Source of the DNA: Artemia franciscana
Lineage: Eukaryota; Arthropoda; Branchiopoda; Anostraca; Artemiidae
Assembly: GCF_032884065.1 (NCBI RefSeq)
Contig: NC_088872.1
Location: 10,279,654-10,343,653, forward strand
Direction: 5' to 3'
Length of the DNA: 64,000 nucleotides
The notes below the pieces were generated by a model. It had not been told where the DNA came from, searched no databases, and worked only from the letters and a program-made list of their open reading frames with translations. This document shows, in pieces, positions 1 to 64,000 of this stretch. Within the stretch, counting starts at the first letter, position 1. Every line of letters starts with the position of its first letter. The translations under genes and the position numbers were made by a program.

Positions 1-394
1 TGTGCTTCCTTACTGAAAATAAAAAATTGATGAAGTGTCATTTCTTTGAATTTATTTATTGTTTGCTCTTGAATATTTTTTAAACGTAGCAAAAACTGAG
101 GCAATAGGCGATGGACTTAACTCTCTAATTTTGAACAAGGAAAAAGTTTGGCACAAAAGTTTGTGTTTGTCCCTTAAGCCTAGTCTTGATTGACATCATT
201 TACCCTGCCAGCAGCATTTTTGTAAGCGGATCATTTTTGAACTGGTGGCTATGTTTGAACAATCAATTCAACTGGACAGTCTTCGAATGTTCCGACGGCT
301 ATGATTGGCTGTCCAGTCAAAGTCGGCTTTGCTTCTGGCAGGGTGAAGGATCTCAACCAAGATGAGGCTTTAGTTCACAGCCTTTACAGACACT
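1..394. other. Probable intronic DNA with nested short inverted repeats
   Basis: No coding signal. It lies upstream of a helicase exon and is therefore probably intron. Two nested inverted pairs are visible: ten bases at 202-211 match the complement of 336-345, and nine bases at 271-279 match the complement of 309-317. This could be a small decayed foldback element, but the arms are too short to be sure. Confidence 0.35.
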
Positions 395-714
395 AGTTGC
401 GCAAACATTTTATAAAAGCAACACGTAGCTATCGTCGCGACATAGGAATAGAGCCAAGATCTTTCCGCGCTGATTGGCGGAATAGAGCCACTCCCGGAAT
501 AGAGCCAAGATCTTTCCAGTGCTGATTGGCTGTGGGAGCGCCGAAGGTTAACCGGCCAGTTGCGCAAACATTTTTTAAAAGCAACACGTAGCTATCGTCG
601 CGATATAGGAATAGAGCCAAAATCTTTCCGCGCTGATTGGCGGAATAGAGCCACTCCCGGAATAGAGCCAAGATCTTTCTGGTGCTGATTGGCTGTATGA
701 GCGCCGGAGGTTAA
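395..714. repeat. Direct tandem duplication, 163-bp period
   Basis: Unit 1 (395-557) and unit 2 (558-714) are nearly identical; both begin agttgcgcaaacatttt and end near ggttaac. Within each unit the phrase ggaatagagccaagatcttt or a close variant recurs, so the unit itself holds a shorter internal repeat. Open frames on the - strand here are by-products of this repetition. Position suggests the upstream intron of the helicase gene. Confidence 0.8.
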
Positions 715-931
715 CGCCTAGTCTAAAAGATGTATGTTGAAATCCTTCTATGAGCAAGGTACGAATCCGCGCAACTGGTGTCTATATAGGCTGTGCTTTA
801 GTCTTTGTGCAACACCGGCAGTAAATTTCTTGTTCTTTTCTTTCTTGAAGTTTTATAAAGCATTACATGACTTACAGTAAAAAACCTCTCTCTTCTACTG
901 ATGGCTTGTATTGTTAATTATTTCTTTCCAG

Positions 932-1779
932 TCTTTCACTTGGATTGTTCCGGGCTATTTGATCGGAGGAGAGAAGAAAAAATCTGAGAAAGCTCGTATC
1001 AGAAAGGGTATAAACATTTTAATATCTAGTCCTGGAAGATTGAAAGATCATCTACTTCACACACAGTCATTAAATATTTCCAAATTGCGATTTTTAATAT
1101 TAGATGAGGCGGACCGAATTCTAGATGAAGGATACGAACGAGAAATCAGTGACATAATCGAGCACATTGACAAAGTTGTAAGCAAGAGACAAACAGTTTT
1201 GCTGTCCGCAACCATGAGCAAAAAATTAAAATCATTGGCATTTTTGTCCATGAAAGAATCGAAAAATATCTTGATGTCTGATGCACCAGAAACCCTTGTC
1301 GTGCCTACAATGTTGCACCAAGAGTTTGTAATTGTTCCAGCGAAATTGCGCCTTGTTGCTCTTATTTCATTTTTAGCTGAGAAATCCGGATTAAACAGTG
1401 CCAAAAGTCTTGTGTTTGTTGCCACCCAGGACATGGTTGACTATTATAGTGAAATCGTTGCCATGCTGTTGAAAGCAAAAGATGTAAATATTGATATTTC
1501 TCGTTTGCATGGTAGTATGGGTCAAAAAGATAGATGTGATGTGTTCAAAAAATTTAAGAATGCCAAATCTGGAGTATTGATATGTACAGATGTTGCTGCA
1601 AGAGGTTTGGACCTACCAAAGGTTGACTGGGTACTCCAGTTCAGCCCGCCGTCAACAGTGGAGGAATATGTTCATAGGGTCGGCAGGACTGCTAGAGTTG
1701 GCTTGCATGGGTCTGCTGTGATTTTTCTCCTACCCAGTGAAATTGGCTTTGTCTCTAGAATGAATGACAAAGGAATAAC
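932..1779 (+). CDS. DDX31: ATP-dependent RNA helicase DDX31/Dbp7-like, internal exon (helicase core)
   Basis: This is the large internal exon of a DEAD-box RNA helicase of the DDX31/Dbp7 type, a nucleolar ATPase needed for 60S ribosome assembly (family knowledge). In order the sequence shows a Ser-Pro-Gly-Arg motif Ib, LDEADRILD (motif II), LLSAT (motif III), LVFVAT (motif IV region), TDVAARGLDLP (motif V) and HRVGRTAR (motif VI). So it covers the second half of RecA domain 1 and all of domain 2. The Q motif and Walker A must be in exons before this window. The start is a splice acceptor (tttctttccag, exon from 932), not the in-frame ATG at 911, which lies in the intron. The end is a gtaagt donor after 1779, leaving two bases that combine with the next exon to give Thr. 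The frame is unbroken. Confidence 0.95.
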
Positions 1780-1989
1780 GTAAGTATTGATTTGTTTAAA
1801 CTGCTAAATTACACCTTTTACTCTTTGAGCTGTTATAATATTATTTAACAGCTCAAGTTTTTGGGCTCAAGAATGTTGTTTACAATAATTTTACTAAGGC
1901 TTAGCTGTTCCAAACTAATGCTGTTTAGCTATTCAATGGTATAAAATTCTTTTCAATTTCTAGTTGGTATCAAGATGTTAAGGTTATAT

Positions 1990-2230
1990 TCCTAGAAACT
2001 TTTACTCATTCAATCACTAGTTTTATCTAGTTTACTGCCAATTAGTGGCAACATTTTTTTACTACAGCTATCTGAAAAGTTACTCTTTCTAGTGCTGTTT
2101 TTTTGCTCATTTTCTGCTGTTTTTTTACACACGTCCCTTGTTTTCAAACTAGGTGACCGTTGAGTACTAAAACTGCATAGGGGCAATTGAAGATCTTTTT
2201 AGTTAAAAATTTGAGTTCTTTGGTTTTCAT
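1990..2230. repeat. Old dispersed repeat, copy 1
   Basis: Aligns by eye with 63230-63470 in the same orientation. Shared landmarks occur in the same order: ctgccaatta, then gctcattt(t/c)ctgctg, then a cacg...cttg...ttttcaa block, then gtactaaaactg versus gtgttaaaactg. Divergence is substantial. Class unknown. Confidence 0.5.
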
Positions 2231-2929
2231 ATTTTATTTTTACTGTCCTTGGTACTTCAAAATCTGAGATAATTTTTGGTTCCAATTTGACTTTTCTTTT
2301 TTGTCTTTATATCATCATTCTACTGTTATCAAAAAGTGTTGCCTTTGTTTGTTCTCAGATGTATTTCCTAGTCGTGAAGCCTTGAGGAGGGGGAGCTCGC
2401 GTCCAAATAAGGAAGGGAGTTCGCGTCTAATCTTAGTAAAAATAGTTGATCTTTCATATAAACCTGTTTCTTTTTATATGGTAAGAAAAGTATGATGGAA
2501 GAGGACCGCAATCTCCCCTTCCTGGGCTCGTCCCTGATATGGGGTATATATTCCTTATTATCAAACAGCTCGTGGTAACGAACCATAAGAAGCAACTCGG
2601 CTCAATAGTAACCGTAACTCTACATCTGATAGCAACATATGCATAAAAAAAATTAGATTTCATGCTGATTTCAATTATATAGGATTAATTAGGCTTAGTG
2701 TTACCCATCAAAAGCTACAAACCTGAGAAAATTTGTTTCATTTTTGAAAAAGGGGAGAAACACCCCCCAAAATCCAAGGAATCTTGATGTGAACAGCACC
2801 ATCAGATTCGGCGTAAGAGAGAATGATAATGTAGAGGTTTGAAGCTACCATGTTTGAAAATGTGTAGTTTTGTAATTTTTTGCCAGAAGAAGGGTGACGG
2901 ATGCGTTTTTTTGTATTTATTATTGAGAA

Positions 2930-3490
2930 GTATACAGACATTTTCCGGGATGGGGGGGGAATTTTACGCTTGGAGGGAGATTCCACGGGTAAAATTTTCC
3001 GTGAAGACGGAAGACTCTGGGTGTGGACTTTCCTGAGAGAATTTTTACACTGTGGGAATTTGGCAAAATTCCTTTAGCCTACGAAATCCTTTTTATTTGT
3101 CTTACTTTCTCTTTACCAACTCAATTTTACATGTGGAGATGTTCCGTGGGGATCGTCACCGAGGAAATTTTCAGGGGGATTGGAAGTGTCTGGATGATTT
3201 TTCCATAGAGGGAATTTCCGCGGGAGCAACTCTCTACTGGGGGTTGGGGAGGGTATTCGGAGAAAATTTTCCACAGAGGGTTATATTTGCATTAGAAATT
3301 AGCCTTTCAAATAAAGGTATGCTAAGGAAAATTTTTCAGGTAGAATCGTCCGCAAGAAATTTTCCGAGGGAATGTTCAGCGAGGATGGGATTGCCCAGGA
3401 AGGATATTCCTGGGGGGGGGGGGGGTATTTTGAGTGGGAGAAACTTTCCGTGGGGGAGAGAGTTTTTTTATGGAAGGGAAGTCGGATTTC
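2930..3490. repeat. Degenerate G-rich repeat with a gaattttcc motif
   Basis: Short motifs such as gaattttcc, gaaattttcc and ggggga recur at irregular spacing of roughly 15-60 bases over about 550 bp, with a 14-G run near 3413-3426. Base composition is unlike the AT-rich flanks. The long + strand open frame here (3052-3528) follows from this composition and has no recognisable domain. Confidence 0.5.
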
Positions 3491-3579
3491 CTGGCATTAT
3501 TTTAAAAACGATTAGAAATTTAGTTTAAAAAAATAACTTTGACTTTTTGTCCCAATTCTTCAGAACGACTCATGAAACA

Positions 3580-3760
3580 CAGGGCCAGTTTAATTAGAAT
3601 TAATTAGAGGCTCTTTTAAAAGTAGGCTACTAAAAAAATGTAGCGTGAAGAGCGGGGTATTGAGGAGCGGTGACTTTCCTCAAATACGGAATAATTTCTG
3701 TTTGTTTTAAGTTTTAATGTTGCTCCTTACTTTCAGTCGAAAAACTTATTCTTTTTTAAT
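3580..3760. repeat. Half copy of a foldback (long-TIR) element
   Basis: Resembles the right half of the foldback element at 4632-4965: gtgaagagcggggtattga, then ttctgtttgttttaag, then atgttgctccttactttca. The left arm is missing. It is more diverged than the complete copy, so probably older. Confidence 0.6.
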
Positions 3761-4364
3761 TTAATTGACATCAGGATAACTGTTGGTTATAGTAAAAAAG
3801 TAGACCAATGTTAGAGAAATCCGTTGAAAAATGTACGAAGATAAAACAAGTCAGTTTTACGCGTTATTGGTGTATTACCAAAATTTTAACGCTTGGGATT
3901 TCAAACAATCAGTTTAGACTAGTTTTAGGTCAATGGACACTCCTACTTCTAATCCTACTTATGTTCAGAATTAGTGGTAAAAGCAAAAACTGTGTCACCT
4001 ACGAATCACATGAAATTAAATATGACTGTTTCTTTGAGAAAAAAAAGTATTGATGATAATTTGTCCAAGCTAGAATAACCGGTTTTGTAGGAGTATTTCG
4101 GATATTCAACTTGTTTTCTGTCTAAAAATATAAATTGCATATTTCGATTCAAAATTAATTGCTTCTAGCTCCCCTCCCCACCCTACTCTAATTGTATCTT
4201 AATTGAAATTCAGGGATGGGAGGGGTGTTGGTAAATTTATAGAAAATTAATTCTGGAAGAACTTGTGTCATAATAAAATGATTACTCTATCTTTTGTTTT
4301 TAAGCCTACTCTATAACATTTATTTCTTTTGAATTGTTTTTTTTATTGGTAAATTTTTATTTAG

Positions 4365-4522
4365 ATTGCAGGAAAGGCCGCTGCAATCGATACTGGCTCC
4401 CTTGGCATTGACATTGAATGATAGGTTGGGTTTGCCAATGGAAAAAGTCGCTACTGAGGTTCAGCAACTATGCGAGGATTGTACCATGAATTCAAAAGAG
4501 ATGCACGAATTGGCTTCTAAAG
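4365..4522 (+). CDS. DDX31: DDX31-like helicase, second exon in window (C-terminal extension)
   Basis: A 158-nt exon between the acceptor ttatttag and the donor aaag/gtact. The first base completes a Thr codon begun in the previous exon, and the frame continues L-Q-E-R-P-L-Q-S-I-L-A-P-L. This is the start of the conserved C-terminal domain that follows the helicase core in DDX31/Dbp7 proteins (DUF4217 region). The exon ends with one G that joins CT of the next exon to make Ala. It is too short to be noticed as an open frame alone; it was found by matching phase and homology. Confidence 0.9.
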
Positions 4523-4631
4523 GTACTTTGTATTAGCATTGCCTGTATTGTTAAAAAAAACTTTTATTTTCATAGCTAAATATAATGAATGACTTTGCAT
4601 TGGGGAAGACGCTATAAGCTATTAAATAAAA

Positions 4632-4965
4632 AAAAACAAGTTTCTTCAGCGGAAAGTAAGGAACAATATTAAACCTTAAAACGAACATAAATCATTACGT
4701 ATACGAGGGGATTCACCCTCTCGTCAATACCTCGCTCTTTTCGCTAAAATTCGAATTTTGTTCCAATTATTTAAGAATTAACCCTGAATCAAAAAGGCTA
4801 TTTAATTACAATAAATAGTTCTTTTGAAAGTACCAGAAAACTCATAGCGTAAAGAGCGAGGTATTGACGAGGGGGCAAACTCCCTCATAGGCTATACGTA
4901 ATAATTTCTGTTCGTTTTAAGTTGTAATGTTGCTCCTTACTTTCATGTGAAAAAACTTTTTTATC
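4632..4965. mobile_element. Foldback/MITE-like element with long terminal inverted repeats
   Basis: The two halves are near reverse complements. The left half reads inward through tttcttcagcggaaagtaag, taaaacgaaca and caatacctcgctctt. The right half reads aagagcgaggtattg, gttcgttttaag and ctccttactttcatgtga. Arms are about 120-150 bp, total about 330 bp, and there is no coding capacity. It is probably a non-autonomous DNA element; the superfamily cannot be named because a clean target duplication is not evident in the A-rich flanks. Confidence 0.75.
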
Positions 4966-4979
4966 TAATTTCTGATTGT

Positions 4980-5190
4980 TTTTATGGCACTTAGTATTTA
5001 CCAAGTGACATATAGCAGACGCAATTTCTGTCTATCTGTCGGTTCCGGTTTTTGCTAGTTCGGGCACTTCCAGATAAGCTAGTACGATGAAAGCTGGCAG
5101 GCGTATCAGGGACCAGACCATATTCAATTAGAAATAGTCGCTTCCCCGATTCGACCATCGGTGAGCGAACGAGATAGTTGAGAAGAATTT
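4980..5190 (-). repeat. 3' tail of the GAGCTC interspersed repeat, inverted
   Basis: The complement of this stretch matches the 3' tails at 32400-32615 and 44585-44775: a gatggtcgaatcgggg block, a tccctgatacgcc block, a tggaagtgcc block, and a terminal ctatatgtcacttgg hairpin. It carries only the tail, with no GAGCTC subunits. It abuts the foldback element, which suggests a nested or targeted insertion. Confidence 0.75.
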
Positions 5191-5230
5191 TATTTGCCGA
5201 TAAAACAAATGATTGTTGTTCTTAAGTGTG

Positions 5231-5285
5231 GCTTGCTGGTCTAGCGGTAAGATTCTCAAACAGTTACCGCGAACTGTTTGATACT
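5231..5285 (+). other. tRNA-like A-box followed by a perfect 10-bp hairpin
   Basis: tggtctagcggtaag resembles a tRNA D-arm/A-box. It is followed by a perfect stem, tcaaacagtt with aactgtttga, around a six-base loop (5256-5281). No B-box or acceptor stem is seen, so this is not a usable tRNA. A tRNA-derived SINE head or pseudogene is possible. Confidence 0.3.
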
Positions 5286-5988
5286 ATAAACAAAAAGACA
5301 AGAAGTAGGCTAGTGCCATACCTTAGCAGGATGTATTAAGAAGACTATGCCTCGAAAGGAGCAGAATATGTTGATTAAGTGCTTTATTGTATTATTAAAA
5401 AAAAATACATTGGAAGGATCGATTCTTGACATTTGTATAACATACATAAATTTGATTAATTTACTAATTGAAAAAGCCTTAAAAAGCCTTGTCTGCCTTT
5501 TAGGTGGTTTAAGGAGCCGTAGCCCTACTCCTTCTTAGAGTAATTTCTTTTCGCTAAGTTTGGTTTGTTCCATCATTTTTCTTCCGTTTCGTTGTTCATT
5601 GGATTGGTCTCATTTATATTAATAGTAATTCCTGTGTGTCGTAAATTTGAATTATTATTTGAATTTATTTCTGATCATCTTGGGTATTGCTATGGCTCTT
5701 CACTTTTCTCACAAAGCATCTTTTATGTAAAATATTTTAAATTAATTTCGGTTTGGCTTTAATCGACACATTTTATTACCGGTTAATCTTAAGAAAGTGT
5801 ATAGTATTTTTTTTTTGGCTTGGGGGCTAAAAATTCAGATTTTATCTCGTATTTTAAAACGAATTCGAGTATTCAGTCAAAATTTTCGTTCAGTAGTAAT
5901 TTGTGCAATATCTTTTCAATAATATTTTTGCTGTAGGGCTTCCGATTGAGGAAAAGGAGGGTTCTTGTTGAATTGGAAACTTTGAAGT

Positions 5989-6114
<126 letters not shown>

Positions 6115-6182
6115 ATATATATAAAAATAAGTTGTCTGTGGATCTGTGGATCAGGTGACATCATGTTTCTGTGTCGGCTGAC

Positions 6183-6521
6183 GTCATGAAATTAGTTGTC
6201 GTCATTTTTGCTTTGACGGTGACGTCATTCAAGTTATATAAGACATATGTTCACGTAGAAATCTATTAATGTTTAAGTTTACAATGACTGATGAAGATGC
6301 TCAAAGAGTCTATGCCAAAAAACTTGCTGCTGATAGTTCCTCGGCACGCTTTCTTTTCTGACTTTCTCTATCAGCAGCAAGTTTTTTGGCATAGACTCTT
6401 TGAGCATCTTCATCAGTCATTGTAAACTTAAACATTAATAGATTTCTACGTGAACATATGTCTTATATAACTTGAATGACGTCACCGTCAAAGCAAAAAT
6501 GACGGCAACTAATTTCATGAC
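6183..6521. repeat. Near-perfect large palindrome, 154-bp arms
   Basis: Left arm 6183-6336 and right arm 6368-6521 are reverse complements with one mismatch that I can see (ttgtcg against the complement ttgccg), around a 31-bp spacer. The arms include a short open frame, ATG ACT GAT GAA GAT..., present in both orientations. Such identity implies a recent inverted duplication or ongoing arm-to-arm conversion. It lies inside the Helitron. Confidence 0.95.
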
Positions 6522-6659
6522 TTAATTTCAGAACTTAATTTCTGTGTTGACTGACGTTATGAAATTAGTTGTCGTCATTTTTGTTATGACGATGCTTAGT
6601 ATATTGTAAAACACATTAATTTGGTTAATAATATACCATTTAAAACACCAAAATGAACA

Positions 6660-6722
6660 TGCTGGAGTAGTCACTCGGTGAGAGAGGGTGTCAGAACGGA
6701 GAATGAAGGTCCCAGGTTCAAA
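6660..6722 (+). other. Possible tRNA-derived segment inside the Helitron
   Basis: A possible A-box (tagtcactcggtgagag) is followed about 45 bases later by ggttcaaatc, which matches the tRNA B-box consensus. An A-rich tract follows, which would suit a tRNA-derived SINE. The D- and anticodon-stems do not fold convincingly, so a functional tRNA is unlikely. Confidence 0.3.
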
Positions 6723-6724
6723 TC

Positions 6725-7040
6725 GTAAAAACCAATAAAAAACTGAAAAGAAAAAAAGGAATAAAACTAAAAAAAATTTCATCTAAAAAACTAAAAAAAA
6801 CTAAAAAAGGTAAAAACTAAAAGAACTAAAAAGAAAAAAAACTAAAAAAAGGAAAAAAAACTGAAAAATAAAGGAGAAAAAAAAACTAAAAAAATATAAA
6901 TAAAAATAAAAAAACTAAAAAGATAAAAACTTCAAAAAAAACTAAAAAGAAAAAAGAAAAAAACTAAAAAACCTAAAAAAAGGTCAAAACCAATAAAAAA
7001 AAAACTAAAAGGAAAAAAAGGGAAAAAATTAAAAATTTAT
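6725..7040. repeat. A-rich low-complexity tract (aaaactaaaaa)n
   Basis: About 315 bp dominated by runs of A broken by ct, gg and tc, with recurrent aaaactaaaaa. It is internal to the Helitron. No coding content. Confidence 0.85.
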
Positions 7041-7069
7041 TTCATCATATACCAATTCAAAAACGAATG

Positions 7070-7345
7070 TATACCGGGATGACGACCGGGACACAGGGAA
7101 TATAAATGACACAACTACAACGGGGACGCCGGGGGGCACAGGGGGATATAAATGACGCCCGGGACACCGGGACACAAGGAATATAAATGACGCCCGGGAC
7201 ACTCAAAGAGAAATCAGACTGGGACACCGGGACACAAATGACGACCGGGACACAGGGAATATAAATGACGACCGGGACACAGGGACATAACTACAAAGGG
7301 GACGCCGGGGTGCACAGGGGGATATATAAATGACGATGGCGACTC
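7070..7345. repeat. Short tandem repeats (cgggacac, atataaatgacg) inside the Helitron
   Basis: The phrases gacgaccgggacacaggg and atataaatgacg repeat irregularly about six times. They are non-coding and lie just upstream of the surviving helicase fragment. Confidence 0.7.
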
Positions 7346-7361
7346 AGGGAATGGTCGATTA

Positions 7362-7490
7362 GCAATCACCATCAACAAAGCTCAAGGGCAATCATTAGAA
7401 TCATGAGGTATAGATCTGAATACGGATTGTTTTCCCATTGACCATTATATGTTGCATGTTCAAGAGTCGGTAAACCTGACAATCTATTTA
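7362..7490 (+). pseudogene. Helitron helicase C-terminal fragment
   Basis: Translation gives A-I-T-I-N-K-A-Q-G-Q-S-L-E-S, a stop, then G-I-D-L-N-T-D-C-F. The T-I-N-K-A-Q-G-Q-S block is the conserved C-terminal helicase motif of the Rep/Hel protein that moves Helitrons (family knowledge). A TGA stop and a shifted frame near ccattgacc show it is dead. Its place 150 bases before the 3' hairpin is as expected. Confidence 0.85.
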
Positions 7491-7574
7491 TATATATATC
7501 TATCTATATTCACAGGTGGGACATAGGGACACAACTAAAATGGCGCGTAACGACTTACGCGCGCGGGGGGGCTT

Positions 7575-7640
7575 GGGGGGGCGCGAAGCGCCCCCACCAA
7601 CTAGGTGTTGGGGTGGCGCGAAGCGCCACCCCAACAGCTA

Positions 7641-7641
<1 letters not shown>
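7575..7641 (+). other. Double Helitron 3' terminus: two hairpins each followed by CTAG
   Basis: The first hairpin (gggggcgcgaagcgccccc, about 7576-7595) is followed by ccaactag (CTAG at 7601-7604). The second, with arms gttggggtggcgc and gcgccaccccaac around gaa (7607-7635), is followed by agctag. Either could serve as the rolling-circle termination signal. Confidence 0.8.
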
Positions 7642-7730
<89 letters not shown>

Positions 7731-7749
7731 ACCGGTCAATCTTAAGAAA

Positions 7750-7823
<74 letters not shown>
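7642..7823. repeat. (AT)n microsatellites flanking a 24-bp unique core
   Basis: AT tracts at 7642-7727 and 7751-7823 are separated by ttattaccggtcaatcttaag. That core is repeated with one change at about 5772-5795 upstream of the Helitron, suggesting duplicated host sequence around the insertion. Tyr-Ile open frames here are artefacts. Confidence 0.9.
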
Positions 7824-7825
<2 letters not shown>

Positions 7826-8517
7826 AGATTCGAGGTTCATTGGCCCTCGCGCCCTACATTGACAAAAAATTTCTGCTTTATCTCCAAAGCCGTTCCCAGG
7901 ATATTACAGATACGCCTCTCAGGTTGTCTGGCTATTTTATCTGACAGATTTTGATTTACCTTCTTTTAAAACTATTAAAAATAAATAAATAAATTAAAAA
8001 TTAAATAAAAGATTCTTTTAAAACTAGTTGTGCACATACTGGAATAAAGACACTCCCCATGACCTTGGATCTGCTACTGTATATCTGTAATACCCATGTA
8101 AAAAAAAAAGGATTTTCCTTTTTGTTCATTCATGAACAGCATGGCGCTGATATGGGATTCTAATGGCCCGCTTTTTATTTAAATCTTCCGCTATTGTAGA
8201 AGGACTTCTGTGTCTTTAAAAGTCCCATAAATTTATTTTTGCAATAAACCTTTGCTACTAAGATGAACTGAAATAATAGTTACCACACTTCAAATGCCAA
8301 ATTTTTCTCCATAGAGTTTTTTTTTTATTTGAATGAGTTTGAACTTTTGGTTACTATGGGTCGTGTTTTGCTCTGTACCAGGCTGGCGCTATTGTTTAAA
8401 CTGAAATTTTCCTTTGGTAGCATGACATGTTTTTTTTTATTCACTCATTAACCACTAATTGTGTTTTATGTCGCACTATATCCCTTCGTTATTTATAGAT
8501 ATATACATTTTTTTTAG

Positions 8518-8807
8518 CTTATGTTTCGTTTGTTCGTTTCTACGCAACCTATCCCAAAGAATCCCGAGATATCTTCTCTTTCCAAGATCTACACTTGGGC
8601 CATCACGCAAAATCATTTTCATTAAGAGACCCTCCCAAGCAAATAAGCAGCATTGGTAAAAATAGAAATGAGACATCCAAGAGGAAGCAATCTCGAGGTT
8701 CTTCAAGCTATTCAACCTCTAAAAAACGAAGGATTTTCGGAAGCGAAGCTGATTTTGACGTTGTTCCCGTTGCACCTTTGCCTACTAACCCATTTGTCTG
8801 TAAATAA
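8518..8807 (+). CDS. DDX31: DDX31-like helicase, terminal exon
   Basis: Follows a strong acceptor (tttttttag). Two bases complete an Ala codon, then the frame reads [14 protein letters not shown] and [15 protein letters not shown]. These are the closing blocks of the DDX31/Dbp7 C-terminal domain, where human DDX31 has similar YATYP and HVAKSFGLRD blocks. The tail of about 45 residues is basic and serine-rich, as is common for nucleolar proteins, and ends at TAA (8805-8807). The polyadenylation hexamer AATAAA (8803-8808) overlaps the stop codon. Confidence 0.93.
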
Positions 8808-8808
8808 A
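8803..8808 (+). terminator. AATAAA overlapping the DDX31 stop codon
   Basis: The hexamer AATAAA starts two bases before the TAA stop and includes it. If used, the 3' UTR would be only some 10-30 nt long. No closer-to-consensus signal was noted in the next hundred bases. Confidence 0.45.
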
Positions 8809-11800
8809 ATTCGTTTCTGGAATTAGTATCTATATTCATATGTTTGTTTATCTCTCTTAATTCTTATTTTTTATTAGTGTCAGTTTACAGTTCCAAAAGT
8901 GAGGTATGTTGTACGCACCATTTTCACGCATTAAACGACAAAATATCTTTAAAGTTTACTATGCCCTGAAAATGAACGTCAGACGTACTGTCTTGAAGTG
9001 TTAGTCCGAAGCCGCGCCGAAAACCAGTGTCACGTCGCCTTCAAAAAGGCTTTGGCGTGCCGTCGCTGTTTCTGTCCTCTTCACTACAACTTAATAATTT
9101 CTAATCAAAGTGAGTTTCGACCAGCCCATATATTCCCCAATACCTTCTTTATAAATATTTTCTTCTTTAGGTTGATCAAATAGCCTATATGTAAAATCTT
9201 CACCAAACTTCTAAGGTCAATAGAATTCAGCCCCGGCCTATATCATAGTTAACATTGGCTAAGTCGTGCTCTATTTCGAAAGTTTTATAACATTACTTCT
9301 AAGAGATAGGATTCAATCGTAAAGCAATGAGAAACAACAGTCACTGTAGCGTTGAGAGTTAGATGTTCGGAAGGATCAGCCCATTAAATTCTAATCTTGT
9401 TCTCTACTTTTGCAAAATTATTTTTTATAATTGACTTACATTCATTTTCACTATCATATTCAGTTTAATTCACCCTTAGCTGTTACGCCAAAACTAAACT
9501 TTTGTATTCACAATGCTTCAAAACTAAAAAAAAAAATGTCCATTTAAACACTGTCCTCCTAATATTTTTTAAAAGGGAGCCTTAAATGTCAATGTCATCA
9601 TTTTCTTCCTGTTCTGCATCCGCACTGCCCTGACATCATCTGATAAATCAGCCCTTTTTTCTTTGATGTATTATTATGAATCACGAGGAAATTCAGAGTT
9701 TCTCCTCTTATTAGAAAACCCCAAAGCCCCATTCAGACAATAGTTTGAGTAGCTGATTCACTGACACCACCTGAGATTATAGCCTTCTCTTCAGCCTCAG
9801 GTTGTAACGTATACATTTTTAGAGGAGAATTCACAGGAAAAATATTATTCCTAGCGAATCCTCCGTGTCATATAGTGCCGGAACTCACTGGGCCAGGGCA
9901 AAAAATATGTAGCTAAATAGGATCTCATCAATATAAATAGATTTAAAAGACGCTTAATAGCATAATGTAGATATAATCTTTTACACGACTATAAAAAATA
10001 ATATACAATAGTTTAGGAGTAAAAATCCATTTTATAGCCTAATCACATGCATAGTCCAAAATTATTCATCCATCTGAAGAGATACTAGAATTTTGGTTAC
10101 CTCTCCACATTGATAGGAGAACCGCTCACGAGAAATTAGCCCTGAAAACTACTCCTTTGAGTTTCTGGAACCCCTTTCCCAAAGAAAGGAGATTTACTGC
10201 CTTTCCAAACTTTCCCAATACTTGCGTGCAATAATGCAATAGCTGATAACCGTCCCTCTATTTCGTGTGGACTGTGTAACTAAATGTTTATACACAAATA
10301 TGACACCATGTGGCAATGTAACCTCTAAACTAGGACGATATTCATATAACTTTTCTGTAGTCCCAAGCGGATTAGTTATCTCCTAATTTTCTCCCAAACT
10401 CGGATCCAATATGATATTTATATATTTAGAATTACCTTGACTAGGACATTCTTTTGATTGAATTATTGTCGTCACAAGTTCATCCTTAAGAGTTTCAATT
10501 ACTATCGAAGCAAGTCATATGTTTGCAGTATTCTTTTTGTTGCCAGAATTTCTAAATGTTGAATGTGTAAAATTAAATTTGTGAAGAAAAACATCTGTTC
10601 TGGGAAAGGGGATTTAAACTCATTGGAGTCCCGCTTAAAAACAGTTAACTTACTTATGTTGTGGTCACTTGAGCCTTGTCTTCACTGTTTCCATTCTGGG
10701 GATTCATCTCCCCTAAAATGGGAATTTCCGGGGTCTTTCAGGGAAAATATTTTCATTTAGGGATTTGGGAATTCTCACAAGTATTCTGAATTCTTAAGGA
10801 ATTTCTAGGCTTCTGGTCCTAGAAAATACTTTTCCGTCCCGAAAAAGGAAAATAGGACTAAGAAATTTTTCATCTCATTTTTCTATAAGGCTGATAGTCT
10901 GGCCGCGCCATAAAAGAGTTAAGGATCTTTTGCGTAGTCGATTTGGGAACCTACTATGTTTGAATGCTTACCTATGCTAGATTGAGCCTTCTAGCAGTCT
11001 AGACGACGACACCAACAACTAAATTGACCCAGAAGTCAAAAGAAGAGGGATCCAAAATTCTTTTAACGCTACTAATCATTTGAAGAAACTTGGTAAAGGT
11101 GTAAATTAGGGACCTCTGCATTCAAAGGTGCAGAGATACTGCCGAATTGAACCAGGACAAGCAGTAATAAATAAATTGTTCGTATCCTTTTCCTACAGGA
11201 CATTCCTCTGCACCTTTAGAGGCCAATAGACTGAATAATATATAATAACAAATGCGATGTTTTAATCGGGAGTCCCTTTTTCCGCCCTTTTCTGTACCTC
11301 TGACGAAAACTTGGTTACTTATCCAGATAAGAGCCATTTTCGTGTTATTTTCATATATCTGCCTCCTGTTTCCAAGTGTCCCGGTCTATTTTTGTGATTC
11401 TTCATAATAGAACTGCAATCGATAGCTACCAACTAATGACACCGAAAATTTTGAAAAAAAATTGGTCTACCAGGTGATCTATCACCTTGTATTGCTGATT
11501 TCAAACATTTCGTTCTTTCAACAGGACCTTGACTTTCTTGTCAATAAGGAATATTTCCATTTACAAGATGATTAGCTTGAGATGATTTAAGCGAGTTGAT
11601 ACTCATTGAAAGTCCTAGCTGTTGTACTTTATACCTATAAACTTGCCATATGAAATTAGGTTATATTACTTTATGTTACTAGGTAAATGGGTTATATTAC
11701 TAGGTAAACTGGGTTATATTACTTGGCTTAAAAACTGAACTTCAGAAAAAAAATGAAATTGCTAGTATATGCAAAAAGCTACAAAAAATTTCAGTTTCTT

Positions 11801-11970
11801 TTGTTCCTTAGGGGGGTTCTTTTTTCAAAACACAGCTTATGATGTTTATACAGCACCTAACGGATAAAGGCCTGTTTCGTTGTATATACCTGTTTCTATA
11901 ACGGGGTAGTTTTGATTGTTTAGCCTGGCTGCCTGCTTTTGAAAGTATGATATACTATACAATATTGAAA
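8809..11970. other. Intergenic, no gene recognised
   Basis: AT-rich with many stops in all frames. Open frames stay below about 75 codons and show no motif. One detail: a 12-base inverted match (aaaggtgcagag near 11125 and its complement near 11208) around the - strand frame at 11122-11337. No repeat family was recognised. Confidence 0.6.
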
Positions 11971-11989
11971 TACAGGGTTTGTCTGGAAA

Positions 11990-12892
11990 GTAATAGGACT
12001 GATTTGATTTAAAAACACTCATTGAGCCAATCGTTACAATTCTTTAAAACTCCCAAAATAGGCTCCTTCTGCGCCGATGCAGCGCTGCCAGCGCAGTTTC
12101 CAAGCATTGAAAGCGTCACAGTATGCATTCTTCGGAATAGCCTTGAGAATTGTGGGGCATGCTGCTTGGACTGTAATGCTTGCCTTACACCTTAAAATGC
12201 CTTACACCGTCACCTTAAAATGCTTGCCTTTCATCGGCCTCTTCAGGTGAGGAAATAAACTTGGCGTTGACGGTTTGTCCAGGAGGAACAAATTCATGGT
12301 GAACGATGCCTTTGATGTCCAAAATGACAACGAGCATCGTTTTAACATTGGATTAACTCATTCTTGTCTTTTTTGGGCGAGGAGACACCAACTTGTGCTA
12401 TTCGGAAGATTGCCTCTTTGTCACGAGATCATACTCTAAGAACCAGGAATCGTCACCTGTGATTACATTGTTCAAAAATTGGGGTCGCTTTCACCCATGT
12501 TCAAATTTTCATGGCAAACTCACCACTATTTCTGGTCGTCAGTGAGCAATTTTGGGAGAATCTTCGTGCACACGTTGCACATGTTCAAATGCACCATCAC
12601 AATGTCATGGACGGTATATTTGGGTAAATTTAACATTTGGGCAGTTAAACGAATTCACTTAGTCGACGGTCTGAGTTCAAAAACTTAGCACACACGAGTC
12701 ACATTGTTGGTGTTTGTCGAAGGTCTTCCAGCAGTCTTCATCAGTTTCTTCTTCCCGGCCCTCCAAAAAGGCCTGGTGCCACCGAAATGCTCCACACTAC
12801 TTGTTGCTAAAGCAACATCTGAATAAGCGTGTTTGATCATATCAAACGTCTCCGTCAAAGATTTACCGAGCTTCACTCCTTGCACTTCCTGT
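11990..12892 (-). pseudogene. Mariner transposase, copy A (deleted)
   Basis: The - strand N-terminus (12685-12885) reads M-Q-G-V-K-L-G-K and T-E-T-F-D-M-I-K, typical of the mariner helix-turn-helix region. Further on come V-I-T-G-D-D-S-W-F-L-E-Y-D (first catalytic Asp, about 12435-12475) and V-I-L-D-I-K-G-I-V-H (second Asp, about 12300-12335). About 200 bp that hold the H-D-N-A-P-A-H block and third Asp in copy B are missing, and there are frameshifts. Catalytically dead. Confidence 0.85.
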
Positions 12893-13735
12893 GGAGCATG
12901 CTGCTTGGACCCTCTCTGTCATCTTAAAATGCTTGCCTTAGATCGGCCTTTTCAGGCGAGGAAATAAAAAAAAAAGTCTGAGGGCCACATCAGGGCTTTA
13001 GAGCGACTGCGAAAGCGTTGGGAAGCCGGCCTTGGTCAGGTAGCTGTTCACGAGAGAGGCGGTGTGAGCTGGGGCGTTGTCACGATGCAACTTCTAGTCG
13101 GCTGCGATGTCTTGCCGGACCCAGTTGACCCTTTGTTTGAGTCCCTTGAATACTTCAACATAAAATTTGGCGTTGATGGTTTGTCCAGGAGGAAGAAATT
13201 CATTGTGAACGATGTCTTTAATGTCAAAAAAGACAACGAGCGTCGTTTTCACATTGTATGTCACAGGATCATACTCAAAGATTAGGACTCCTCACCTGTG
13301 GTTACATTATTCAAAAATTGGGGACCGCTTTCAATACGTTCAAATTTTATTGGCACACGCACCGCTATTTCTGGTCTTCAGTAAGTACTTTTTGGAGAAT
13401 ATTCGCGCATACCTCGTTCATATTCAAATGCATCACCAGAATGTCATGAACGAAATATTTTGAATTTAGCATTTGGCCAATTAAACAAATGCACTTAGTC
13501 GACGGTCTGAGTTCAAAAACTTTGCGCACACGAGTCACATTGTTGGTATTTGTCGAAGGTCTTCCAGCAGCCTTCATCAGTGACCTCTTCCCGACCCTCC
13601 AAAAAGGCCTGGTGCCACCGAAATATACCACACTACTTCTTACAAAAGCAACATCTGAATAGGTCTGCTTGATCATATCAAACGTCTCTGTCGAAGTTTT
13701 ATCGAGCTTCACCCCTTGCACTTCCTGGCTGAAGG
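12893..13735 (-). pseudogene. Mariner transposase, copy B (degenerate)
   Basis: An open N-terminal stretch (13365-13721, 118 codons) carries the T-E-T-F-D-M-I-K helix-turn-helix block and ends in L-T-E-D-Q-K, as in mariner transposases. Then frames break. The first catalytic motif reads G-E-E-S (Asp to Glu), V-F-F-D-I-K keeps the second Asp, and H-R-D-N-A-P-A-H is readable at about 13060-13095. It stops before the C-terminus, where copy A begins. Confidence 0.85.
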
Positions 13736-13894
13736 GTCACGGTATGGAGATCAGCACCGCCGTTTTGGACCTTAAGGGTCTAGTGTTTTATACTTACTTA
13801 CACACAATTAAATTGCGTACCTCTCCTTAGTGAACGCTACATTTTTGGCTGCACCACTCACAGAAACACGTCACGCAAAATTGCCTGTACTGTA

Positions 13895-14230
13895 TTGGTT
13901 CTCCAGGTACTCGGAGACAACTGATCAGCCGCTCGTTCGTTAGCTAGGACCGTCCTCTACCAAATTCAGCCAGCGCATGGACGCTCCAAATTACAGCCGC
14001 GGTGGAAGAAAGTAAGGCCTATTACTTTCCGGACAAACCCCGCAGCATAGTGTGATTTGTCATTGGAAATAAACTTAGCTAATTTAACAGAGTAGCCAAT
14101 AATCATAAGTCACTATAAATAGAAAAAAAAGATTACGTTTATGTCAGAAATAATTTATTAAAGTAACCTGATTTGCATGAGTATCATTATGTTGGAAACA
14201 AATTTCAATATATTTTTCCCACACTATGGT
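13895..14230. repeat. Segmental duplication of the mariner end plus flank, copy 1
   Basis: Matches 14632-14960 at high identity in direct orientation. Shared blocks include tctccaggtactcgg, the mariner TIR ttccggacaaaccc, gtcattggaaataaactta and aacctgatttgcatgag. The duplication includes both transposon end and host flank, so it happened after mariner insertion. Confidence 0.85.
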
Positions 14231-14631
14231 CCTCCTTATGACGTCACGGTGTGCCACTTCCAGAGCTTCCGAATTAATTTGTTTACCTGTTTACAAAATC
14301 ATCCGCTCATTAATGATTTCCGCAGATAGATTGGGAACTTAAAATCATGTGTCGCTTTATCTTGATGCAATTTAAGCGATGATAAAACTATCAGTTGTAA
14401 TATTTTTAGCTTCAAATCTGCTGGACAGTTTATTATATAAGAATGCGATAGCTCATATGACACAAACCATTCCCAACTTTGAATCACCTTCATTCTGCTA
14501 AATGTCCTTTTTTGACTCCGGTGATACTGTTGACGAACAGCTTGTACATCCTCTAAATTAAAGAATTAGTTGTGAATGTGGATCTGTTGAAGGATATATT
14601 GTGAGACTAAGTACGATGACATCAGCTTTAT
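14231..14631. other. Spacer between duplicated segments
   Basis: AT-rich, no motif recognised. A 64-codon - strand frame (14299-14493) has no recognisable domain. Confidence 0.5.
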
Positions 14632-14960
14632 TGGCTCTCCAGGTACTCGGAAACAGCTGATTAGCCATTCGTTCGTTAGCTAGGAACGTCCTCTACCAAA
14701 TTCAATCGGCGCACACACGCTCCAAATTACAGCCGCGGCGGTAGAAAATCAGTCCTATCATTTTCCGGACAAACCCTGCAGCATAGTTTATTTGTCATTG
14801 GAAATAAACTTAGTTAATTTAACAGTGTAGCCAATAATCATAAGTCACCATAAATAGAAAAAACGATTTCTTTTGTTTCAAAAATAATTTTTTCAAATAA
14901 CCTGATTTGCATGAGTACCATTATGTTGAAAACAAGTTTCAATATGTCTTTCCCACACTT
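14632..14960. repeat. Segmental duplication of the mariner end plus flank, copy 2
   Basis: Second copy of the 13895-14230 segment, about 735-740 bp downstream. It includes a solo mariner terminal repeat (cctatcattttccggacaaa, ending about 14772) with no transposase attached. The hAT pseudogene follows immediately. Confidence 0.85.
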
Positions 14961-14969
14961 GATGAACAT

Positions 14970-16335
14970 AAATGAGCAAACTATTGATCTGCTGCAAAAA
15001 GGTTTTCTAATTTTGAGCCTTTTGCAGCTTAAAAAAAAATTACATTCAAAGGAAGAAGTGGAGAATCTGCAACTCAAGAAATGAAAAAGGGTACCAATAT
15101 CGTACTAACAGGACTGAGCGGCTTTTATGAAGGTTGTTTCATTGAAATCTTACCGGATCGCTGCTTCTCTGTTATAATTGATGAGTCCACTGATGTATCT
15201 TCAAAAAGTTTCAAGCAGTTTGAGCAATATTTTGCGAAAATCACCTATCAGTTGAAGTTGATGAATTCGAATTGTTGGGTGTCCAGGCTCATCAGCCAAG
15301 GCGATATTTGAGGAGCTGAAGAAGCGAATAATAGAAATATCCAAGCTTCCCCCTGAAAATTTTATAGGGTTTCGCTCTGACACTACAAACTGTATAATGG
15401 AAGCCAACAAAAGCAAATCGTAAAACAAGCGTTCCCGTGGGTAGTCAACGTGGTCCTCTCGTCAAATGGCTCATCTTGTTGCCTCATACACATTTAATAA
15501 ATTACCAAAATCTATTGAAGACACCTGTCACTTCATATATAGTCACTTCACACATAGTTACAGGAGGCAACATGCTTTCCTTGAACTTTAAGTTGACATG
15601 CAGAATATTCTGCAGGCTTGGCAGACTGGATGGTTTTCAGGCAGAGCTACTGTGGACAAAATTTTGGAACAATGGGATGCTTTAAGTTCCTACTACAGAA
15701 TTCTAATAGTTTAGGATCCAACAATGCTTAACGAGCTTGTATGCACAAATCTGACGGATTAAAATTCCAGAACGCTATCCACTACATCACGCAGGCTGCA
15801 CAGATGTGAAACCAGTCGTATATTTGAATTTGCTGCCTTTACATTGGGATTGCTTACTGAATTCAATGTAGCTCTTCAAGCTGATAAACCACTGTTTATC
15901 ACCTGAAAGTAGAGAATTAATCTTTTATCAAGGAACTGTTGTTGAGCTTCGTGAAAAAAAGACTATGTGAAGAAGGTGAATACATTTCAAGTTAGTCCGA
16001 ATGACTCTTGTTAGTCCGAATGACACTTGTATTTGCCTTCCCCTGGAGTGTTAATTTCGGTAAAAATAGGCAGGACTGTCTCTTGTTACTAAATCCAGAT
16101 CCTGGCATTCCCCATGGTACAGTTGAAAAGATCCTCAGAGATGCACAATCTTTTTACATAGAAATTGTGCAGTAGATCCAAACTCAACTCTGTTTAGATG
16201 ACGACATTTAGAAACAGGCAAAAATGCTTAACCCTGTATCTGTTCAGTTACTACGGCCTGGTTCTCCCAAACACTTCGTTTAAAAATACAGGAGTGGAGG
16301 AAGCAAAGCCTTTTCAATGTTGAAAACATGGATGC
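14970..16335 (+). pseudogene. hAT transposase, 5' part (degenerate)
   Basis: Translation across several frames gives R-C-F-S-V-I-I-D-E-S-T-D-V-S (about 15160-15200), the conserved catalytic-region motif of hAT transposases of the ZBED5/SCAND3-like group. It continues with N-F-I-G-F-R-S-D-T-T-N-C (about 15356-15391) and a long helical stretch in frame from about 15460. At least three frameshifts or stops are visible. The C-terminal dimerisation domain is found only beyond the inserted LINE, at 18160. The N-terminal BED finger is not seen. Confidence 0.75.
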
Positions 16336-16379
16336 GGTCACCTACCGGGGCATGATTTTTAAAATGAAAAATTCATCTC

Positions 16380-18155
16380 TAAAACAGGTGATTCATCTCT
16401 AATTTCAAACTACAGACTTATTTCTCTTTTTCCTGTCATCTCTGAGGTTATTGAAAAAATAGTGTATCGTAGACTCTCTTCATTTGTATTTAGTACTAAT
16501 ACCACTGCTGGAAATTCTCTCATAACTAACCATCAGTATGGTTTTCGTCCCTGTTTCTCTTCATTGTATGTACTTTCAGATGCAACAGAGTTTGTGCGTA
16601 TTAATCTGGACAAGGGCTTGTGTGTTTTGGGTCTGTTTCTTGACTTTTCAAAGGCCTTTGATATGGTTGATCACTCTGTTCTTTTGTCTAAACTGCCTTT
16701 ATTTTGAGTGCATGGAGTCCCACTAGAATGGTTAAGATCTTTTCTGTCAGGGAGATCTCAATTTGTTTCGGTTAATGGTACTTCTTCCTCTATTTTGCCT
16801 TTATTAAAAGGTGTCCCATAAGGCTCTGTGCTTGGACCACTTTTGTTTCTAATTTACATTAATGATCTTGTTGATGGTCTTCATCCCCATGTTCACCCTG
16901 TTATTTTTGCTGATGACAGTAACTTTTTCATTGCTGCAGTGGACCTGCTTCTATAGATCAATGTATTTTTGATAAAGTAAAGCATTGGTGCTGGTCAAAT
17001 GGTATGGCTCTTAAAAGCCGAAAGAGTGCCATTGTCAATTTCAGGATTACCGTATGAGAGACGCACAGGAGCCAATCACCCTGACTTATTGGAACGATAT
17101 TATACCATAAGTTACTATGGTGAAATTTCTTGGTCTGCATCTTGACTGTTTTCTTTCTTTTAAACCGCATATAACTCACACCCGTTCCCTAATCCTCCGC
17201 CAGTTTTCAATGTTGCACCAAGTTAACTCATTTCTGCCTCCTGATATTACGGTATCTTTATTGTGCTTTTATTTATCCTTACCTTTCTTATTGCTGCTCT
17301 GTCTGGGGTAATGCCAATAAATATCTTCTCTTCTCACTTAAAAGAACCCAAAATAGGGCAATTAAGGCTAATTTTCTTCTCCCTCGGCTTTACCCTTCCT
17401 CTGATCTTTATAATGATACTGGAGTAGCTCCGCTGGATCGTATGGTAGGTAAAAGTAATCTTTGTTTAGCGCATTCTGCTATTCTAGGTACTCTTCCACC
17501 ACCCCTGCAGCAATTTTTTTCCGGGACAGGCTCAGTTAGGTACTCATCTTTTTTACATAGTTCTTCTCGACGATTTATTTTATCAAAACGATCATCTACA
17601 GCAGCCCAGAGGCCTGTATATCAATCAATTCTATTATGGAACTCTATCCCTTCGGATGTCCTTCTATTTCTTTCTGCAAAGAAAGTCGGGTCTTTCCTGT
17701 TTAGCAGTTTCTCTCTCTCTCTCTCTCCTTTATTTTTAACTTTCCTGTTTTCTCTATTCTTATTGTTTCTACTTTTTTGGAATTCTTTCCTAATTGAAGT
17801 ACCTCTCTCCTATTCTTTTTAAAATTGTTTTCAGGAATCCTCTTAACTTTTTAAGTCCTTGTTTTTTCGTTGTTTTTTTTTCTGATGTTCTAATGTCATT
17901 TTTTGTCTTTCGTGTTTCTCTACTTTCTTGGTTTCTACTTATTTCTATTATTATAATTACTACCAGGTTTTTTTCTACTGTATGCTAGTGTTTATTCTTC
18001 CTCATCTTCATTTCATATGTATTGTTTGATTTAGGGTATTATTTATGGTTCTTTTAGTGCTTTACTATTGTGTTGTATGGCCCATAACAAGCAAAGCTTC
18101 TTGGGCCGAATAATGTTTTTACGTTTTTAATAGTGTTTTAGTATTAGTAATTGAA
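16380..18155 (+). pseudogene. Non-LTR retrotransposon (CR1/jockey-like) reverse transcriptase, 3' part
   Basis: The reverse transcriptase signature is readable in order: N-Y-R-L-I-S-L-F-P-V, H-Q-Y-G-F-R-P, L-D-F-S-K-A-F-D-M-V-D-H (motif A), G-V-P then a stop where Q is expected, then G-S-V-L-G-P-L-L-F (motif B), and F-A-D-D-S-N (motif C, about 16909). The usual C-terminal region follows (F-L-G-L-H-L-D; L-L-W-N-S-I-P). Stops at 16705, 16820 and elsewhere kill it. The 3' end has a cttgggccgaataatg block and a short gattgattga tail. It sits inside the hAT transposase, so it inserted later. Confidence 0.8.
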
Positions 18156-18157
18156 AT

Positions 18158-18480
18158 TGATTGATTGAGTCCAGATGTACACAAATCTAAAACTGGCAGT
18201 AATGTATCTGTGTTTGCTCTTTCCTTTTCCAACGTCGTCGCTGAAAGATTTTTCGGTGGAGTAAAAAAGATAAAGACGGACAGCAAATCAAAGCTTAAAA
18301 CGGCAACGTTACATGGAATCCTGAAAACAAATTATGGTATGAAGTAGGCTCAGTAAAGCGTCCCATGCACTCGTGGGCTGATGCTGTACATGAAAAGAGT
18401 CAAGGCTTCAGCTACCATCAGAAAAAGGGAAAAAGATATTGAATATGATGACTAAAAACATTTTTTTTTTGTATATCAAT
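18158..18480 (+). pseudogene. hAT transposase, C-terminal dimerisation part
   Basis: L-S-F-S-N-V-V-A-E-R-F-F-G-G-V-K-K-I-K-T (about 18210-18270) resembles the hAT C-terminal dimerisation region, in which an N-x-x-x-E-R-x-F core precedes a V-x-x-I-K-T segment. It resumes the coding sequence interrupted at about 16335. The last part is included in the tandem duplication that starts at 18325. Confidence 0.75.
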
Positions 18481-19583
18481 ATAACAAAATTCAGAGGCAA
18501 ATATGAATTTTTCACATAGGGGTGATAAGCAATGTGGCCTTGTAACACAAATTACCATAAATAATCATATAAAATAAATATTTACTTATTTTGATTACCA
18601 TATCCACTGATGTGCTGACACAACCAATTAAGGTTGTGTTATGATTGGTCATGATTGGTTATGATTATGATGATTGATTGGTTATGATTATGATTATTGT
18701 AATGATCATAATCATTACATAATCAGTAATTGATTATAATTGATAATAATCATTACATGATTATGGTTATGAATGATTATTGGTTATGATTGGTTATGAT
18801 TATGATGATTGGTTATGATTGTGTTATGATTGGTCATTGGTCTCTGATTGGTCATGTATAACAGAAAACAGAATTGAAATCTATTTCCCTTGCTCGTCTT
18901 ACTGCATCCTATGCGCCTTATTGCACCTTACAACACGAATGCGAACAATCTCTAAGTATTATTTAATTTCTTAATATTTCTGTACTGCTCAAAGTACATC
19001 TTAAGCAACTTTCTATTCTTTTAGTTCATATTTTCAGTCATATTTTGACAGATCTGTCAACAGATGACTTTTTCTGTTTTTTTCAAACATTTTTACTTAA
19101 TAATTTCCAGATTTGTGGAACAATGGTAAGAAAATATGGAGTGTTATAAAAGTCTCTTTTAAAATCTGGTTCTAAAATTTCTGGCAAAAAAAATGATCCA
19201 AAAGGGTATAGCTATAGAGAATGAAAGTGAAATTTCAGGGGTTTTAGCACCTTTTTCTTAGTGAGGTTGAATATATTCCTCAACGATAGATGCAGTTCCG
19301 ATTTTTCGTCACAGTTACAAACATTTTCGTCCTCCTTCGTGCAGGGAATCCACGGGGTTCGTTCCAGTTTTGTGCTTATGGTGTCTTCATCAGAATAAGA
19401 TGGAATTATTGCCAAAATTGTGAATGCTCAAGTTATGGTTCAGCCACTTACTTTTTTGTTGAAACTTTCGTACGAAACGGATACTTTGCCGAATGATCTA
19501 AAACAAGCGAGAGTAATCACTCTTTTTAAAGTATGAGATGTGTCTATTCCATCGTGTGTGTCTAATTATAGGCCGATTTCACT
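18325..19583. repeat. 1.26-kb tandem duplication, copy 1
   Basis: Starts at aaacaaattatggtatgaag in the hAT tail and ends at ggccgatttcact in a LINE fragment; copy 2 starts at the next base. It holds the hAT 3' end, a tgattatg-rich simple repeat (about 18640-18850), AT-rich DNA and the first RT codons of a LINE. Relative to copy 2 it keeps a 42-bp stretch near 18380-18420 but lacks about 37 bp near 19381. Confidence 0.9.
18640..18850. repeat. Simple repeat rich in tgattatg/ttatgattgg
   Basis: Irregular iteration of ggttatgatt and attatgatt, with an internal dyad around cattacataatcagtaattg. Its counterpart in copy 2 is at about 19760-19935. No coding content. Confidence 0.8.
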
Positions 19584-20708
19584 AAACAAATTATGGTATG
19601 AAGTAGGCTCAGTAAAGCGTCCCATGCACTCGTGGGCAGAAAAAGGGAAAAAGATATTGAATATGATGACTAAAAACATTTTTTTTGTATATCAATATAA
19701 CAAAATTCAGAGGCAAATATGAATTTTTCACATAGGGGTGATAAGCAATGTGGCCTTGTAATGATGATTGATTATGGTTGTGATTATGATTATTGTAATG
19801 ATCATAATCATTACATAATCAGTAATTGATTATAATTGATAATAATCATTACATGATTATGGTTATGAATGATTATTGGTTATGATTATGATTATGATGA
19901 TTGGTTATGATTGTGTTATGATTGGTCATTGGTCTCTGATTGGTCATGTATAACAGAAAACAGAATTGAAATCTATTTCCCTTGCTCGTCTTACTGCATC
20001 CTATGCGCCTTATTGCACCTTACAACACGAATGCGAACAATCTCTAAGTATTATTTAATTTCTTAATATTTCTGTACTGCTCAAAGTACATCTTAAGCAA
20101 CTTTCTATTCTTTTAGTTCATATTTTCAGTCATATTTTGACAGATCTGTCAACAGATGACTTTTTCTGTTTTTTTCAAACATTTTTACTTAATAATTTCC
20201 AGATTTGTGGAACAATGGTAAGAAAATATGGAGTGTTATAAAAGTCTCTTTTAAAATCTGGTTCTAAAATTTCTGGCAAAAAAAAATGATCCAAAAGGGT
20301 ATAGCTATAGAGAATGAAAGTGAAATTTCAGGGGTTTTAGCACCTTTTTCTTAGTGAGGTTGAATATATTCCTCAACGATAGATGCAGTTCCGATTTTTC
20401 GTCACAGTTACAAACATTTTCGTCCTCCTTCGTGCAGGGAATCCACGGGGTTCGTTCCAGTTTTGTGCTTATGATGTTGGGAATATAATTAAAAATCTGA
20501 AAAGCAGTTCTTCATCAGAATAAGATGGAATTATTGCCAAAATTGTGAATGCTCAAGTTATGGTTCAGCCACTTACTTTTTTGTTGAAACTTTCGTACGA
20601 AACGGATACTTTGCCGAATGATCTAAAACAAGCGAGAGTAATCACTCTGTTTAAAGTATGAGATGTGTCTATTCCATCGTGTGTGTCTAATTATAGGCCG
20701 ATTTCACT
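19584..20708. repeat. 1.26-kb tandem duplication, copy 2 (1.13 kb)
   Basis: Nearly identical to 18325-19583 apart from small deletions (42 bp near 19637, part of the tgattatg repeat) and about 37 extra bp near 20475-20511 that restore the LINE frame. Copy 2, not copy 1, runs on into the rest of the LINE. The parental arrangement is therefore copy 1's left flank plus copy 2's right flank. Confidence 0.9.
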
Positions 20709-21900
20709 TTTATCTACTTCTTCTCAAATTTTTGAAAAACCAATGCATAAACAACTAGCAAAATTTTTGGAATGAAAAAAACTTTCGGCAATACTTTTGG
20801 ACATGAAGAAGGCATTTCATTGTCCCATGATACTCTGCTTAGTAAGTTAGACCATATTGGGGGGAATGGCTGTCTTTTTTCATGGTTTCAAGATATCTAG
20901 AAAATAGAGTAATTATAATTGGGAATAATGATACATCTTCGAAGATAATGAATTGCTGAGTGCCCAAGATTTGATTCTTGGCCGTCTCTTATTTATTTTT
21001 CACACCAACGACTTGCAGTTTATTTCTGACCCCTCCCCCTAGTTTGTTGCTACAATGCCCTCAGACTTCATTGTCAGGCCCAAGTTCGGATTCAAGTTCT
21101 GACGTCACGTTACAGGGCATTGCAGATGACACCGTCACTGGATGTGCTAATGGTGATTTTGAGGTACCGGTTTATCGACAGCAACAAACGATGGACCTTG
21201 TTTACTTGTTGGTGGATGCAAGCAATATGACTATAAATGTTAAAAATGCCCATGTTTTGCTAAATCCCACGAGTACGAAGGCTCCAGCCCCCTTTCACAG
21301 ATCTCCTAACGACTAGAGGCATGATTCAGAAACCAAAAAATGGATTTGTAAAGTACCTGGGTGTGTGCATTGATGAACATTTGTCTTTCAAACAACATTC
21401 TGCAGTGATAGGCCTAAGAATTTCCAGAAATCTGGAAATATTAAAAAAACTCAAGCACTTTTTTCTTGTTAAATTCCTTCATCTTCATTATTTTTCGCTC
21501 ATACACTCCCATATCCGATACTGCTCTCTTGTCTGGACGGCAGTATTTAAGACCCATACAAATATGATTAACAAAATAAATCAAAAAGCATTAAACGTAA
21601 TTAACAAAACAGATTCTTTATTTTCTTTAGAGTTTTGGAGTTTTTAATTGCTCATTTATTGTTTACAAATACTTTCATTCTCTACTACCATAAAGCTTTT
21701 CAGGAATTTTTTCTGCGACTGAAACAAGCCAGGAAATATCACGGGAAAGAAGCCTGTTGGTTGTTCCGCATACGCCATGTGCTCGGTCACTTGACACTTG
21801 ACATTGTATGTTCACGAGATTGGAATGGCCTACCAGAGGCAATTAGACGAAAACCGAGTCTTGCATCATTTAAAATAAATCAAAAAATATCTGAGTAATC
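20465..21900 (+). pseudogene. Non-LTR retrotransposon reverse transcriptase (jockey-like), degenerate
   Basis: Reads N-I-I-K-N-L-K-S-S-S-S-S, then L-P-N-D-L-K-Q-A-R-V-I-T-L-F-K, N-Y-R-P-I-S-L-L-S-T-S-S (fingers and palm start), a decayed motif A near 20800, then G-I-A-D-D-T-V-T (motif C) and F-V-K-Y-L-G-V-C-I-D-E-H-L (21336-21374), followed by the thumb/C-terminal region with S-L-V-W-T. There are many stops and frameshifts. A truncated duplicate of its beginning is at about 19385-19583. Confidence 0.8.
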
Positions 21901-22640
21901 AGCGTTACGAAATAGTAAATAATCCAAAATGATGTCGGAAAAAATAAAACAAGATGGATAATTATTTATTATTAATTTTGAGTGACATCAGATCTTGTTT
22001 TCTCCCATCGAGATTGAGATTTTAAGTTTTGTTTTAGTGTCTTTATTTGACTTGTTTGGGGTAGGCAACTTGAGTTCACGCTGGCTGGCAAGGGGAGAAC
22101 TGCCACTATGTGATGTAGTTAACAATTTTATTGTTTCCTCAACAGAATTACCCTAGAGAGCCAATTCAATAGGGCTTTGAGATTCAGGGCCCAAAAACCA
22201 AAATTTTTACTTAAACAAAAGCAGAATACGAAAAAGAAGTAACAAATATTAGGTTCCAGAACCTGTTGAAGTTTCTAAAATAAAATGAACTGATAGAGCC
22301 TAATTCTAATTCATTAGAACCAAAACGTATTCTTGCTTCAAGAGTTTAATTGTTATTGAAGCATTTGACACACATTGAGAAATCATGATCAAAAGCATTG
22401 ACCAGTTCAAGAATCTGTCCAAGCAACAATACACATAAAGCCACCAAAAACTGAGACAGATTCGAGATTTTGTTTTCTTTTCTTCTTTTATAGTAGGTCA
22501 CCGGTATTTACCTATTTGTTCTAACGGTGTTATACCACTTGGAGCATAATATAGGTGAAAATTGTGGGATGGCATCATATATTATATTTTCAAATGGAAA
22601 GACTCCTATTCACAATGAAATTTTCTTTGTTGGAAGTGAA
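21901..22640. other. No feature recognised
   Basis: AT-rich sequence between the LINE pseudogene and the decayed zinc-finger array. No open frame of note and no repeat family recognised. Confidence 0.5.
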
Positions 22641-24600
22641 AAGTTGACTTCAGTTTTCTCTTTTTAGGGAGGGAGCTTTGAGTGCCTCTAAACCACCACA
22701 ATAGTTTATGCCTAAATGGTTTCTTTTATGACATTTTAAAACGTTTGTAGAACATTACAGACTTTTTGGGTCTATTATTGATATGGATTGTTTGATGATC
22801 TTTTAAATTTGAAGTATGACAAATTTCGTGTTACATTTTTAACGTCAGTTTATCCCTTGTACTGTTTTTTTTTGTAATATTTTAAACTTAATACCAGGAT
22901 AAAATTTCTATGACCTATTCCACACACTTTCCCCTTATACAGAATCTGTGATTTCATTTTAAATTTTCTGCGTTTTGTCGCATGTTTCACGCTCGTAAGG
23001 TTCTATTATTGGCATGTATTTTTCAATGATGTTTTATATTTGAAGTATGACAAATTTCGTGTTGCATTTTTAACGTGGGTTTATCCCTTGTACTATTTTT
23101 TTTATGATATTTTAAACTTAATACCAGGATAAAAGTTCTATGACCTATTCCACACACTTTCCCCTTATACGGAATCTGTGATTTCATTTTAAATTTTCTG
23201 CGTTTTGTCGCATGTTTCACGCTCGTAAGGTTCTATTATTGGCATGTATTTTTCAATGATGTTTAAAATTTGAAGTATGACAAATTTCGTGTTGCATTTT
23301 TAACTTGGGTTTATCCCTTGTACTATTTTTTTTATCATATTTTAAACTTAATACCAGGATAAAAGTTCTATGACCTATTCCACACACTTTCCCCTTATAC
23401 GGAATCTGTGATTTCATTTTAAATTTTCTGCGCTTTGTCGCATGTTTCACGCTCGTAAGGTTCTATTATTGGCATGTATTTTTCAATGATGTTTTAAATT
23501 TGAAGTATGACAAATTTCGTGTTGCATTTTTAACGTGGGTTTATCCCTTGTACTATTTTTTTTATGATATTTTAAACTTAATACCAGGATAAAAGTTCTA
23601 TGACCTATTCCACACACTTTCCCCTTATACGGCATGTATTTTTCAATGATGTTTTAAATTTGAAGCATGACAAATATCGTGTTGCATTTTTTAATGTGGG
23701 TTTATCCCTTGTACTATTTTTTTATCATATTTGAAACTTAATACCAGGATAAAAGTTCTATGACCTATTCCACACACTTTCCCCTTATACGGAATCTGTG
23801 ATTTCATTTTAAATTTTCTGCGTTTTGTCGCATGTTTCACGCTCGTAAGGTTCCATTATTGGCATGTATTTTTCAATGATGTTTTAAATTTGAAGTATGA
23901 CAAAATTCGTGTTGCATTTTTAACGTGGGTTTATCCCTTGTACTATTTTTTTATGATATTTTAAACTTAATACCAGGATAAAAGTTCTATGACCTATTCC
24001 ACACACTTTCCCCTTATACAGATTCTGTGATTTCATTTTAAATTTTCTGCCTTTTGTTGCACGTTTCACGCTCGTAAGGTTTTATTATTGGCATGTATTT
24101 TTCAATGATGTTTTAAATTTGAAGTGTGACAAATTTTGTGTTGCATTTTTAACGTGGGTTTATCCCTTGTACTATTTTCTTATGATATTTTAACTTAATA
24201 CCAGGATAAAAGTTCTATGACCTATTCCACACACTTTCCCCTCATACAGATTCTGTGATTTCATTTTAAATTTTCTGCCTTTTGTTGCACGTTTCACGCT
24301 CGTAAGGTTCTATTATTGGCATGTATTTTTCAATGATGTTTTAATTTGAAGTATGACAAACTTCGTGTTGCATTTTTCACGTGGGTTTATCCCTTGTACT
24401 GTTTTTTGATGATATTTTAAACTTAATACCAGGATAAAATTTCTATGACCTATTCCCCACACTTTCCCCTTATACGGATTATGTGATTCCATTATAAATC
24501 TTCTGCCTTTTGTAGCACGTTTCACGCTTGCAAGGTTCTAGTGTTGGCATGCATTTTTCAATGATCTTTTAAATTTGAATGAGCAAGGGCAAACTTTGTA
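22640..24600 (-). pseudogene. Tandem array of decayed C2H2 zinc fingers, ~230-bp units
   Basis: The landmark ggcatgtatttttcaatgat occurs at 23011, 23241, 23471, 23631, 23861, 24090 and 24318, with a diverged one at 24546. Spacing is therefore 230 bp except for one 160-bp unit with a deletion. Read on the - strand, each unit is a wrecked triplet of C2H2 fingers: pieces such as F-I-L-V-L-S-L-K-Y-H and T-R-D-K-P correspond to finger helices and the T-G-D-K-P linker. Stops and lost Cys/His occur in every frame. Units 1-3 are almost identical, so amplification followed decay. The array continues directly from the intact fingers at 24605, consistent with runaway tandem duplication of a finger exon's 3' end. 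Confidence 0.8.
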
Positions 24601-24604
24601 TTAC

Positions 24605-25266
24605 TTATTCCACATTAGTAGGAGTTATCTTTTCATGGGTTTTCTTATGATAGTTTAAATTTGAGGCCTGGGTAAAATTCCTATTACATACTTCACACTT
24701 GTATGGTTTATCCCCTGTATGAATTCTTTGATGATATTTTAAACTCTCTGCTCGGGTAAATTTTTTGTTGCACATTTCACACTGGTAGGGTTTTTCCCCG
24801 GTATGGATTCTATGATGATGTTTTAAAGTTGAGGCAAAGGCAAAATTTTTATGGCATATATCACACTTGTAGGGTTTATCACCTGTATGGACTCTTTGAT
24901 GACATTTTAGACTTGACGCCTGGCTAAAATTTTTGTTGCACGTTTCGCACTTATACGGTTTTTCTCCTGTATGTCTCCTTTGATGTCTATCCAGGTCTGA
25001 AGCCCAAGGATAATTTTTCCCACATATTTGGCACTGATGTCGTCCATTAGCATTATATATTCTTCTGGCATAACTAGTCAATGAATAATCTTTGGGAAAG
25101 CTTTCTCTACATGTGTTATCACTTTCTGATTTGCAATGACTGCCATTTTGCTGATTGACATCATCCCTTTCACTTCCAAGACTCGGTTCATACAAATTTA
25201 AATTCGAGCTAGATGAAAGGACATCCAAAGACTCATTTTCGAACAGCGTTGGCCAAGCTTGAGATT
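24605..25266 (-). CDS. C2H2 zinc-finger protein, terminal exon with five fingers
   Basis: Begins after the - strand acceptor tactttctattttag and needs one G from the previous exon (phase 1, giving Glu). It reads E-S-Q-A-W, an acidic/serine-rich lead of about 80 residues, then five tandem C2H2 fingers with C-x2-C...H-x3-H spacing (Q-C-Q-I-C; Y-K-C-E-T-C; Y-K-C-D-I-C; Y-Q-C-E-M-C; Y-K-C-E-V-C), joined by T-G-E/D-K-P linkers. It ends N-V-E-stop. It is probably a nuclear DNA-binding transcription regulator (family inference). The - strand ATG within the lead (25292-25294) is intronic. Its 3' neighbour is the decayed finger array. Upstream exons probably lie at 40.1, 58.4 and 63.6 kb. Confidence 0.85.
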
Positions 25267-28200
25267 CTAAAATAGAAAGTACAATAAGCTTCAAAAGTTT
25301 AAAGATTTATTATCGAAGAGAATGATGTAGTGTCCCCTATAGTAAAGAGCAAATGTCTCCAATATGTTATTTTTTCTTCCAATGACTTCCAGTTGAATGG
25401 ATAATCTTTAAGACTTCAAAGCACGCTAGTTATATATAAAATTACGTTCTAATACCGATTTTCAAAAGTCAACAGTAATTAACCGACAGCCCCCCCCCCG
25501 CTGTGTCTATTATTACTTCTTGGTTCTTCATACCCTTCCATCAAATATCCAAAATATTTAATCAAAATTAAGGTCAAAATGTGTCCAGCTTTTGCTAGAC
25601 TCTGCATGGCTTTAGGCATGGACCGTCAATAAAATGCTAACTGCAAATTGTTTGCGTAAAAGTTTTACAACACAAAGGCTTGTTAGATGATAAGTGTAAA
25701 AATGAGGAGCTTTTTTTTAAAGTAAAGAGATGCTTACCAAAAATAACAAACAAAAAAGAAACACAACATGGGATTGCATACACAGCAAAAATATAGTGGT
25801 ATTCATAGCATAGAACATTTTAACAACATTCAGAGATGTAGCTAAGATTCACAACATCGCATACCACAACATTTCAATATGTACAATGATCACAGACACA
25901 GAATCCAACAATCTTGTTTTCAAAATTACCCTTCTCAGTAAAAGAGGCTTCATGTTCAGGTAATACAAGCACTTTGCTGGTGTAGAGATTTTAATATTGC
26001 TTTTTATCTCATTGTTTATGCTAGAAACCACTATAAACATGTCATCAGAGGCACCGCCCTAGCGGTATTCATGGTAAAGATTAATAAGGCTTTAATGTAT
26101 TTTGTTCTGCATAGTTCTGATTAGTCACGTTCTGCATATTATGATGTAAGAATTGTTTTCTTAACACGTTTCCTTCTCTCCAGTTCTCTAGGCAAATACC
26201 CAGAAAAGCATTTCCTTAGCATTATCATGTTTTGTTGCAATACAAGGTTAAATTGTTTAGTGTGCAGCATTAAAAATTCTTGCACAAAAAGTACCGCTTA
26301 TTTATGTTCGCGTGCCTGAATTCGCTTTACAAGATTTCATCAAAATCACCTACTCTAGATCTAGGCTAAGTTCATAGATTAAGCTGAGAGGTGACTCAGT
26401 TGGGAGTTCTAAACACTATTCAACCCAAACTTGAAACTTCCGGCACCATACGTACCTTCCATTATCTTTCAGAAGTTTCTCCACATTTGCAATTTTCTAT
26501 TTATTCTTCTGTTGTTCATTTTGTTGGTTTATGTTTTCTAAATCCTTTCTTCTAAAAAATACAGGCGAATACACATATACTTCAAAAAGTCCTCTGTTAA
26601 AATTGCATAACTGATACGCCAATTATGGTTCCAACAGAATAAAAAAATATGCAAGTTACGTCAAAACAGTTTTAACTCGTAGTATTACATGGGAGTGGGA
26701 TAAGCTAAAACGGAGTTCAGATTCAGAAAGAGCAAAAAATTTCACACTGGATGGCAGTGATAACTCAATTTCGCTTAGAAGTGCCTAATACGCCAATTCC
26801 GCTTCAAGATCACAGCAAAATCCTAGTTGGAATCACCATAGTCGTAAACCCAGTACAAGAGGATTACAGTCCACTGTTCCGAACACCAACAAAATTTAAC
26901 TTTTTGTACAATCGCAGTCGCCAGTAGTAACAATCGCAGGTAGTTACACTAACCTTCGTAGGTAGTTACAATCATAGTAGCGAATAATAGCAGTAGTAGC
27001 CGTCAGTCACAAAAGTCGCCGTCACAATAAGTCGTGGTCAAAGTCGTAGTCAAAAGCGGTCAAAGTAAGAGGTGCAAGTATTCATGGTCACATGGTTACA
27101 ATGATTACAATCATGGCTACAATAATCACAAGTAGTCACAGGCAGTACCAGTTGCACTATCAAAAAGTCGCAGTAGCAGCATCAGTGATGTTACGCCATC
27201 CCTAGGTACTTAGGTATTTGACCTTAAGTATATTTTTGAACTAAACGACTATATCAAAATTTTGATCGCATATCAGATGCATTTTGCGAGAGGATAGCTT
27301 AAAAAGCGAGAAAGTGAGAATGGTTTGCCTCCGATCATTTCTTACTCTAAAAAGACCACTAAAACTTTCAATTTCCAATCGAATGAGCCCTCGAGAGTAT
27401 TTACAGCCATCCCTTCAATATGAACGGGTTTTAGAAAAAAAGGTACATTGGAGGATTATGGCTATTTAATACAGGCAACACTGACACGTTGCCTTCGTTT
27501 TTACCACTTTTGTAAAGGAAGAAATCTAAAACCAAAAACAAACTTGAACAATTTTACTGACTTCACTTTGATCAATGAATCTAACGGAGATTAATACACA
27601 GTTGTCAGGCGTAAAATAGGTATATGGTTGTTAGTTACATTACTAAAAAGAAGTAATTGTTAATAGGAAATGTTAATAGACATACCAACTTTGGAAAAAT
27701 AAAAAATAAAGCCCTTCCACGTTTCATTTTTAATGATTTAGCACCTAAAAATCTAGATTCGAATGGTCTGTACGATTTCAGTTTTTTAAACCTAATTATA
27801 AGTATTATATTTTTCTTTTCTAGATTATATTAATAGAAGAAAACAAGGAAGGATCAAAAGAAAATTTTCAATCTTTTAGACTACTAGAACTATAGTTTAT
27901 CAGGTGAAATAATGAATTTATCTCTCTAGCCCTATGACCATCATAGTCTTATAGCCTTGAGAAAATTGCATATATTATTTTCCATCTGACATTTTTACCA
28001 TGTTTTAACTTTACATAGGTTACCATTAGGGCTAGAAGGGTCAAACAGTCCAAGTATTTATCTGCACAACAGCTTTCTAGCAAAAGCATATTAGAGAGAT
28101 TAAAGAACTTGCTAAAATTTTAAAAATAAAATAAAACAATTGCAAAGAACCAAATTAATTTTAATCTTGTTTAATAGAACTGAGAAGCACACATACTTGT

Positions 28201-28560
28201 GGAGAATTTTTTTTTCATTTAAATATTGAGGACGCCATGTAAAAAATTCACAATCTTCATGGAAAATGTTCGTTAGATTATTACCTATAATGGCAAGTAC
28301 ATATTATCTATGAATGTCATCATGTATTCACAGTCTGATGGGATCTATTTAAGTACAACACTGACAAAAGGCCAAAAATATGAGCGCCTTTTTCTTCTTC
28401 ACAAATAGATCTAGAACTTCTTTTATCGCTGCTTCATATTTGGAGCAGAAATTAAGGGGGAAAAGCGGGAACACAAAATATATTACGCTTGTTATATTGC
28501 AGAGGCTTGTTCTATAGTGTAGGTTCAAAGTCAACTTCAGGAGAAAATGTATCATACATA
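25267..28560. other. Intron or spacer, mostly featureless
   Basis: Probably the spacer between two zinc-finger exons. The only structure seen is a degenerate trinucleotide repeat at about 26890-27190. Open frames are short and lack motifs. Confidence 0.5.
26890..27190. repeat. Degenerate trinucleotide repeat (agt/gtc/aca)
   Basis: Iterated gtagt, gtcac, agtcgc and acaatc words over about 300 bp, imperfect throughout. A similar tag-rich tract is at 32940-33060. Confidence 0.7.
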
Positions 28561-28569
28561 CAAATACTG

Positions 28570-28993
28570 TCCTGGTATTTCTTCTCTATAGATTCTTCGA
28601 TATCTACTTAAATCCAAGCTTTCATATTCAAACAAGGTATTTACAAACATGCAACACGCTGAGATGGCTTATCCTCCACATACATTTTAAGATAAATCGA
28701 ATACTCAGTTCGGGTAAGATTTTACTGTCCATTTTACACTTGTAGCGTTATCTATGGATTCTTTGATAATGCTTTAGACCTGCTTCGAGGGTAAATTTTT
28801 AGCTGCATCAGCCACAATTCTAAGGTTTATCCCCTGCGTGAATTTTCGATGACGTTTCAAATGCGCTGTTAGGCTAAAATTTTTATTGCACGTGTCGCAC
28901 TTGTATGGTCCATCACTGGTATGTTTTCCCTGATGATGCTTTAAACTTGGAGCATGGACAAAATTCATATTGAATATATCACACTTACAAGGT
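28570..28993 (-). pseudogene. Frameshifted trailing zinc fingers of the second finger exon
   Basis: Immediately 3' of the stop of the exon at 28994, one extra base in a GGGG run shifts the frame. Reading on gives N-K-P-C-K-C-D-I-F, A-P-S-L-K-H-H-Q-G-K-H, Y-K-C-D-T-C-N-K-N-F-S and L-K-R-H-R-K, which are two further fingers. A second shift follows, then more wrecked fingers down to about 28600. The pair duplicates the last two intact fingers of the exon. Thus the original array was longer and was cut by the frameshift. Confidence 0.75.
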
Positions 28994-29838
28994 TTATTCC
29001 CCTGCGTGGATTTTTCGATGACGTTTCAAATGCGCTGCTTGGTTAAAATTTTCATTGCACGTGTCACATTTGTATGGTCTATCACTGGTATGTTTTCCCT
29101 GATGATACTTTAAACTTGGAGCATGGGCGAAATTTATATTGCATATATTACACTTGTGGGGTTTATCCCCTGTGTGGATTCTTTCATGATATCTTAAATT
29201 TGAAGCAAAAGCAAAATCCCTATTGCATACATTACATTTATAGGGTTTATCCCCTGAATGAATTCTTTGATGATTGTTTAGATTTGCTGCCTGGGTAAAA
29301 CTTGCATTGCATATGTCACACTTGTAGGGTTTCTCCCCAGTGTGGATTCTAATATGACGTTTTAAATTTGCTGTTTGGTTAAAATTTTTATTGCATATGT
29401 CACACTTATAGGGTTTATCACCAGTATGAATTCTCTGATGATATTTCAAATATGCTGGCTTACTGAAATATTTGTTGCATGTTTCACATTCGTACGGTTT
29501 TTCTCTTCCGTGCCTGGATGGATGACTGTTCAAGCCTGAGGGACGAGGAAACTTTACACTGCGTGCTTCAGACTTGTACATTTTTTCTCCGAGGTAACTC
29601 TTTTGATGTTTCCCAAGTTTATGATGCTTTACAGCATTTGAAATGTTTACTGAAGAGACCCGTTTCTTATTACAGGACGGTAAGAAGTATATACTTTTTT
29701 GGTAAGAAGTATTCCTTAAATCACTATTATCTCCCCCATTCGGTCGATAAACGGATCCCTTTTCCAATTTCGCATTTATGCTAGAGGATAGGGCTTCCAA
29801 ACACTCATTATTGAAAAACGCCAGCGAAGCTTGGCAAT
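28994..29838 (-). CDS. C2H2 zinc-finger protein, terminal exon with six fingers
   Basis: Begins after the same type of acceptor as the 24.6-kb exon (tactttctattttag), phase 1 with a G from upstream giving Asp, and reads D-C-Q-A-S. A lead of about 100 residues resembles the paralogue (E-A-L-S-S-S versus D-V-L-S-S-S). One degenerate finger (Y-K-S-E, first Cys lost) is followed by six canonical C2H2 fingers with T-G-D/E-K-P linkers. The stop at 28994-28996 follows K-I-H-A-G-E and results from a one-base frameshift, because fingers continue in another frame. It is likely a nuclear DNA-binding regulator. Paralogous to 24605-25266. Confidence 0.85.
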
Positions 29839-30234
29839 CTAAAATAGAAAGTACACTTAACTTCGGAACAAAGACATCAGAATAAATAAGAGGCATCGCT
29901 CTTGTCTTTCTTGACGTATATAACTCAATACCTTAAATTTATCATTTTTTTCCCTCCTGACCTCTTCGGTGCGAGGAGTTGATCACAAAAACTTCTAATG
30001 GGGGCTAGAACGATCGGATATTAAACTTCTGGCACCTTTTTCAGAATCGATAGTGGCTGAAGGACAACGAGCCTCCGTGCCATGCTCTTTGGAACCCTCC
30101 CTGTCGCAAACAATATCCTCCCAAAGGCATTCCATCAAAATTTGGAGTATGTCATTTAGATCAAAATAGTAGAAAGTTTAAAAGCTAGGATTATTAATAA
30201 TCTAAATTCCCAATTGTTTACAGATACAATTTAC
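29839..30234. other. No feature recognised
   Basis: Intronic or spacer sequence upstream of the finger exon. No motif or repeat recognised. Confidence 0.4.
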
Positions 30235-32615
30235 AATAAAAACAAGAGCTAAGAGCTCATATGGCACTTGTGATGAGGCTGGAAACGCTAAGAGCCAAGA
30301 GCTCATATGGTATGAGCTCTAACAAAATTCTAAGAATCAATAGATTGATTTAAAAGGCAAATCAGAGGCTTAATGCCAGTCGGGATTTAAAATAAGAGCT
30401 CTGAGTCACGAGATCTTTCTAAATACCAAAATTCATTAAGATCCGATCACCCACTCGAATGTTATAAATACCTCATTTTTTCTAATTTTTCCTCTCCCTT
30501 CAGCCCCCTAGATGGTCAAATCGGGGAAAACGACTTTATCAAGTCAATTTGTGCAGCTCCCTGACATACCTACCAATATACATCGCCCTAGCACGTCCAG
30601 AAGCACCAAACTCGCCAAAGCACTGAACCCACCCCTAACTCCCCCAAAGAGAACGGATCCAGTACGGTTACCTCAATCACGTATCTACGACATTTGTTTA
30701 TTCTACCCACCAAGTTTCATCCCGATTTCTCCACTTTAAGCGTTTTCCAAGATTTTCGGTTTCCCCCTCCAAGTCCCCCCAATCTCAACAGATCCGGTCG
30801 AGATTTGAAATAAGAGCTCTGAGGCATGAGTTCCTTCTAAATATCAAATTTCATTAAGATCCGGTCACACGTTCTTCAGTTAAAAACACCGCAATCTTTC
30901 TAATTTTTCCAAATTAACACCCCCCAGCTCCCCCAAAGAGAACGGATCCGTTCCAAGTATGTCAATCACGTATCTATAACTTGTGCTTATTCTTCCCATC
31001 AAGTTTCATGGCGATCTCTCCAAGATTTTCGATTTCCAATATTTCTGTATCCCCCTCCAACCCCCTATGTCCCTGGATTGGATTCGAATTGAAAATGGAG
31101 CATCTGAGACATAAGATCCTTCTATATATCAAGTTTCCTTAAGATCCGATCACCCATTCGTAAGAAAAAGATACCTAAATTATCACTTTTTCCAAGGATT
31201 CCGGTTTCCCCCTCCAGCTCCCCCCAATATCACCGGATCCGTTCGGGATTTAAAATGAGAGCTCTAAAGCACAAGATCTTTCTAAATATCAAATTTCATT
31301 AAGATCTCATCACCCGTTCGTAAGTTACAAATACCTCATTTTTTCTAGTTTTTCCGTATTACCCCCCCCCCCCCAACTCCACCAAAGAGAGCGGATCCGG
31401 TCCGGTTATGTCAGTCACGTATCTTGGGCTTGTGCTTATTCTTTCCGCCAAGTTTCATCCTGATCTCTCCGCTTTAAGCGTTTTCCAAGATTTCCGGTCC
31501 CCCCGCCCCAATGACACTGGATCCGGTCGGGATTTAAAGTAAGAGATCTGAGTTAAGAGGTCCTTTTAATATAACCTCATTTTTCTAATGTTTCAGAATT
31601 AACCCTCCCCCCAACTCCCCAAAAGAGAGCCAAGTTTTATCCCGATCCCTCCACTCTAAGCCTTCTCCAAGATTTTAGGTTTACTCCCCCCCAATGTCAG
31701 AGGATCCGATTGGGATTTAAAATAAGAGCTCTGAGTCACGATATCCATCCAAACATCAAATTTCATTAAGATCCGATCACTCCCTCGTAAGTTAAAAATA
31801 CCTAATATTTTCTAATTCTTCAGAATTAACCCTCTCCTCAACTCCCCCAAAGAGATCGGATCAATTCCGGTTATGTCAATCACGTATCTAGGACTTGTGC
31901 TTATTTTCCACCAAGTTTCACCCCGATCCCTCCACTCTAAGCGTTTTCCAAGATTTTAGGTACACCCCAACTCCCTTCAATGTCACCGGATCCAGTCGGG
32001 ATTTGGAATAAGAGCTCTGAGACACGATATCCTTCCAAACATCTAATTTCATTAAGATCTGATCACTCCTTCGTAAGTTAAAAATACTTCATTTTTCTAA
32101 TTTTTCAGAATTAACCCTCCCCCCAAACTCCCCCAAAGAGAGCGGATCCGTTCTGGTTATGTCAATCACATATCTAGGATTTGTGCTTATTTTTCCCACC
32201 AAATTTCATCCCGATCCCTTCACTCTAAGCGTTTTCCATGATTTTAGGCCCCCCAACTCCCCCCAATATCACTGGATCCGGTCGGGATCTAAAATAAGAG
32301 CTCTGAGACACGATATCCTTCCAAACATCAAATTTCATTAAGATCCGATCAACCGTTCATAAGTTAAAAATATCTTTTTTTCTAATTTTTCCGATTTAAC
32401 CGTCCCCCTCCCTCCCCCCAGATTGTCGAATCGGGGAAGCGACAGTTTCTAATTTAATATGGTATGGTTCCTGATACGCCTGCCCAATTTCATCATCCTA
32501 GTTCACCTGGTAGTGCCTGAAGTATAAAAACCGGGACAGACAGACAGACAGACCAACCAACCGACAGAATTTGCGGTCGCTATATGTCACTTGGTAGATA
32601 CCAATTGCCATAAAA
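30235..32615 (+). repeat. GAGCTC-rich interspersed repeat, complete-looking copy
   Basis: The 5' part has aagagctcatatggcacttg, then a perfect palindrome agagctcata-tgg-tatgagctct (30298-30320). About eight internal subunits follow, each marked by gggatttaaaataagagctc or a variant (30384, 30800, 31084, 31249, 31528, 31712, 31999, 32283), commonly about 285 bp apart, each with agatccgatcac, ggatccg and aagtttcatcccgatc landmarks. The tail has a gatggtcgaatcgggg-type block, a gacagacagacaga run and a terminal hairpin, ttggt-agat-accaa, before ccataaaaa. No protein is encoded. Class unknown; the two terminal hairpins and internal tandem structure would suit a non-autonomous rolling-circle or satellite-like element, but this is speculation. 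Confidence 0.8.
30298..30320. other. Perfect 10-bp palindrome at the 5' end of the GAGCTC repeat
   Basis: agagctcata, loop tgg, tatgagctct. The identical 23-mer is at 45761-45783 in another copy, so it is conserved within the family. Confidence 0.85.
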
Positions 32616-33554
32616 AGGGGGTGTCTGATGATAGGTCTATAATTGAGTAAAAATTTTAAAGGTCAATCTCAGGTTCAAATGGATTAAAAATTTGCAAACT
32701 AAAAAGGGACCAAACATCGTTTTTCTCCAATTAGCATGAAACTTTAAGGGTTAGTTAACTGCACAACAATTAACTACACTTCGTGATGACAATAAACTTA
32801 GGGAGAAAAGTACGCCTATATCTATTCTTAGTTCCTGAAGCATCTTGATACGTCCTCGTTGTGATGAAGTTCAACCCCCCCCCTCCCACCGGCAAAAAAT
32901 TCTAGAAAATTTCAGCTTCATACCCTTAGGCATAGCTGTAATAGTAGTAATAGTAGCAGCAACAGTATTAGCGCATTGCATTTACAAGTAGTTGCAATAG
33001 ATGCAGTAGTAGTAGCAATTGCAACAGTGATAGAAGTATTAGTTGTAATGTACATATATTACACTTTCCATCAGATGATTTTCCTCTTTTAGCATTCTCT
33101 GAAAGTTCAAACTTAATGACCAACTCAATTCTTCAGATACGTTCTTTTGACAATACACATGTACATAGCGTCTTTTGATTTAGTTCACATTTCCCCACAA
33201 TATCCTAAATGGCGTAGTGTGGTAGTAGTAGTACTAGTGGTAGCAGTACACCAGGGGTATCATACAAATATTCCTTTTTATCATCCCCCTTATCATTCCT
33301 GAAGGTTCCAAATTAATATACGCAGTAATTCATGAGTTACGCCCAATCCGTGAACATAACATGTTTTGGTTAGTTCAACACTCCCTTCGGCATTAATAGT
33401 ATGGGCCAGATGGGGCTCATGAGAACATCATTAGCATAACTGTATTAGCACAAAATTTGGGTGAATGACCAACATATTCCTGCCAGGACTTGATTAACAT
33501 TCATTCGACCTTCACTGAATAAGAAGAATGATCAGTTATTATAATACTTACTAT
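32616..33554. other. Spacer with tag-type trinucleotide tracts
   Basis: Imperfect gtagtagtag/gcaacag tracts at about 32940-33060 and 33217-33250. Otherwise no feature recognised. Confidence 0.55.
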
Positions 33555-34195
33555 TCAGGCCATGACAATTATACGAATATAATACTTATTTGGGTTGTAT
33601 GAAACTGGTTTTGACATGCGCTTGGGTAAAGTAAATCGCATTTTATAATACGAACCGAATTTCAATGAATTAAAAAGTGGCAAATCTGCTACCCTTTTTT
33701 TTCTTGCGACAAGCGCTTGTGTAAAATAAACTAGCAAACTTAGTTCCCCAATGGTTGTGAAATTTTTTAGAGGGAACTTATTGTCATCCAAGTTCCAACT
33801 CCAAGGGCCCCGATTTTTTACCTACCTCCATTTTTTGAACTCAAAAAATTTTTTCCATTTGTTTTGAGATTTTTCATAGGCCAGAATTTTATCTTTCTTA
33901 TTGAAATTCTAATACAATGGGAGAGAATGACATTTGAATGCCTCGTTGTTTACTCTAAGAGGTGAAACCAAGATCAGAAGATTTTTTGACATTTTTCATG
34001 GGCCAGAATTTATTTTTCTTAATGACACTCTAATAACAGGGGAAAGAATGACAATTGAATGTATTTACACTAAGAAGTGAAACCAAGACCAGAGGAGTTT
34101 TTTGAAATTTTTCATAGGCCAGAGTTTATTTCTCTTAATGACATTGTAATACAATGGAAAAGAACGGCAATTGAATACCTAGCTAATCCATTTTC
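33555..34195. repeat. Interspersed repeat with ~115-bp subunits, copy 1
   Basis: Shares with 36960-37630 the blocks ggtaaagtaaa, attttataatacgaa, agtggcaaatctgctaccc and agagggaactta. It then has three to four tandem subunits bearing ttttcataggccaga and gaatgacaattgaatg (about 33870, 33987, 34108). - strand open frames here are shadows of the repeat; both copies give similar but meaningless peptides. Confidence 0.75.
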
Positions 34196-35470
34196 GATTC
34201 TTAGCAATTTTGTGTGCAATGCAGATTGAACTTAAATATTTAAGTGAGACAAAGCGAGCGTCAACCAATTTGAACGTTATAGCATTTTTCCTAAAATTCA
34301 TTTTGATTCCCTTTTTCGATTTTTATCGGTTTTGTGTGCAATACCAATTGAACTTGAATAATTAAGTGAGACAAAGTGGGCGTCAACCAAATCTGAACGT
34401 TATACCATTGTCTAAAATTCATTTTGATGCCATTTTTGATTTTTGTCAATTTTGTGTGCAATACAGGTTGAACTTGAATATTTACGTGGGAAAAAGCGTA
34501 CAGCATCCCAATTTGAACGGTATACCATTTCCAAAAATTTATTTTGATTCCATTTTCAATTTTTAACAAATTTTGTTTGCAATACAGATTGAACTTGAAT
34601 ATTAAAGTGAGACAAAGCGTGTGTCAATCAAATTTGGACGGTATAGCATTGTCTAAAATTCATTTTGATGCCACTTTTGATTTTTGTCAATTTTGTATGG
34701 AATACAGGTTGAACTTGAGTATTTACGTGGGAAAAAGCGTACAGCAGCCCAATTTGAACACTAAACCATTTCTTAAATTTTATTTAGATTCCATTTTCGA
34801 TTTTTAGCAATTTTGAGTCCAATACAGATTGAACTTGGATATTAAAGTGAGACAAAGAGTGCGTCAACCATATTTGAACCATACAACGTTTCCTAAAATT
34901 TATTATGATTCCATTTTCGATTTTTGTTAATTTTGCGTGCAATAAAGATTGAACTTGAATATTTAAGGGGGTCAAAGCGTCCGTATAGCAAATTTGAACG
35001 TTATAGCATTTCTTAAAATTTATTTTGATTCCATTTTCGATTTTAATCAAAGCGTGCGTCAACTAAATTTGAACGTTTAGCATTTTCTAAATTTCATCTT
35101 TAAACCATTTTCGATTTTTTGTCAATTTTGTGTGCAATACAGATTGAACTTGAATATTAAATTGAGACGAAGCTTCATTCAACCAAATTTTAACGAAATA
35201 GTATTTCCTAGAATTCATTTGATTCCAATTTCGATTCTTGTCAACTTAGTGTGCAGCACAGATTGAACTTAGATATTTAAGTGATACAAAGCCTGCGGCA
35301 ACCATATTTGAACGTTAAAGCGTTTTCTAAAATTCATTTTGATTCCATTTTCGATTTGAGCAATTTTGTGTGCAATAAAGTATTCTAGATTGAACGTGAT
35401 TATTTAAGTGGGACAAAGCAAACGGCAACCATATATGAACGTTATAGCATTTCCTAAATTTCATTAGTTG
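34196..35470. repeat. ~120-bp tandem satellite, about 10-11 units
   Basis: Each unit carries ttttgtgtgcaatacag, attgaacttgaatattta, gtgagacaaagcg and aatttgaacgttatagcat. Landmarks fall near 34207, 34328, 34447, 34567, 34688, 34809, 34930, 35122, 35242 and 35362; one unit near 35045 is shortened. Units differ by 10-25 %, so the array is not young. Open frames on both strands are by-products. Confidence 0.85.
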
Positions 35471-35582
35471 TGTAACATATTCTTTTGGGATCAGTTAGCT
35501 AGTACTTACAATTACGAAACAATAGCTTCATCAAATGATTGGACTTTATGACACTGATTTTATTGACTTGAAAAAATAATCT

Positions 35583-36063
35583 TGTGGTGTTATACTCGAA
35601 CGTGCATTTTTGTTATTGTCTGTGCAACATCAAGAAATTGACTGTTATTATTGGAAAGTGAAGTATAATATGTTTGCGTATGATAAAAGCTTGTGGAGTA
35701 CTATATTACGTCATATGAATAGACAGGGATCCTATGACCGAGTGATTACACCGTATAATAGAAGTGGTATAGAACTGGCTACTGTACAGGAAGAAGTCCG
35801 AGATATATGAAATTTTGTCGAAGTTGAAGCACTAGAGTTTTAATTAAAAACTGTGACCCTAAAATTCCACTTTTCAATTTAGAGGAGTTTAAACGTCCAA
35901 AATTTGAAGGAGCTTATCGCCGTCCCGACGATGAGGTTAGGTTCTTCGCCCGGTGGATACCGAGGGACATACCTAATCGTAATAAGTGCAAACGACACGG
36001 TAAAAATAACATCATGCTATATCATGGGATCCCACGTTTGTGGATGTTTAATAATGAACTTTA
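35583..36063 (+). pseudogene. Unrecognised coding stretch in two frames
   Basis: Frame 1 (to 35810) reads H-Q-E-I-D-C-Y-Y-W-K-V-K-Y and ends E-E-V-R-D-I-stop. After a shift, a second frame is open from about 35832 to 36063: N-C-D-P-K-I-P-L-F-N-L-E-E-F, then D-E-V-R-F-F-A-R-W-I-P-R-D-I and R-L-W-M-F-N-N-E-L-stop. Composition (Trp, charged residues, few Ser/Leu runs) looks coding, unlike the AT-rich flanks. AATAAA follows at 36125. I do not recognise the protein; it could be a host pseudogene or a mobile-element gene. It lies between two satellite arrays. Confidence 0.4.
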
Positions 36064-36229
36064 AGTATCATTTTTATGTAAATATGTGGGTTTTTTCAAA
36101 AAATCCGTTTAATTATGCATAAACAATAAATATGATTAAGCTTAACCCATTTTTTTTTATAATAGTCCTAGCTCATAGGTAAAACCCTACTCTAGGTAAA
36201 GCCCCTCTCCCACCGGGAGTATGAGATGG

Positions 36230-36960
36230 ATGAACATAAATTCAGTGTGTTATAGTTGCTGACTGAAATTTTGAGCGTTTGAGTTGCTGGCTGAGTGCCA
36301 AAAAAGGTAATAAAAGCACTTTTGAGTACAGCAAACTCAGTTAGTTGGTATATTCCGAGTGTTTTAGTTGATGACCGAGTAGCAAAAATTTAATGAATGC
36401 ATTTTTGAGCACAACAAACTGAGCTAGTTGATAAATTCCGAGATTTTAGTTGCTGAATGAGTATCAAAAATTTAATAAAAGCACATTTGACTACAATAAA
36501 CTCAGGTAGTTGATAAATTCCGAGTGTTTTACTTGCTGGCAAAGTTCATAATAGCACTTTTGACTACAACAAACTCAACTACTTGGTAGATTCCAAGTCT
36601 TTTAATTGGTGACTGAATATCAAAGAAACATTAATAAAAAAGCACTTTTGCATAGGACAAACTCAGCTAGTAGGTAAATTCCGAGTTCCTCGTTGCTGAC
36701 TGAGCATGAAAAATTAATTAAAAGCACTTTTGACTACAATTAATTCAGGTAGTTGATAAATTCCGAGTGTTTAACTTGCTAGCTGAATACCAAAAATTTA
36801 ATATAAGCAGTTTAACTCTGTTGATTATAGAGGTTGAAGAGCTGAATTAAATTTGATGTGGTTTATTCGTGAATTTTCCCAAGAATGAATAGTCTTAACT
36901 CTGTTGATTACAAAGTTTGAAAAGAAGAATAAAATTTGACGCGGTTTATTCCTTGAAAGA
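36230..36960. repeat. ~85-bp tandem repeat, then a shorter ~80-bp pair
   Basis: Units carry ttgataaattccgag, gttgctgactgag and aataaaagcacttttgac; ttccgag-type landmarks lie near 36349, 36431, 36515, 36586, 36676 and 36760. From about 36815 a second unit, aactctgttgattayaragt...ggtttattc, occurs twice. Both are non-coding. Confidence 0.8.
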
Positions 36961-37634
36961 AATTTTTCGTAGGCCAGAGAATAAGATTTTTCTTAGGCCA
37001 GAGTTTATTTTTCTTAATGACATTATAACACCATGGAAAGAATGACTATTGAATGCGCTTGGGTGAAGTAAAACGGACACATTTTATAATACGAATCAAA
37101 ATTTAGTGATTCAAAAAGTGACAGATCTGCTATCCCTTTTTTTATGACATGCGCTTGGGTAAAGTAAACCAGCGAACTTCTGTGCCCAAATAAATCAATG
37201 CTATGGCATTTTTAGAGGGAACTTATAGTCATCCATGTCCCACCTCTAAGGGCCCCCAGTGGCCTTCCTCCAACTTCCCCCCCCCATTTCTTTGAATTAA
37301 AAATTGTTTCAACCTTTTTTTGAGAATTTTCACAGAGCAGAGTTTTATTTTTCTTAATGACATGCAATGGGACAGAACGACTATTGAATGCCGCGTTGTT
37401 TGCGCTAAAAGGTAAAACAAAGACCAGAAGATTTTTTAAATTTTTCATAGGCCAGAGTTTATTTTTCCTAATAGTATTCTAATACCATGGAAAAGAATGA
37501 ATATTGAATGCGTTTGGGTAAAGTAAATTAGATGCATTTTATAATACGAACCGAACTTTAATGAATCAAAAAGTGACAAATCTGCTACCCATTTATTTCT
37601 TGTGACATGTGCTTCGGTAAAGTAAACCAACTTA
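36960..37634. repeat. Interspersed repeat with ~115-bp subunits, copy 2
   Basis: Matches 33555-34195: ggtaaagtaaa, attttataatacgaa, agtgacaaatctgctaccc, agagggaactta, and repeated ttttcataggccagagttta blocks near 36960, 36985, 37325 and 37445. The order of blocks is permuted relative to copy 1, as if excised from a longer tandem array. Confidence 0.75.
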
Positions 37635-38042
37635 CATCAATAAATAAGTGAAACCCAAAAACGAAATAAATTACAACAAATAATTGAGTCAACCTCAAAA
37701 CGAGCAGAAATTAAGATGAGCGGTGATGCCTTCTAAAGACCAGAACATAATTTGCACTTTACTGAAAAAAACTATAACAAAAAAGATGACCATGGATTGC
37801 CGGTTTAAGCGATATATACTGATAATTATTCCTTAAAGTTTTGATAATTTCTTATTTATGAAAGTAAGAACAGTGAAAATTTTTAAATGTATTTTATTTT
37901 CAGTAAAGCGCAATTTGTGTTCTAGCCCTGAGAAGACATGGGGGTTATTAGACCTACTCATGTTATTTTTTGCTCGTTTTGAGTTTGACTTGGTTATGTA
38001 TTGTAATTTCTATTCGTTTTGAGTTTCATTTGTTTATTGATA
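37635..38042. mobile_element. Foldback element with ~140-bp inverted arms
   Basis: Left arm (37635-37768) starts catcaataaataagtgaaac and contains caaaacgagcagaaatta and gcactttactgaaaa. Right arm (37897-38042) is its imperfect complement: cagtaaagcgcaatttg, tttgctcgttttgag, gagtttcatttgtttattga. The centre of about 130 bp is AT-rich. Non-coding, and unrelated in sequence to the element at 4632-4965. Confidence 0.75.
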
Positions 38043-39330
38043 GTGATTTGTGGTAGTTCTACGCTTCGAAGATTATTTGACTTTATTTCTGGTCATTCTT
38101 GGCTTAAATGGAGCTCTTGACTTTTCTTTGAATAACTTTTTGAGTGCAAAATTTTTTTTAATTTAATATTTATTAATCTAATTGATAAATAAAGTACATA
38201 AGAGGGCACTTCTCAATTTCAAAACCAACAGTTGTCTCTCATTTATTATGTTCATTGTTCGAAAAAACTATACATCAGAAAATATTTTAAAGGACGAATT
38301 TGAAAGTAGTGTTCTTTGACTGTTTAAAATCTTGACTTTTGAAGCTGAATAGTTTCGGCAGAAAAAAAATAGGTGAAATAATAAAGAGTGTCTTTAGACG
38401 TTTTCATTGTTACAATGGACATATGCCAATTTTACATGTCATTGCATCCTGTCCTGCCATTGAAGCGAGCAGAAACTTATAAAAAGAATAACACCACTAC
38501 ATAGCTTCACATTAGCTTGATTCCTGCTGTTTTCCAGTTTAATTACGTCATATACCATGCCTTTTCTTAGCATATATCATGCCTTTTCTTCGGCCTTTTC
38601 TTAGCAGGAATCACTCCAATATGACCTCAAATCAATATAGAATCATCTTGTATACGAAGTTGCTGTTTTTGTAAAATAAAATTACATTTTTAGCATGATT
38701 TTCTGCTAATGACAAAGACAGGTAGATAAAGCACTTTCCTTTAAAGTGAACCCTTAAGATGTTCTATATGATATCCCAGTGCTCTGCTAGCAGTAAAGAA
38801 AAAAAGAGGATACATAAGTGCTACCCATACAAAAAAAGTAATTTTCCTTGTTAGTCAAGCCAGGAGACTGTAATGGGTTTATAGCCATAATAATTCCGAA
38901 GGCATACTCTTTGTTTCAATCCAAAGTTTTTGTAAGGGGTTTCAGGCTAGTTTTGAAATTCCTCAAAATATATCTTTGGAATAACATTCGACAATAAATA
39001 CTAATCAATATAAATTTACCATCCTTAATCAACTACAAATGGAAATTTTCCTCTCTAGCCAGTTTTTTTTTTTAATATTTTTTAATATTTGGTTTCTATG
39101 GACCAGGGTTCAATCTTCATTAGATTGCAGCTATAAAAATCTAGACAACATTTTCGGTGCAGCCAATGATTCTAACTATTTTAAAATAAAAGGTTATTTC
39201 ATAGATATATAAGACCTTGTACAAGAACAATAAAACCATGCATAAAAAATTGCATCATCTAGTAGAAATAGCAAAGTAAAATGGATGGTGTTTGCTGTGA
39301 CTGAATCCACTCTACCACCTATTGAACAAA
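38043..39330. other. No feature recognised
   Basis: AT-rich. A short local duplication, catgccttttctt, occurs near 38560-38600. No gene or repeat family recognised. Confidence 0.45.
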
Positions 39331-39339
39331 TAAGACGCG

Positions 39340-39744
39340 ACACATTTGCCCTATCCCGCTTTCGTCGGATTCAGTTTTCACCATTAAACCTGATTCAGTC
39401 AGAGCAATCCAACTAGCTCAGGTTGATGTTCTTATGAATGAGGCATTGCTGGCAATGGTTTATAAAATATTAATCATTTGTTTTGATCCAAAGTAAATCA
39501 AAAATTGTCATTTGGAGGAAAGACTTTAGTCACTGGAGGTGATTTCTCTCAGTGTTTACCTGTTAAACTCAAAAGTAAAAGCAGTGCAACACTCAATTTG
39601 TCGATCAAAAGAATCATCTCTGAAAGTATTTCAAAAAATATCATTAGTAAAAATTTGAGCGTTGATTGCGACAAAAAGGAAGCATTCGTGAAGCTTATCC
39701 TACAACTGAGAAATAAAAATATTCAAAAAAGAATTCTTTTCTGA
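39340..39744 (+). pseudogene. Helitron/PIF1-like helicase fragment
   Basis: Translation gives A-Q-V-D-V-L-M-N-E-A-L-L-A-M-V-Y (Walker B-like region, with Asn where PIF1/Helitron helicases have D-E), a stop, then F-G-G-K-T-L-V-T-G-G-D-F-S-Q-C-L-P-V (the conserved F-G-G-K...G-G-D-F-x-Q-x-L-P-V helicase motif) in a frame open from 39505 to 39744. The aspartate-glutamate pair is lost and frames are broken, so it is inactive. No Helitron ends were recognised nearby, so it is probably an internal fragment. Confidence 0.75.
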
Positions 39745-40087
39745 GTTTTTCTATTGTGCAAAACTATTCGGTTCATCAAAACAAGCGTTATGCCTTTAAA
39801 ACGGTCTGACTTCAACCGAAGTCAACTTAAAACTATCACTAACCCGTGGCGAGGGCCAGGGTTTCTCGTTTCTTTAATTTGTTTTCCTTCTGTTTTTTAG
39901 TTCATATTCCTCTTATTTTTACAGTCTGTGTTTAATCTAATCGTTCCTAAACTATTATCCATATAATTTCAACTTCACAGCTTAACTACTTTGTTTGTTT
40001 GTTTTAATGACAAACAGAATTTGGACAAACAAACACTTGATTTAATAAACATAGAAGTGCAGAAGCTCTGGATGTTCAAAAACTTAC

Positions 40088-40255
40088 CTTCGTTGCTACT
40101 AACAGTTAAATCAAATTGAGGACGATCAAAATTGGACTCAAGCTTTACAGATATACTTGTTGAAACAGCCAAAGGATCTTCCTCCATCTGCGATAAAACA
40201 GCAAATGAAGCCTCAAAACCGGAAGGATTTTCATTTTGATATACGTCTTCAATTT
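40088..40255 (-). CDS. Acidic linker exon of a zinc-finger gene
   Basis: A 168-nt exon on the - strand between acceptor ttttttag and donor gaag/gtaagt. Both boundaries are phase 1, so its length is an exact multiple of three. With an upstream G it reads E-I-E-D-V-Y-Q-N-E-N-P, later L-S-Q-M-E-E-D-P-L and S-V-K-L-E-S. It is homologous to the exon at 58400-58570 (E-V-E-D...L-S-P-K-Q-E-D-D-S-L). V-K-L-E fits the SUMO-acceptor consensus. The nearest downstream finger exon is at 29838. It is likely an interdomain segment of a C2H2 regulator; expression is not shown. Confidence 0.65.
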
Positions 40256-41290
40256 CTAAAAAAAAAAACATTCATGTTCAGAGCCTAAAAAAAAATATAT
40301 AATCTGCTCATATAAAACTGAGTAGTTTTTTTGTGGATTCTCTTTTTCAATGAAATGTAGTCCTCGAAGTCTTTGATCATTCTCTAGTTTCCGAAAACTT
40401 TACTGCAAAAATATTACGATTTAAGCTTAATAGTTTTGACTGCTACCTCGGTAATCACACACCACTACAGAAAATCATGCTTTCGATATTATATCTATAT
40501 TTACTCACCATATTCCACTGGGACTTAACCTGATTCAGTCAGCCGTGGTACAACTAAAGTTAGTTAAATCTAAATCAACCTCCGTAATTCAACTAAGTTC
40601 TTCCCGATTTCACTAACAACTCCCATTCAAATTTAACCTAACTAACTTAACATCATAAATGAACAACACGACTATTGTTGCAAACAATTAAACTTTGACT
40701 TCGATGAATTTGTCCTTTTCTTTCAGTAATTACTCTTCAAGTATTTCTTATTGCATTTTACTTTAACAGAAATCTATTTCTCCCACTGTATCAAAAATGG
40801 CAATAATTTATTCTTGCGTCTAACGTATTTGAAACTTCCTTCAAACAGAGGAGTTTTCCCAAACCCATATATAAGGTGTAAATCCAATATGGGTGGTAAA
40901 GTCTAAAAGCTGAGAACTAATACTGAAATTTTTAGATCGAAGATATCAACAAACGTTATGTCTAATTTTGAACTAAGATTTTAAACAGAGTGTTTTACCT
41001 TAATTGTTTAAAAATCTACGAAGGCCAGGAAATATCCCTCAGGGCCCCCCACTAGTTAGGGCATGGTCACAATTATTCATCACCCAATATTTTCATGCTT
41101 CACGAAAACATAGCCATTTCGTGTCAACAAACAAAGGATTTTCGGCAATTTTCTATGAGCAGAACTGTTAAAGAGCCTAGACGTCTTTTGATTTTTCTAG
41201 GAACAAAAGTTTGTTAGCAAACAAAGGGCGTGTCGCTATTTCCAGGAGGCAGAAGTCACGTAATCCGCTATTAATTCCACTGGTCCCCGG
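40256..41290. other. Spacer, no gene recognised
   Basis: AT-rich sequence between the linker exon and a + strand promoter. No repeat recognised. Confidence 0.4.
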
Positions 41291-41293
41291 GGG

Positions 41294-41330
41294 TATAAAA
41301 CCCAGTACTAGAATGGAATTCTCGTCAGTC
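41294..41330 (+). promoter_or_regulatory. Core promoter: TATA box plus TCAGTC initiator
   Basis: TATAAAA (41294-41300), in the locally GC-rich context ccccgggggtataaaaccc, is followed by TCAGTC (41325-41330), the arthropod initiator consensus. The predicted +1 A is at 41327, placing the TATA start near -33, close to the usual distance. A first ATG with a following GT donor lies 45 bases downstream. An upstream gggcgtg and a tcacgtaa box (about 41228-41261) could be regulatory. Confidence 0.5.
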
Positions 41331-41371
41331 TTGAATTAGATTTTGAAGGTGATAAAACTCAAGTTTAAAAA

Positions 41372-41398
41372 ATGGATAAGTACCAAAGATACCAACAG
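41372..41398 (+). CDS. First coding exon of an unrecognised + strand gene
   Basis: ATG at 41372 gives M-D-K-Y-Q-R-Y-Q-Q, then CAG/gtgagg, a good donor, phase 0. It is supported by the upstream TATA/initiator pair and a phase-compatible exon at 42739. No protein family is recognised. Nine codons alone prove nothing; the case rests on the combination. Confidence 0.45.
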
Positions 41399-42738
41399 GT
41401 GAGGCTCTTTCTATATACCCTTTTCCACCACCCCCCAATTTTTTTAAAAACCCCAAAAAACAGTTAAAAACCCAACCCCTCTCTCACATAAAAAGTTTTT
41501 GTCTGGTTTTACCAAAAGCAAGGGTTAAACACAACTTAATCAATCTCCGTCAGATTTCGGTCTTAAAGCGAACAGCCGGTGTCGTGATAGTTGGGCAAAA
41601 GGGTAATTTCTTACCTGATGGTAAATTAAACTCTCTAATAGCGCTTAACCAGGGCAAGCAGACCTCAAATAAAGATACTTTTTTTCTTATCGAATCGACG
41701 AGTTATGATTGAACATAATCCATAATTTTTGAGGGGGCGACCTAAATTCTGACTAGTTTTATTTTAAGCCGTCAACAGCTATTCGCTATGGAGGGCAATC
41801 AAGTTATGAGTCGTTACTTAATCGTGAAAAGGGAAACTTTTATAACACCTGCTATGTCTGCTAAATCCCAGTTATGAAAAGGGGACGACATTTCAATGGA
41901 AAAGCGTATTATTTTCGCTAGAAATAAGAAACAAAGGTTAAATTAAATTTTAGTGTGAAATGGCTATATAAATGTAGGATATCTATGCCTCAAACTGAAG
42001 TGCGAGTAATATTCTTTCCTTATAGTAAAAGAAAATGGAAAATTTGACTGTATTAATGAATTATTATGTGAGCCTCCGGCCCTTAATAAGGTCAGATGTA
42101 ACCTTAGTCTAAAGACTAAAAGTTTACTGGTTGTCTGACTTTTTTCCTCTAGAGCGTCCTGTTTATTAAACACATTTCTCGTAAATAGTTGCCTCTTATA
42201 AACAATATAGGAAAATGAAGCTTTTAGAGATGGGTCTACAGACTAAGGGGTCTCAAACACTCTTGCATAAAACTTTTGTAGCTCAAGTGTGAAGAGTGTT
42301 TTCATTAATATGTTATAGAAAGAATAAAAACGCAAAGAAAATATTTGCGGTCTGTAATATTCCCTAATTCAAATTTTTCCACTAAATACCCCTTTTCGCC
42401 TTACCCTCCCCTCTTACTAAAGTTAGCGAAGTCCCTTGAATCACTATTAAAGTTTAAATTCCACTCGCTAATCCCAGGGTTACACAGCATTTGCTAATGT
42501 TTGCCCCCATGGTTCACATATCAATACGGCATTTTTCCTATGTGTGGGCCACGTCAAGGTGGGTGGGGGGCAATGGGGTTATTTCTGAAGGCTAAATTCC
42601 ATGCTTCTGAAATGCTTGTATATTTTCGTGTATTTTAACCATATATGTCCTTTTTATGAAATCTAATTTCCATAAATGATCAAATGAGACGTATTTTTTC
42701 ACTACATGAAAAAAACTAAAATTTATTTTCTATTTCAG

Positions 42739-42978
42739 GAAAACTCTGAAATTCCCCCCAGCAAGAGGGCGAGGACGGGAGACACCCGAATCGTGCACAA
42801 CACCCAAGATACAGCCCCATTACAGGGTGAAAATAATGTCCCTTCGGCTCCCAACTGCAATAAAGTTGTGGAGGCTTTGACAGCTAGGCCATCAGCGTAA
42901 GTCAAAGATGGAGTTGCCACCTCTTTTGGGCCTCCCAAGTCCCCAAAAAATGAAGTTCAGGGCTCTTTTATTACCAAC
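42739..42978 (+). CDS. Second exon of the unrecognised gene, with an in-frame TAA
   Basis: Acceptor tctatttcag, phase 0, reading E-N-S-E-I-P-P-S-K-R-A-R-T-G-D, with a basic patch that may be a nuclear localisation signal. After A-R-P-S-A comes TAA (42898-42900, codon 54). The same frame then continues V-K-D-G-V-A-T-S-F-G-P-P-K-S-P-K without stops to a second donor, aac/gtaagt (after 42978), giving exactly 80 codons, phase 0. The TAA itself overlaps another gtaagt donor (gc/gtaagt, after 42896, phase 2). So the exon is 158 nt with an early donor, a last coding exon, or 240 nt with a nonsense codon. Function unknown. Confidence 0.45.
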
Positions 42979-43529
42979 GTAAGTAAAACTATTGATATTT
43001 TCCGTAAAGTTTTTTATTGTGCGGTGAAAAAATTAATCTTTTTCTAGCTAATGTATATTCTTTTCACCCCAATAAAGGGTCCCTCCTGGTAGTTCTCGAG
43101 GAACCCGTAGGTTCTAAAGGAAATAGATTTTTCATCATTCTTTAATACTAGGAACTTAATTTATTTTGTTATAATGAATTCATTCTTCAAGTGATTAGTA
43201 GTGTTCTGAAAATGTTCTAAGAGGGGGATTTCAAGATCCTAATTCTTAGATTAATAATATTCTTTTCAACTTAATAATGGACCCTAACGCTAGTTTTGAG
43301 AGGGTTGAGAACCCCTAAAAGAAATAGCTAAAAATAATCCATTCTTTTAGCGATTAGAGGTGATTTGAAAAAGGTGTTTTCTAACATCCTGCATTATAAT
43401 GTTGAAAACTTAGAGCGCTGTCGAAGGGGAACCCTATTCAGGGAGGGGAATTTGAGGGCATTGCTTAATAGGATTTTCATTACAATGAAAATACCCCATT
43501 CTTGGGGTTAATAAAGAGTCCTGACATAT
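42979..43529 (+). other. Probable intron after the 42.7-kb exon
   Basis: Follows the gtaagt donor. AT-rich, with no further exon identified. The sequence then enters the GAGCTC repeat. Any downstream exons of this gene were not found in the window. Confidence 0.4.
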
Positions 43530-44775
43530 GCTGCTCTTGGACTTGTGCTTATTCTTTCCACCAAGTTTCATCCTGATCTCTCCGCTTTAGGCGTTTTCCA
43601 AGATTTCCGCCCCCCTCTAATGACACTGGATCTGGAAGGGATTTAAAATAAGAGATCTGAGTTTCGATGTCCTTCGAAATATAAAATTTCATTAAGATAC
43701 GATCACTCTTTCGTAAGTTTAAAATACCTCATTTTTTCTATTTTTTTTAGAATTACCCCCCCCCACTCCCCCAAAGAGGGCAGATCCATTTTGGTTATGT
43801 CAATCCCGTATCTAGGACTTGTGCTTATTTTTCCCACCAAGTTGCATCCCGATCCCTCCACTCTAAGCATTTTCCAAGATTTTAGGTTCCGCCTCCCCCC
43901 AACTTCCCCTTCACCAGATCCGGTCAGGATTTGAAATAAGAGCTCTGAGACATGATATTCTTCCAAAAACATCCGATCACTCCTTCGTAAGTTAAAAATA
44001 CCTCATTTTTCTAATTGTTCAGAATTAACCCTCCTCCCCCGAAGAGGGCGGATCCGTTCCGGTTATGTCAATCATGTATCTAGGACTTACAATTATTTTT
44101 ACCACAAAGTTTCATCCCGATCCATCAATGTCACCGGATCCAGTCCGAATTTGAAAAAAGAGCTCTGAGACACAATATCCTTCCAAACTTCAAATTTCAT
44201 TAAGATCCGATCACTCCTTCGTAGGTTAAAAATACCTCATTTTTCTAATTTTTCAGAATTAACCCTCCTTCCCCCCAACTCCCCCAAACGGAGCAGATCC
44301 GTTCCGGTTATCTCAATAAAGTATCTAGGACTTCTGCTTTTTTCCCACAAAGTTTCATCCCGATCCCTCCACTCTAAGCGTTTTCTAAGATTTTTGGTCC
44401 CCCCTCCAACTCCCTCAGATGTCACCGGATCTGGTCGGGATCAGGATCTGGTCGTGTCTCAGAGCTCTTAAAATAAGAGTTCTGAGACACGATATCCTTC
44501 CAAACATCAAATTTCATTAAGATCCCATCACCCGTTCGTAAGTAAAAAATACTTCATTTGTTTCTATTTTTTCCGAATTAACCGGCCTCCCACTCCCCAC
44601 CAGATGGTCAAATCTGGAAAACGCCTATTTCTAATTTAATTTGGTCCGGTCCCTGATACGCCTCCAAAATTTCATCGTCCTAGATTACCTGGAAGTGCCT
44701 AAAGTAGCAAAACCGGGACAGACCGACAGAATTTGCGATCGCTATATGTCACTTGGTTAATACCAATACTCCTAA
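43530..44775 (+). repeat. GAGCTC interspersed repeat, 5'-truncated copy
   Basis: Begins inside a subunit (ggacttgtgcttattctttc) and carries subunit landmarks near 43639, 43929, 44149 and 44459. It ends with the family tail: a gatggtcaaatctgg block, tccctgatacgcctcc, and ctatatgtcacttgg with its hairpin. The 5' palindrome is missing. - strand open frames (43703-43972, 44237-44425) are shadows of this repeat. Confidence 0.85.
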
Positions 44776-45710
44776 AAAGAAGCATGATACTATTAGAAAA
44801 ATAAAATTGCAACTATTTGGAAAAGTTGTTATTATTTAGAAAAGACTTGTTAATATTAAGAAAAAACTTACTAGTAATGCAAAAAACTATTTTGCTATAA
44901 AGAAAAAAAGTTACTATTATGAAAAAAAGTTATTACTATTAATAAAAGAATCGTTACTATTAAGAAAAAACTTGCTACTGTTATGAAAATAACTTGCTAA
45001 TGTTATAAACAACTTTTTAGTATTATGAAGAAAATGTTACTATTAAGAGAAAAACTTGTTATTATTAAGAAAAATACTTATTACTATTATGAAAAAAAAT
45101 TATTAGCATTAATACCAACAAACTTGTTGCTATTACGAAAAATTTGTTTTTATGAAGAACAACATATTATTATTAGTCGTTACAGTTAGAAAAAAAATGT
45201 TAGCATTGAGAAAAACATGTTACTATTAAGGCGAAAAACTTGTTCCTAATAAGAAAAATGATTTTATCAAGAACAAAATGTTATTGTTACTGGTCACTAC
45301 TAGTAAAAAATTGTTACCATTAAAAAAACTTGATTATTATAAAAAAACTTGTTGCTATTAAGAAAAATTTTATTCCTAAGAGAAAGATGATACTATTAAG
45401 AAAATAATCTTGCAACTTTTCAGAAAAAGTTATTAGTATTAAGAAAAGACTTGTTACTATCAAGAAAAAACTTATTAGTATTATGGAAAAGTTTGTTGCT
45501 ATTAAGAAAAATATAACTATTATGAAATAAGTTATTAGTACTAATAAAAAATTGTTACTATTAAGACAAAACTTGCTACTATTACGAAAAAAATTTGCTA
45601 CTGTTATAGAAAACTTTAAAATATTAAGAAAAACATATTATGTGACAAACTTGTTACAACTAAAAAAAACAACTTATTACTATTAAGAAAAAACACTTAT
45701 TAGTATTAAA
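44776..45710. repeat. AT-rich minisatellite, ~20-bp unit, block 1
   Basis: Irregular iteration of ttactattaagaaaaaactt and variants for about 930 bp. No coding content; open frames of Leu/Lys/Ile arise from the repeat. It directly follows the tail of one GAGCTC repeat and precedes the head of the next. Confidence 0.9.
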
Positions 45711-47305
45711 AACAAGAGCTAACAGCTCATATGGCAGTTGTGACGAGGTCGGAAGAGCCAAGAGCTCATATGGTATGAGCTCTAGCTAAATTCTAGAAAT
45801 CAAAAGATTGATTTAAAAGGAAAATGACAGGCTTAATGCCGGTTGGGATTTAAAATAAGAGCTCTGAGTCTCGAGGTCCTTCTAAATATCAAAATTCATT
45901 TAGATGCGATCACCCACTTGTAAGTTAAAACTACCTTCAATTTTTCTAGTTTTTCCTCTCCCTTCAGCCCCCCAGATGGTCGAATCGGGGGAAAACGACT
46001 TTATCAATTCAATTTGTGCAGCTCCCTGACACGCCTACCAATTTTCATCGTCCTAGCACGTCCAAAAGCACCAAACTCGCATAAGCACTGAACCCCCCTA
46101 ACTCCCCCAAAGAGAGCAGATCCAGTCCGGTTACGTAAATCACGTATCTAAGACATTTGCTTATTCTACCCACCAAGTTTCATCCCGATCTCTCCACTCT
46201 AAGCGTTTTCCAAGATTTCCGGTTTCCCTTTCCAACTCCCCCAATGTCAACAGATCTGGTCGGGATTTGAAATAAGAGCTCTGAGACATGTTTTCCTTCT
46301 AAACGTCAAATTTCATTAAGATCCGGTCACAAGTTTTTTAGTTTAAAATGCCTCAATTTTTCTAATTTTTCAAAATTAACAACTCCCAGCTCGCCCAAAG
46401 AGAACGGGTCCGTTTCAATTATGTCAATCACGTATCTATAACTTGTGCTTATTCTTCCCATTAAATTTCATCGCGATCCCTCCACTTTAAGCGTTTTCCA
46501 AGATTTCCGGTTTCCAAGATTTCTATTTTCCCCCCTCCAACCTTCTATGTCCCCCGATCCGATTCAAATTGAAAATGGAGCATCTCAAGACATAAAATTC
46601 TTCTATATATCAAGTTTCATTTAGATCCGATCACCCATTCGTAAGATACTTTGATCTTCACGTTTTCCAAGAATACCGGTTTCCCCCCTCCACCTCCCCC
46701 AGTGCCACCGGATGTGGTCGGCATTTAAAATGAGTTCTAAAGCACAAGCTCCTTCTAAATATAAAATTTCATAAAGATCTGATCATTTTTCAAATTTTCC
46801 CGAATTACATCCCCCCCCCAACTCAGCCAAAGAGAGCGGATCCGATCCGGTTATGTCAGTCACATATCTTGTACTTTTGCTTATTCTTCCCACCAAGTTT
46901 CATCCTGATCTCTCCGCTTTAAGCGTTTTCCAAGATTTCCGGTCCCCCCCCCCCCAATGACACTGAATCCAGTCGAGATTTAAAATACTCCTTCGTAAGT
47001 TCTGATTTTTTAAATCAACCCCCCCCCCAAATTCCCACAAGAAGAGCAGATCCGTTCTCGTTATGTCAATCACGTATCTAGGACTTCTGTTTATTTTCCC
47101 CACCAAGTTTCATCCCGATCCCTCCACTCTAAGCGTTTTCCAAGATTTTAGGTTTCCCCCCAACAACTCCTTCCAATGTCACCGTATCCGGCCAGGATTT
47201 AAAATATGAGATCTGAGACACGATATCTTTCCACCCTTCAAATTTCATTAAAATCCTAACACCCATTCGTAATTTAAAGATACTTAATTTTTTTATTTTT
47301 TCCGA
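45711..47305 (+). repeat. GAGCTC interspersed repeat, 3'-truncated copy
   Basis: Starts with the family head (aacaagagctaacagctcat) and the 23-base palindrome at 45761-45783, with subunit landmarks near 45848, 46263, 46567, 46727, 46976 and 47195. It stops at ttttttccgaattttccg and lacks the tail. Minisatellite lies on both sides. C-runs at 46813-46821, 46945-46955 and 47018-47027 mark successive subunits. Confidence 0.85.
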
Positions 47306-48660
47306 ATTTTCCGAAGAAAAGACTTGTTACTATTAAGAAAAAACAATTATTTGTTTTATTACGTTTTATTATTCGTATTATTACGAAAACTATGTTGCTA
47401 TTAAGAAAAATTTTTACTATTATGAAAAAAGTTGTTAGTTTTAACAAAAAAAAATGTTAAAAATTAAGAAAAAACTAGCTAATATTATGAAAAAAACTTG
47501 CTATTGTTATAAAAAACTTTTTTGTATTATGAAAACATGTTACTACTAAAAGAAAAACTTGCTACTATTAAGAAAAAACTTACTACTATTATGAAAAAAA
47601 ACTTCTCAGCATTAATAAAAGAACTTACTGCTATTAAGAAAAATACTTTTATGAAGAACAATATGTTATCATTACTCGTTACTATTAGAAAAAAATTGTT
47701 AGTGTTAAGAAAAACAGCTTACTATTAAGAAACAAACACAATTTTGTTTTTTTCTATTGAAAAAACGTATTAGTATTAATACAAAAAGAACAAGTTGCTA
47801 TTAAGAAAAATGATTTTGCCCAGAACAAAATTCAAAAATGATTTTGTCAAAATACGAGCATTATTACTCGTTACTACTAGAAAAAATTTGTTAGTATTAA
47901 GAAAAACATGTTACTATTCAGAGACAAACTTATTACTATCAAGAAAAAAACTTTTTCCTATTATGAACTAAAAACTTATTAGTATTAATTAAAAAAAAAC
48001 TTGTATGTATTAAGAAAATGCTTTTTCAAGAACAAAATGCTATTATTGCTCCTTACTATTAGAAAAAATTTGTTAGCATTATGAAAAACTTGTTACTGTT
48101 AAGAAAAAACTTTTACTATTATATAAAAACCTTGCTGTTGTTATAAATAACCTGTTACCATTAAAAAAAGGTTTTACTACTATCAAAAAAATTGTTGCTA
48201 TTAAGAGAAACCTTGTTACTATTACGAAAAACTTTATTACTAAGAAGAAATATGATACTATTAAGAAAATGAACATGCTACAATTCAGAAAAAGTATTAA
48301 GAAAAGAGTTTTTACTATTAAGAAAAAAAAATTAGTATTGCGAAAAACTGTGTTGCTATTAAGAAAAATTTTACTATGAAGAAGAAACGTATTTCAATTA
48401 ACAGACAACTTGTTAGTATTAAATAGAAATTATTAGTAATATTAAAAGAGAAACTTTGTAGTATTCAGAAAAAAACTTGTTACTATTTGGAAAAAACCTG
48501 TTAGTATCAATAAAACCCGTTAATATCAAGAAAAATTTTGTTAATATAAAAAAAAATTGTTAAGTCTTAGGAAAAACTTACTATTATTGAAAAACTTTAG
48601 TATTATCAAAACAATTTATTAATAAAAAATTCTTACTATTAAGAAAAAAACCTATTACAG
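47306..48660. repeat. AT-rich minisatellite, ~20-bp unit, block 2
   Basis: Same unit as block 1 (gaaaaacttgttactattaa and variants) for about 1.35 kb, up to the 5' end of the RTE element. Frequent aagaac.aaatgttattatta sub-patterns also occur in block 1, suggesting that a longer period is superimposed. Confidence 0.9.
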
Positions 48661-48797
48661 TGGCAATTTTACAGTAAACTCCGCCTGTAATCATACAGCC
48701 AGTCCCAAGCCTGGATAAAGGAGGAGGGTTTGGCGGCAGACTAGCAGCCTGCCCCTAAAAAAAGATTTGCCATAGAACCGTCTAATTGAGAGCCAAC

Positions 48798-49883
48798 ATG
48801 ATACCGACTATGCAACCTGCCGACGACTATGGACCGCCCCCGGACTCCTTGACGACGAATTCGGACCGCCCCCGGACACGATTTTTGAAAACGAATTGCG
48901 AAATTAAACTTGGTTTTTGGAACGTAAGGACCATGGTTCAACTTTCTAAAACTGAACAGGTTGTGAATGAGATGGACAATTATGGCCTTGACATCCTAGC
49001 TCTGTCGGAAGTCCGTTGGACTGGTGCAGGTAGTCAAACCCTCAAGAAGGGATCCACAATCCTGCACAGTGGCACAGAAAAAAAGAAAGAAGCAGGCGTC
49101 GCCATAATGCTGTCGAAATCTGCGTCCAGAGCCCTAACGAAATGGACGCCTATAAATGAGAGGATCATCGTGGCACGGTTCACAGGTCGCCAAGCTAAGT
49201 TAACAGTAGTCGCATGTTACGCACCAACTAATGAGGCAGACGATACCACAAAAGATAACTTCTACAACACCCTACAAGCTGTCGCCAAGGATATCCCCAG
49301 CCACGATCTCGTCTGCTTTGTTGGTGACTTCAACGCCAAGGTGGGGAGCGACAAGTCCTATTGTCCTGAGGTTCTTGGGAGCCAAGGCCTCGGCGAAATA
49401 AATGAGAATGGGATACTGTTAGTTGACTTCGCACTAACAAATGATCTTATCATCGGAGGAACCCAGTTTCAGCATAAAACTATCCACAAATACTCATGGA
49501 ACTCGCCTGATGGTCGAACCCACAACCAGATTGACCATATCTTGATCAACAAAAAGTGGAAGTCAAGCCTTCAAGATGTAAGAGCCCACAGAGGAGCCGA
49601 CGTCGCCTCAGACCACGCCTTGATGATTGCAAAGCTGTCCCTCAAACTGAAAGCCACAAAAAAATCCCAAACCAAAGAGAAACCTGCCTACGACTCTGAA
49701 AAGCTCTCAAACGCAGCAGTTCGTCATAGGTTCAACATACAGCTTACAAACAGGTTTGAGAGCTTGGCCCTAGATTTGGATAGAGAAGCCACTGTGGAGA
49801 CAACCTGGGCCACCCTAAAAGAAGCCTACAACCAGACAGCAATAGAAACAATTGGGCACAAAAAAAGACCCAAAGACGAGTAG
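48798..49883 (+). pseudogene. RTE-like ORF, endonuclease part (ends at nonsense codon)
   Basis: Apurinic-type endonuclease domain that nicks target DNA for target-primed reverse transcription (family knowledge). Visible motifs are L-G-F-W-N-V-R-T (metal/substrate Asn), S-E-V-R-W-T-G (catalytic Glu), F-V-G-D-F-N-A-K-V-G (Asp/Asn), I-D-H-I-L-I-N and A-S-D-H-A-L-M (terminal Asp-His). All key residues look present. The first ATG after the upstream stop region is 48798. It stops at TAG (49881-49883) in the linker, where the same frame goes on as L-S-D-K-T-W. Databases often label such proteins craniofacial development protein 2-like. Confidence 0.85.
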
Positions 49884-51575
49884 TTATCCGATAAGACATG
49901 GACCCTTATCGAAGAGCGTCGGAAACTAAAACAACGTCTTCTAAATGAAGGAGATAACAGCGACACAGTCTTGAGTAACCAGCTGTATCGATACCAAGAC
50001 AAGCTGGTGAAAAAGAGCGCAAGGGGAGATAAACGGAACTTTCTAGAACAAAAGGCAGCTATGGCAGAAGAAGCGGCCAAGCGCGGCGATTCCAGAGCCG
50101 TCTATAAAATCACCAATGAAATCATCGGGAAACGTCGCAACCTAAATGGACCAGTAAAAGACGGAAACGGGAAGACAGTCACAGCCCCCGATGAAATCTC
50201 TGAAGTTTGGGCCCAACACTTCGAGAAAGTTCTCAACCGACCTAGTCCTCCGAACACAGCAGATATCCCCACAACCCCTTTCCTGGAACTTCAAATCAAT
50301 ACGGAAGAACCGTCAACCGAAGAACTGGTACAAGCCGCTCGCAAACTGAAGAACGGCAGGGCACCAGGAAGCGACAAGATATCAGCAGAAATGATTAAAG
50401 CCTCTTTAGGCGCTTGCATAACTGTGTGGATCACATTCTTTGCATGTATATGGAAATCAGAGAAAGTCCCCGAAGAATGGAGAAAAAGCACACTCATCAA
50501 GCTTTTTAAGAAAGGAGATGCAGCAAAATGCGATAACTGGAGGGGCATCAGTCTCCTTTCTATCCCGGGGAAACTATTCTCACAGATAATCCTTCGTCGC
50601 ATCCAGACAGCCTTAGATAAGCACTTGCGAGACGAGCAACATGGCTTCCGCCCATCCCGCTCCTGCTCCGACCTTATATATGTCCTACGCATGATGATCG
50701 AGGAATGCAATGAATGGAGGCAAAAGATGTACCTTGTCTTTGTGGATTTCGAAAAAGCCTTCGATTCAATACACCGAGATTCGCTGTGGAATATCCTCCG
50801 ATATTACGGCATTCCAGAAAAACTTGTATCCTTGATCATTGCCCTATATGAAAACACCGAGTGCTGCGTTCGGACCCACGAAGGAAATACAAGGTATTTC
50901 CATATCATGTCCGGTGTCAAACAGGGGTGTGTCCTCTCCCCCTTGCTTTTTATCCTTGTAATCGATTATGTGCTCCGAGACTGCACGGGGTTTGGTATCC
51001 AAATCTGCGACAACAAACGACTAGCAGATCTTGATTTCGCCGACGACATCACCCTGATGGAAGCAAACAAGGAAAGGCTCCAGGATCTTCTCGAAGTAAT
51101 CCGAGAGAAAGCGAGTCTATTGGGACTAAAGATCAACTCGGACAAAACAAAAAGCATGGCAACGAGCGACTCACCACTGGGCTTAAAGTGCGGGGACAAT
51201 ACAGTAGAGCAGGTAGTGGATTTTAGATACCTTGGAAGTACAGTCGAACGAACTGGATCCAGCGAAAAGGAGGTGCAGTCTAGGATTGGACAAGCCAGTG
51301 GAGCTTTTAATCGACTAAAGCCAGTGTGGCGATCGAAAAAGTACTCCCTGAAACTGAAAATGAGGCTGTTCAACAGTAACGTCATCTCCGCCCTCCTTTA
51401 TAGCTGTGAATGTTGGAAACTAAACCAACACCAAGAAAAGAGGATTCTTGCCTTCGAGAACAACTGTCTTCGCAGAATACTGAACATTAACTGGAGAGAC
51501 CACACAACCAACCAGACTGTTCGGTCTATCTCGCGCCAGCCCCTGGTAACAGATGTCATACGCCAACGAAGATGA
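49884..51575 (+). pseudogene. RTE-like ORF, reverse transcriptase part
   Basis: Same frame as the endonuclease part. RT motifs in order: W-R-K-S-T-L-I-K-L-F-K-K-G-D, N-W-R-G-I-S-L-L-S, E-Q-H-G-F-R-P-S-R-S-C, F-V-D-F-E-K-A-F-D-S (motif A, catalytic Asp), S-G-V-K-Q-G-C-V-L-S-P (motif B) and D-F-A-D-D-I-T-L-M (motif C, 51033-51059). The catalytic aspartates are intact. The thumb/C-terminal region has F-R-Y-L-G-S and N-N-C-L-R-R-I-L. It ends V-I-R-Q-R-R then TGA (51573-51575) where the family has Trp. Confidence 0.88.
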
Positions 51576-51836
51576 CGCTAACTGGGGCATGTTATCCGTA
51601 TGGCGGGAGATAGACTCCCCAGAACTGTACTGGAGTGGCAACCAGAGGGAACCCGAAGAAGAGGGAAGCCGAAGAATACACTTCGTCGTACGTACCAGCG
51701 GGACCTAAAACACATCAATGCGATAGTCCAACCCCAGTGGGAAGACGTCTGGGCAGCAGCACATATGAGGGACGACTGGCGGCTCTTTTTGGATGCCCTG
51801 GGTGCCTCTGGCGGCACAGGAGGAACTAAGGTCTAA
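51576..51836 (+). pseudogene. RTE-like ORF, C-terminal tail
   Basis: Continues in the same frame after two close nonsense codons: R, stop, L-G-H-V-I-R-M-A-G-D, then R-R-R-G-K-P-K-N-T and D-V-W-A-A-A-H-M-R-D-D-W-R. This is the usual end of this LINE group (a L-G-H-V block and an R-R-G-R-P block). The normal stop is TAA at 51834-51836. Confidence 0.8.
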
Positions 51837-51889
51837 GGTAAGGTAATTGAAAAATTAACGGCTAGTGGAAATAATATTAAACTGCTCGT

Positions 51890-52740
<851 letters not shown>

Positions 52741-52862
52741 CAATTTCTTCAAAACTTCCTTTGGTTTTTTAAAAAAGCGCTAGTGCCATTGGATCATGGA
52801 CAAATTCCCCACATAAAAATTTGAAATGTTTGGACTTCTACTAGAATGGAATTCCACTCTAA

Positions 52863-53165
52863 AATTTATCCTTTGATAAATCCTATAGGACCCTATACGA
52901 ATTGACAATGCAATCCCTCGATAGAGATCCACAACTATTTGAAAATAGAATAACCGAAGAAATGTTTACAAAAACCCATGATATCATTGTATTGGATTTG
53001 TGTGGTATTCAAGATATTACTATGGTCCGAACACACAGAGTACATTTAGAGTGTACCTTTGCCAAACCATTGGAGGAGAGAATAGCATTAATCTCCCTAA
53101 ATCAATTTGAAATCTATTGGAAAATTACCCCAAATGGCAGTGTTCTACTAGCCTCGGCACCATGA
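52863..53165 (+). other. Unrecognised open frame, ~100 codons
   Basis: Open from after TAA (52860-52862) to TGA (53163-53165); the first ATG is at 52908. It reads M-Q-S-L-D-R-D-P-Q-L-F-E-N-R-I-T and later V-H-L-E-C-T-F-A-K-P-L-E-E-R-I. Composition is more protein-like than chance AT-rich frames, but no family is recognised and no promoter or partner exon was found. It may be a fragment of a mobile element or an exon. Confidence 0.3.
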
Positions 53166-53304
53166 ACACAAATCAAATAATCAATGTATTCAGTTTAGAT
53201 CCCTACATGTCCAAATAAAAATCCTATTGCATATCCTCGGATTTCTTCGACCATATTCAAAGTGTTAGCAATAACCTTATCAGTGCTAACAGTAGCCGAT
53301 CAGC

Positions 53305-53336
53305 TTTAAAGATGGAGCATTATCTCCATCTTTAAA
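53305..53336. other. Perfect 13-bp stem-loop
   Basis: tttaaagatggag, loop cattat, ctccatctttaaa. No T-run follows directly and no neighbouring gene explains it. Confidence 0.6.
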
Positions 53337-53339
53337 TCT

Positions 53340-54860
53340 TCGAAAAATCAAATAATATTGAATTTTTCGATCCTCTTTGCCTACCGTATGCTATTTACAC
53401 GCCTCCCATTAAAAACTTTCTTCAGGAAAGTGGAAACTCTATTATTAAAAATCGGATACGAGTACAAAATTAATCAACCAAAAGCTGTGGTTTTCATGCA
53501 TTATTAAATTTTATTCTTCGATGTCGTGGATATATTTACAATGAATTTCTCAGCACTTATGGTGACAATCCTTGATTGAAAGACATTCTACTTGAAAATA
53601 CTCTTTTATATCTGTATAACATAAATTTTAGTGCCCTAAGAGTAAAACGCTTTAAAAATGTATGTGAATTTGTTTATTAATAAAACGTCTATGTACAAAA
53701 GTCTGTTTCCTTTAGATTTCTTCTTCCACATATAGGTAACAATCGTTAATCATAAGTAGCGGCAGCTCGTCAGGATTCAACTTGTTTCATCTTGCCATGC
53801 AAAGTCAGGGTCACACTTTATACAATATAATGTAACTTCATTTTTATTTTATCTCTTCGTGAAGTTAATAATACTATTTTGATTCATGTTATAAAATTCA
53901 CGTGTTTCAAATTGCTTATTTAAATCAATTTCACACACGAAATTTAGAAGAATCACTTTGTGTAACAACCAAATAAAAATCATTAGGTTGATAATCATAT
54001 CAACCGGTACCTTCACAGCGATGTCAAGAAAACCAGACTCTCTTACTATTCCAGCAATTGAAGCGTAAACTTGGTTCTTCCTCCCAAAACAATTTAAAAA
54101 CACGACGATGCCAGTCTCTTAAAAATAAACTGAAATCACGTTTAAGGTTTTTTGCAGCCTAGTATACCTCTAGTATGAGTCACAAACATTTTCAGGACAG
54201 GAATTAGAATCTTTAATTTACACTACGTATCCTCTAGCCAATTTACATGGATTGCATAATATAGCCTTTTCATTAAAGTCATCAACAATAGTACAGTTCT
54301 CTCGGGATGACCAGGTGCTCAATGTATACAAACATAATAAACACGTGTAAAAACAATTCTATGTTGACTGTTTCGCTTCCAAAAAGAAAACGGCTCACAA
54401 TAAAATGAATGTCTTCTAGGAGAAGGAAGGATCGAGTGCCGTCACAAAACATATTTGGACAGGATTTTTTTAAATATCGACTTATTTCTTGTTGTCTTGC
54501 AAAATGGCCGTCTAAAACGAATACCTAGGAAGTGGTTAAAAGGAAAACCACAATATCATTTTGTTTTGCTTGAATTAATAAGTCAATAAATTGAGTAAAT
54601 ATATCTGGACCACGACACATAAGTCTTGGACAATAACTCCAAAGACAGAAACTCATTTTTTATTATAAGGTCAATCATTCTCTTAGTAAGGATTCTCTTC
54701 TGCACTGATAATCTTTGAAAATTATCATCTATAATTAACTGTCAGTAGAATCCGTATGATTTTTTGCTTCTCAAATCCAGTCATTTTTAATCTTGACAAT
54801 CTCACTACCGACTAGACTAACAAGGATGCTCTCTCGATAGTAACAAACTTACTCCTTTTT
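53340..54860. other. No gene recognised
   Basis: AT-rich spacer. The 84-codon - strand frame at 53849-54103 shows no domain and no convincing splice sites. Confidence 0.45.
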
Positions 54861-54862
54861 AT

Positions 54863-55181
54863 TCACTGATTCAGACCGTTTCCTTCAATATATTTTACTA
54901 ATGCATTTAATCCGTCTTGTAAACTTTGTATATGCATTATATTCACTTCTGCTACAAAGCATAACTGTTCTTCCGACTTGAAGTTACTTAATGGTATTAC
55001 ATATCGTGCGAACATATCCCATTCTAGAGCTAGCCGGCAACCCCTTGTAACTTCTACAACTACGTTAGGCACTCTGGGTTTCCTTTCACCATTGCTAGCG
55101 GCTTCAATGTCCAATAGAGTAAACGCATCCATTACTAAAGAATAATATCCTTGATGTTGACAAACTGGACTCTTTTGAATA
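54863..55181 (-). CDS. Possible terminal exon of an unrecognised gene
   Basis: - strand, open from acceptor ttgcttcag (exon start 55181) to the stop at 54863-54865, about 106 codons: I-Q-K-S-P-V-C-Q-H-Q-G-Y-Y-S-L, then M-D-A-F-T-L-L-D-I-E-A-A, V-V-V-E-V-T-R-G-C-R-L-A-L-E-W-D-M-F and S-L-Q-D-G-L-N-A-L-V-K-Y-I. Composition is balanced and looks coding, with GC slightly higher than its flanks. I do not recognise a family. It could be a host exon (within the intron span of the zinc-finger locus, same strand) or a mobile-element remnant. An internal ATG at 55132 is an alternative start. Confidence 0.4.
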
Positions 55182-56089
55182 CTGAAGCAAATCTACTAGC
55201 TCACGCATCGCTGACCTTCAAAACCAGTTTTTACCAGATTACAAAAGGTCCACCGGAACCAAAACCAGCCACGTAGGATTGCGTCATCTTCAAATGTAAA
55301 TATTGGACCATGATAATTTTTTAACCGAGACTTCTCTGCTTGACTAGTGGACTCTAACATTTCCTTTTACGTAACATACACCTGCATCTCTTAGAAAACA
55401 TTCCCCATTACGTAAGATACAGGTGTACTATACCGTTACACATGCGCTATAGTATTGCGTAAAATCCAGGTGTGCGCATTAGCGTCCCGAGGGGCTAGAA
55501 GCTTTAAAGTAGACCCTCCAATGCTGTTGCTGCTTTAGGGTAAGAGGGCCGAGAGAAGTGAGAGACATTATAGTCAAGGCTATGCAGGGTCCTAGGCAGG
55601 TGTAGTATTCTGTTGTCTACAGGTGACAGACAACAGGCAAGAAAAGGTTGTTGAATAACATTCTTCCAAGAACTAGGTGGAATTCTGAGTAAAGATAAGC
55701 GTAGGTCACTCTTAAACCTACATAAAACTTCAAGCCAAAATTAGATTTTTAGAACTTTCTTTTTCTTTGAGAAGGAGGATTCTTTTAACCAGTGACTTAG
55801 CGATAAAAACATTAACTGAATTTGGCAAAGAAAGCTTTATGACTTGGAAAAACATTGAAATTTTATGATGAAGTACGAGTTGATTAAACTGTCACATTTA
55901 ACAGAACGTTGATATCAGTTAACCGGTTAGCTGCACGATACTTGATTTAAAATGAGGTTTTACTACGTGAGATGTAATTAATATTGAATGAGATGAATTT
56001 GGTTTGAATAGAACTTGATTAAGCTAAATGAGGCCTGAGTTGAGGATGGTGATGTTACATGGTTATCTTTGATATCAAACCTTGGTTTT
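55182..56089. other. Spacer; minor hairpin only
   Basis: No gene recognised. A nine-base stem, ctgttgtct with agacaacag, lies near 55610-55636. Confidence 0.4.
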
Positions 56090-56241
56090 TTTAAAAGTTG
56101 AATTCAATTAATGACAGTCAATGTCATGTTCGAACTTAGTACACATGCCTCATGAAAATATCGAAGAGCTATCTTCCTGCTTAGGCAATAAAAAGTGATT
56201 AAAAACATATTTGGTTTCAACTGAGAATGTGTATTTAATCT
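56090..56241 (-). pseudogene. Decayed copy of the acidic linker exon
   Basis: - strand after acceptor-like aaatttttcag: (G)AG-I-K-Y-T-F-S-V-E-T, L-L-P-K-Q-E-D-S-S-S, a TGA stop, then C-T-K-F-E-H-D. It aligns with the linker exon at 58400-58570 (T-F-P-I-E-N; L-S-P-K-Q-E-D-D-S-L; Y-T-E-F-E-P-D). The intron side also matches (gaacccacacaag versus gaacccagacaag). The internal stop and lack of a clear donor show it is dead. Probably a local duplicate. Confidence 0.65.
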
Positions 56242-56603
56242 CTGAAAAATTCCTAGCAGATTCACGGTCAGAACCCAGACAAGGAATTACATTAGCTGTT
56301 CTTTTGAAACTACAAAACAGAAAAGTGACAATTTCATATGATCAGAAACACTTTCAAAGACCTACTTTCAAAGAAAAGACTAATGCCGTTTTCACTTTAC
56401 AGAAAGACCATTACAACAAATACTAACAAATGATGTTAATACGAACTTGTTTCTCAATTAATCCTCATGCCGGGGTGGCTTTGAGTGTAGTAAGCCTTCT
56501 CAACCTGGGGCGAACAACAGCAAGGGCCCATGCAACAGACATAAAAGTCCGGCTTGGTCTAAGAATTTCCCGAGATTGTCATTTCACCAGAAGTTAAGCT
56601 TTG

Positions 56604-56675
56604 TGACAGTGTAGTGGATAAAACCGCGCTTAGAAACTACCAGGACGGAGGTTCAATACCGCCTGTTGCAAGGAA
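56604..56675 (+). other. tRNA pseudogene or SINE head
   Basis: gacagtgtagtggataaa resembles an A-box and ggaggttcaataccgcc a B-box/T-arm (ggttcaatacc) with one mismatched stem pair. Spacing is tRNA-like, but acceptor and anticodon stems do not pair well. It lies immediately upstream of a LINE fragment. Confidence 0.4.
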
Positions 56676-56709
56676 AATTTTTATTTTGTTCCGATTTTGT
56701 AAGTTTTTT

Positions 56710-57250
56710 TCACAGGAGGCTATGGACATCATCACAATCAAAAAGCAGACGAAACTGCGGAGGGATATGAAGACCTATCGACATCTCTTCGGCACCAACA
56801 TTAAAATTATACATAGAGGTCTCAAGTCGTTTGTTGACGGCAAAGCAGATGAGCTATAAAAAGCTGCCACGAGGAAGATCGTTGGAACAGTGTAAACACT
56901 AGCGCGACTTCACTGTCCCGTGTGCTCAACCAATAAGAAACGTATTATCTGCGGACAGGGTGATCCTTGAAGACATAGTATCCAACATTTCAAGGTGAAA
57001 TGAACACTTCTCATCTCCGCTGAACGCAACGCCTCTCTCTCTCTCTCTCCATCTGTAACAACTCCTGGCATCTCCCAGCCTGTGATCCATAACAACCTCG
57101 TTAATGTTGACACTGAACCTTTTTCAGTGATAGAAATTCAAAATGTTGTGGAGAAACTGAAAAACTGCTAAGGTCCCGGCATCTAAGGAATCTCTGCGGA
57201 GCTTCTCAAGAGTGGTGGCGGCACTATGCTGCCATGGCTCCAAATCCTAT
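56710..57250 (+). pseudogene. LINE linker/RT start fragment
   Basis: Frame pieces: V-D-G-K-A-D-E-L, then N-N-L-V-N-V-D-T-E-P-F-S-V, then I-E-I-Q-N-V-V-E-K-L-K-N-C, stop, G-P-G-I, stop, G-I-S-A-E-L-L-K-S-G-G. The last block is the K-L-K-N-x-K-A-P-G-x-D-x-I-x-x-E-x-L-K region at the start of non-LTR reverse transcriptases. It is cut off at about 57250 before the catalytic motifs. A (ct)n run lies at 57033-57048. Confidence 0.7.
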
Positions 57251-58399
57251 TTATTTTCAATTTCTTTGTAATTTTGTTCAGCTTTATTATTCTATTCATT
57301 TTAATGAATTAGATTAAAGAAGAAAACCTAAATAAAAAAACACTTCATTTTCACTCAATTATCAACGTACAATTTTCTCTGTTTAGGTTTTATTTTCTTA
57401 AAGTATAGCAATCTCTATCCTATTAAAATAGATTTAATATTAAAGTAAATTTTACTCGCCTAAAACTTTAATTTTACATAATTTGCTAGTTTTTGTTAAA
57501 TCTTATATAAAAATTATTTACATTTCATCATATATAGCAATTCCTATAATTATTAGAAGGATTACATCATACGTCAAATTTGACCGTCTTATATTTTAAT
57601 CTTTAAGTTCACATTAATAGAAATAACTTGCAATCAATTTTAAAGTTATTGCGGCAATCCAAGTTCAATGATGCTCATGTGAAAACTGTCTACAGAAAGA
57701 ATAGTTATTGGAACGTCTTCAATAGTAATTGAGACAGTAATTGAAAGTCTGCCTTGGAGTAAGAAGGGTATTCACATGCAAAAACTTAACAGTTTATCTC
57801 ATGCAAGTCTTCATATCAAACAAGGCATAATCTAGTAATATTATGAAAGCAAGTTTTCTCTGAGGACTAGCGGCATCCAAAGAGATCGAGAGTAAATTAA
57901 CCTTTTTAATTTTTACTGCATTTAAAATAATTAAAAGAAAGTGCAGCTCAAATAGTTCTTCTGTTGTTCGAAAACACTAACACAAAACAAACAGCTTCTG
58001 ACTGTCTGATGCCAAGGCTAAGAATGACTCTAGGCACGTGCAGTATGCAGAACTAAATTGCTCTTTAACCCCGAGCTAAATCTTTAGCTCACATTAGGCC
58101 AACTATATTTTTCTATCAGCTACTTTTGTGTATTGAGGATCTCTTGACAAATGAAATTAGCAATATAGGCTCCAAGCCACTAGGAAACAGAAAAATAATT
58201 ATTGTTATTTTGGGAGCCCTGTCAAAATAAACTCTCCTTTAAAATCCCAGTTTTAGATTTAGATGAATGTTTTATTATCACATATGAGGAGATCAAACAA
58301 TCAAAATTTAACAAAATGTAGAAGAGAGTAGAATGAGGTTAACAGCATGAGATTCAGTTAAATGGGTTTTGTTTTATATGGTCACCATTGATAATATAC
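57251..58399. other. No gene recognised
   Basis: AT-rich spacer upstream of the linker exon's donor side. Nothing supportable. Confidence 0.4.
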
Positions 58400-58570
58400 C
58401 TTTGTCTTTGACAGCAGCAAGAGCCAAGTCAGGACTGTTTGAATCAGGTTCGAACTCTGTATATTTATGGTGCGAATTCATCAAAGAATCGTCTTCCTGC
58501 TTCGGTGATAAAACCAGATTTGTACTACCGAAAACCGGGTCGTTTTCAATTGGGAATGTGTCTTCAACTT
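58400..58570 (-). CDS. Acidic linker exon of the zinc-finger gene
   Basis: A 171-nt - strand exon between acceptor tttttttcag and donor aaag/gtatat, phase 1 on both sides (57 codons). It reads (G)AA-V-E-D-T-F-P-I-E-N-D-P, L-S-P-K-Q-E-D-D-S-L-M-N-S and T-E-F-E-P-D-S-N-S-P-D. It is homologous to 40088-40255 and to the decayed copy at 56090-56241. Joined to the upstream exon at 63646-63775 it completes I-K-Q-E, a SUMO-acceptor consensus, across the splice. Probable interdomain segment of a C2H2 regulator. Confidence 0.65.
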
Positions 58571-58867
58571 CTGAAAAAAACATCTAGCATAAATTCACAT
58601 TTAGAACCCACACAAGAAAGTGAATCTCTAACCATTATAAAAAAAATAATGAAAACACAAAAAACAGACAAAAAAATAAATAAAATGCCTTTAATGACTT
58701 ACTTTCAAGAAAATAATACTACCACTACTACTACCAATTCTTTAATCTTCGGCAATCCGTCATGCTTCATCCGCAGAACGTGCACTAGCCATCTCAACCT
58801 TTCTGTCACTTTTTACCCTTGAAAGCAGGATTGAACCACACTTTTCGTACAGCCTACTGTTTAACAT

Positions 58868-60345
58868 TTAGTCAGTCAGCGGGATACCCAGAATAATTAG
58901 TAGGCATTTTGTCTGTAAAATATCTAGAAAAACTTCATCCGCTTTTCGAAGCGCCCATTCTTTAGAGCCATATTTCACCACTGTCATCACTGTAGCTTCC
59001 AATATTCTAATCTTGGTTTGCAGGCTTATCTTCCTATTCTTCCCGACCTTTATCAACTATGAAAAAAGACCCTGGGCCATGGCTATTCTACTTTTAACAT
59101 CTTCACTGCAACCACAGTCTTTACTAAGAATACTACCTAGATAGGGGAAGCTGTCCACTTGATCGATCTTGTCGTTACCCAACATCACTTTTCAACTTCA
59201 CATAGCGACTTAAGTCTTCTTAAAATAATTTTCAAACCTATTTTTGCACCCTGAACTGGCGAAACCTCTAAAAATTCATTCATTTTGCTAAGAATTTCAT
59301 CAAGGATTCTTAAATCATGAGAATCGTCAAAGTCAAGGAAAGTTTTACTTCCTCACCTGATTCCATGTTCTCCCAATGCAGTTTCCGTGCTTCTTAGGAC
59401 AAAATCCATCAAAATGATCCATATAAATGGGGATTGAACGCAGCCCTGCTTAACTCCTTCTTTAACATGAAACCAACAATTAACATCATTGCCAAATGTA
59501 ACCACGGCAAGGTTATGCTCGTACATAGCACTAGTCAGTTGGATGTATTTGTCTGGTATACCATACAAAGCTAGTACCTTTGTTAATGCTCTTCTATCAG
59601 CTGAATCAAACACTTATTCAAAATCTATCAAACTGAGAATTTTTGGCGTTTGATAATTCAGGCACCTTTCAATTATTAATCTAAGAGTGAAAATTTGGTC
59701 AAAGCATCCTCTACCCCTCCTAAAACCACACTGCTCTTCTCTTAAAGCTTTATCTAAAGCATATCTAAGTCTAATTAATATAATCATACTAAGTAATTTG
59801 CTTCCTATGGAAACCAGGCTAGTGCCTCTATAATTACCACACGCACTCTTATCAACTTTCTTACAGAGGAATGTAATTACAGATCTCCTAAAATTGTTAG
59901 GTATTTCCCCTCTTTCAAAATTATATTAATAGTCTTTCTTCAGTAGCTACGTGGCATCTCTAACCACGTAAATGCCATATTAAGGAAACTCATTTACCAC
60001 ACTATCAGCACCTGGGGCAGTATTATCTTTCAAACCTTTTAGTGCTGCCATTAATTCTTCCTCAAAAAATAAAGCTTCCCTCACATCCAAAGTGTCACAA
60101 ACTTTTTCGTTCTTCTCTCTATCTTTCCTGTAAATTTATCACGGTTTAGTGCATTCTAAAAAATGTTTGCTCATTCTTTACTTTTTCTTTATCGCTGATT
60201 ATAGTCCCATTTAAATCTTTAACTGAGAAAGTCCTGATTTACTATTCCCTCTAAACTTATTAATAGATCAGTAAAATAGTTTACTATTATACCGTCTGGC
60301 TGCCTCTTGCGTATCTTCGACAATTTTATCCATGGCCTCCCCTTC
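58868..60345 (-). pseudogene. RTE-like LINE reverse transcriptase, copy A
   Basis: Read on the - strand from about 60345: linker (E-A-M-D-K-I-V-E-D-T), G-N-Y-R-G-T-S-L-V-S, E-E-Q-C-G-F-R-R-G-R-G-C, S-L-I-D-F-E then a stop then V-F-D-S-A-D-R-R-A-L (motif A), G-V-K-Q-G-C-V-Q-S-P (motif B), a decayed motif C, and K-N-R-K-I-S-L-Q-T-K-I-R-I-L near 58990-59050. It ends L-G-I-P-L-T-D-stop at 58868. Several stops and indels. A different RTE-like family from the element at 48.7 kb. Confidence 0.85.
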
Positions 60346-60349
60346 ATAC

Positions 60350-61480
60350 TTCCATTATTCATGTTTTGATACTCCCTCCACTTTCTTTACAAATATTCTG
60401 GTGCATAGCACAATCACTTTAGTATACTTATCTGGTATACAATACAAGTATGCTACCTCTAAAGCTTTTCTATCAGCTGAACCAAATGCCTGTTCATTGT
60501 TTATAAACAGAAGACAGAAAGAGCTTAACAATTCTAAAATTTGTCGATAATCAACTTGAAAATGAAAATTTTGTGAAAATGAAAATTTAGACACAACATC
60601 TCACTTTTCTAAAACCTAACTGTCCATCCCTTAAAGCTTATCAACGCCATCTCTTAATCTAATAAATATCATCAAGATGTGTAGTTTCCTTCCTACTGAT
60701 GAGTCTAATACCTCTATAAGTACAACACTCAATATTTATCACCTTCCTTACAAAGACATTTAATCATTGATTCTCAGGTACTACCCAATTTTCTAAATTC
60801 ATATTCATAATATTTAGTAATTTATCTTAGCTTCGTAATTATACATTCCAAAGCTCATGTACCAAACTATCTGCACCTAAGGCCTAATCCTTTTTTATCT
60901 GTTAGTGTTGTCTCTAACTCCTGACAAGACAAACTCCCTTCAAATCCAAAATTTTGAAACTTTTTCATTCTTTTTTATTTCATTTCCTAGAACTTACCAC
61001 CATTTAGCAGATTCCATTGCCTCTTTAACTTTCTTCATTACTAATTGTAGGCCCCATTCCTACTACATCCTTTCAACTCCTTACATTTATAACATCTTCA
61101 TTATACCACCTGGCTGTATTTTCCTGACCCTCATAAATTTGATTTATGGCCTAAATTTTACATATCCTTAATTCTCGTTTTAATAGATTTCCTACTTCCC
61201 TTCATTCCCTGTTATTCAATGATCTGTAACTCAAAAAACTTATTGTACAAATCCATACTCTTTTCTACTAAGTTTAGGACATTTTAAAAAATATTCCTTG
61301 TTGGATGTCTAACTTTCCTTCCTATGCCACTTTCAATTACTACACAAACCATTTTCCTAAAAGAACTTTGTCGATCTTTTTCAGTTTCATTTTTTGAACT
61401 CTCCAGTTCCATATTCAACTCTCCTTGGAGAGTTCTTATCAAATTCAAATCATATAGCAGTGGCAACTGCAATAAGAGAG
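60350..61480 (-). pseudogene. RTE-like LINE, copy B (5' part, more decayed)
   Basis: - strand: L-Q-G-E-L-N-M-E-L-E-S and F-R-K-M-V-C-V-V-I-E-S-G-I-G (endonuclease-RT linker, 61284-61472), a wrecked middle, then N-E-Q-A-F-G-S-A-D-R-K-A-L and Y-C-I-P-D-K-Y (motif A region, about 60430-60510). It breaks off where copy A's linker begins, so the two copies stand in tandem in the same orientation. Many stops. Confidence 0.75.
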
Positions 61481-61894
61481 GACAGAGAAAGAATTTTAAA
61501 AAATACAGTCCCTCTCCCCCAACATGTTCAAATATTGCTGCGCCACTGTCCTGGAGTCTATCAAAGCCATAACTTCACAGACATTTGTAGCTTAGCCTAA
61601 CCTTTAAATTTAGATTATCTTTAAAAACTACTGGATGGTAATCCTTACTTTTAGTATTACCAACAGCCCTCCTATATACAATAATCTATTACTTCAGTCC
61701 TGCTGGCATTTGCTTAACAATAACATGATTAATAAGTTTGACTGTCTTACCATCGTGTGACTACCACTTTTATGATCATTTCATGACTTAAAGATTATGC
61801 TGGTTATAACTACATTAATATGCATACAAAATCGCAACAGTTTATGGCCATAGCTAATTTCCTTCCCTAGATCCAATTTACGGCATTAAAATCC

Positions 61895-63229
<1,335 letters not shown>

Positions 63230-63470
63230 CATTCTGTCACTATTTTTGTTGTTGTTTTTTCCACACAATTTGCTGCCAATTAATGACAATGTCTGTTTTT
63301 TGCTATATCAATAAAGAAAGTTGCACAATCTAGACCTGCAAGATGATATATTTTTGTTCGCTCATTTCCTGCTGATTTCTCAACCACGTTCTTTACTTTT
63401 CAACTTGGCACCAGCTAAGTGTTAAAACTGGATATCTGCAGCTAACATCCTTTGCATTAAAAACTGATAT
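63230..63470. repeat. Old dispersed repeat, copy 2
   Basis: Diverged match to 1990-2230 in the same orientation, with the same order of landmarks (ctgccaatta; gctcatttcctgctg; aaaactg). Class unknown. Confidence 0.5.
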
Positions 63471-63645
63471 TCCAAGTTTTCTCGATTTTTTTAGACGTAG
63501 CCTATGGGAGTGCAAGTTTCCACTCAACCTATTTAAAGACTAATACTTCATTTTTAGTGTGTTGAGTGCTTAATATATTGAGCCAAGAATTAGTTCAAAA
63601 TGGAAACTATCATTTCTAATCTATATAATTAGATATACCAATTAC

Positions 63646-63775
63646 CTTGTTTAATAGTGGCGTGCAGCGGAAGTTCAATTGTATCCATTATTTCCACAAT
63701 CCAATTTATGATGAAATTACTCTTTTTGGTGGTTTGATGGATTTTTGCCTCCTGGTGACTCCTGGTCTTGAAAAT
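63646..63775 (-). CDS. Probable first coding exon of the zinc-finger locus
   Basis: - strand exon between acceptor atttttcag and donor acaag/gtaatt. ATG at 63686-63688 (complement cat) gives M-D-T-I-E-L-P-L-H-A-T-I-K-Q plus one G, phase 1, matching the phase of the linker and finger exons. Such short N-termini ending I-K-Q-E are common in arthropod C2H2 regulators. The frame is also open upstream to the acceptor, so an earlier start in another exon is possible. Same strand as all the zinc-finger pieces. Confidence 0.5.
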
Positions 63776-64000
63776 CTGAAAAATTTGCGAATTTGAACAT
63801 ACTTTGTCTCAAAGAAGAAAAAAGCCTAAAAATAACCTATAGATTACCCCGCCACCAAATTTTGGAAATTAGATAAGGTGCAACAAAGATCAGTTGATAA
63901 AAAAACTAGCTTTTAAGTACGTTAATAAAATGCAAATTATTTAGAGAGAGGATCCTCTAAGTTTGCATTTTAAAGTTGCTTCTAAAAGGGAAAATTTGAA
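63776..64000. other. Upstream intron or flank
   Basis: AT-rich, nothing recognised up to the end of the window. Confidence 0.35.

Follow-up and report, generated by a model that had tools for sequence, protein, structure and literature searches.

Predicted serial linker exons and two alternative zinc-finger last exons at a probable 61-kb gene of Artemia franciscana

The window analyzed here comprises 64,000 nucleotides of Artemia franciscana (NC_088872.1, positions 10,279,654 to 10,343,653); positions below are counted from its first letter. On the - strand it carries a head exon, two linker exons and two zinc-finger exons. The head exon S (63646..63775, 130 nt) is preceded by AG and ends with G|gtaat, a phase-1 donor. 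Its ATG at 63688-63686 begins MDTIELPLHATIKQ, and the exon is present, whole or from this ATG, in three NCBI gene models, P0006, P0007 and P0008. The linker exons LA (58400..58570, 171 nt) and LB (40088..40255, 168 nt) start with AG|AA, end at G|gta donors and are phase 1 on both sides. Between them, on the same strand, a third linker has decayed (56123..56242). It contains an in-frame stop and was recognized by its match to LA, both as DNA and in tblastn (44% identity, E 6e-4). The finger exons FA (28994..29838) and FB (24605..25266) have AG directly before them, close with TAA and contain six and five full-pattern C2H2 fingers, respectively. From S on, every junction is in phase 1. Thus, the original prediction of five - strand pieces meeting at phase-1 junctions was borne out, including their AG/GT borders and positions. 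It had also described the linkers as homologous multiples of three, and this holds; the homology is weak for the pair (76% identity over 51 bp) and clearer when other linkers are placed beside it. S had been taken for a start exon. This was not confirmed, because two of the three models place S internally, behind an exon encoding MRIRSKESY that lies 21.7 kb 5' of S, beyond the window. An Rfam search of the window yielded 0 matches at the gathering score.

The two finger exons are related. Up to the acceptor FA and FB share 17 identical bases (tgtactttctattttag), in agreement with the predicted common acceptor, and the similarity crosses the acceptor and spans the fingers. Over 214 codons dN was 0.39 and dS 1.10 (dN/dS about 0.36). 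When the four contact residues are compared, no finger of FA equals any finger of FB; therefore, FA and FB would recognize different DNA. In FA the intact fingers are preceded by finger-like sequence in which cysteines were lost. Both arrays stop at decayed fingers. Past the FA stop, finger remnants were identified by sequence and DNA match (28736..28993, - strand), with an AATAAA at 28887. Past the FB stop, a tandem array on the - strand (22771..24579, main period 228-230 bp) consists of units which match finger sequence, with ATTAAA at 24345 and AATAAA at 24086. AATAAA is thus found 107 nt past the FA stop and 519 nt past the FB stop; as AATAAA and ATTAAA are common in AT-rich DNA (23 in about 8.3 kb here), such candidate poly(A) sites alone prove little. 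Together with the dead linker, these decayed fingers point to a locus that may be partly in decay. A plasmid collection searched with P0006 returned 5 records, with finger matches below 60% identity only.

We joined the upstream exon and S, or S from its ATG, to no linker, LA, LB or LA plus LB, and these to FA or FB. All 16 combinations gave one open reading frame, as was expected from the claim that any linker can be joined to any finger set. Three Artemia franciscana NCBI models, which are predictions, are letter for letter identical to three of these products: P0006 (ZSCAN2-like isoform X1) to S+LA+LB+FA, P0007 (X4) to S+LA+LB+FB and P0008 (X5) to S+LA+FB, the latter two being termed ZNF184-like. 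Accordingly, the existing predictions already describe a single gene that ends in either of two last exons. S and LA are common to all three models; LB follows LA in two, and none of the models found has LB without LA. The linkers thus appear to be used in series, with LB skippable, and not as alternatives to each other. The different protein names of the FA and FB models could mean two gene records. The name ZSCAN2-like implies a SCAN domain; SCAN membership was rejected, as the Pfam list of P0006 has zinc-finger families only. BTB was absent from the Pfam families of P0006, P0007 and P0008.

Linkers are not confined to this locus. A genome-wide search in Artemia franciscana gave 68 matches at E<=10, a rough count because 102 candidates were scored, the threshold admits about 10 chance matches and two of the 68 are starts of finger exons. 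Splice sites were checked in the best 20, by E-value, of 55 matches outside the studied loci. A phase-1 donor was present in 19, a phase-1 acceptor in 15 and both in 14; in the two other frames of the same 20 matches donors numbered 0 and 0, acceptors 1 and 2, and both together 0 and 0. Several of these copies are near-identical, so they do not represent 20 independent cases. An exon of about 165-177 nt with phase 1 at both ends, which we propose as a family trait, is found in LA, LB and 14 of the 20 sampled copies; the phase rule itself makes the sampled lengths multiples of three, and in 6 of the 14 complete linkers the rule chose the later of two in-frame AGs, so that these exons may be one codon longer. 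As phase 1-1 exons, linkers can be gained, lost or skipped with the frame left intact. dN/dS of 15 linker pairs ranged from 0.35 to 1.33, i.e. constraint is weak. A Pfam scan of nine linkers (LA, LB and seven others, distinct from the 14 sampled copies) assigned no family, KRAB included, and KRAB membership was rejected. For one linker a DUF7397 hit of 22 residues (17.4 bits, cut-off 27) was taken as chance. The PDB searched with a linker profile gave 0 matches at E<=1.

When S is spliced to a linker, the junction reads IKQ|E and so forms a SUMO consensus. The original prediction had this motif arise only upon splicing and in every combination; it does so in all combinations with a linker, yet a direct S-FA join would give IKQD. 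LB carries VKLE as a second SUMO consensus, and a strict motif is absent inside LA. A set of 22 distinct linkers was compared with shuffled sequences; it omits stop-bearing copies and those 6 of the sampled 20 that lack a complete pair of splice sites. KxE is present in 21 of the 22, at 42 sites, whereas shuffling gave a mean of 7.9; because the sequences are related, the shuffle test is not an independent one. The linkers of the shared amino part are acidic. AlphaFold2 returned pLDDT < 50 for residues 1-278; the model is shallow (3 sequences), and the low values only suggest disorder of the shared amino part.

Related loci repeat this order of exons, with one to three linkers each. A scan for an in-frame ATG followed by KQ|G-GT covered both strands of 224 kb of DNA (448 kb in total) at 4 loci and found one site per locus, each on the gene strand, and no others. 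C10, which carries the locus described here, thus holds one such S exon in 104 kb around it. A fifth S exon, on the + strand of C16, was found by tblastn. The four other S exons (C5, C6 and two on C16) end in [I/L/V]KQ, and the linker completes the SUMO consensus. On the C16 - strand, S, linker and finger exon read as an open product; on C16 + two linkers in a row join in frame between S and the finger exon, again open. A further gene on C16 has a BTB head. Its NCBI models P0009 (ZBTB6-like X4) and P0010 (Kaiso-like X2) connect two or three linkers in series to the BTB head. The finger part starts with GIYASPP in this BTB gene and in the C16 - gene, and with GIYASPS at C16 +. A second proposed family trait, that linkers are flanked by a head and a finger exon which both join them in phase 1, is seen at C10, C16 + and C16 -, in the BTB gene of C16 from its models and the borders of its linkers, and at C5 and C6 in part. 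C5 has stops in two of three linkers and a finger-exon frame which closes early; C6 has two finger arrays, the nearer one with stops.

Three models equal three combinations and the order S-linker-finger recurs at separate loci; this layout is more than chance. Judged from sequence and gene models, the five pieces are probably exons of one gene of likely 61 kb, in which S and LA, with LB optional, are predicted to be spliced to FA or FB. Of the originally envisaged locus with alternative linkers and alternative DNA-binding ends, the alternative ends are supported and the alternative linkers are not. We infer that the end would be chosen either by cleaving the transcript at a poly(A) site downstream of FA or by splicing past FA to FB, and the resulting proteins would bind different DNA. 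Because S-linker splicing makes IKQ|E and LB adds VKLE, the head would likely recruit SUMO-dependent corepressors, a putative role, and inclusion of LB would tune their number.

Two tandem paralogous genes, an option raised in the original prediction, are an unlikely explanation: one with S, LA, LB and FA, the other ending in FB with a decayed or missed head, joint models being read-through or prediction artefacts. It would account for the match of FA and FB, which do look like tandem copies of one exon, acceptor included, for the different names of their models, for the decayed linker nearby and for C6, with likewise two arrays. However, the C10 scan, which demands KQ|G-GT, found one S exon for both ends. 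Moreover, in P0007 and P0008 it is FB that follows the shared S and LA part, and since C16 BTB models with the same head and end also differ in name, names do not separate genes. Still less likely is that the family has expanded and that this locus, though transcribed, is for the most part in decay and makes no needed product. The dead linker at 56 kb, the finger remnants behind both stops and the damaged C5 locus are in line with decay, whereas each of the five exons keeps its open frame and its splice sites, FA-FB dN/dS is about 0.36 and the full C2H2 pattern is kept in six FA and five FB fingers. That LA and LB are mutually exclusive is very improbable and was rejected on the NCBI models: both are phase 1-1 and either alone keeps the frame and makes IKQE, yet two of three models hold them in series and none LB alone, the C16 BTB models have serial linkers, and the two linkers of the C16 + gene join in frame.

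Returning to a single gene with two ends, we tentatively extend it to an undescribed Artemia family of effector modules, a proposal we regard as possible rather than probable. Acidic, KxE-rich linkers of about 57 residues, encoded by phase 1-1 exons scattered genome-wide, would stand behind two unrelated heads, BTB or the short [I/L/V]KQ| head whose SUMO site exists only once spliced to a linker. The family would evolve by exchange of whole exons, with linkers multiplying in series, one head replacing another and copied finger exons becoming alternative ends, and in this lineage it would serve KRAB- or FiNZ-like silencing. Several lineages have independently given rise to large zinc-finger families with an effector exon of their own (KRAB, FiNZ, ZAD), and some of these families are linked to the control of transposons. 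With its serial, frame-neutral linkers, two kinds of head and duplicated ends, the Artemia family shows how zinc-finger families could be assembled exon by exon. It is a case for asking whether linker number or end choice alters repression and targets, and database names such as ZSCAN2-like or Kaiso-like can mask one connected family.

The BTB zinc-finger loci tramtrack and broad have common 5' exons and alternative zinc-finger last exons. In Drosophila lola, too, common 5' exons are joined to alternative zinc-finger last exons (PMC1947980). The lola-like layout first suggested for the Artemia locus is retained, at the level of gene models, in its common 5' part (S and LA) joined to alternative zinc-finger last exons, and related linkers and a related finger-exon start are joined to a BTB head elsewhere in the genome. 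Unlike lola, the locus is without BTB (the one BTB-head match listed on C10, at 44.4 Mb, is 34 Mb away), has two ends compared with about 20, and has repeated linker exons of one family placed between its head and its fingers. Linkers are in series here and in the C16 BTB gene, where BTB head exons replace S. FiNZ genes have a short and acidic 5' exon, followed by an exon with the finger array, and exist in many lineage-specific copies (PMC10547256). The Artemia genes resemble the KRAB and FiNZ families in both features; in contrast to them, linker exons can stand in series and one head has two finger exons. Our verdict is that the locus represents a variant of the lola layout which has no BTB domain and draws on a linker-exon family not described before.

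Five pieces on the - strand had been proposed as exons of one zinc-finger locus: a head exon, S (63646-63775), two linker exons, LA (58400-58570) and LB (40088-40255), and two alternative last exons with C2H2 fingers, FA (28994-29838) and FB (24605-25266). All sequence tests made, i.e. of borders, phase and frames, agreed with the pieces being exons. Read on the - strand, the pieces had AG/GT borders, every junction from S onward was in phase 1 and both linkers were multiples of three (LA, 171 nt; LB, 168 nt). FA and FB each end with a TAA stop codon. Either linker can be joined to either finger set, as the original prediction stated; all 16 head/linker/end combinations built gave a single open frame. 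NCBI already has models of the locus. The spliced head, the linkers and the start of FA were used as query in a protein search (210 of 408 residues scored); of 338 candidates three passed E<=0.1, each of them an Artemia franciscana NCBI model. The sequence of the predicted P0006 (ZSCAN2-like isoform X1, 446 aa) equals upstream exon-S-LA-LB-FA, that of P0007 (ZNF184-like X4, 347 aa) S-LA-LB-FB, and that of P0008 (X5, 329 aa) upstream exon-S-LA-FB. LA is present in all three models and LB, positioned after LA, in two. The coding part of the upstream exon (C10:10365135-10365161) is located 21.7 kb beyond S, outside the window; therefore, the coding span is about 61 kb. A third linker between LA and LB (56123-56242) contains a stop. 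The LA-LB intron also harbors a LINE-like element on the + strand (48786-51575), whose endonuclease frame is in register with its reverse transcriptase frame, one stop lying between the two.

FA and FB contain six and five fingers, respectively, which match the complete C2H2 pattern. None of the six contact sets of FA was identical to any of FB's five, and by the general C2H2 recognition rule different DNA targets would therefore be expected. Locally, the two regions matched best (74% over 455 bp) within the fingers, and this match extended beyond the FB stop. A second, separate match (78% over 85 bp) spanned the acceptor, and here the predicted common acceptor sequence was found as an identical 17-base stretch that reaches the AG. 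Over 214 codons dN was 0.39 and dS 1.10. Decayed fingers are present beyond the stops of both arrays. Behind the FB stop a minisatellite-like tandem array (22771-24579; main period 228-230 bp, 93-96% matches) has units which match decayed zinc-finger sequence. An AATAAA follows the FA stop after 107 nt and the FB stop after 519 nt, such hexamers being common in this DNA. The choice of the end would lie between alternative cleavage and splicing past FA. Elsewhere on the + strand of the window an open frame with DEAD and helicase C domains (902-1783) is likely part of a DEAD-box helicase gene, and a long simple repeat (7442-7954) reads as an (Ile-Tyr)n open frame.

At the S-linker junction a KQE motif is split by the intron. 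A scan for KQ followed by G-GT, with an in-frame ATG before it and the residue preceding K left free, gave one site per locus at four loci, each on the gene strand, and no further site in 448 kb of strand sequence scanned. The free residue was I at the window locus (C10), L on contig C6 and V on C5 and at the - strand locus of C16; at C6 and C5 conservation of KQ is partly by construction because KQ was the search condition there. A fifth S exon, on the + strand of C16, came from a tblastn search that did not require KQ, and reads VKQ. At each S-type locus KQ is followed by E, supplied by the first linker whose acceptor is intact; the second linker of the C16 + strand locus starts with D.

The C16 - strand locus consists of S and one linker, with an open product of 493 residues. 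At the C16 + strand locus S is followed by two linkers which join in series (552 residues, 11 fingers), and the frame is kept when either is skipped. C5 has S and three linkers, two of them with stops, and its finger-exon frame closes early. C6 has S, one linker and, further on, two tandem finger arrays (10929349-10930568 and 10934134-10935782), the nearer with stops and the farther open over part of its length; possibly they parallel FA and FB. Thus, linkers in series, linkers that are dead and finger exons present more than once are features found repeatedly among the loci.

The linkers belong to a genome-wide family. When two linkers plus a finger-exon start were searched against the Artemia franciscana genome, 68 matches reached E<=10 (40 of these E<=1), and 55 of the 68 were outside the C10, C5, C6 and C16 loci studied. 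For the best 20 of these 55, splice sites were checked in the matched frame: a phase-1 acceptor was present in 15, a G/GT donor in 19 and both in 14, the latter defining exons of 165-177 nt. In the two other frames of the same 20 the counts were 1 and 2, 0 and 0, and 0 and 0, respectively. KxE occurred in 21 of 22 distinct linkers (42 sites versus a shuffle mean of 7.9, reached in 0 of 2000 shuffles) and the strict [VILMF]Kx[ED] in 12 (shuffle mean 3.4 linkers; 0.05% of shuffles had 12 sites or more), both tests being inflated because the linkers share descent. All 22 are net acidic. Nine linkers scanned had no Pfam family above cut-off, and their profile had no match in the PDB. In the literature searched, no paper combined Artemia, C2H2 zinc finger and BTB domain, and no earlier description of the linker family was found. 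A term search did not find "zinc finger" in the accessible main text of two Artemia genome papers (PMC10827361, PMC11492255); an Iso-Seq study, in its accessible part, names sex-biased zinc-finger isoforms without detail (PMC8465105).

In two gene models linkers are also joined to a different head. With the C16 - product as query (100 of 493 residues scored), two of seven candidates had E<=1, the Artemia models P0009 (ZBTB6-like X4) and P0010 (Kaiso-like X2). At 60% identity they are not that product itself. In both, a BTB domain (Pfam E 5e-21) is followed by two or three linkers, and the finger part begins with GIYASPP. The exons, i.e. the BTB exon (C16:5670301), further exons (5672259, 5675880), linkers L0 (5680316), L1 (5681627) and L2 (5687010) and the finger part (from 5690019), are upstream of the S-type gene at C16:5708615. 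The first residue of L1 is E after the BTB part and K after L0, a switch which phase 1 demands. With the P0010 linkers as query (168 of 557 residues scored) P0009 and P0010 alone were returned at E<=10 among 330 candidates. Judged by sequence, the BTB head is itself an expanded family (C16, C15, C63, C7, C14, C2 and others): it had 109 genomic matches at E<=0.001, and 22, its own included, had at least 70% identity from residues 1-3 to 196-199. On C15 a BTB head is followed, some 10 kb downstream, by a weak linker match (C15:38210503, E 1.6).

How might such proteins act? AlphaFold2 gave pLDDT <50 for residues 1-278 of P0006 and about 60-80 for the fingers, from an alignment of three sequences only. 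The common part may be a flexible acidic arm. The splice-made IKQE would take SUMO, and VKLE would add a second site when LB is included. SUMO on the arm would in turn recruit repressors, and FA or FB would set the target. The use of common exons with unique ends is known from lola, for which at least 20 isoforms with common BTB exons are reported (PMC1947980). In the FiNZ genes of cyprinid fish a short acidic exon precedes the finger exon, and knockdown derepresses transposons (PMC10547256). The Artemia locus resembles them in having a short acidic exon before the finger exon.
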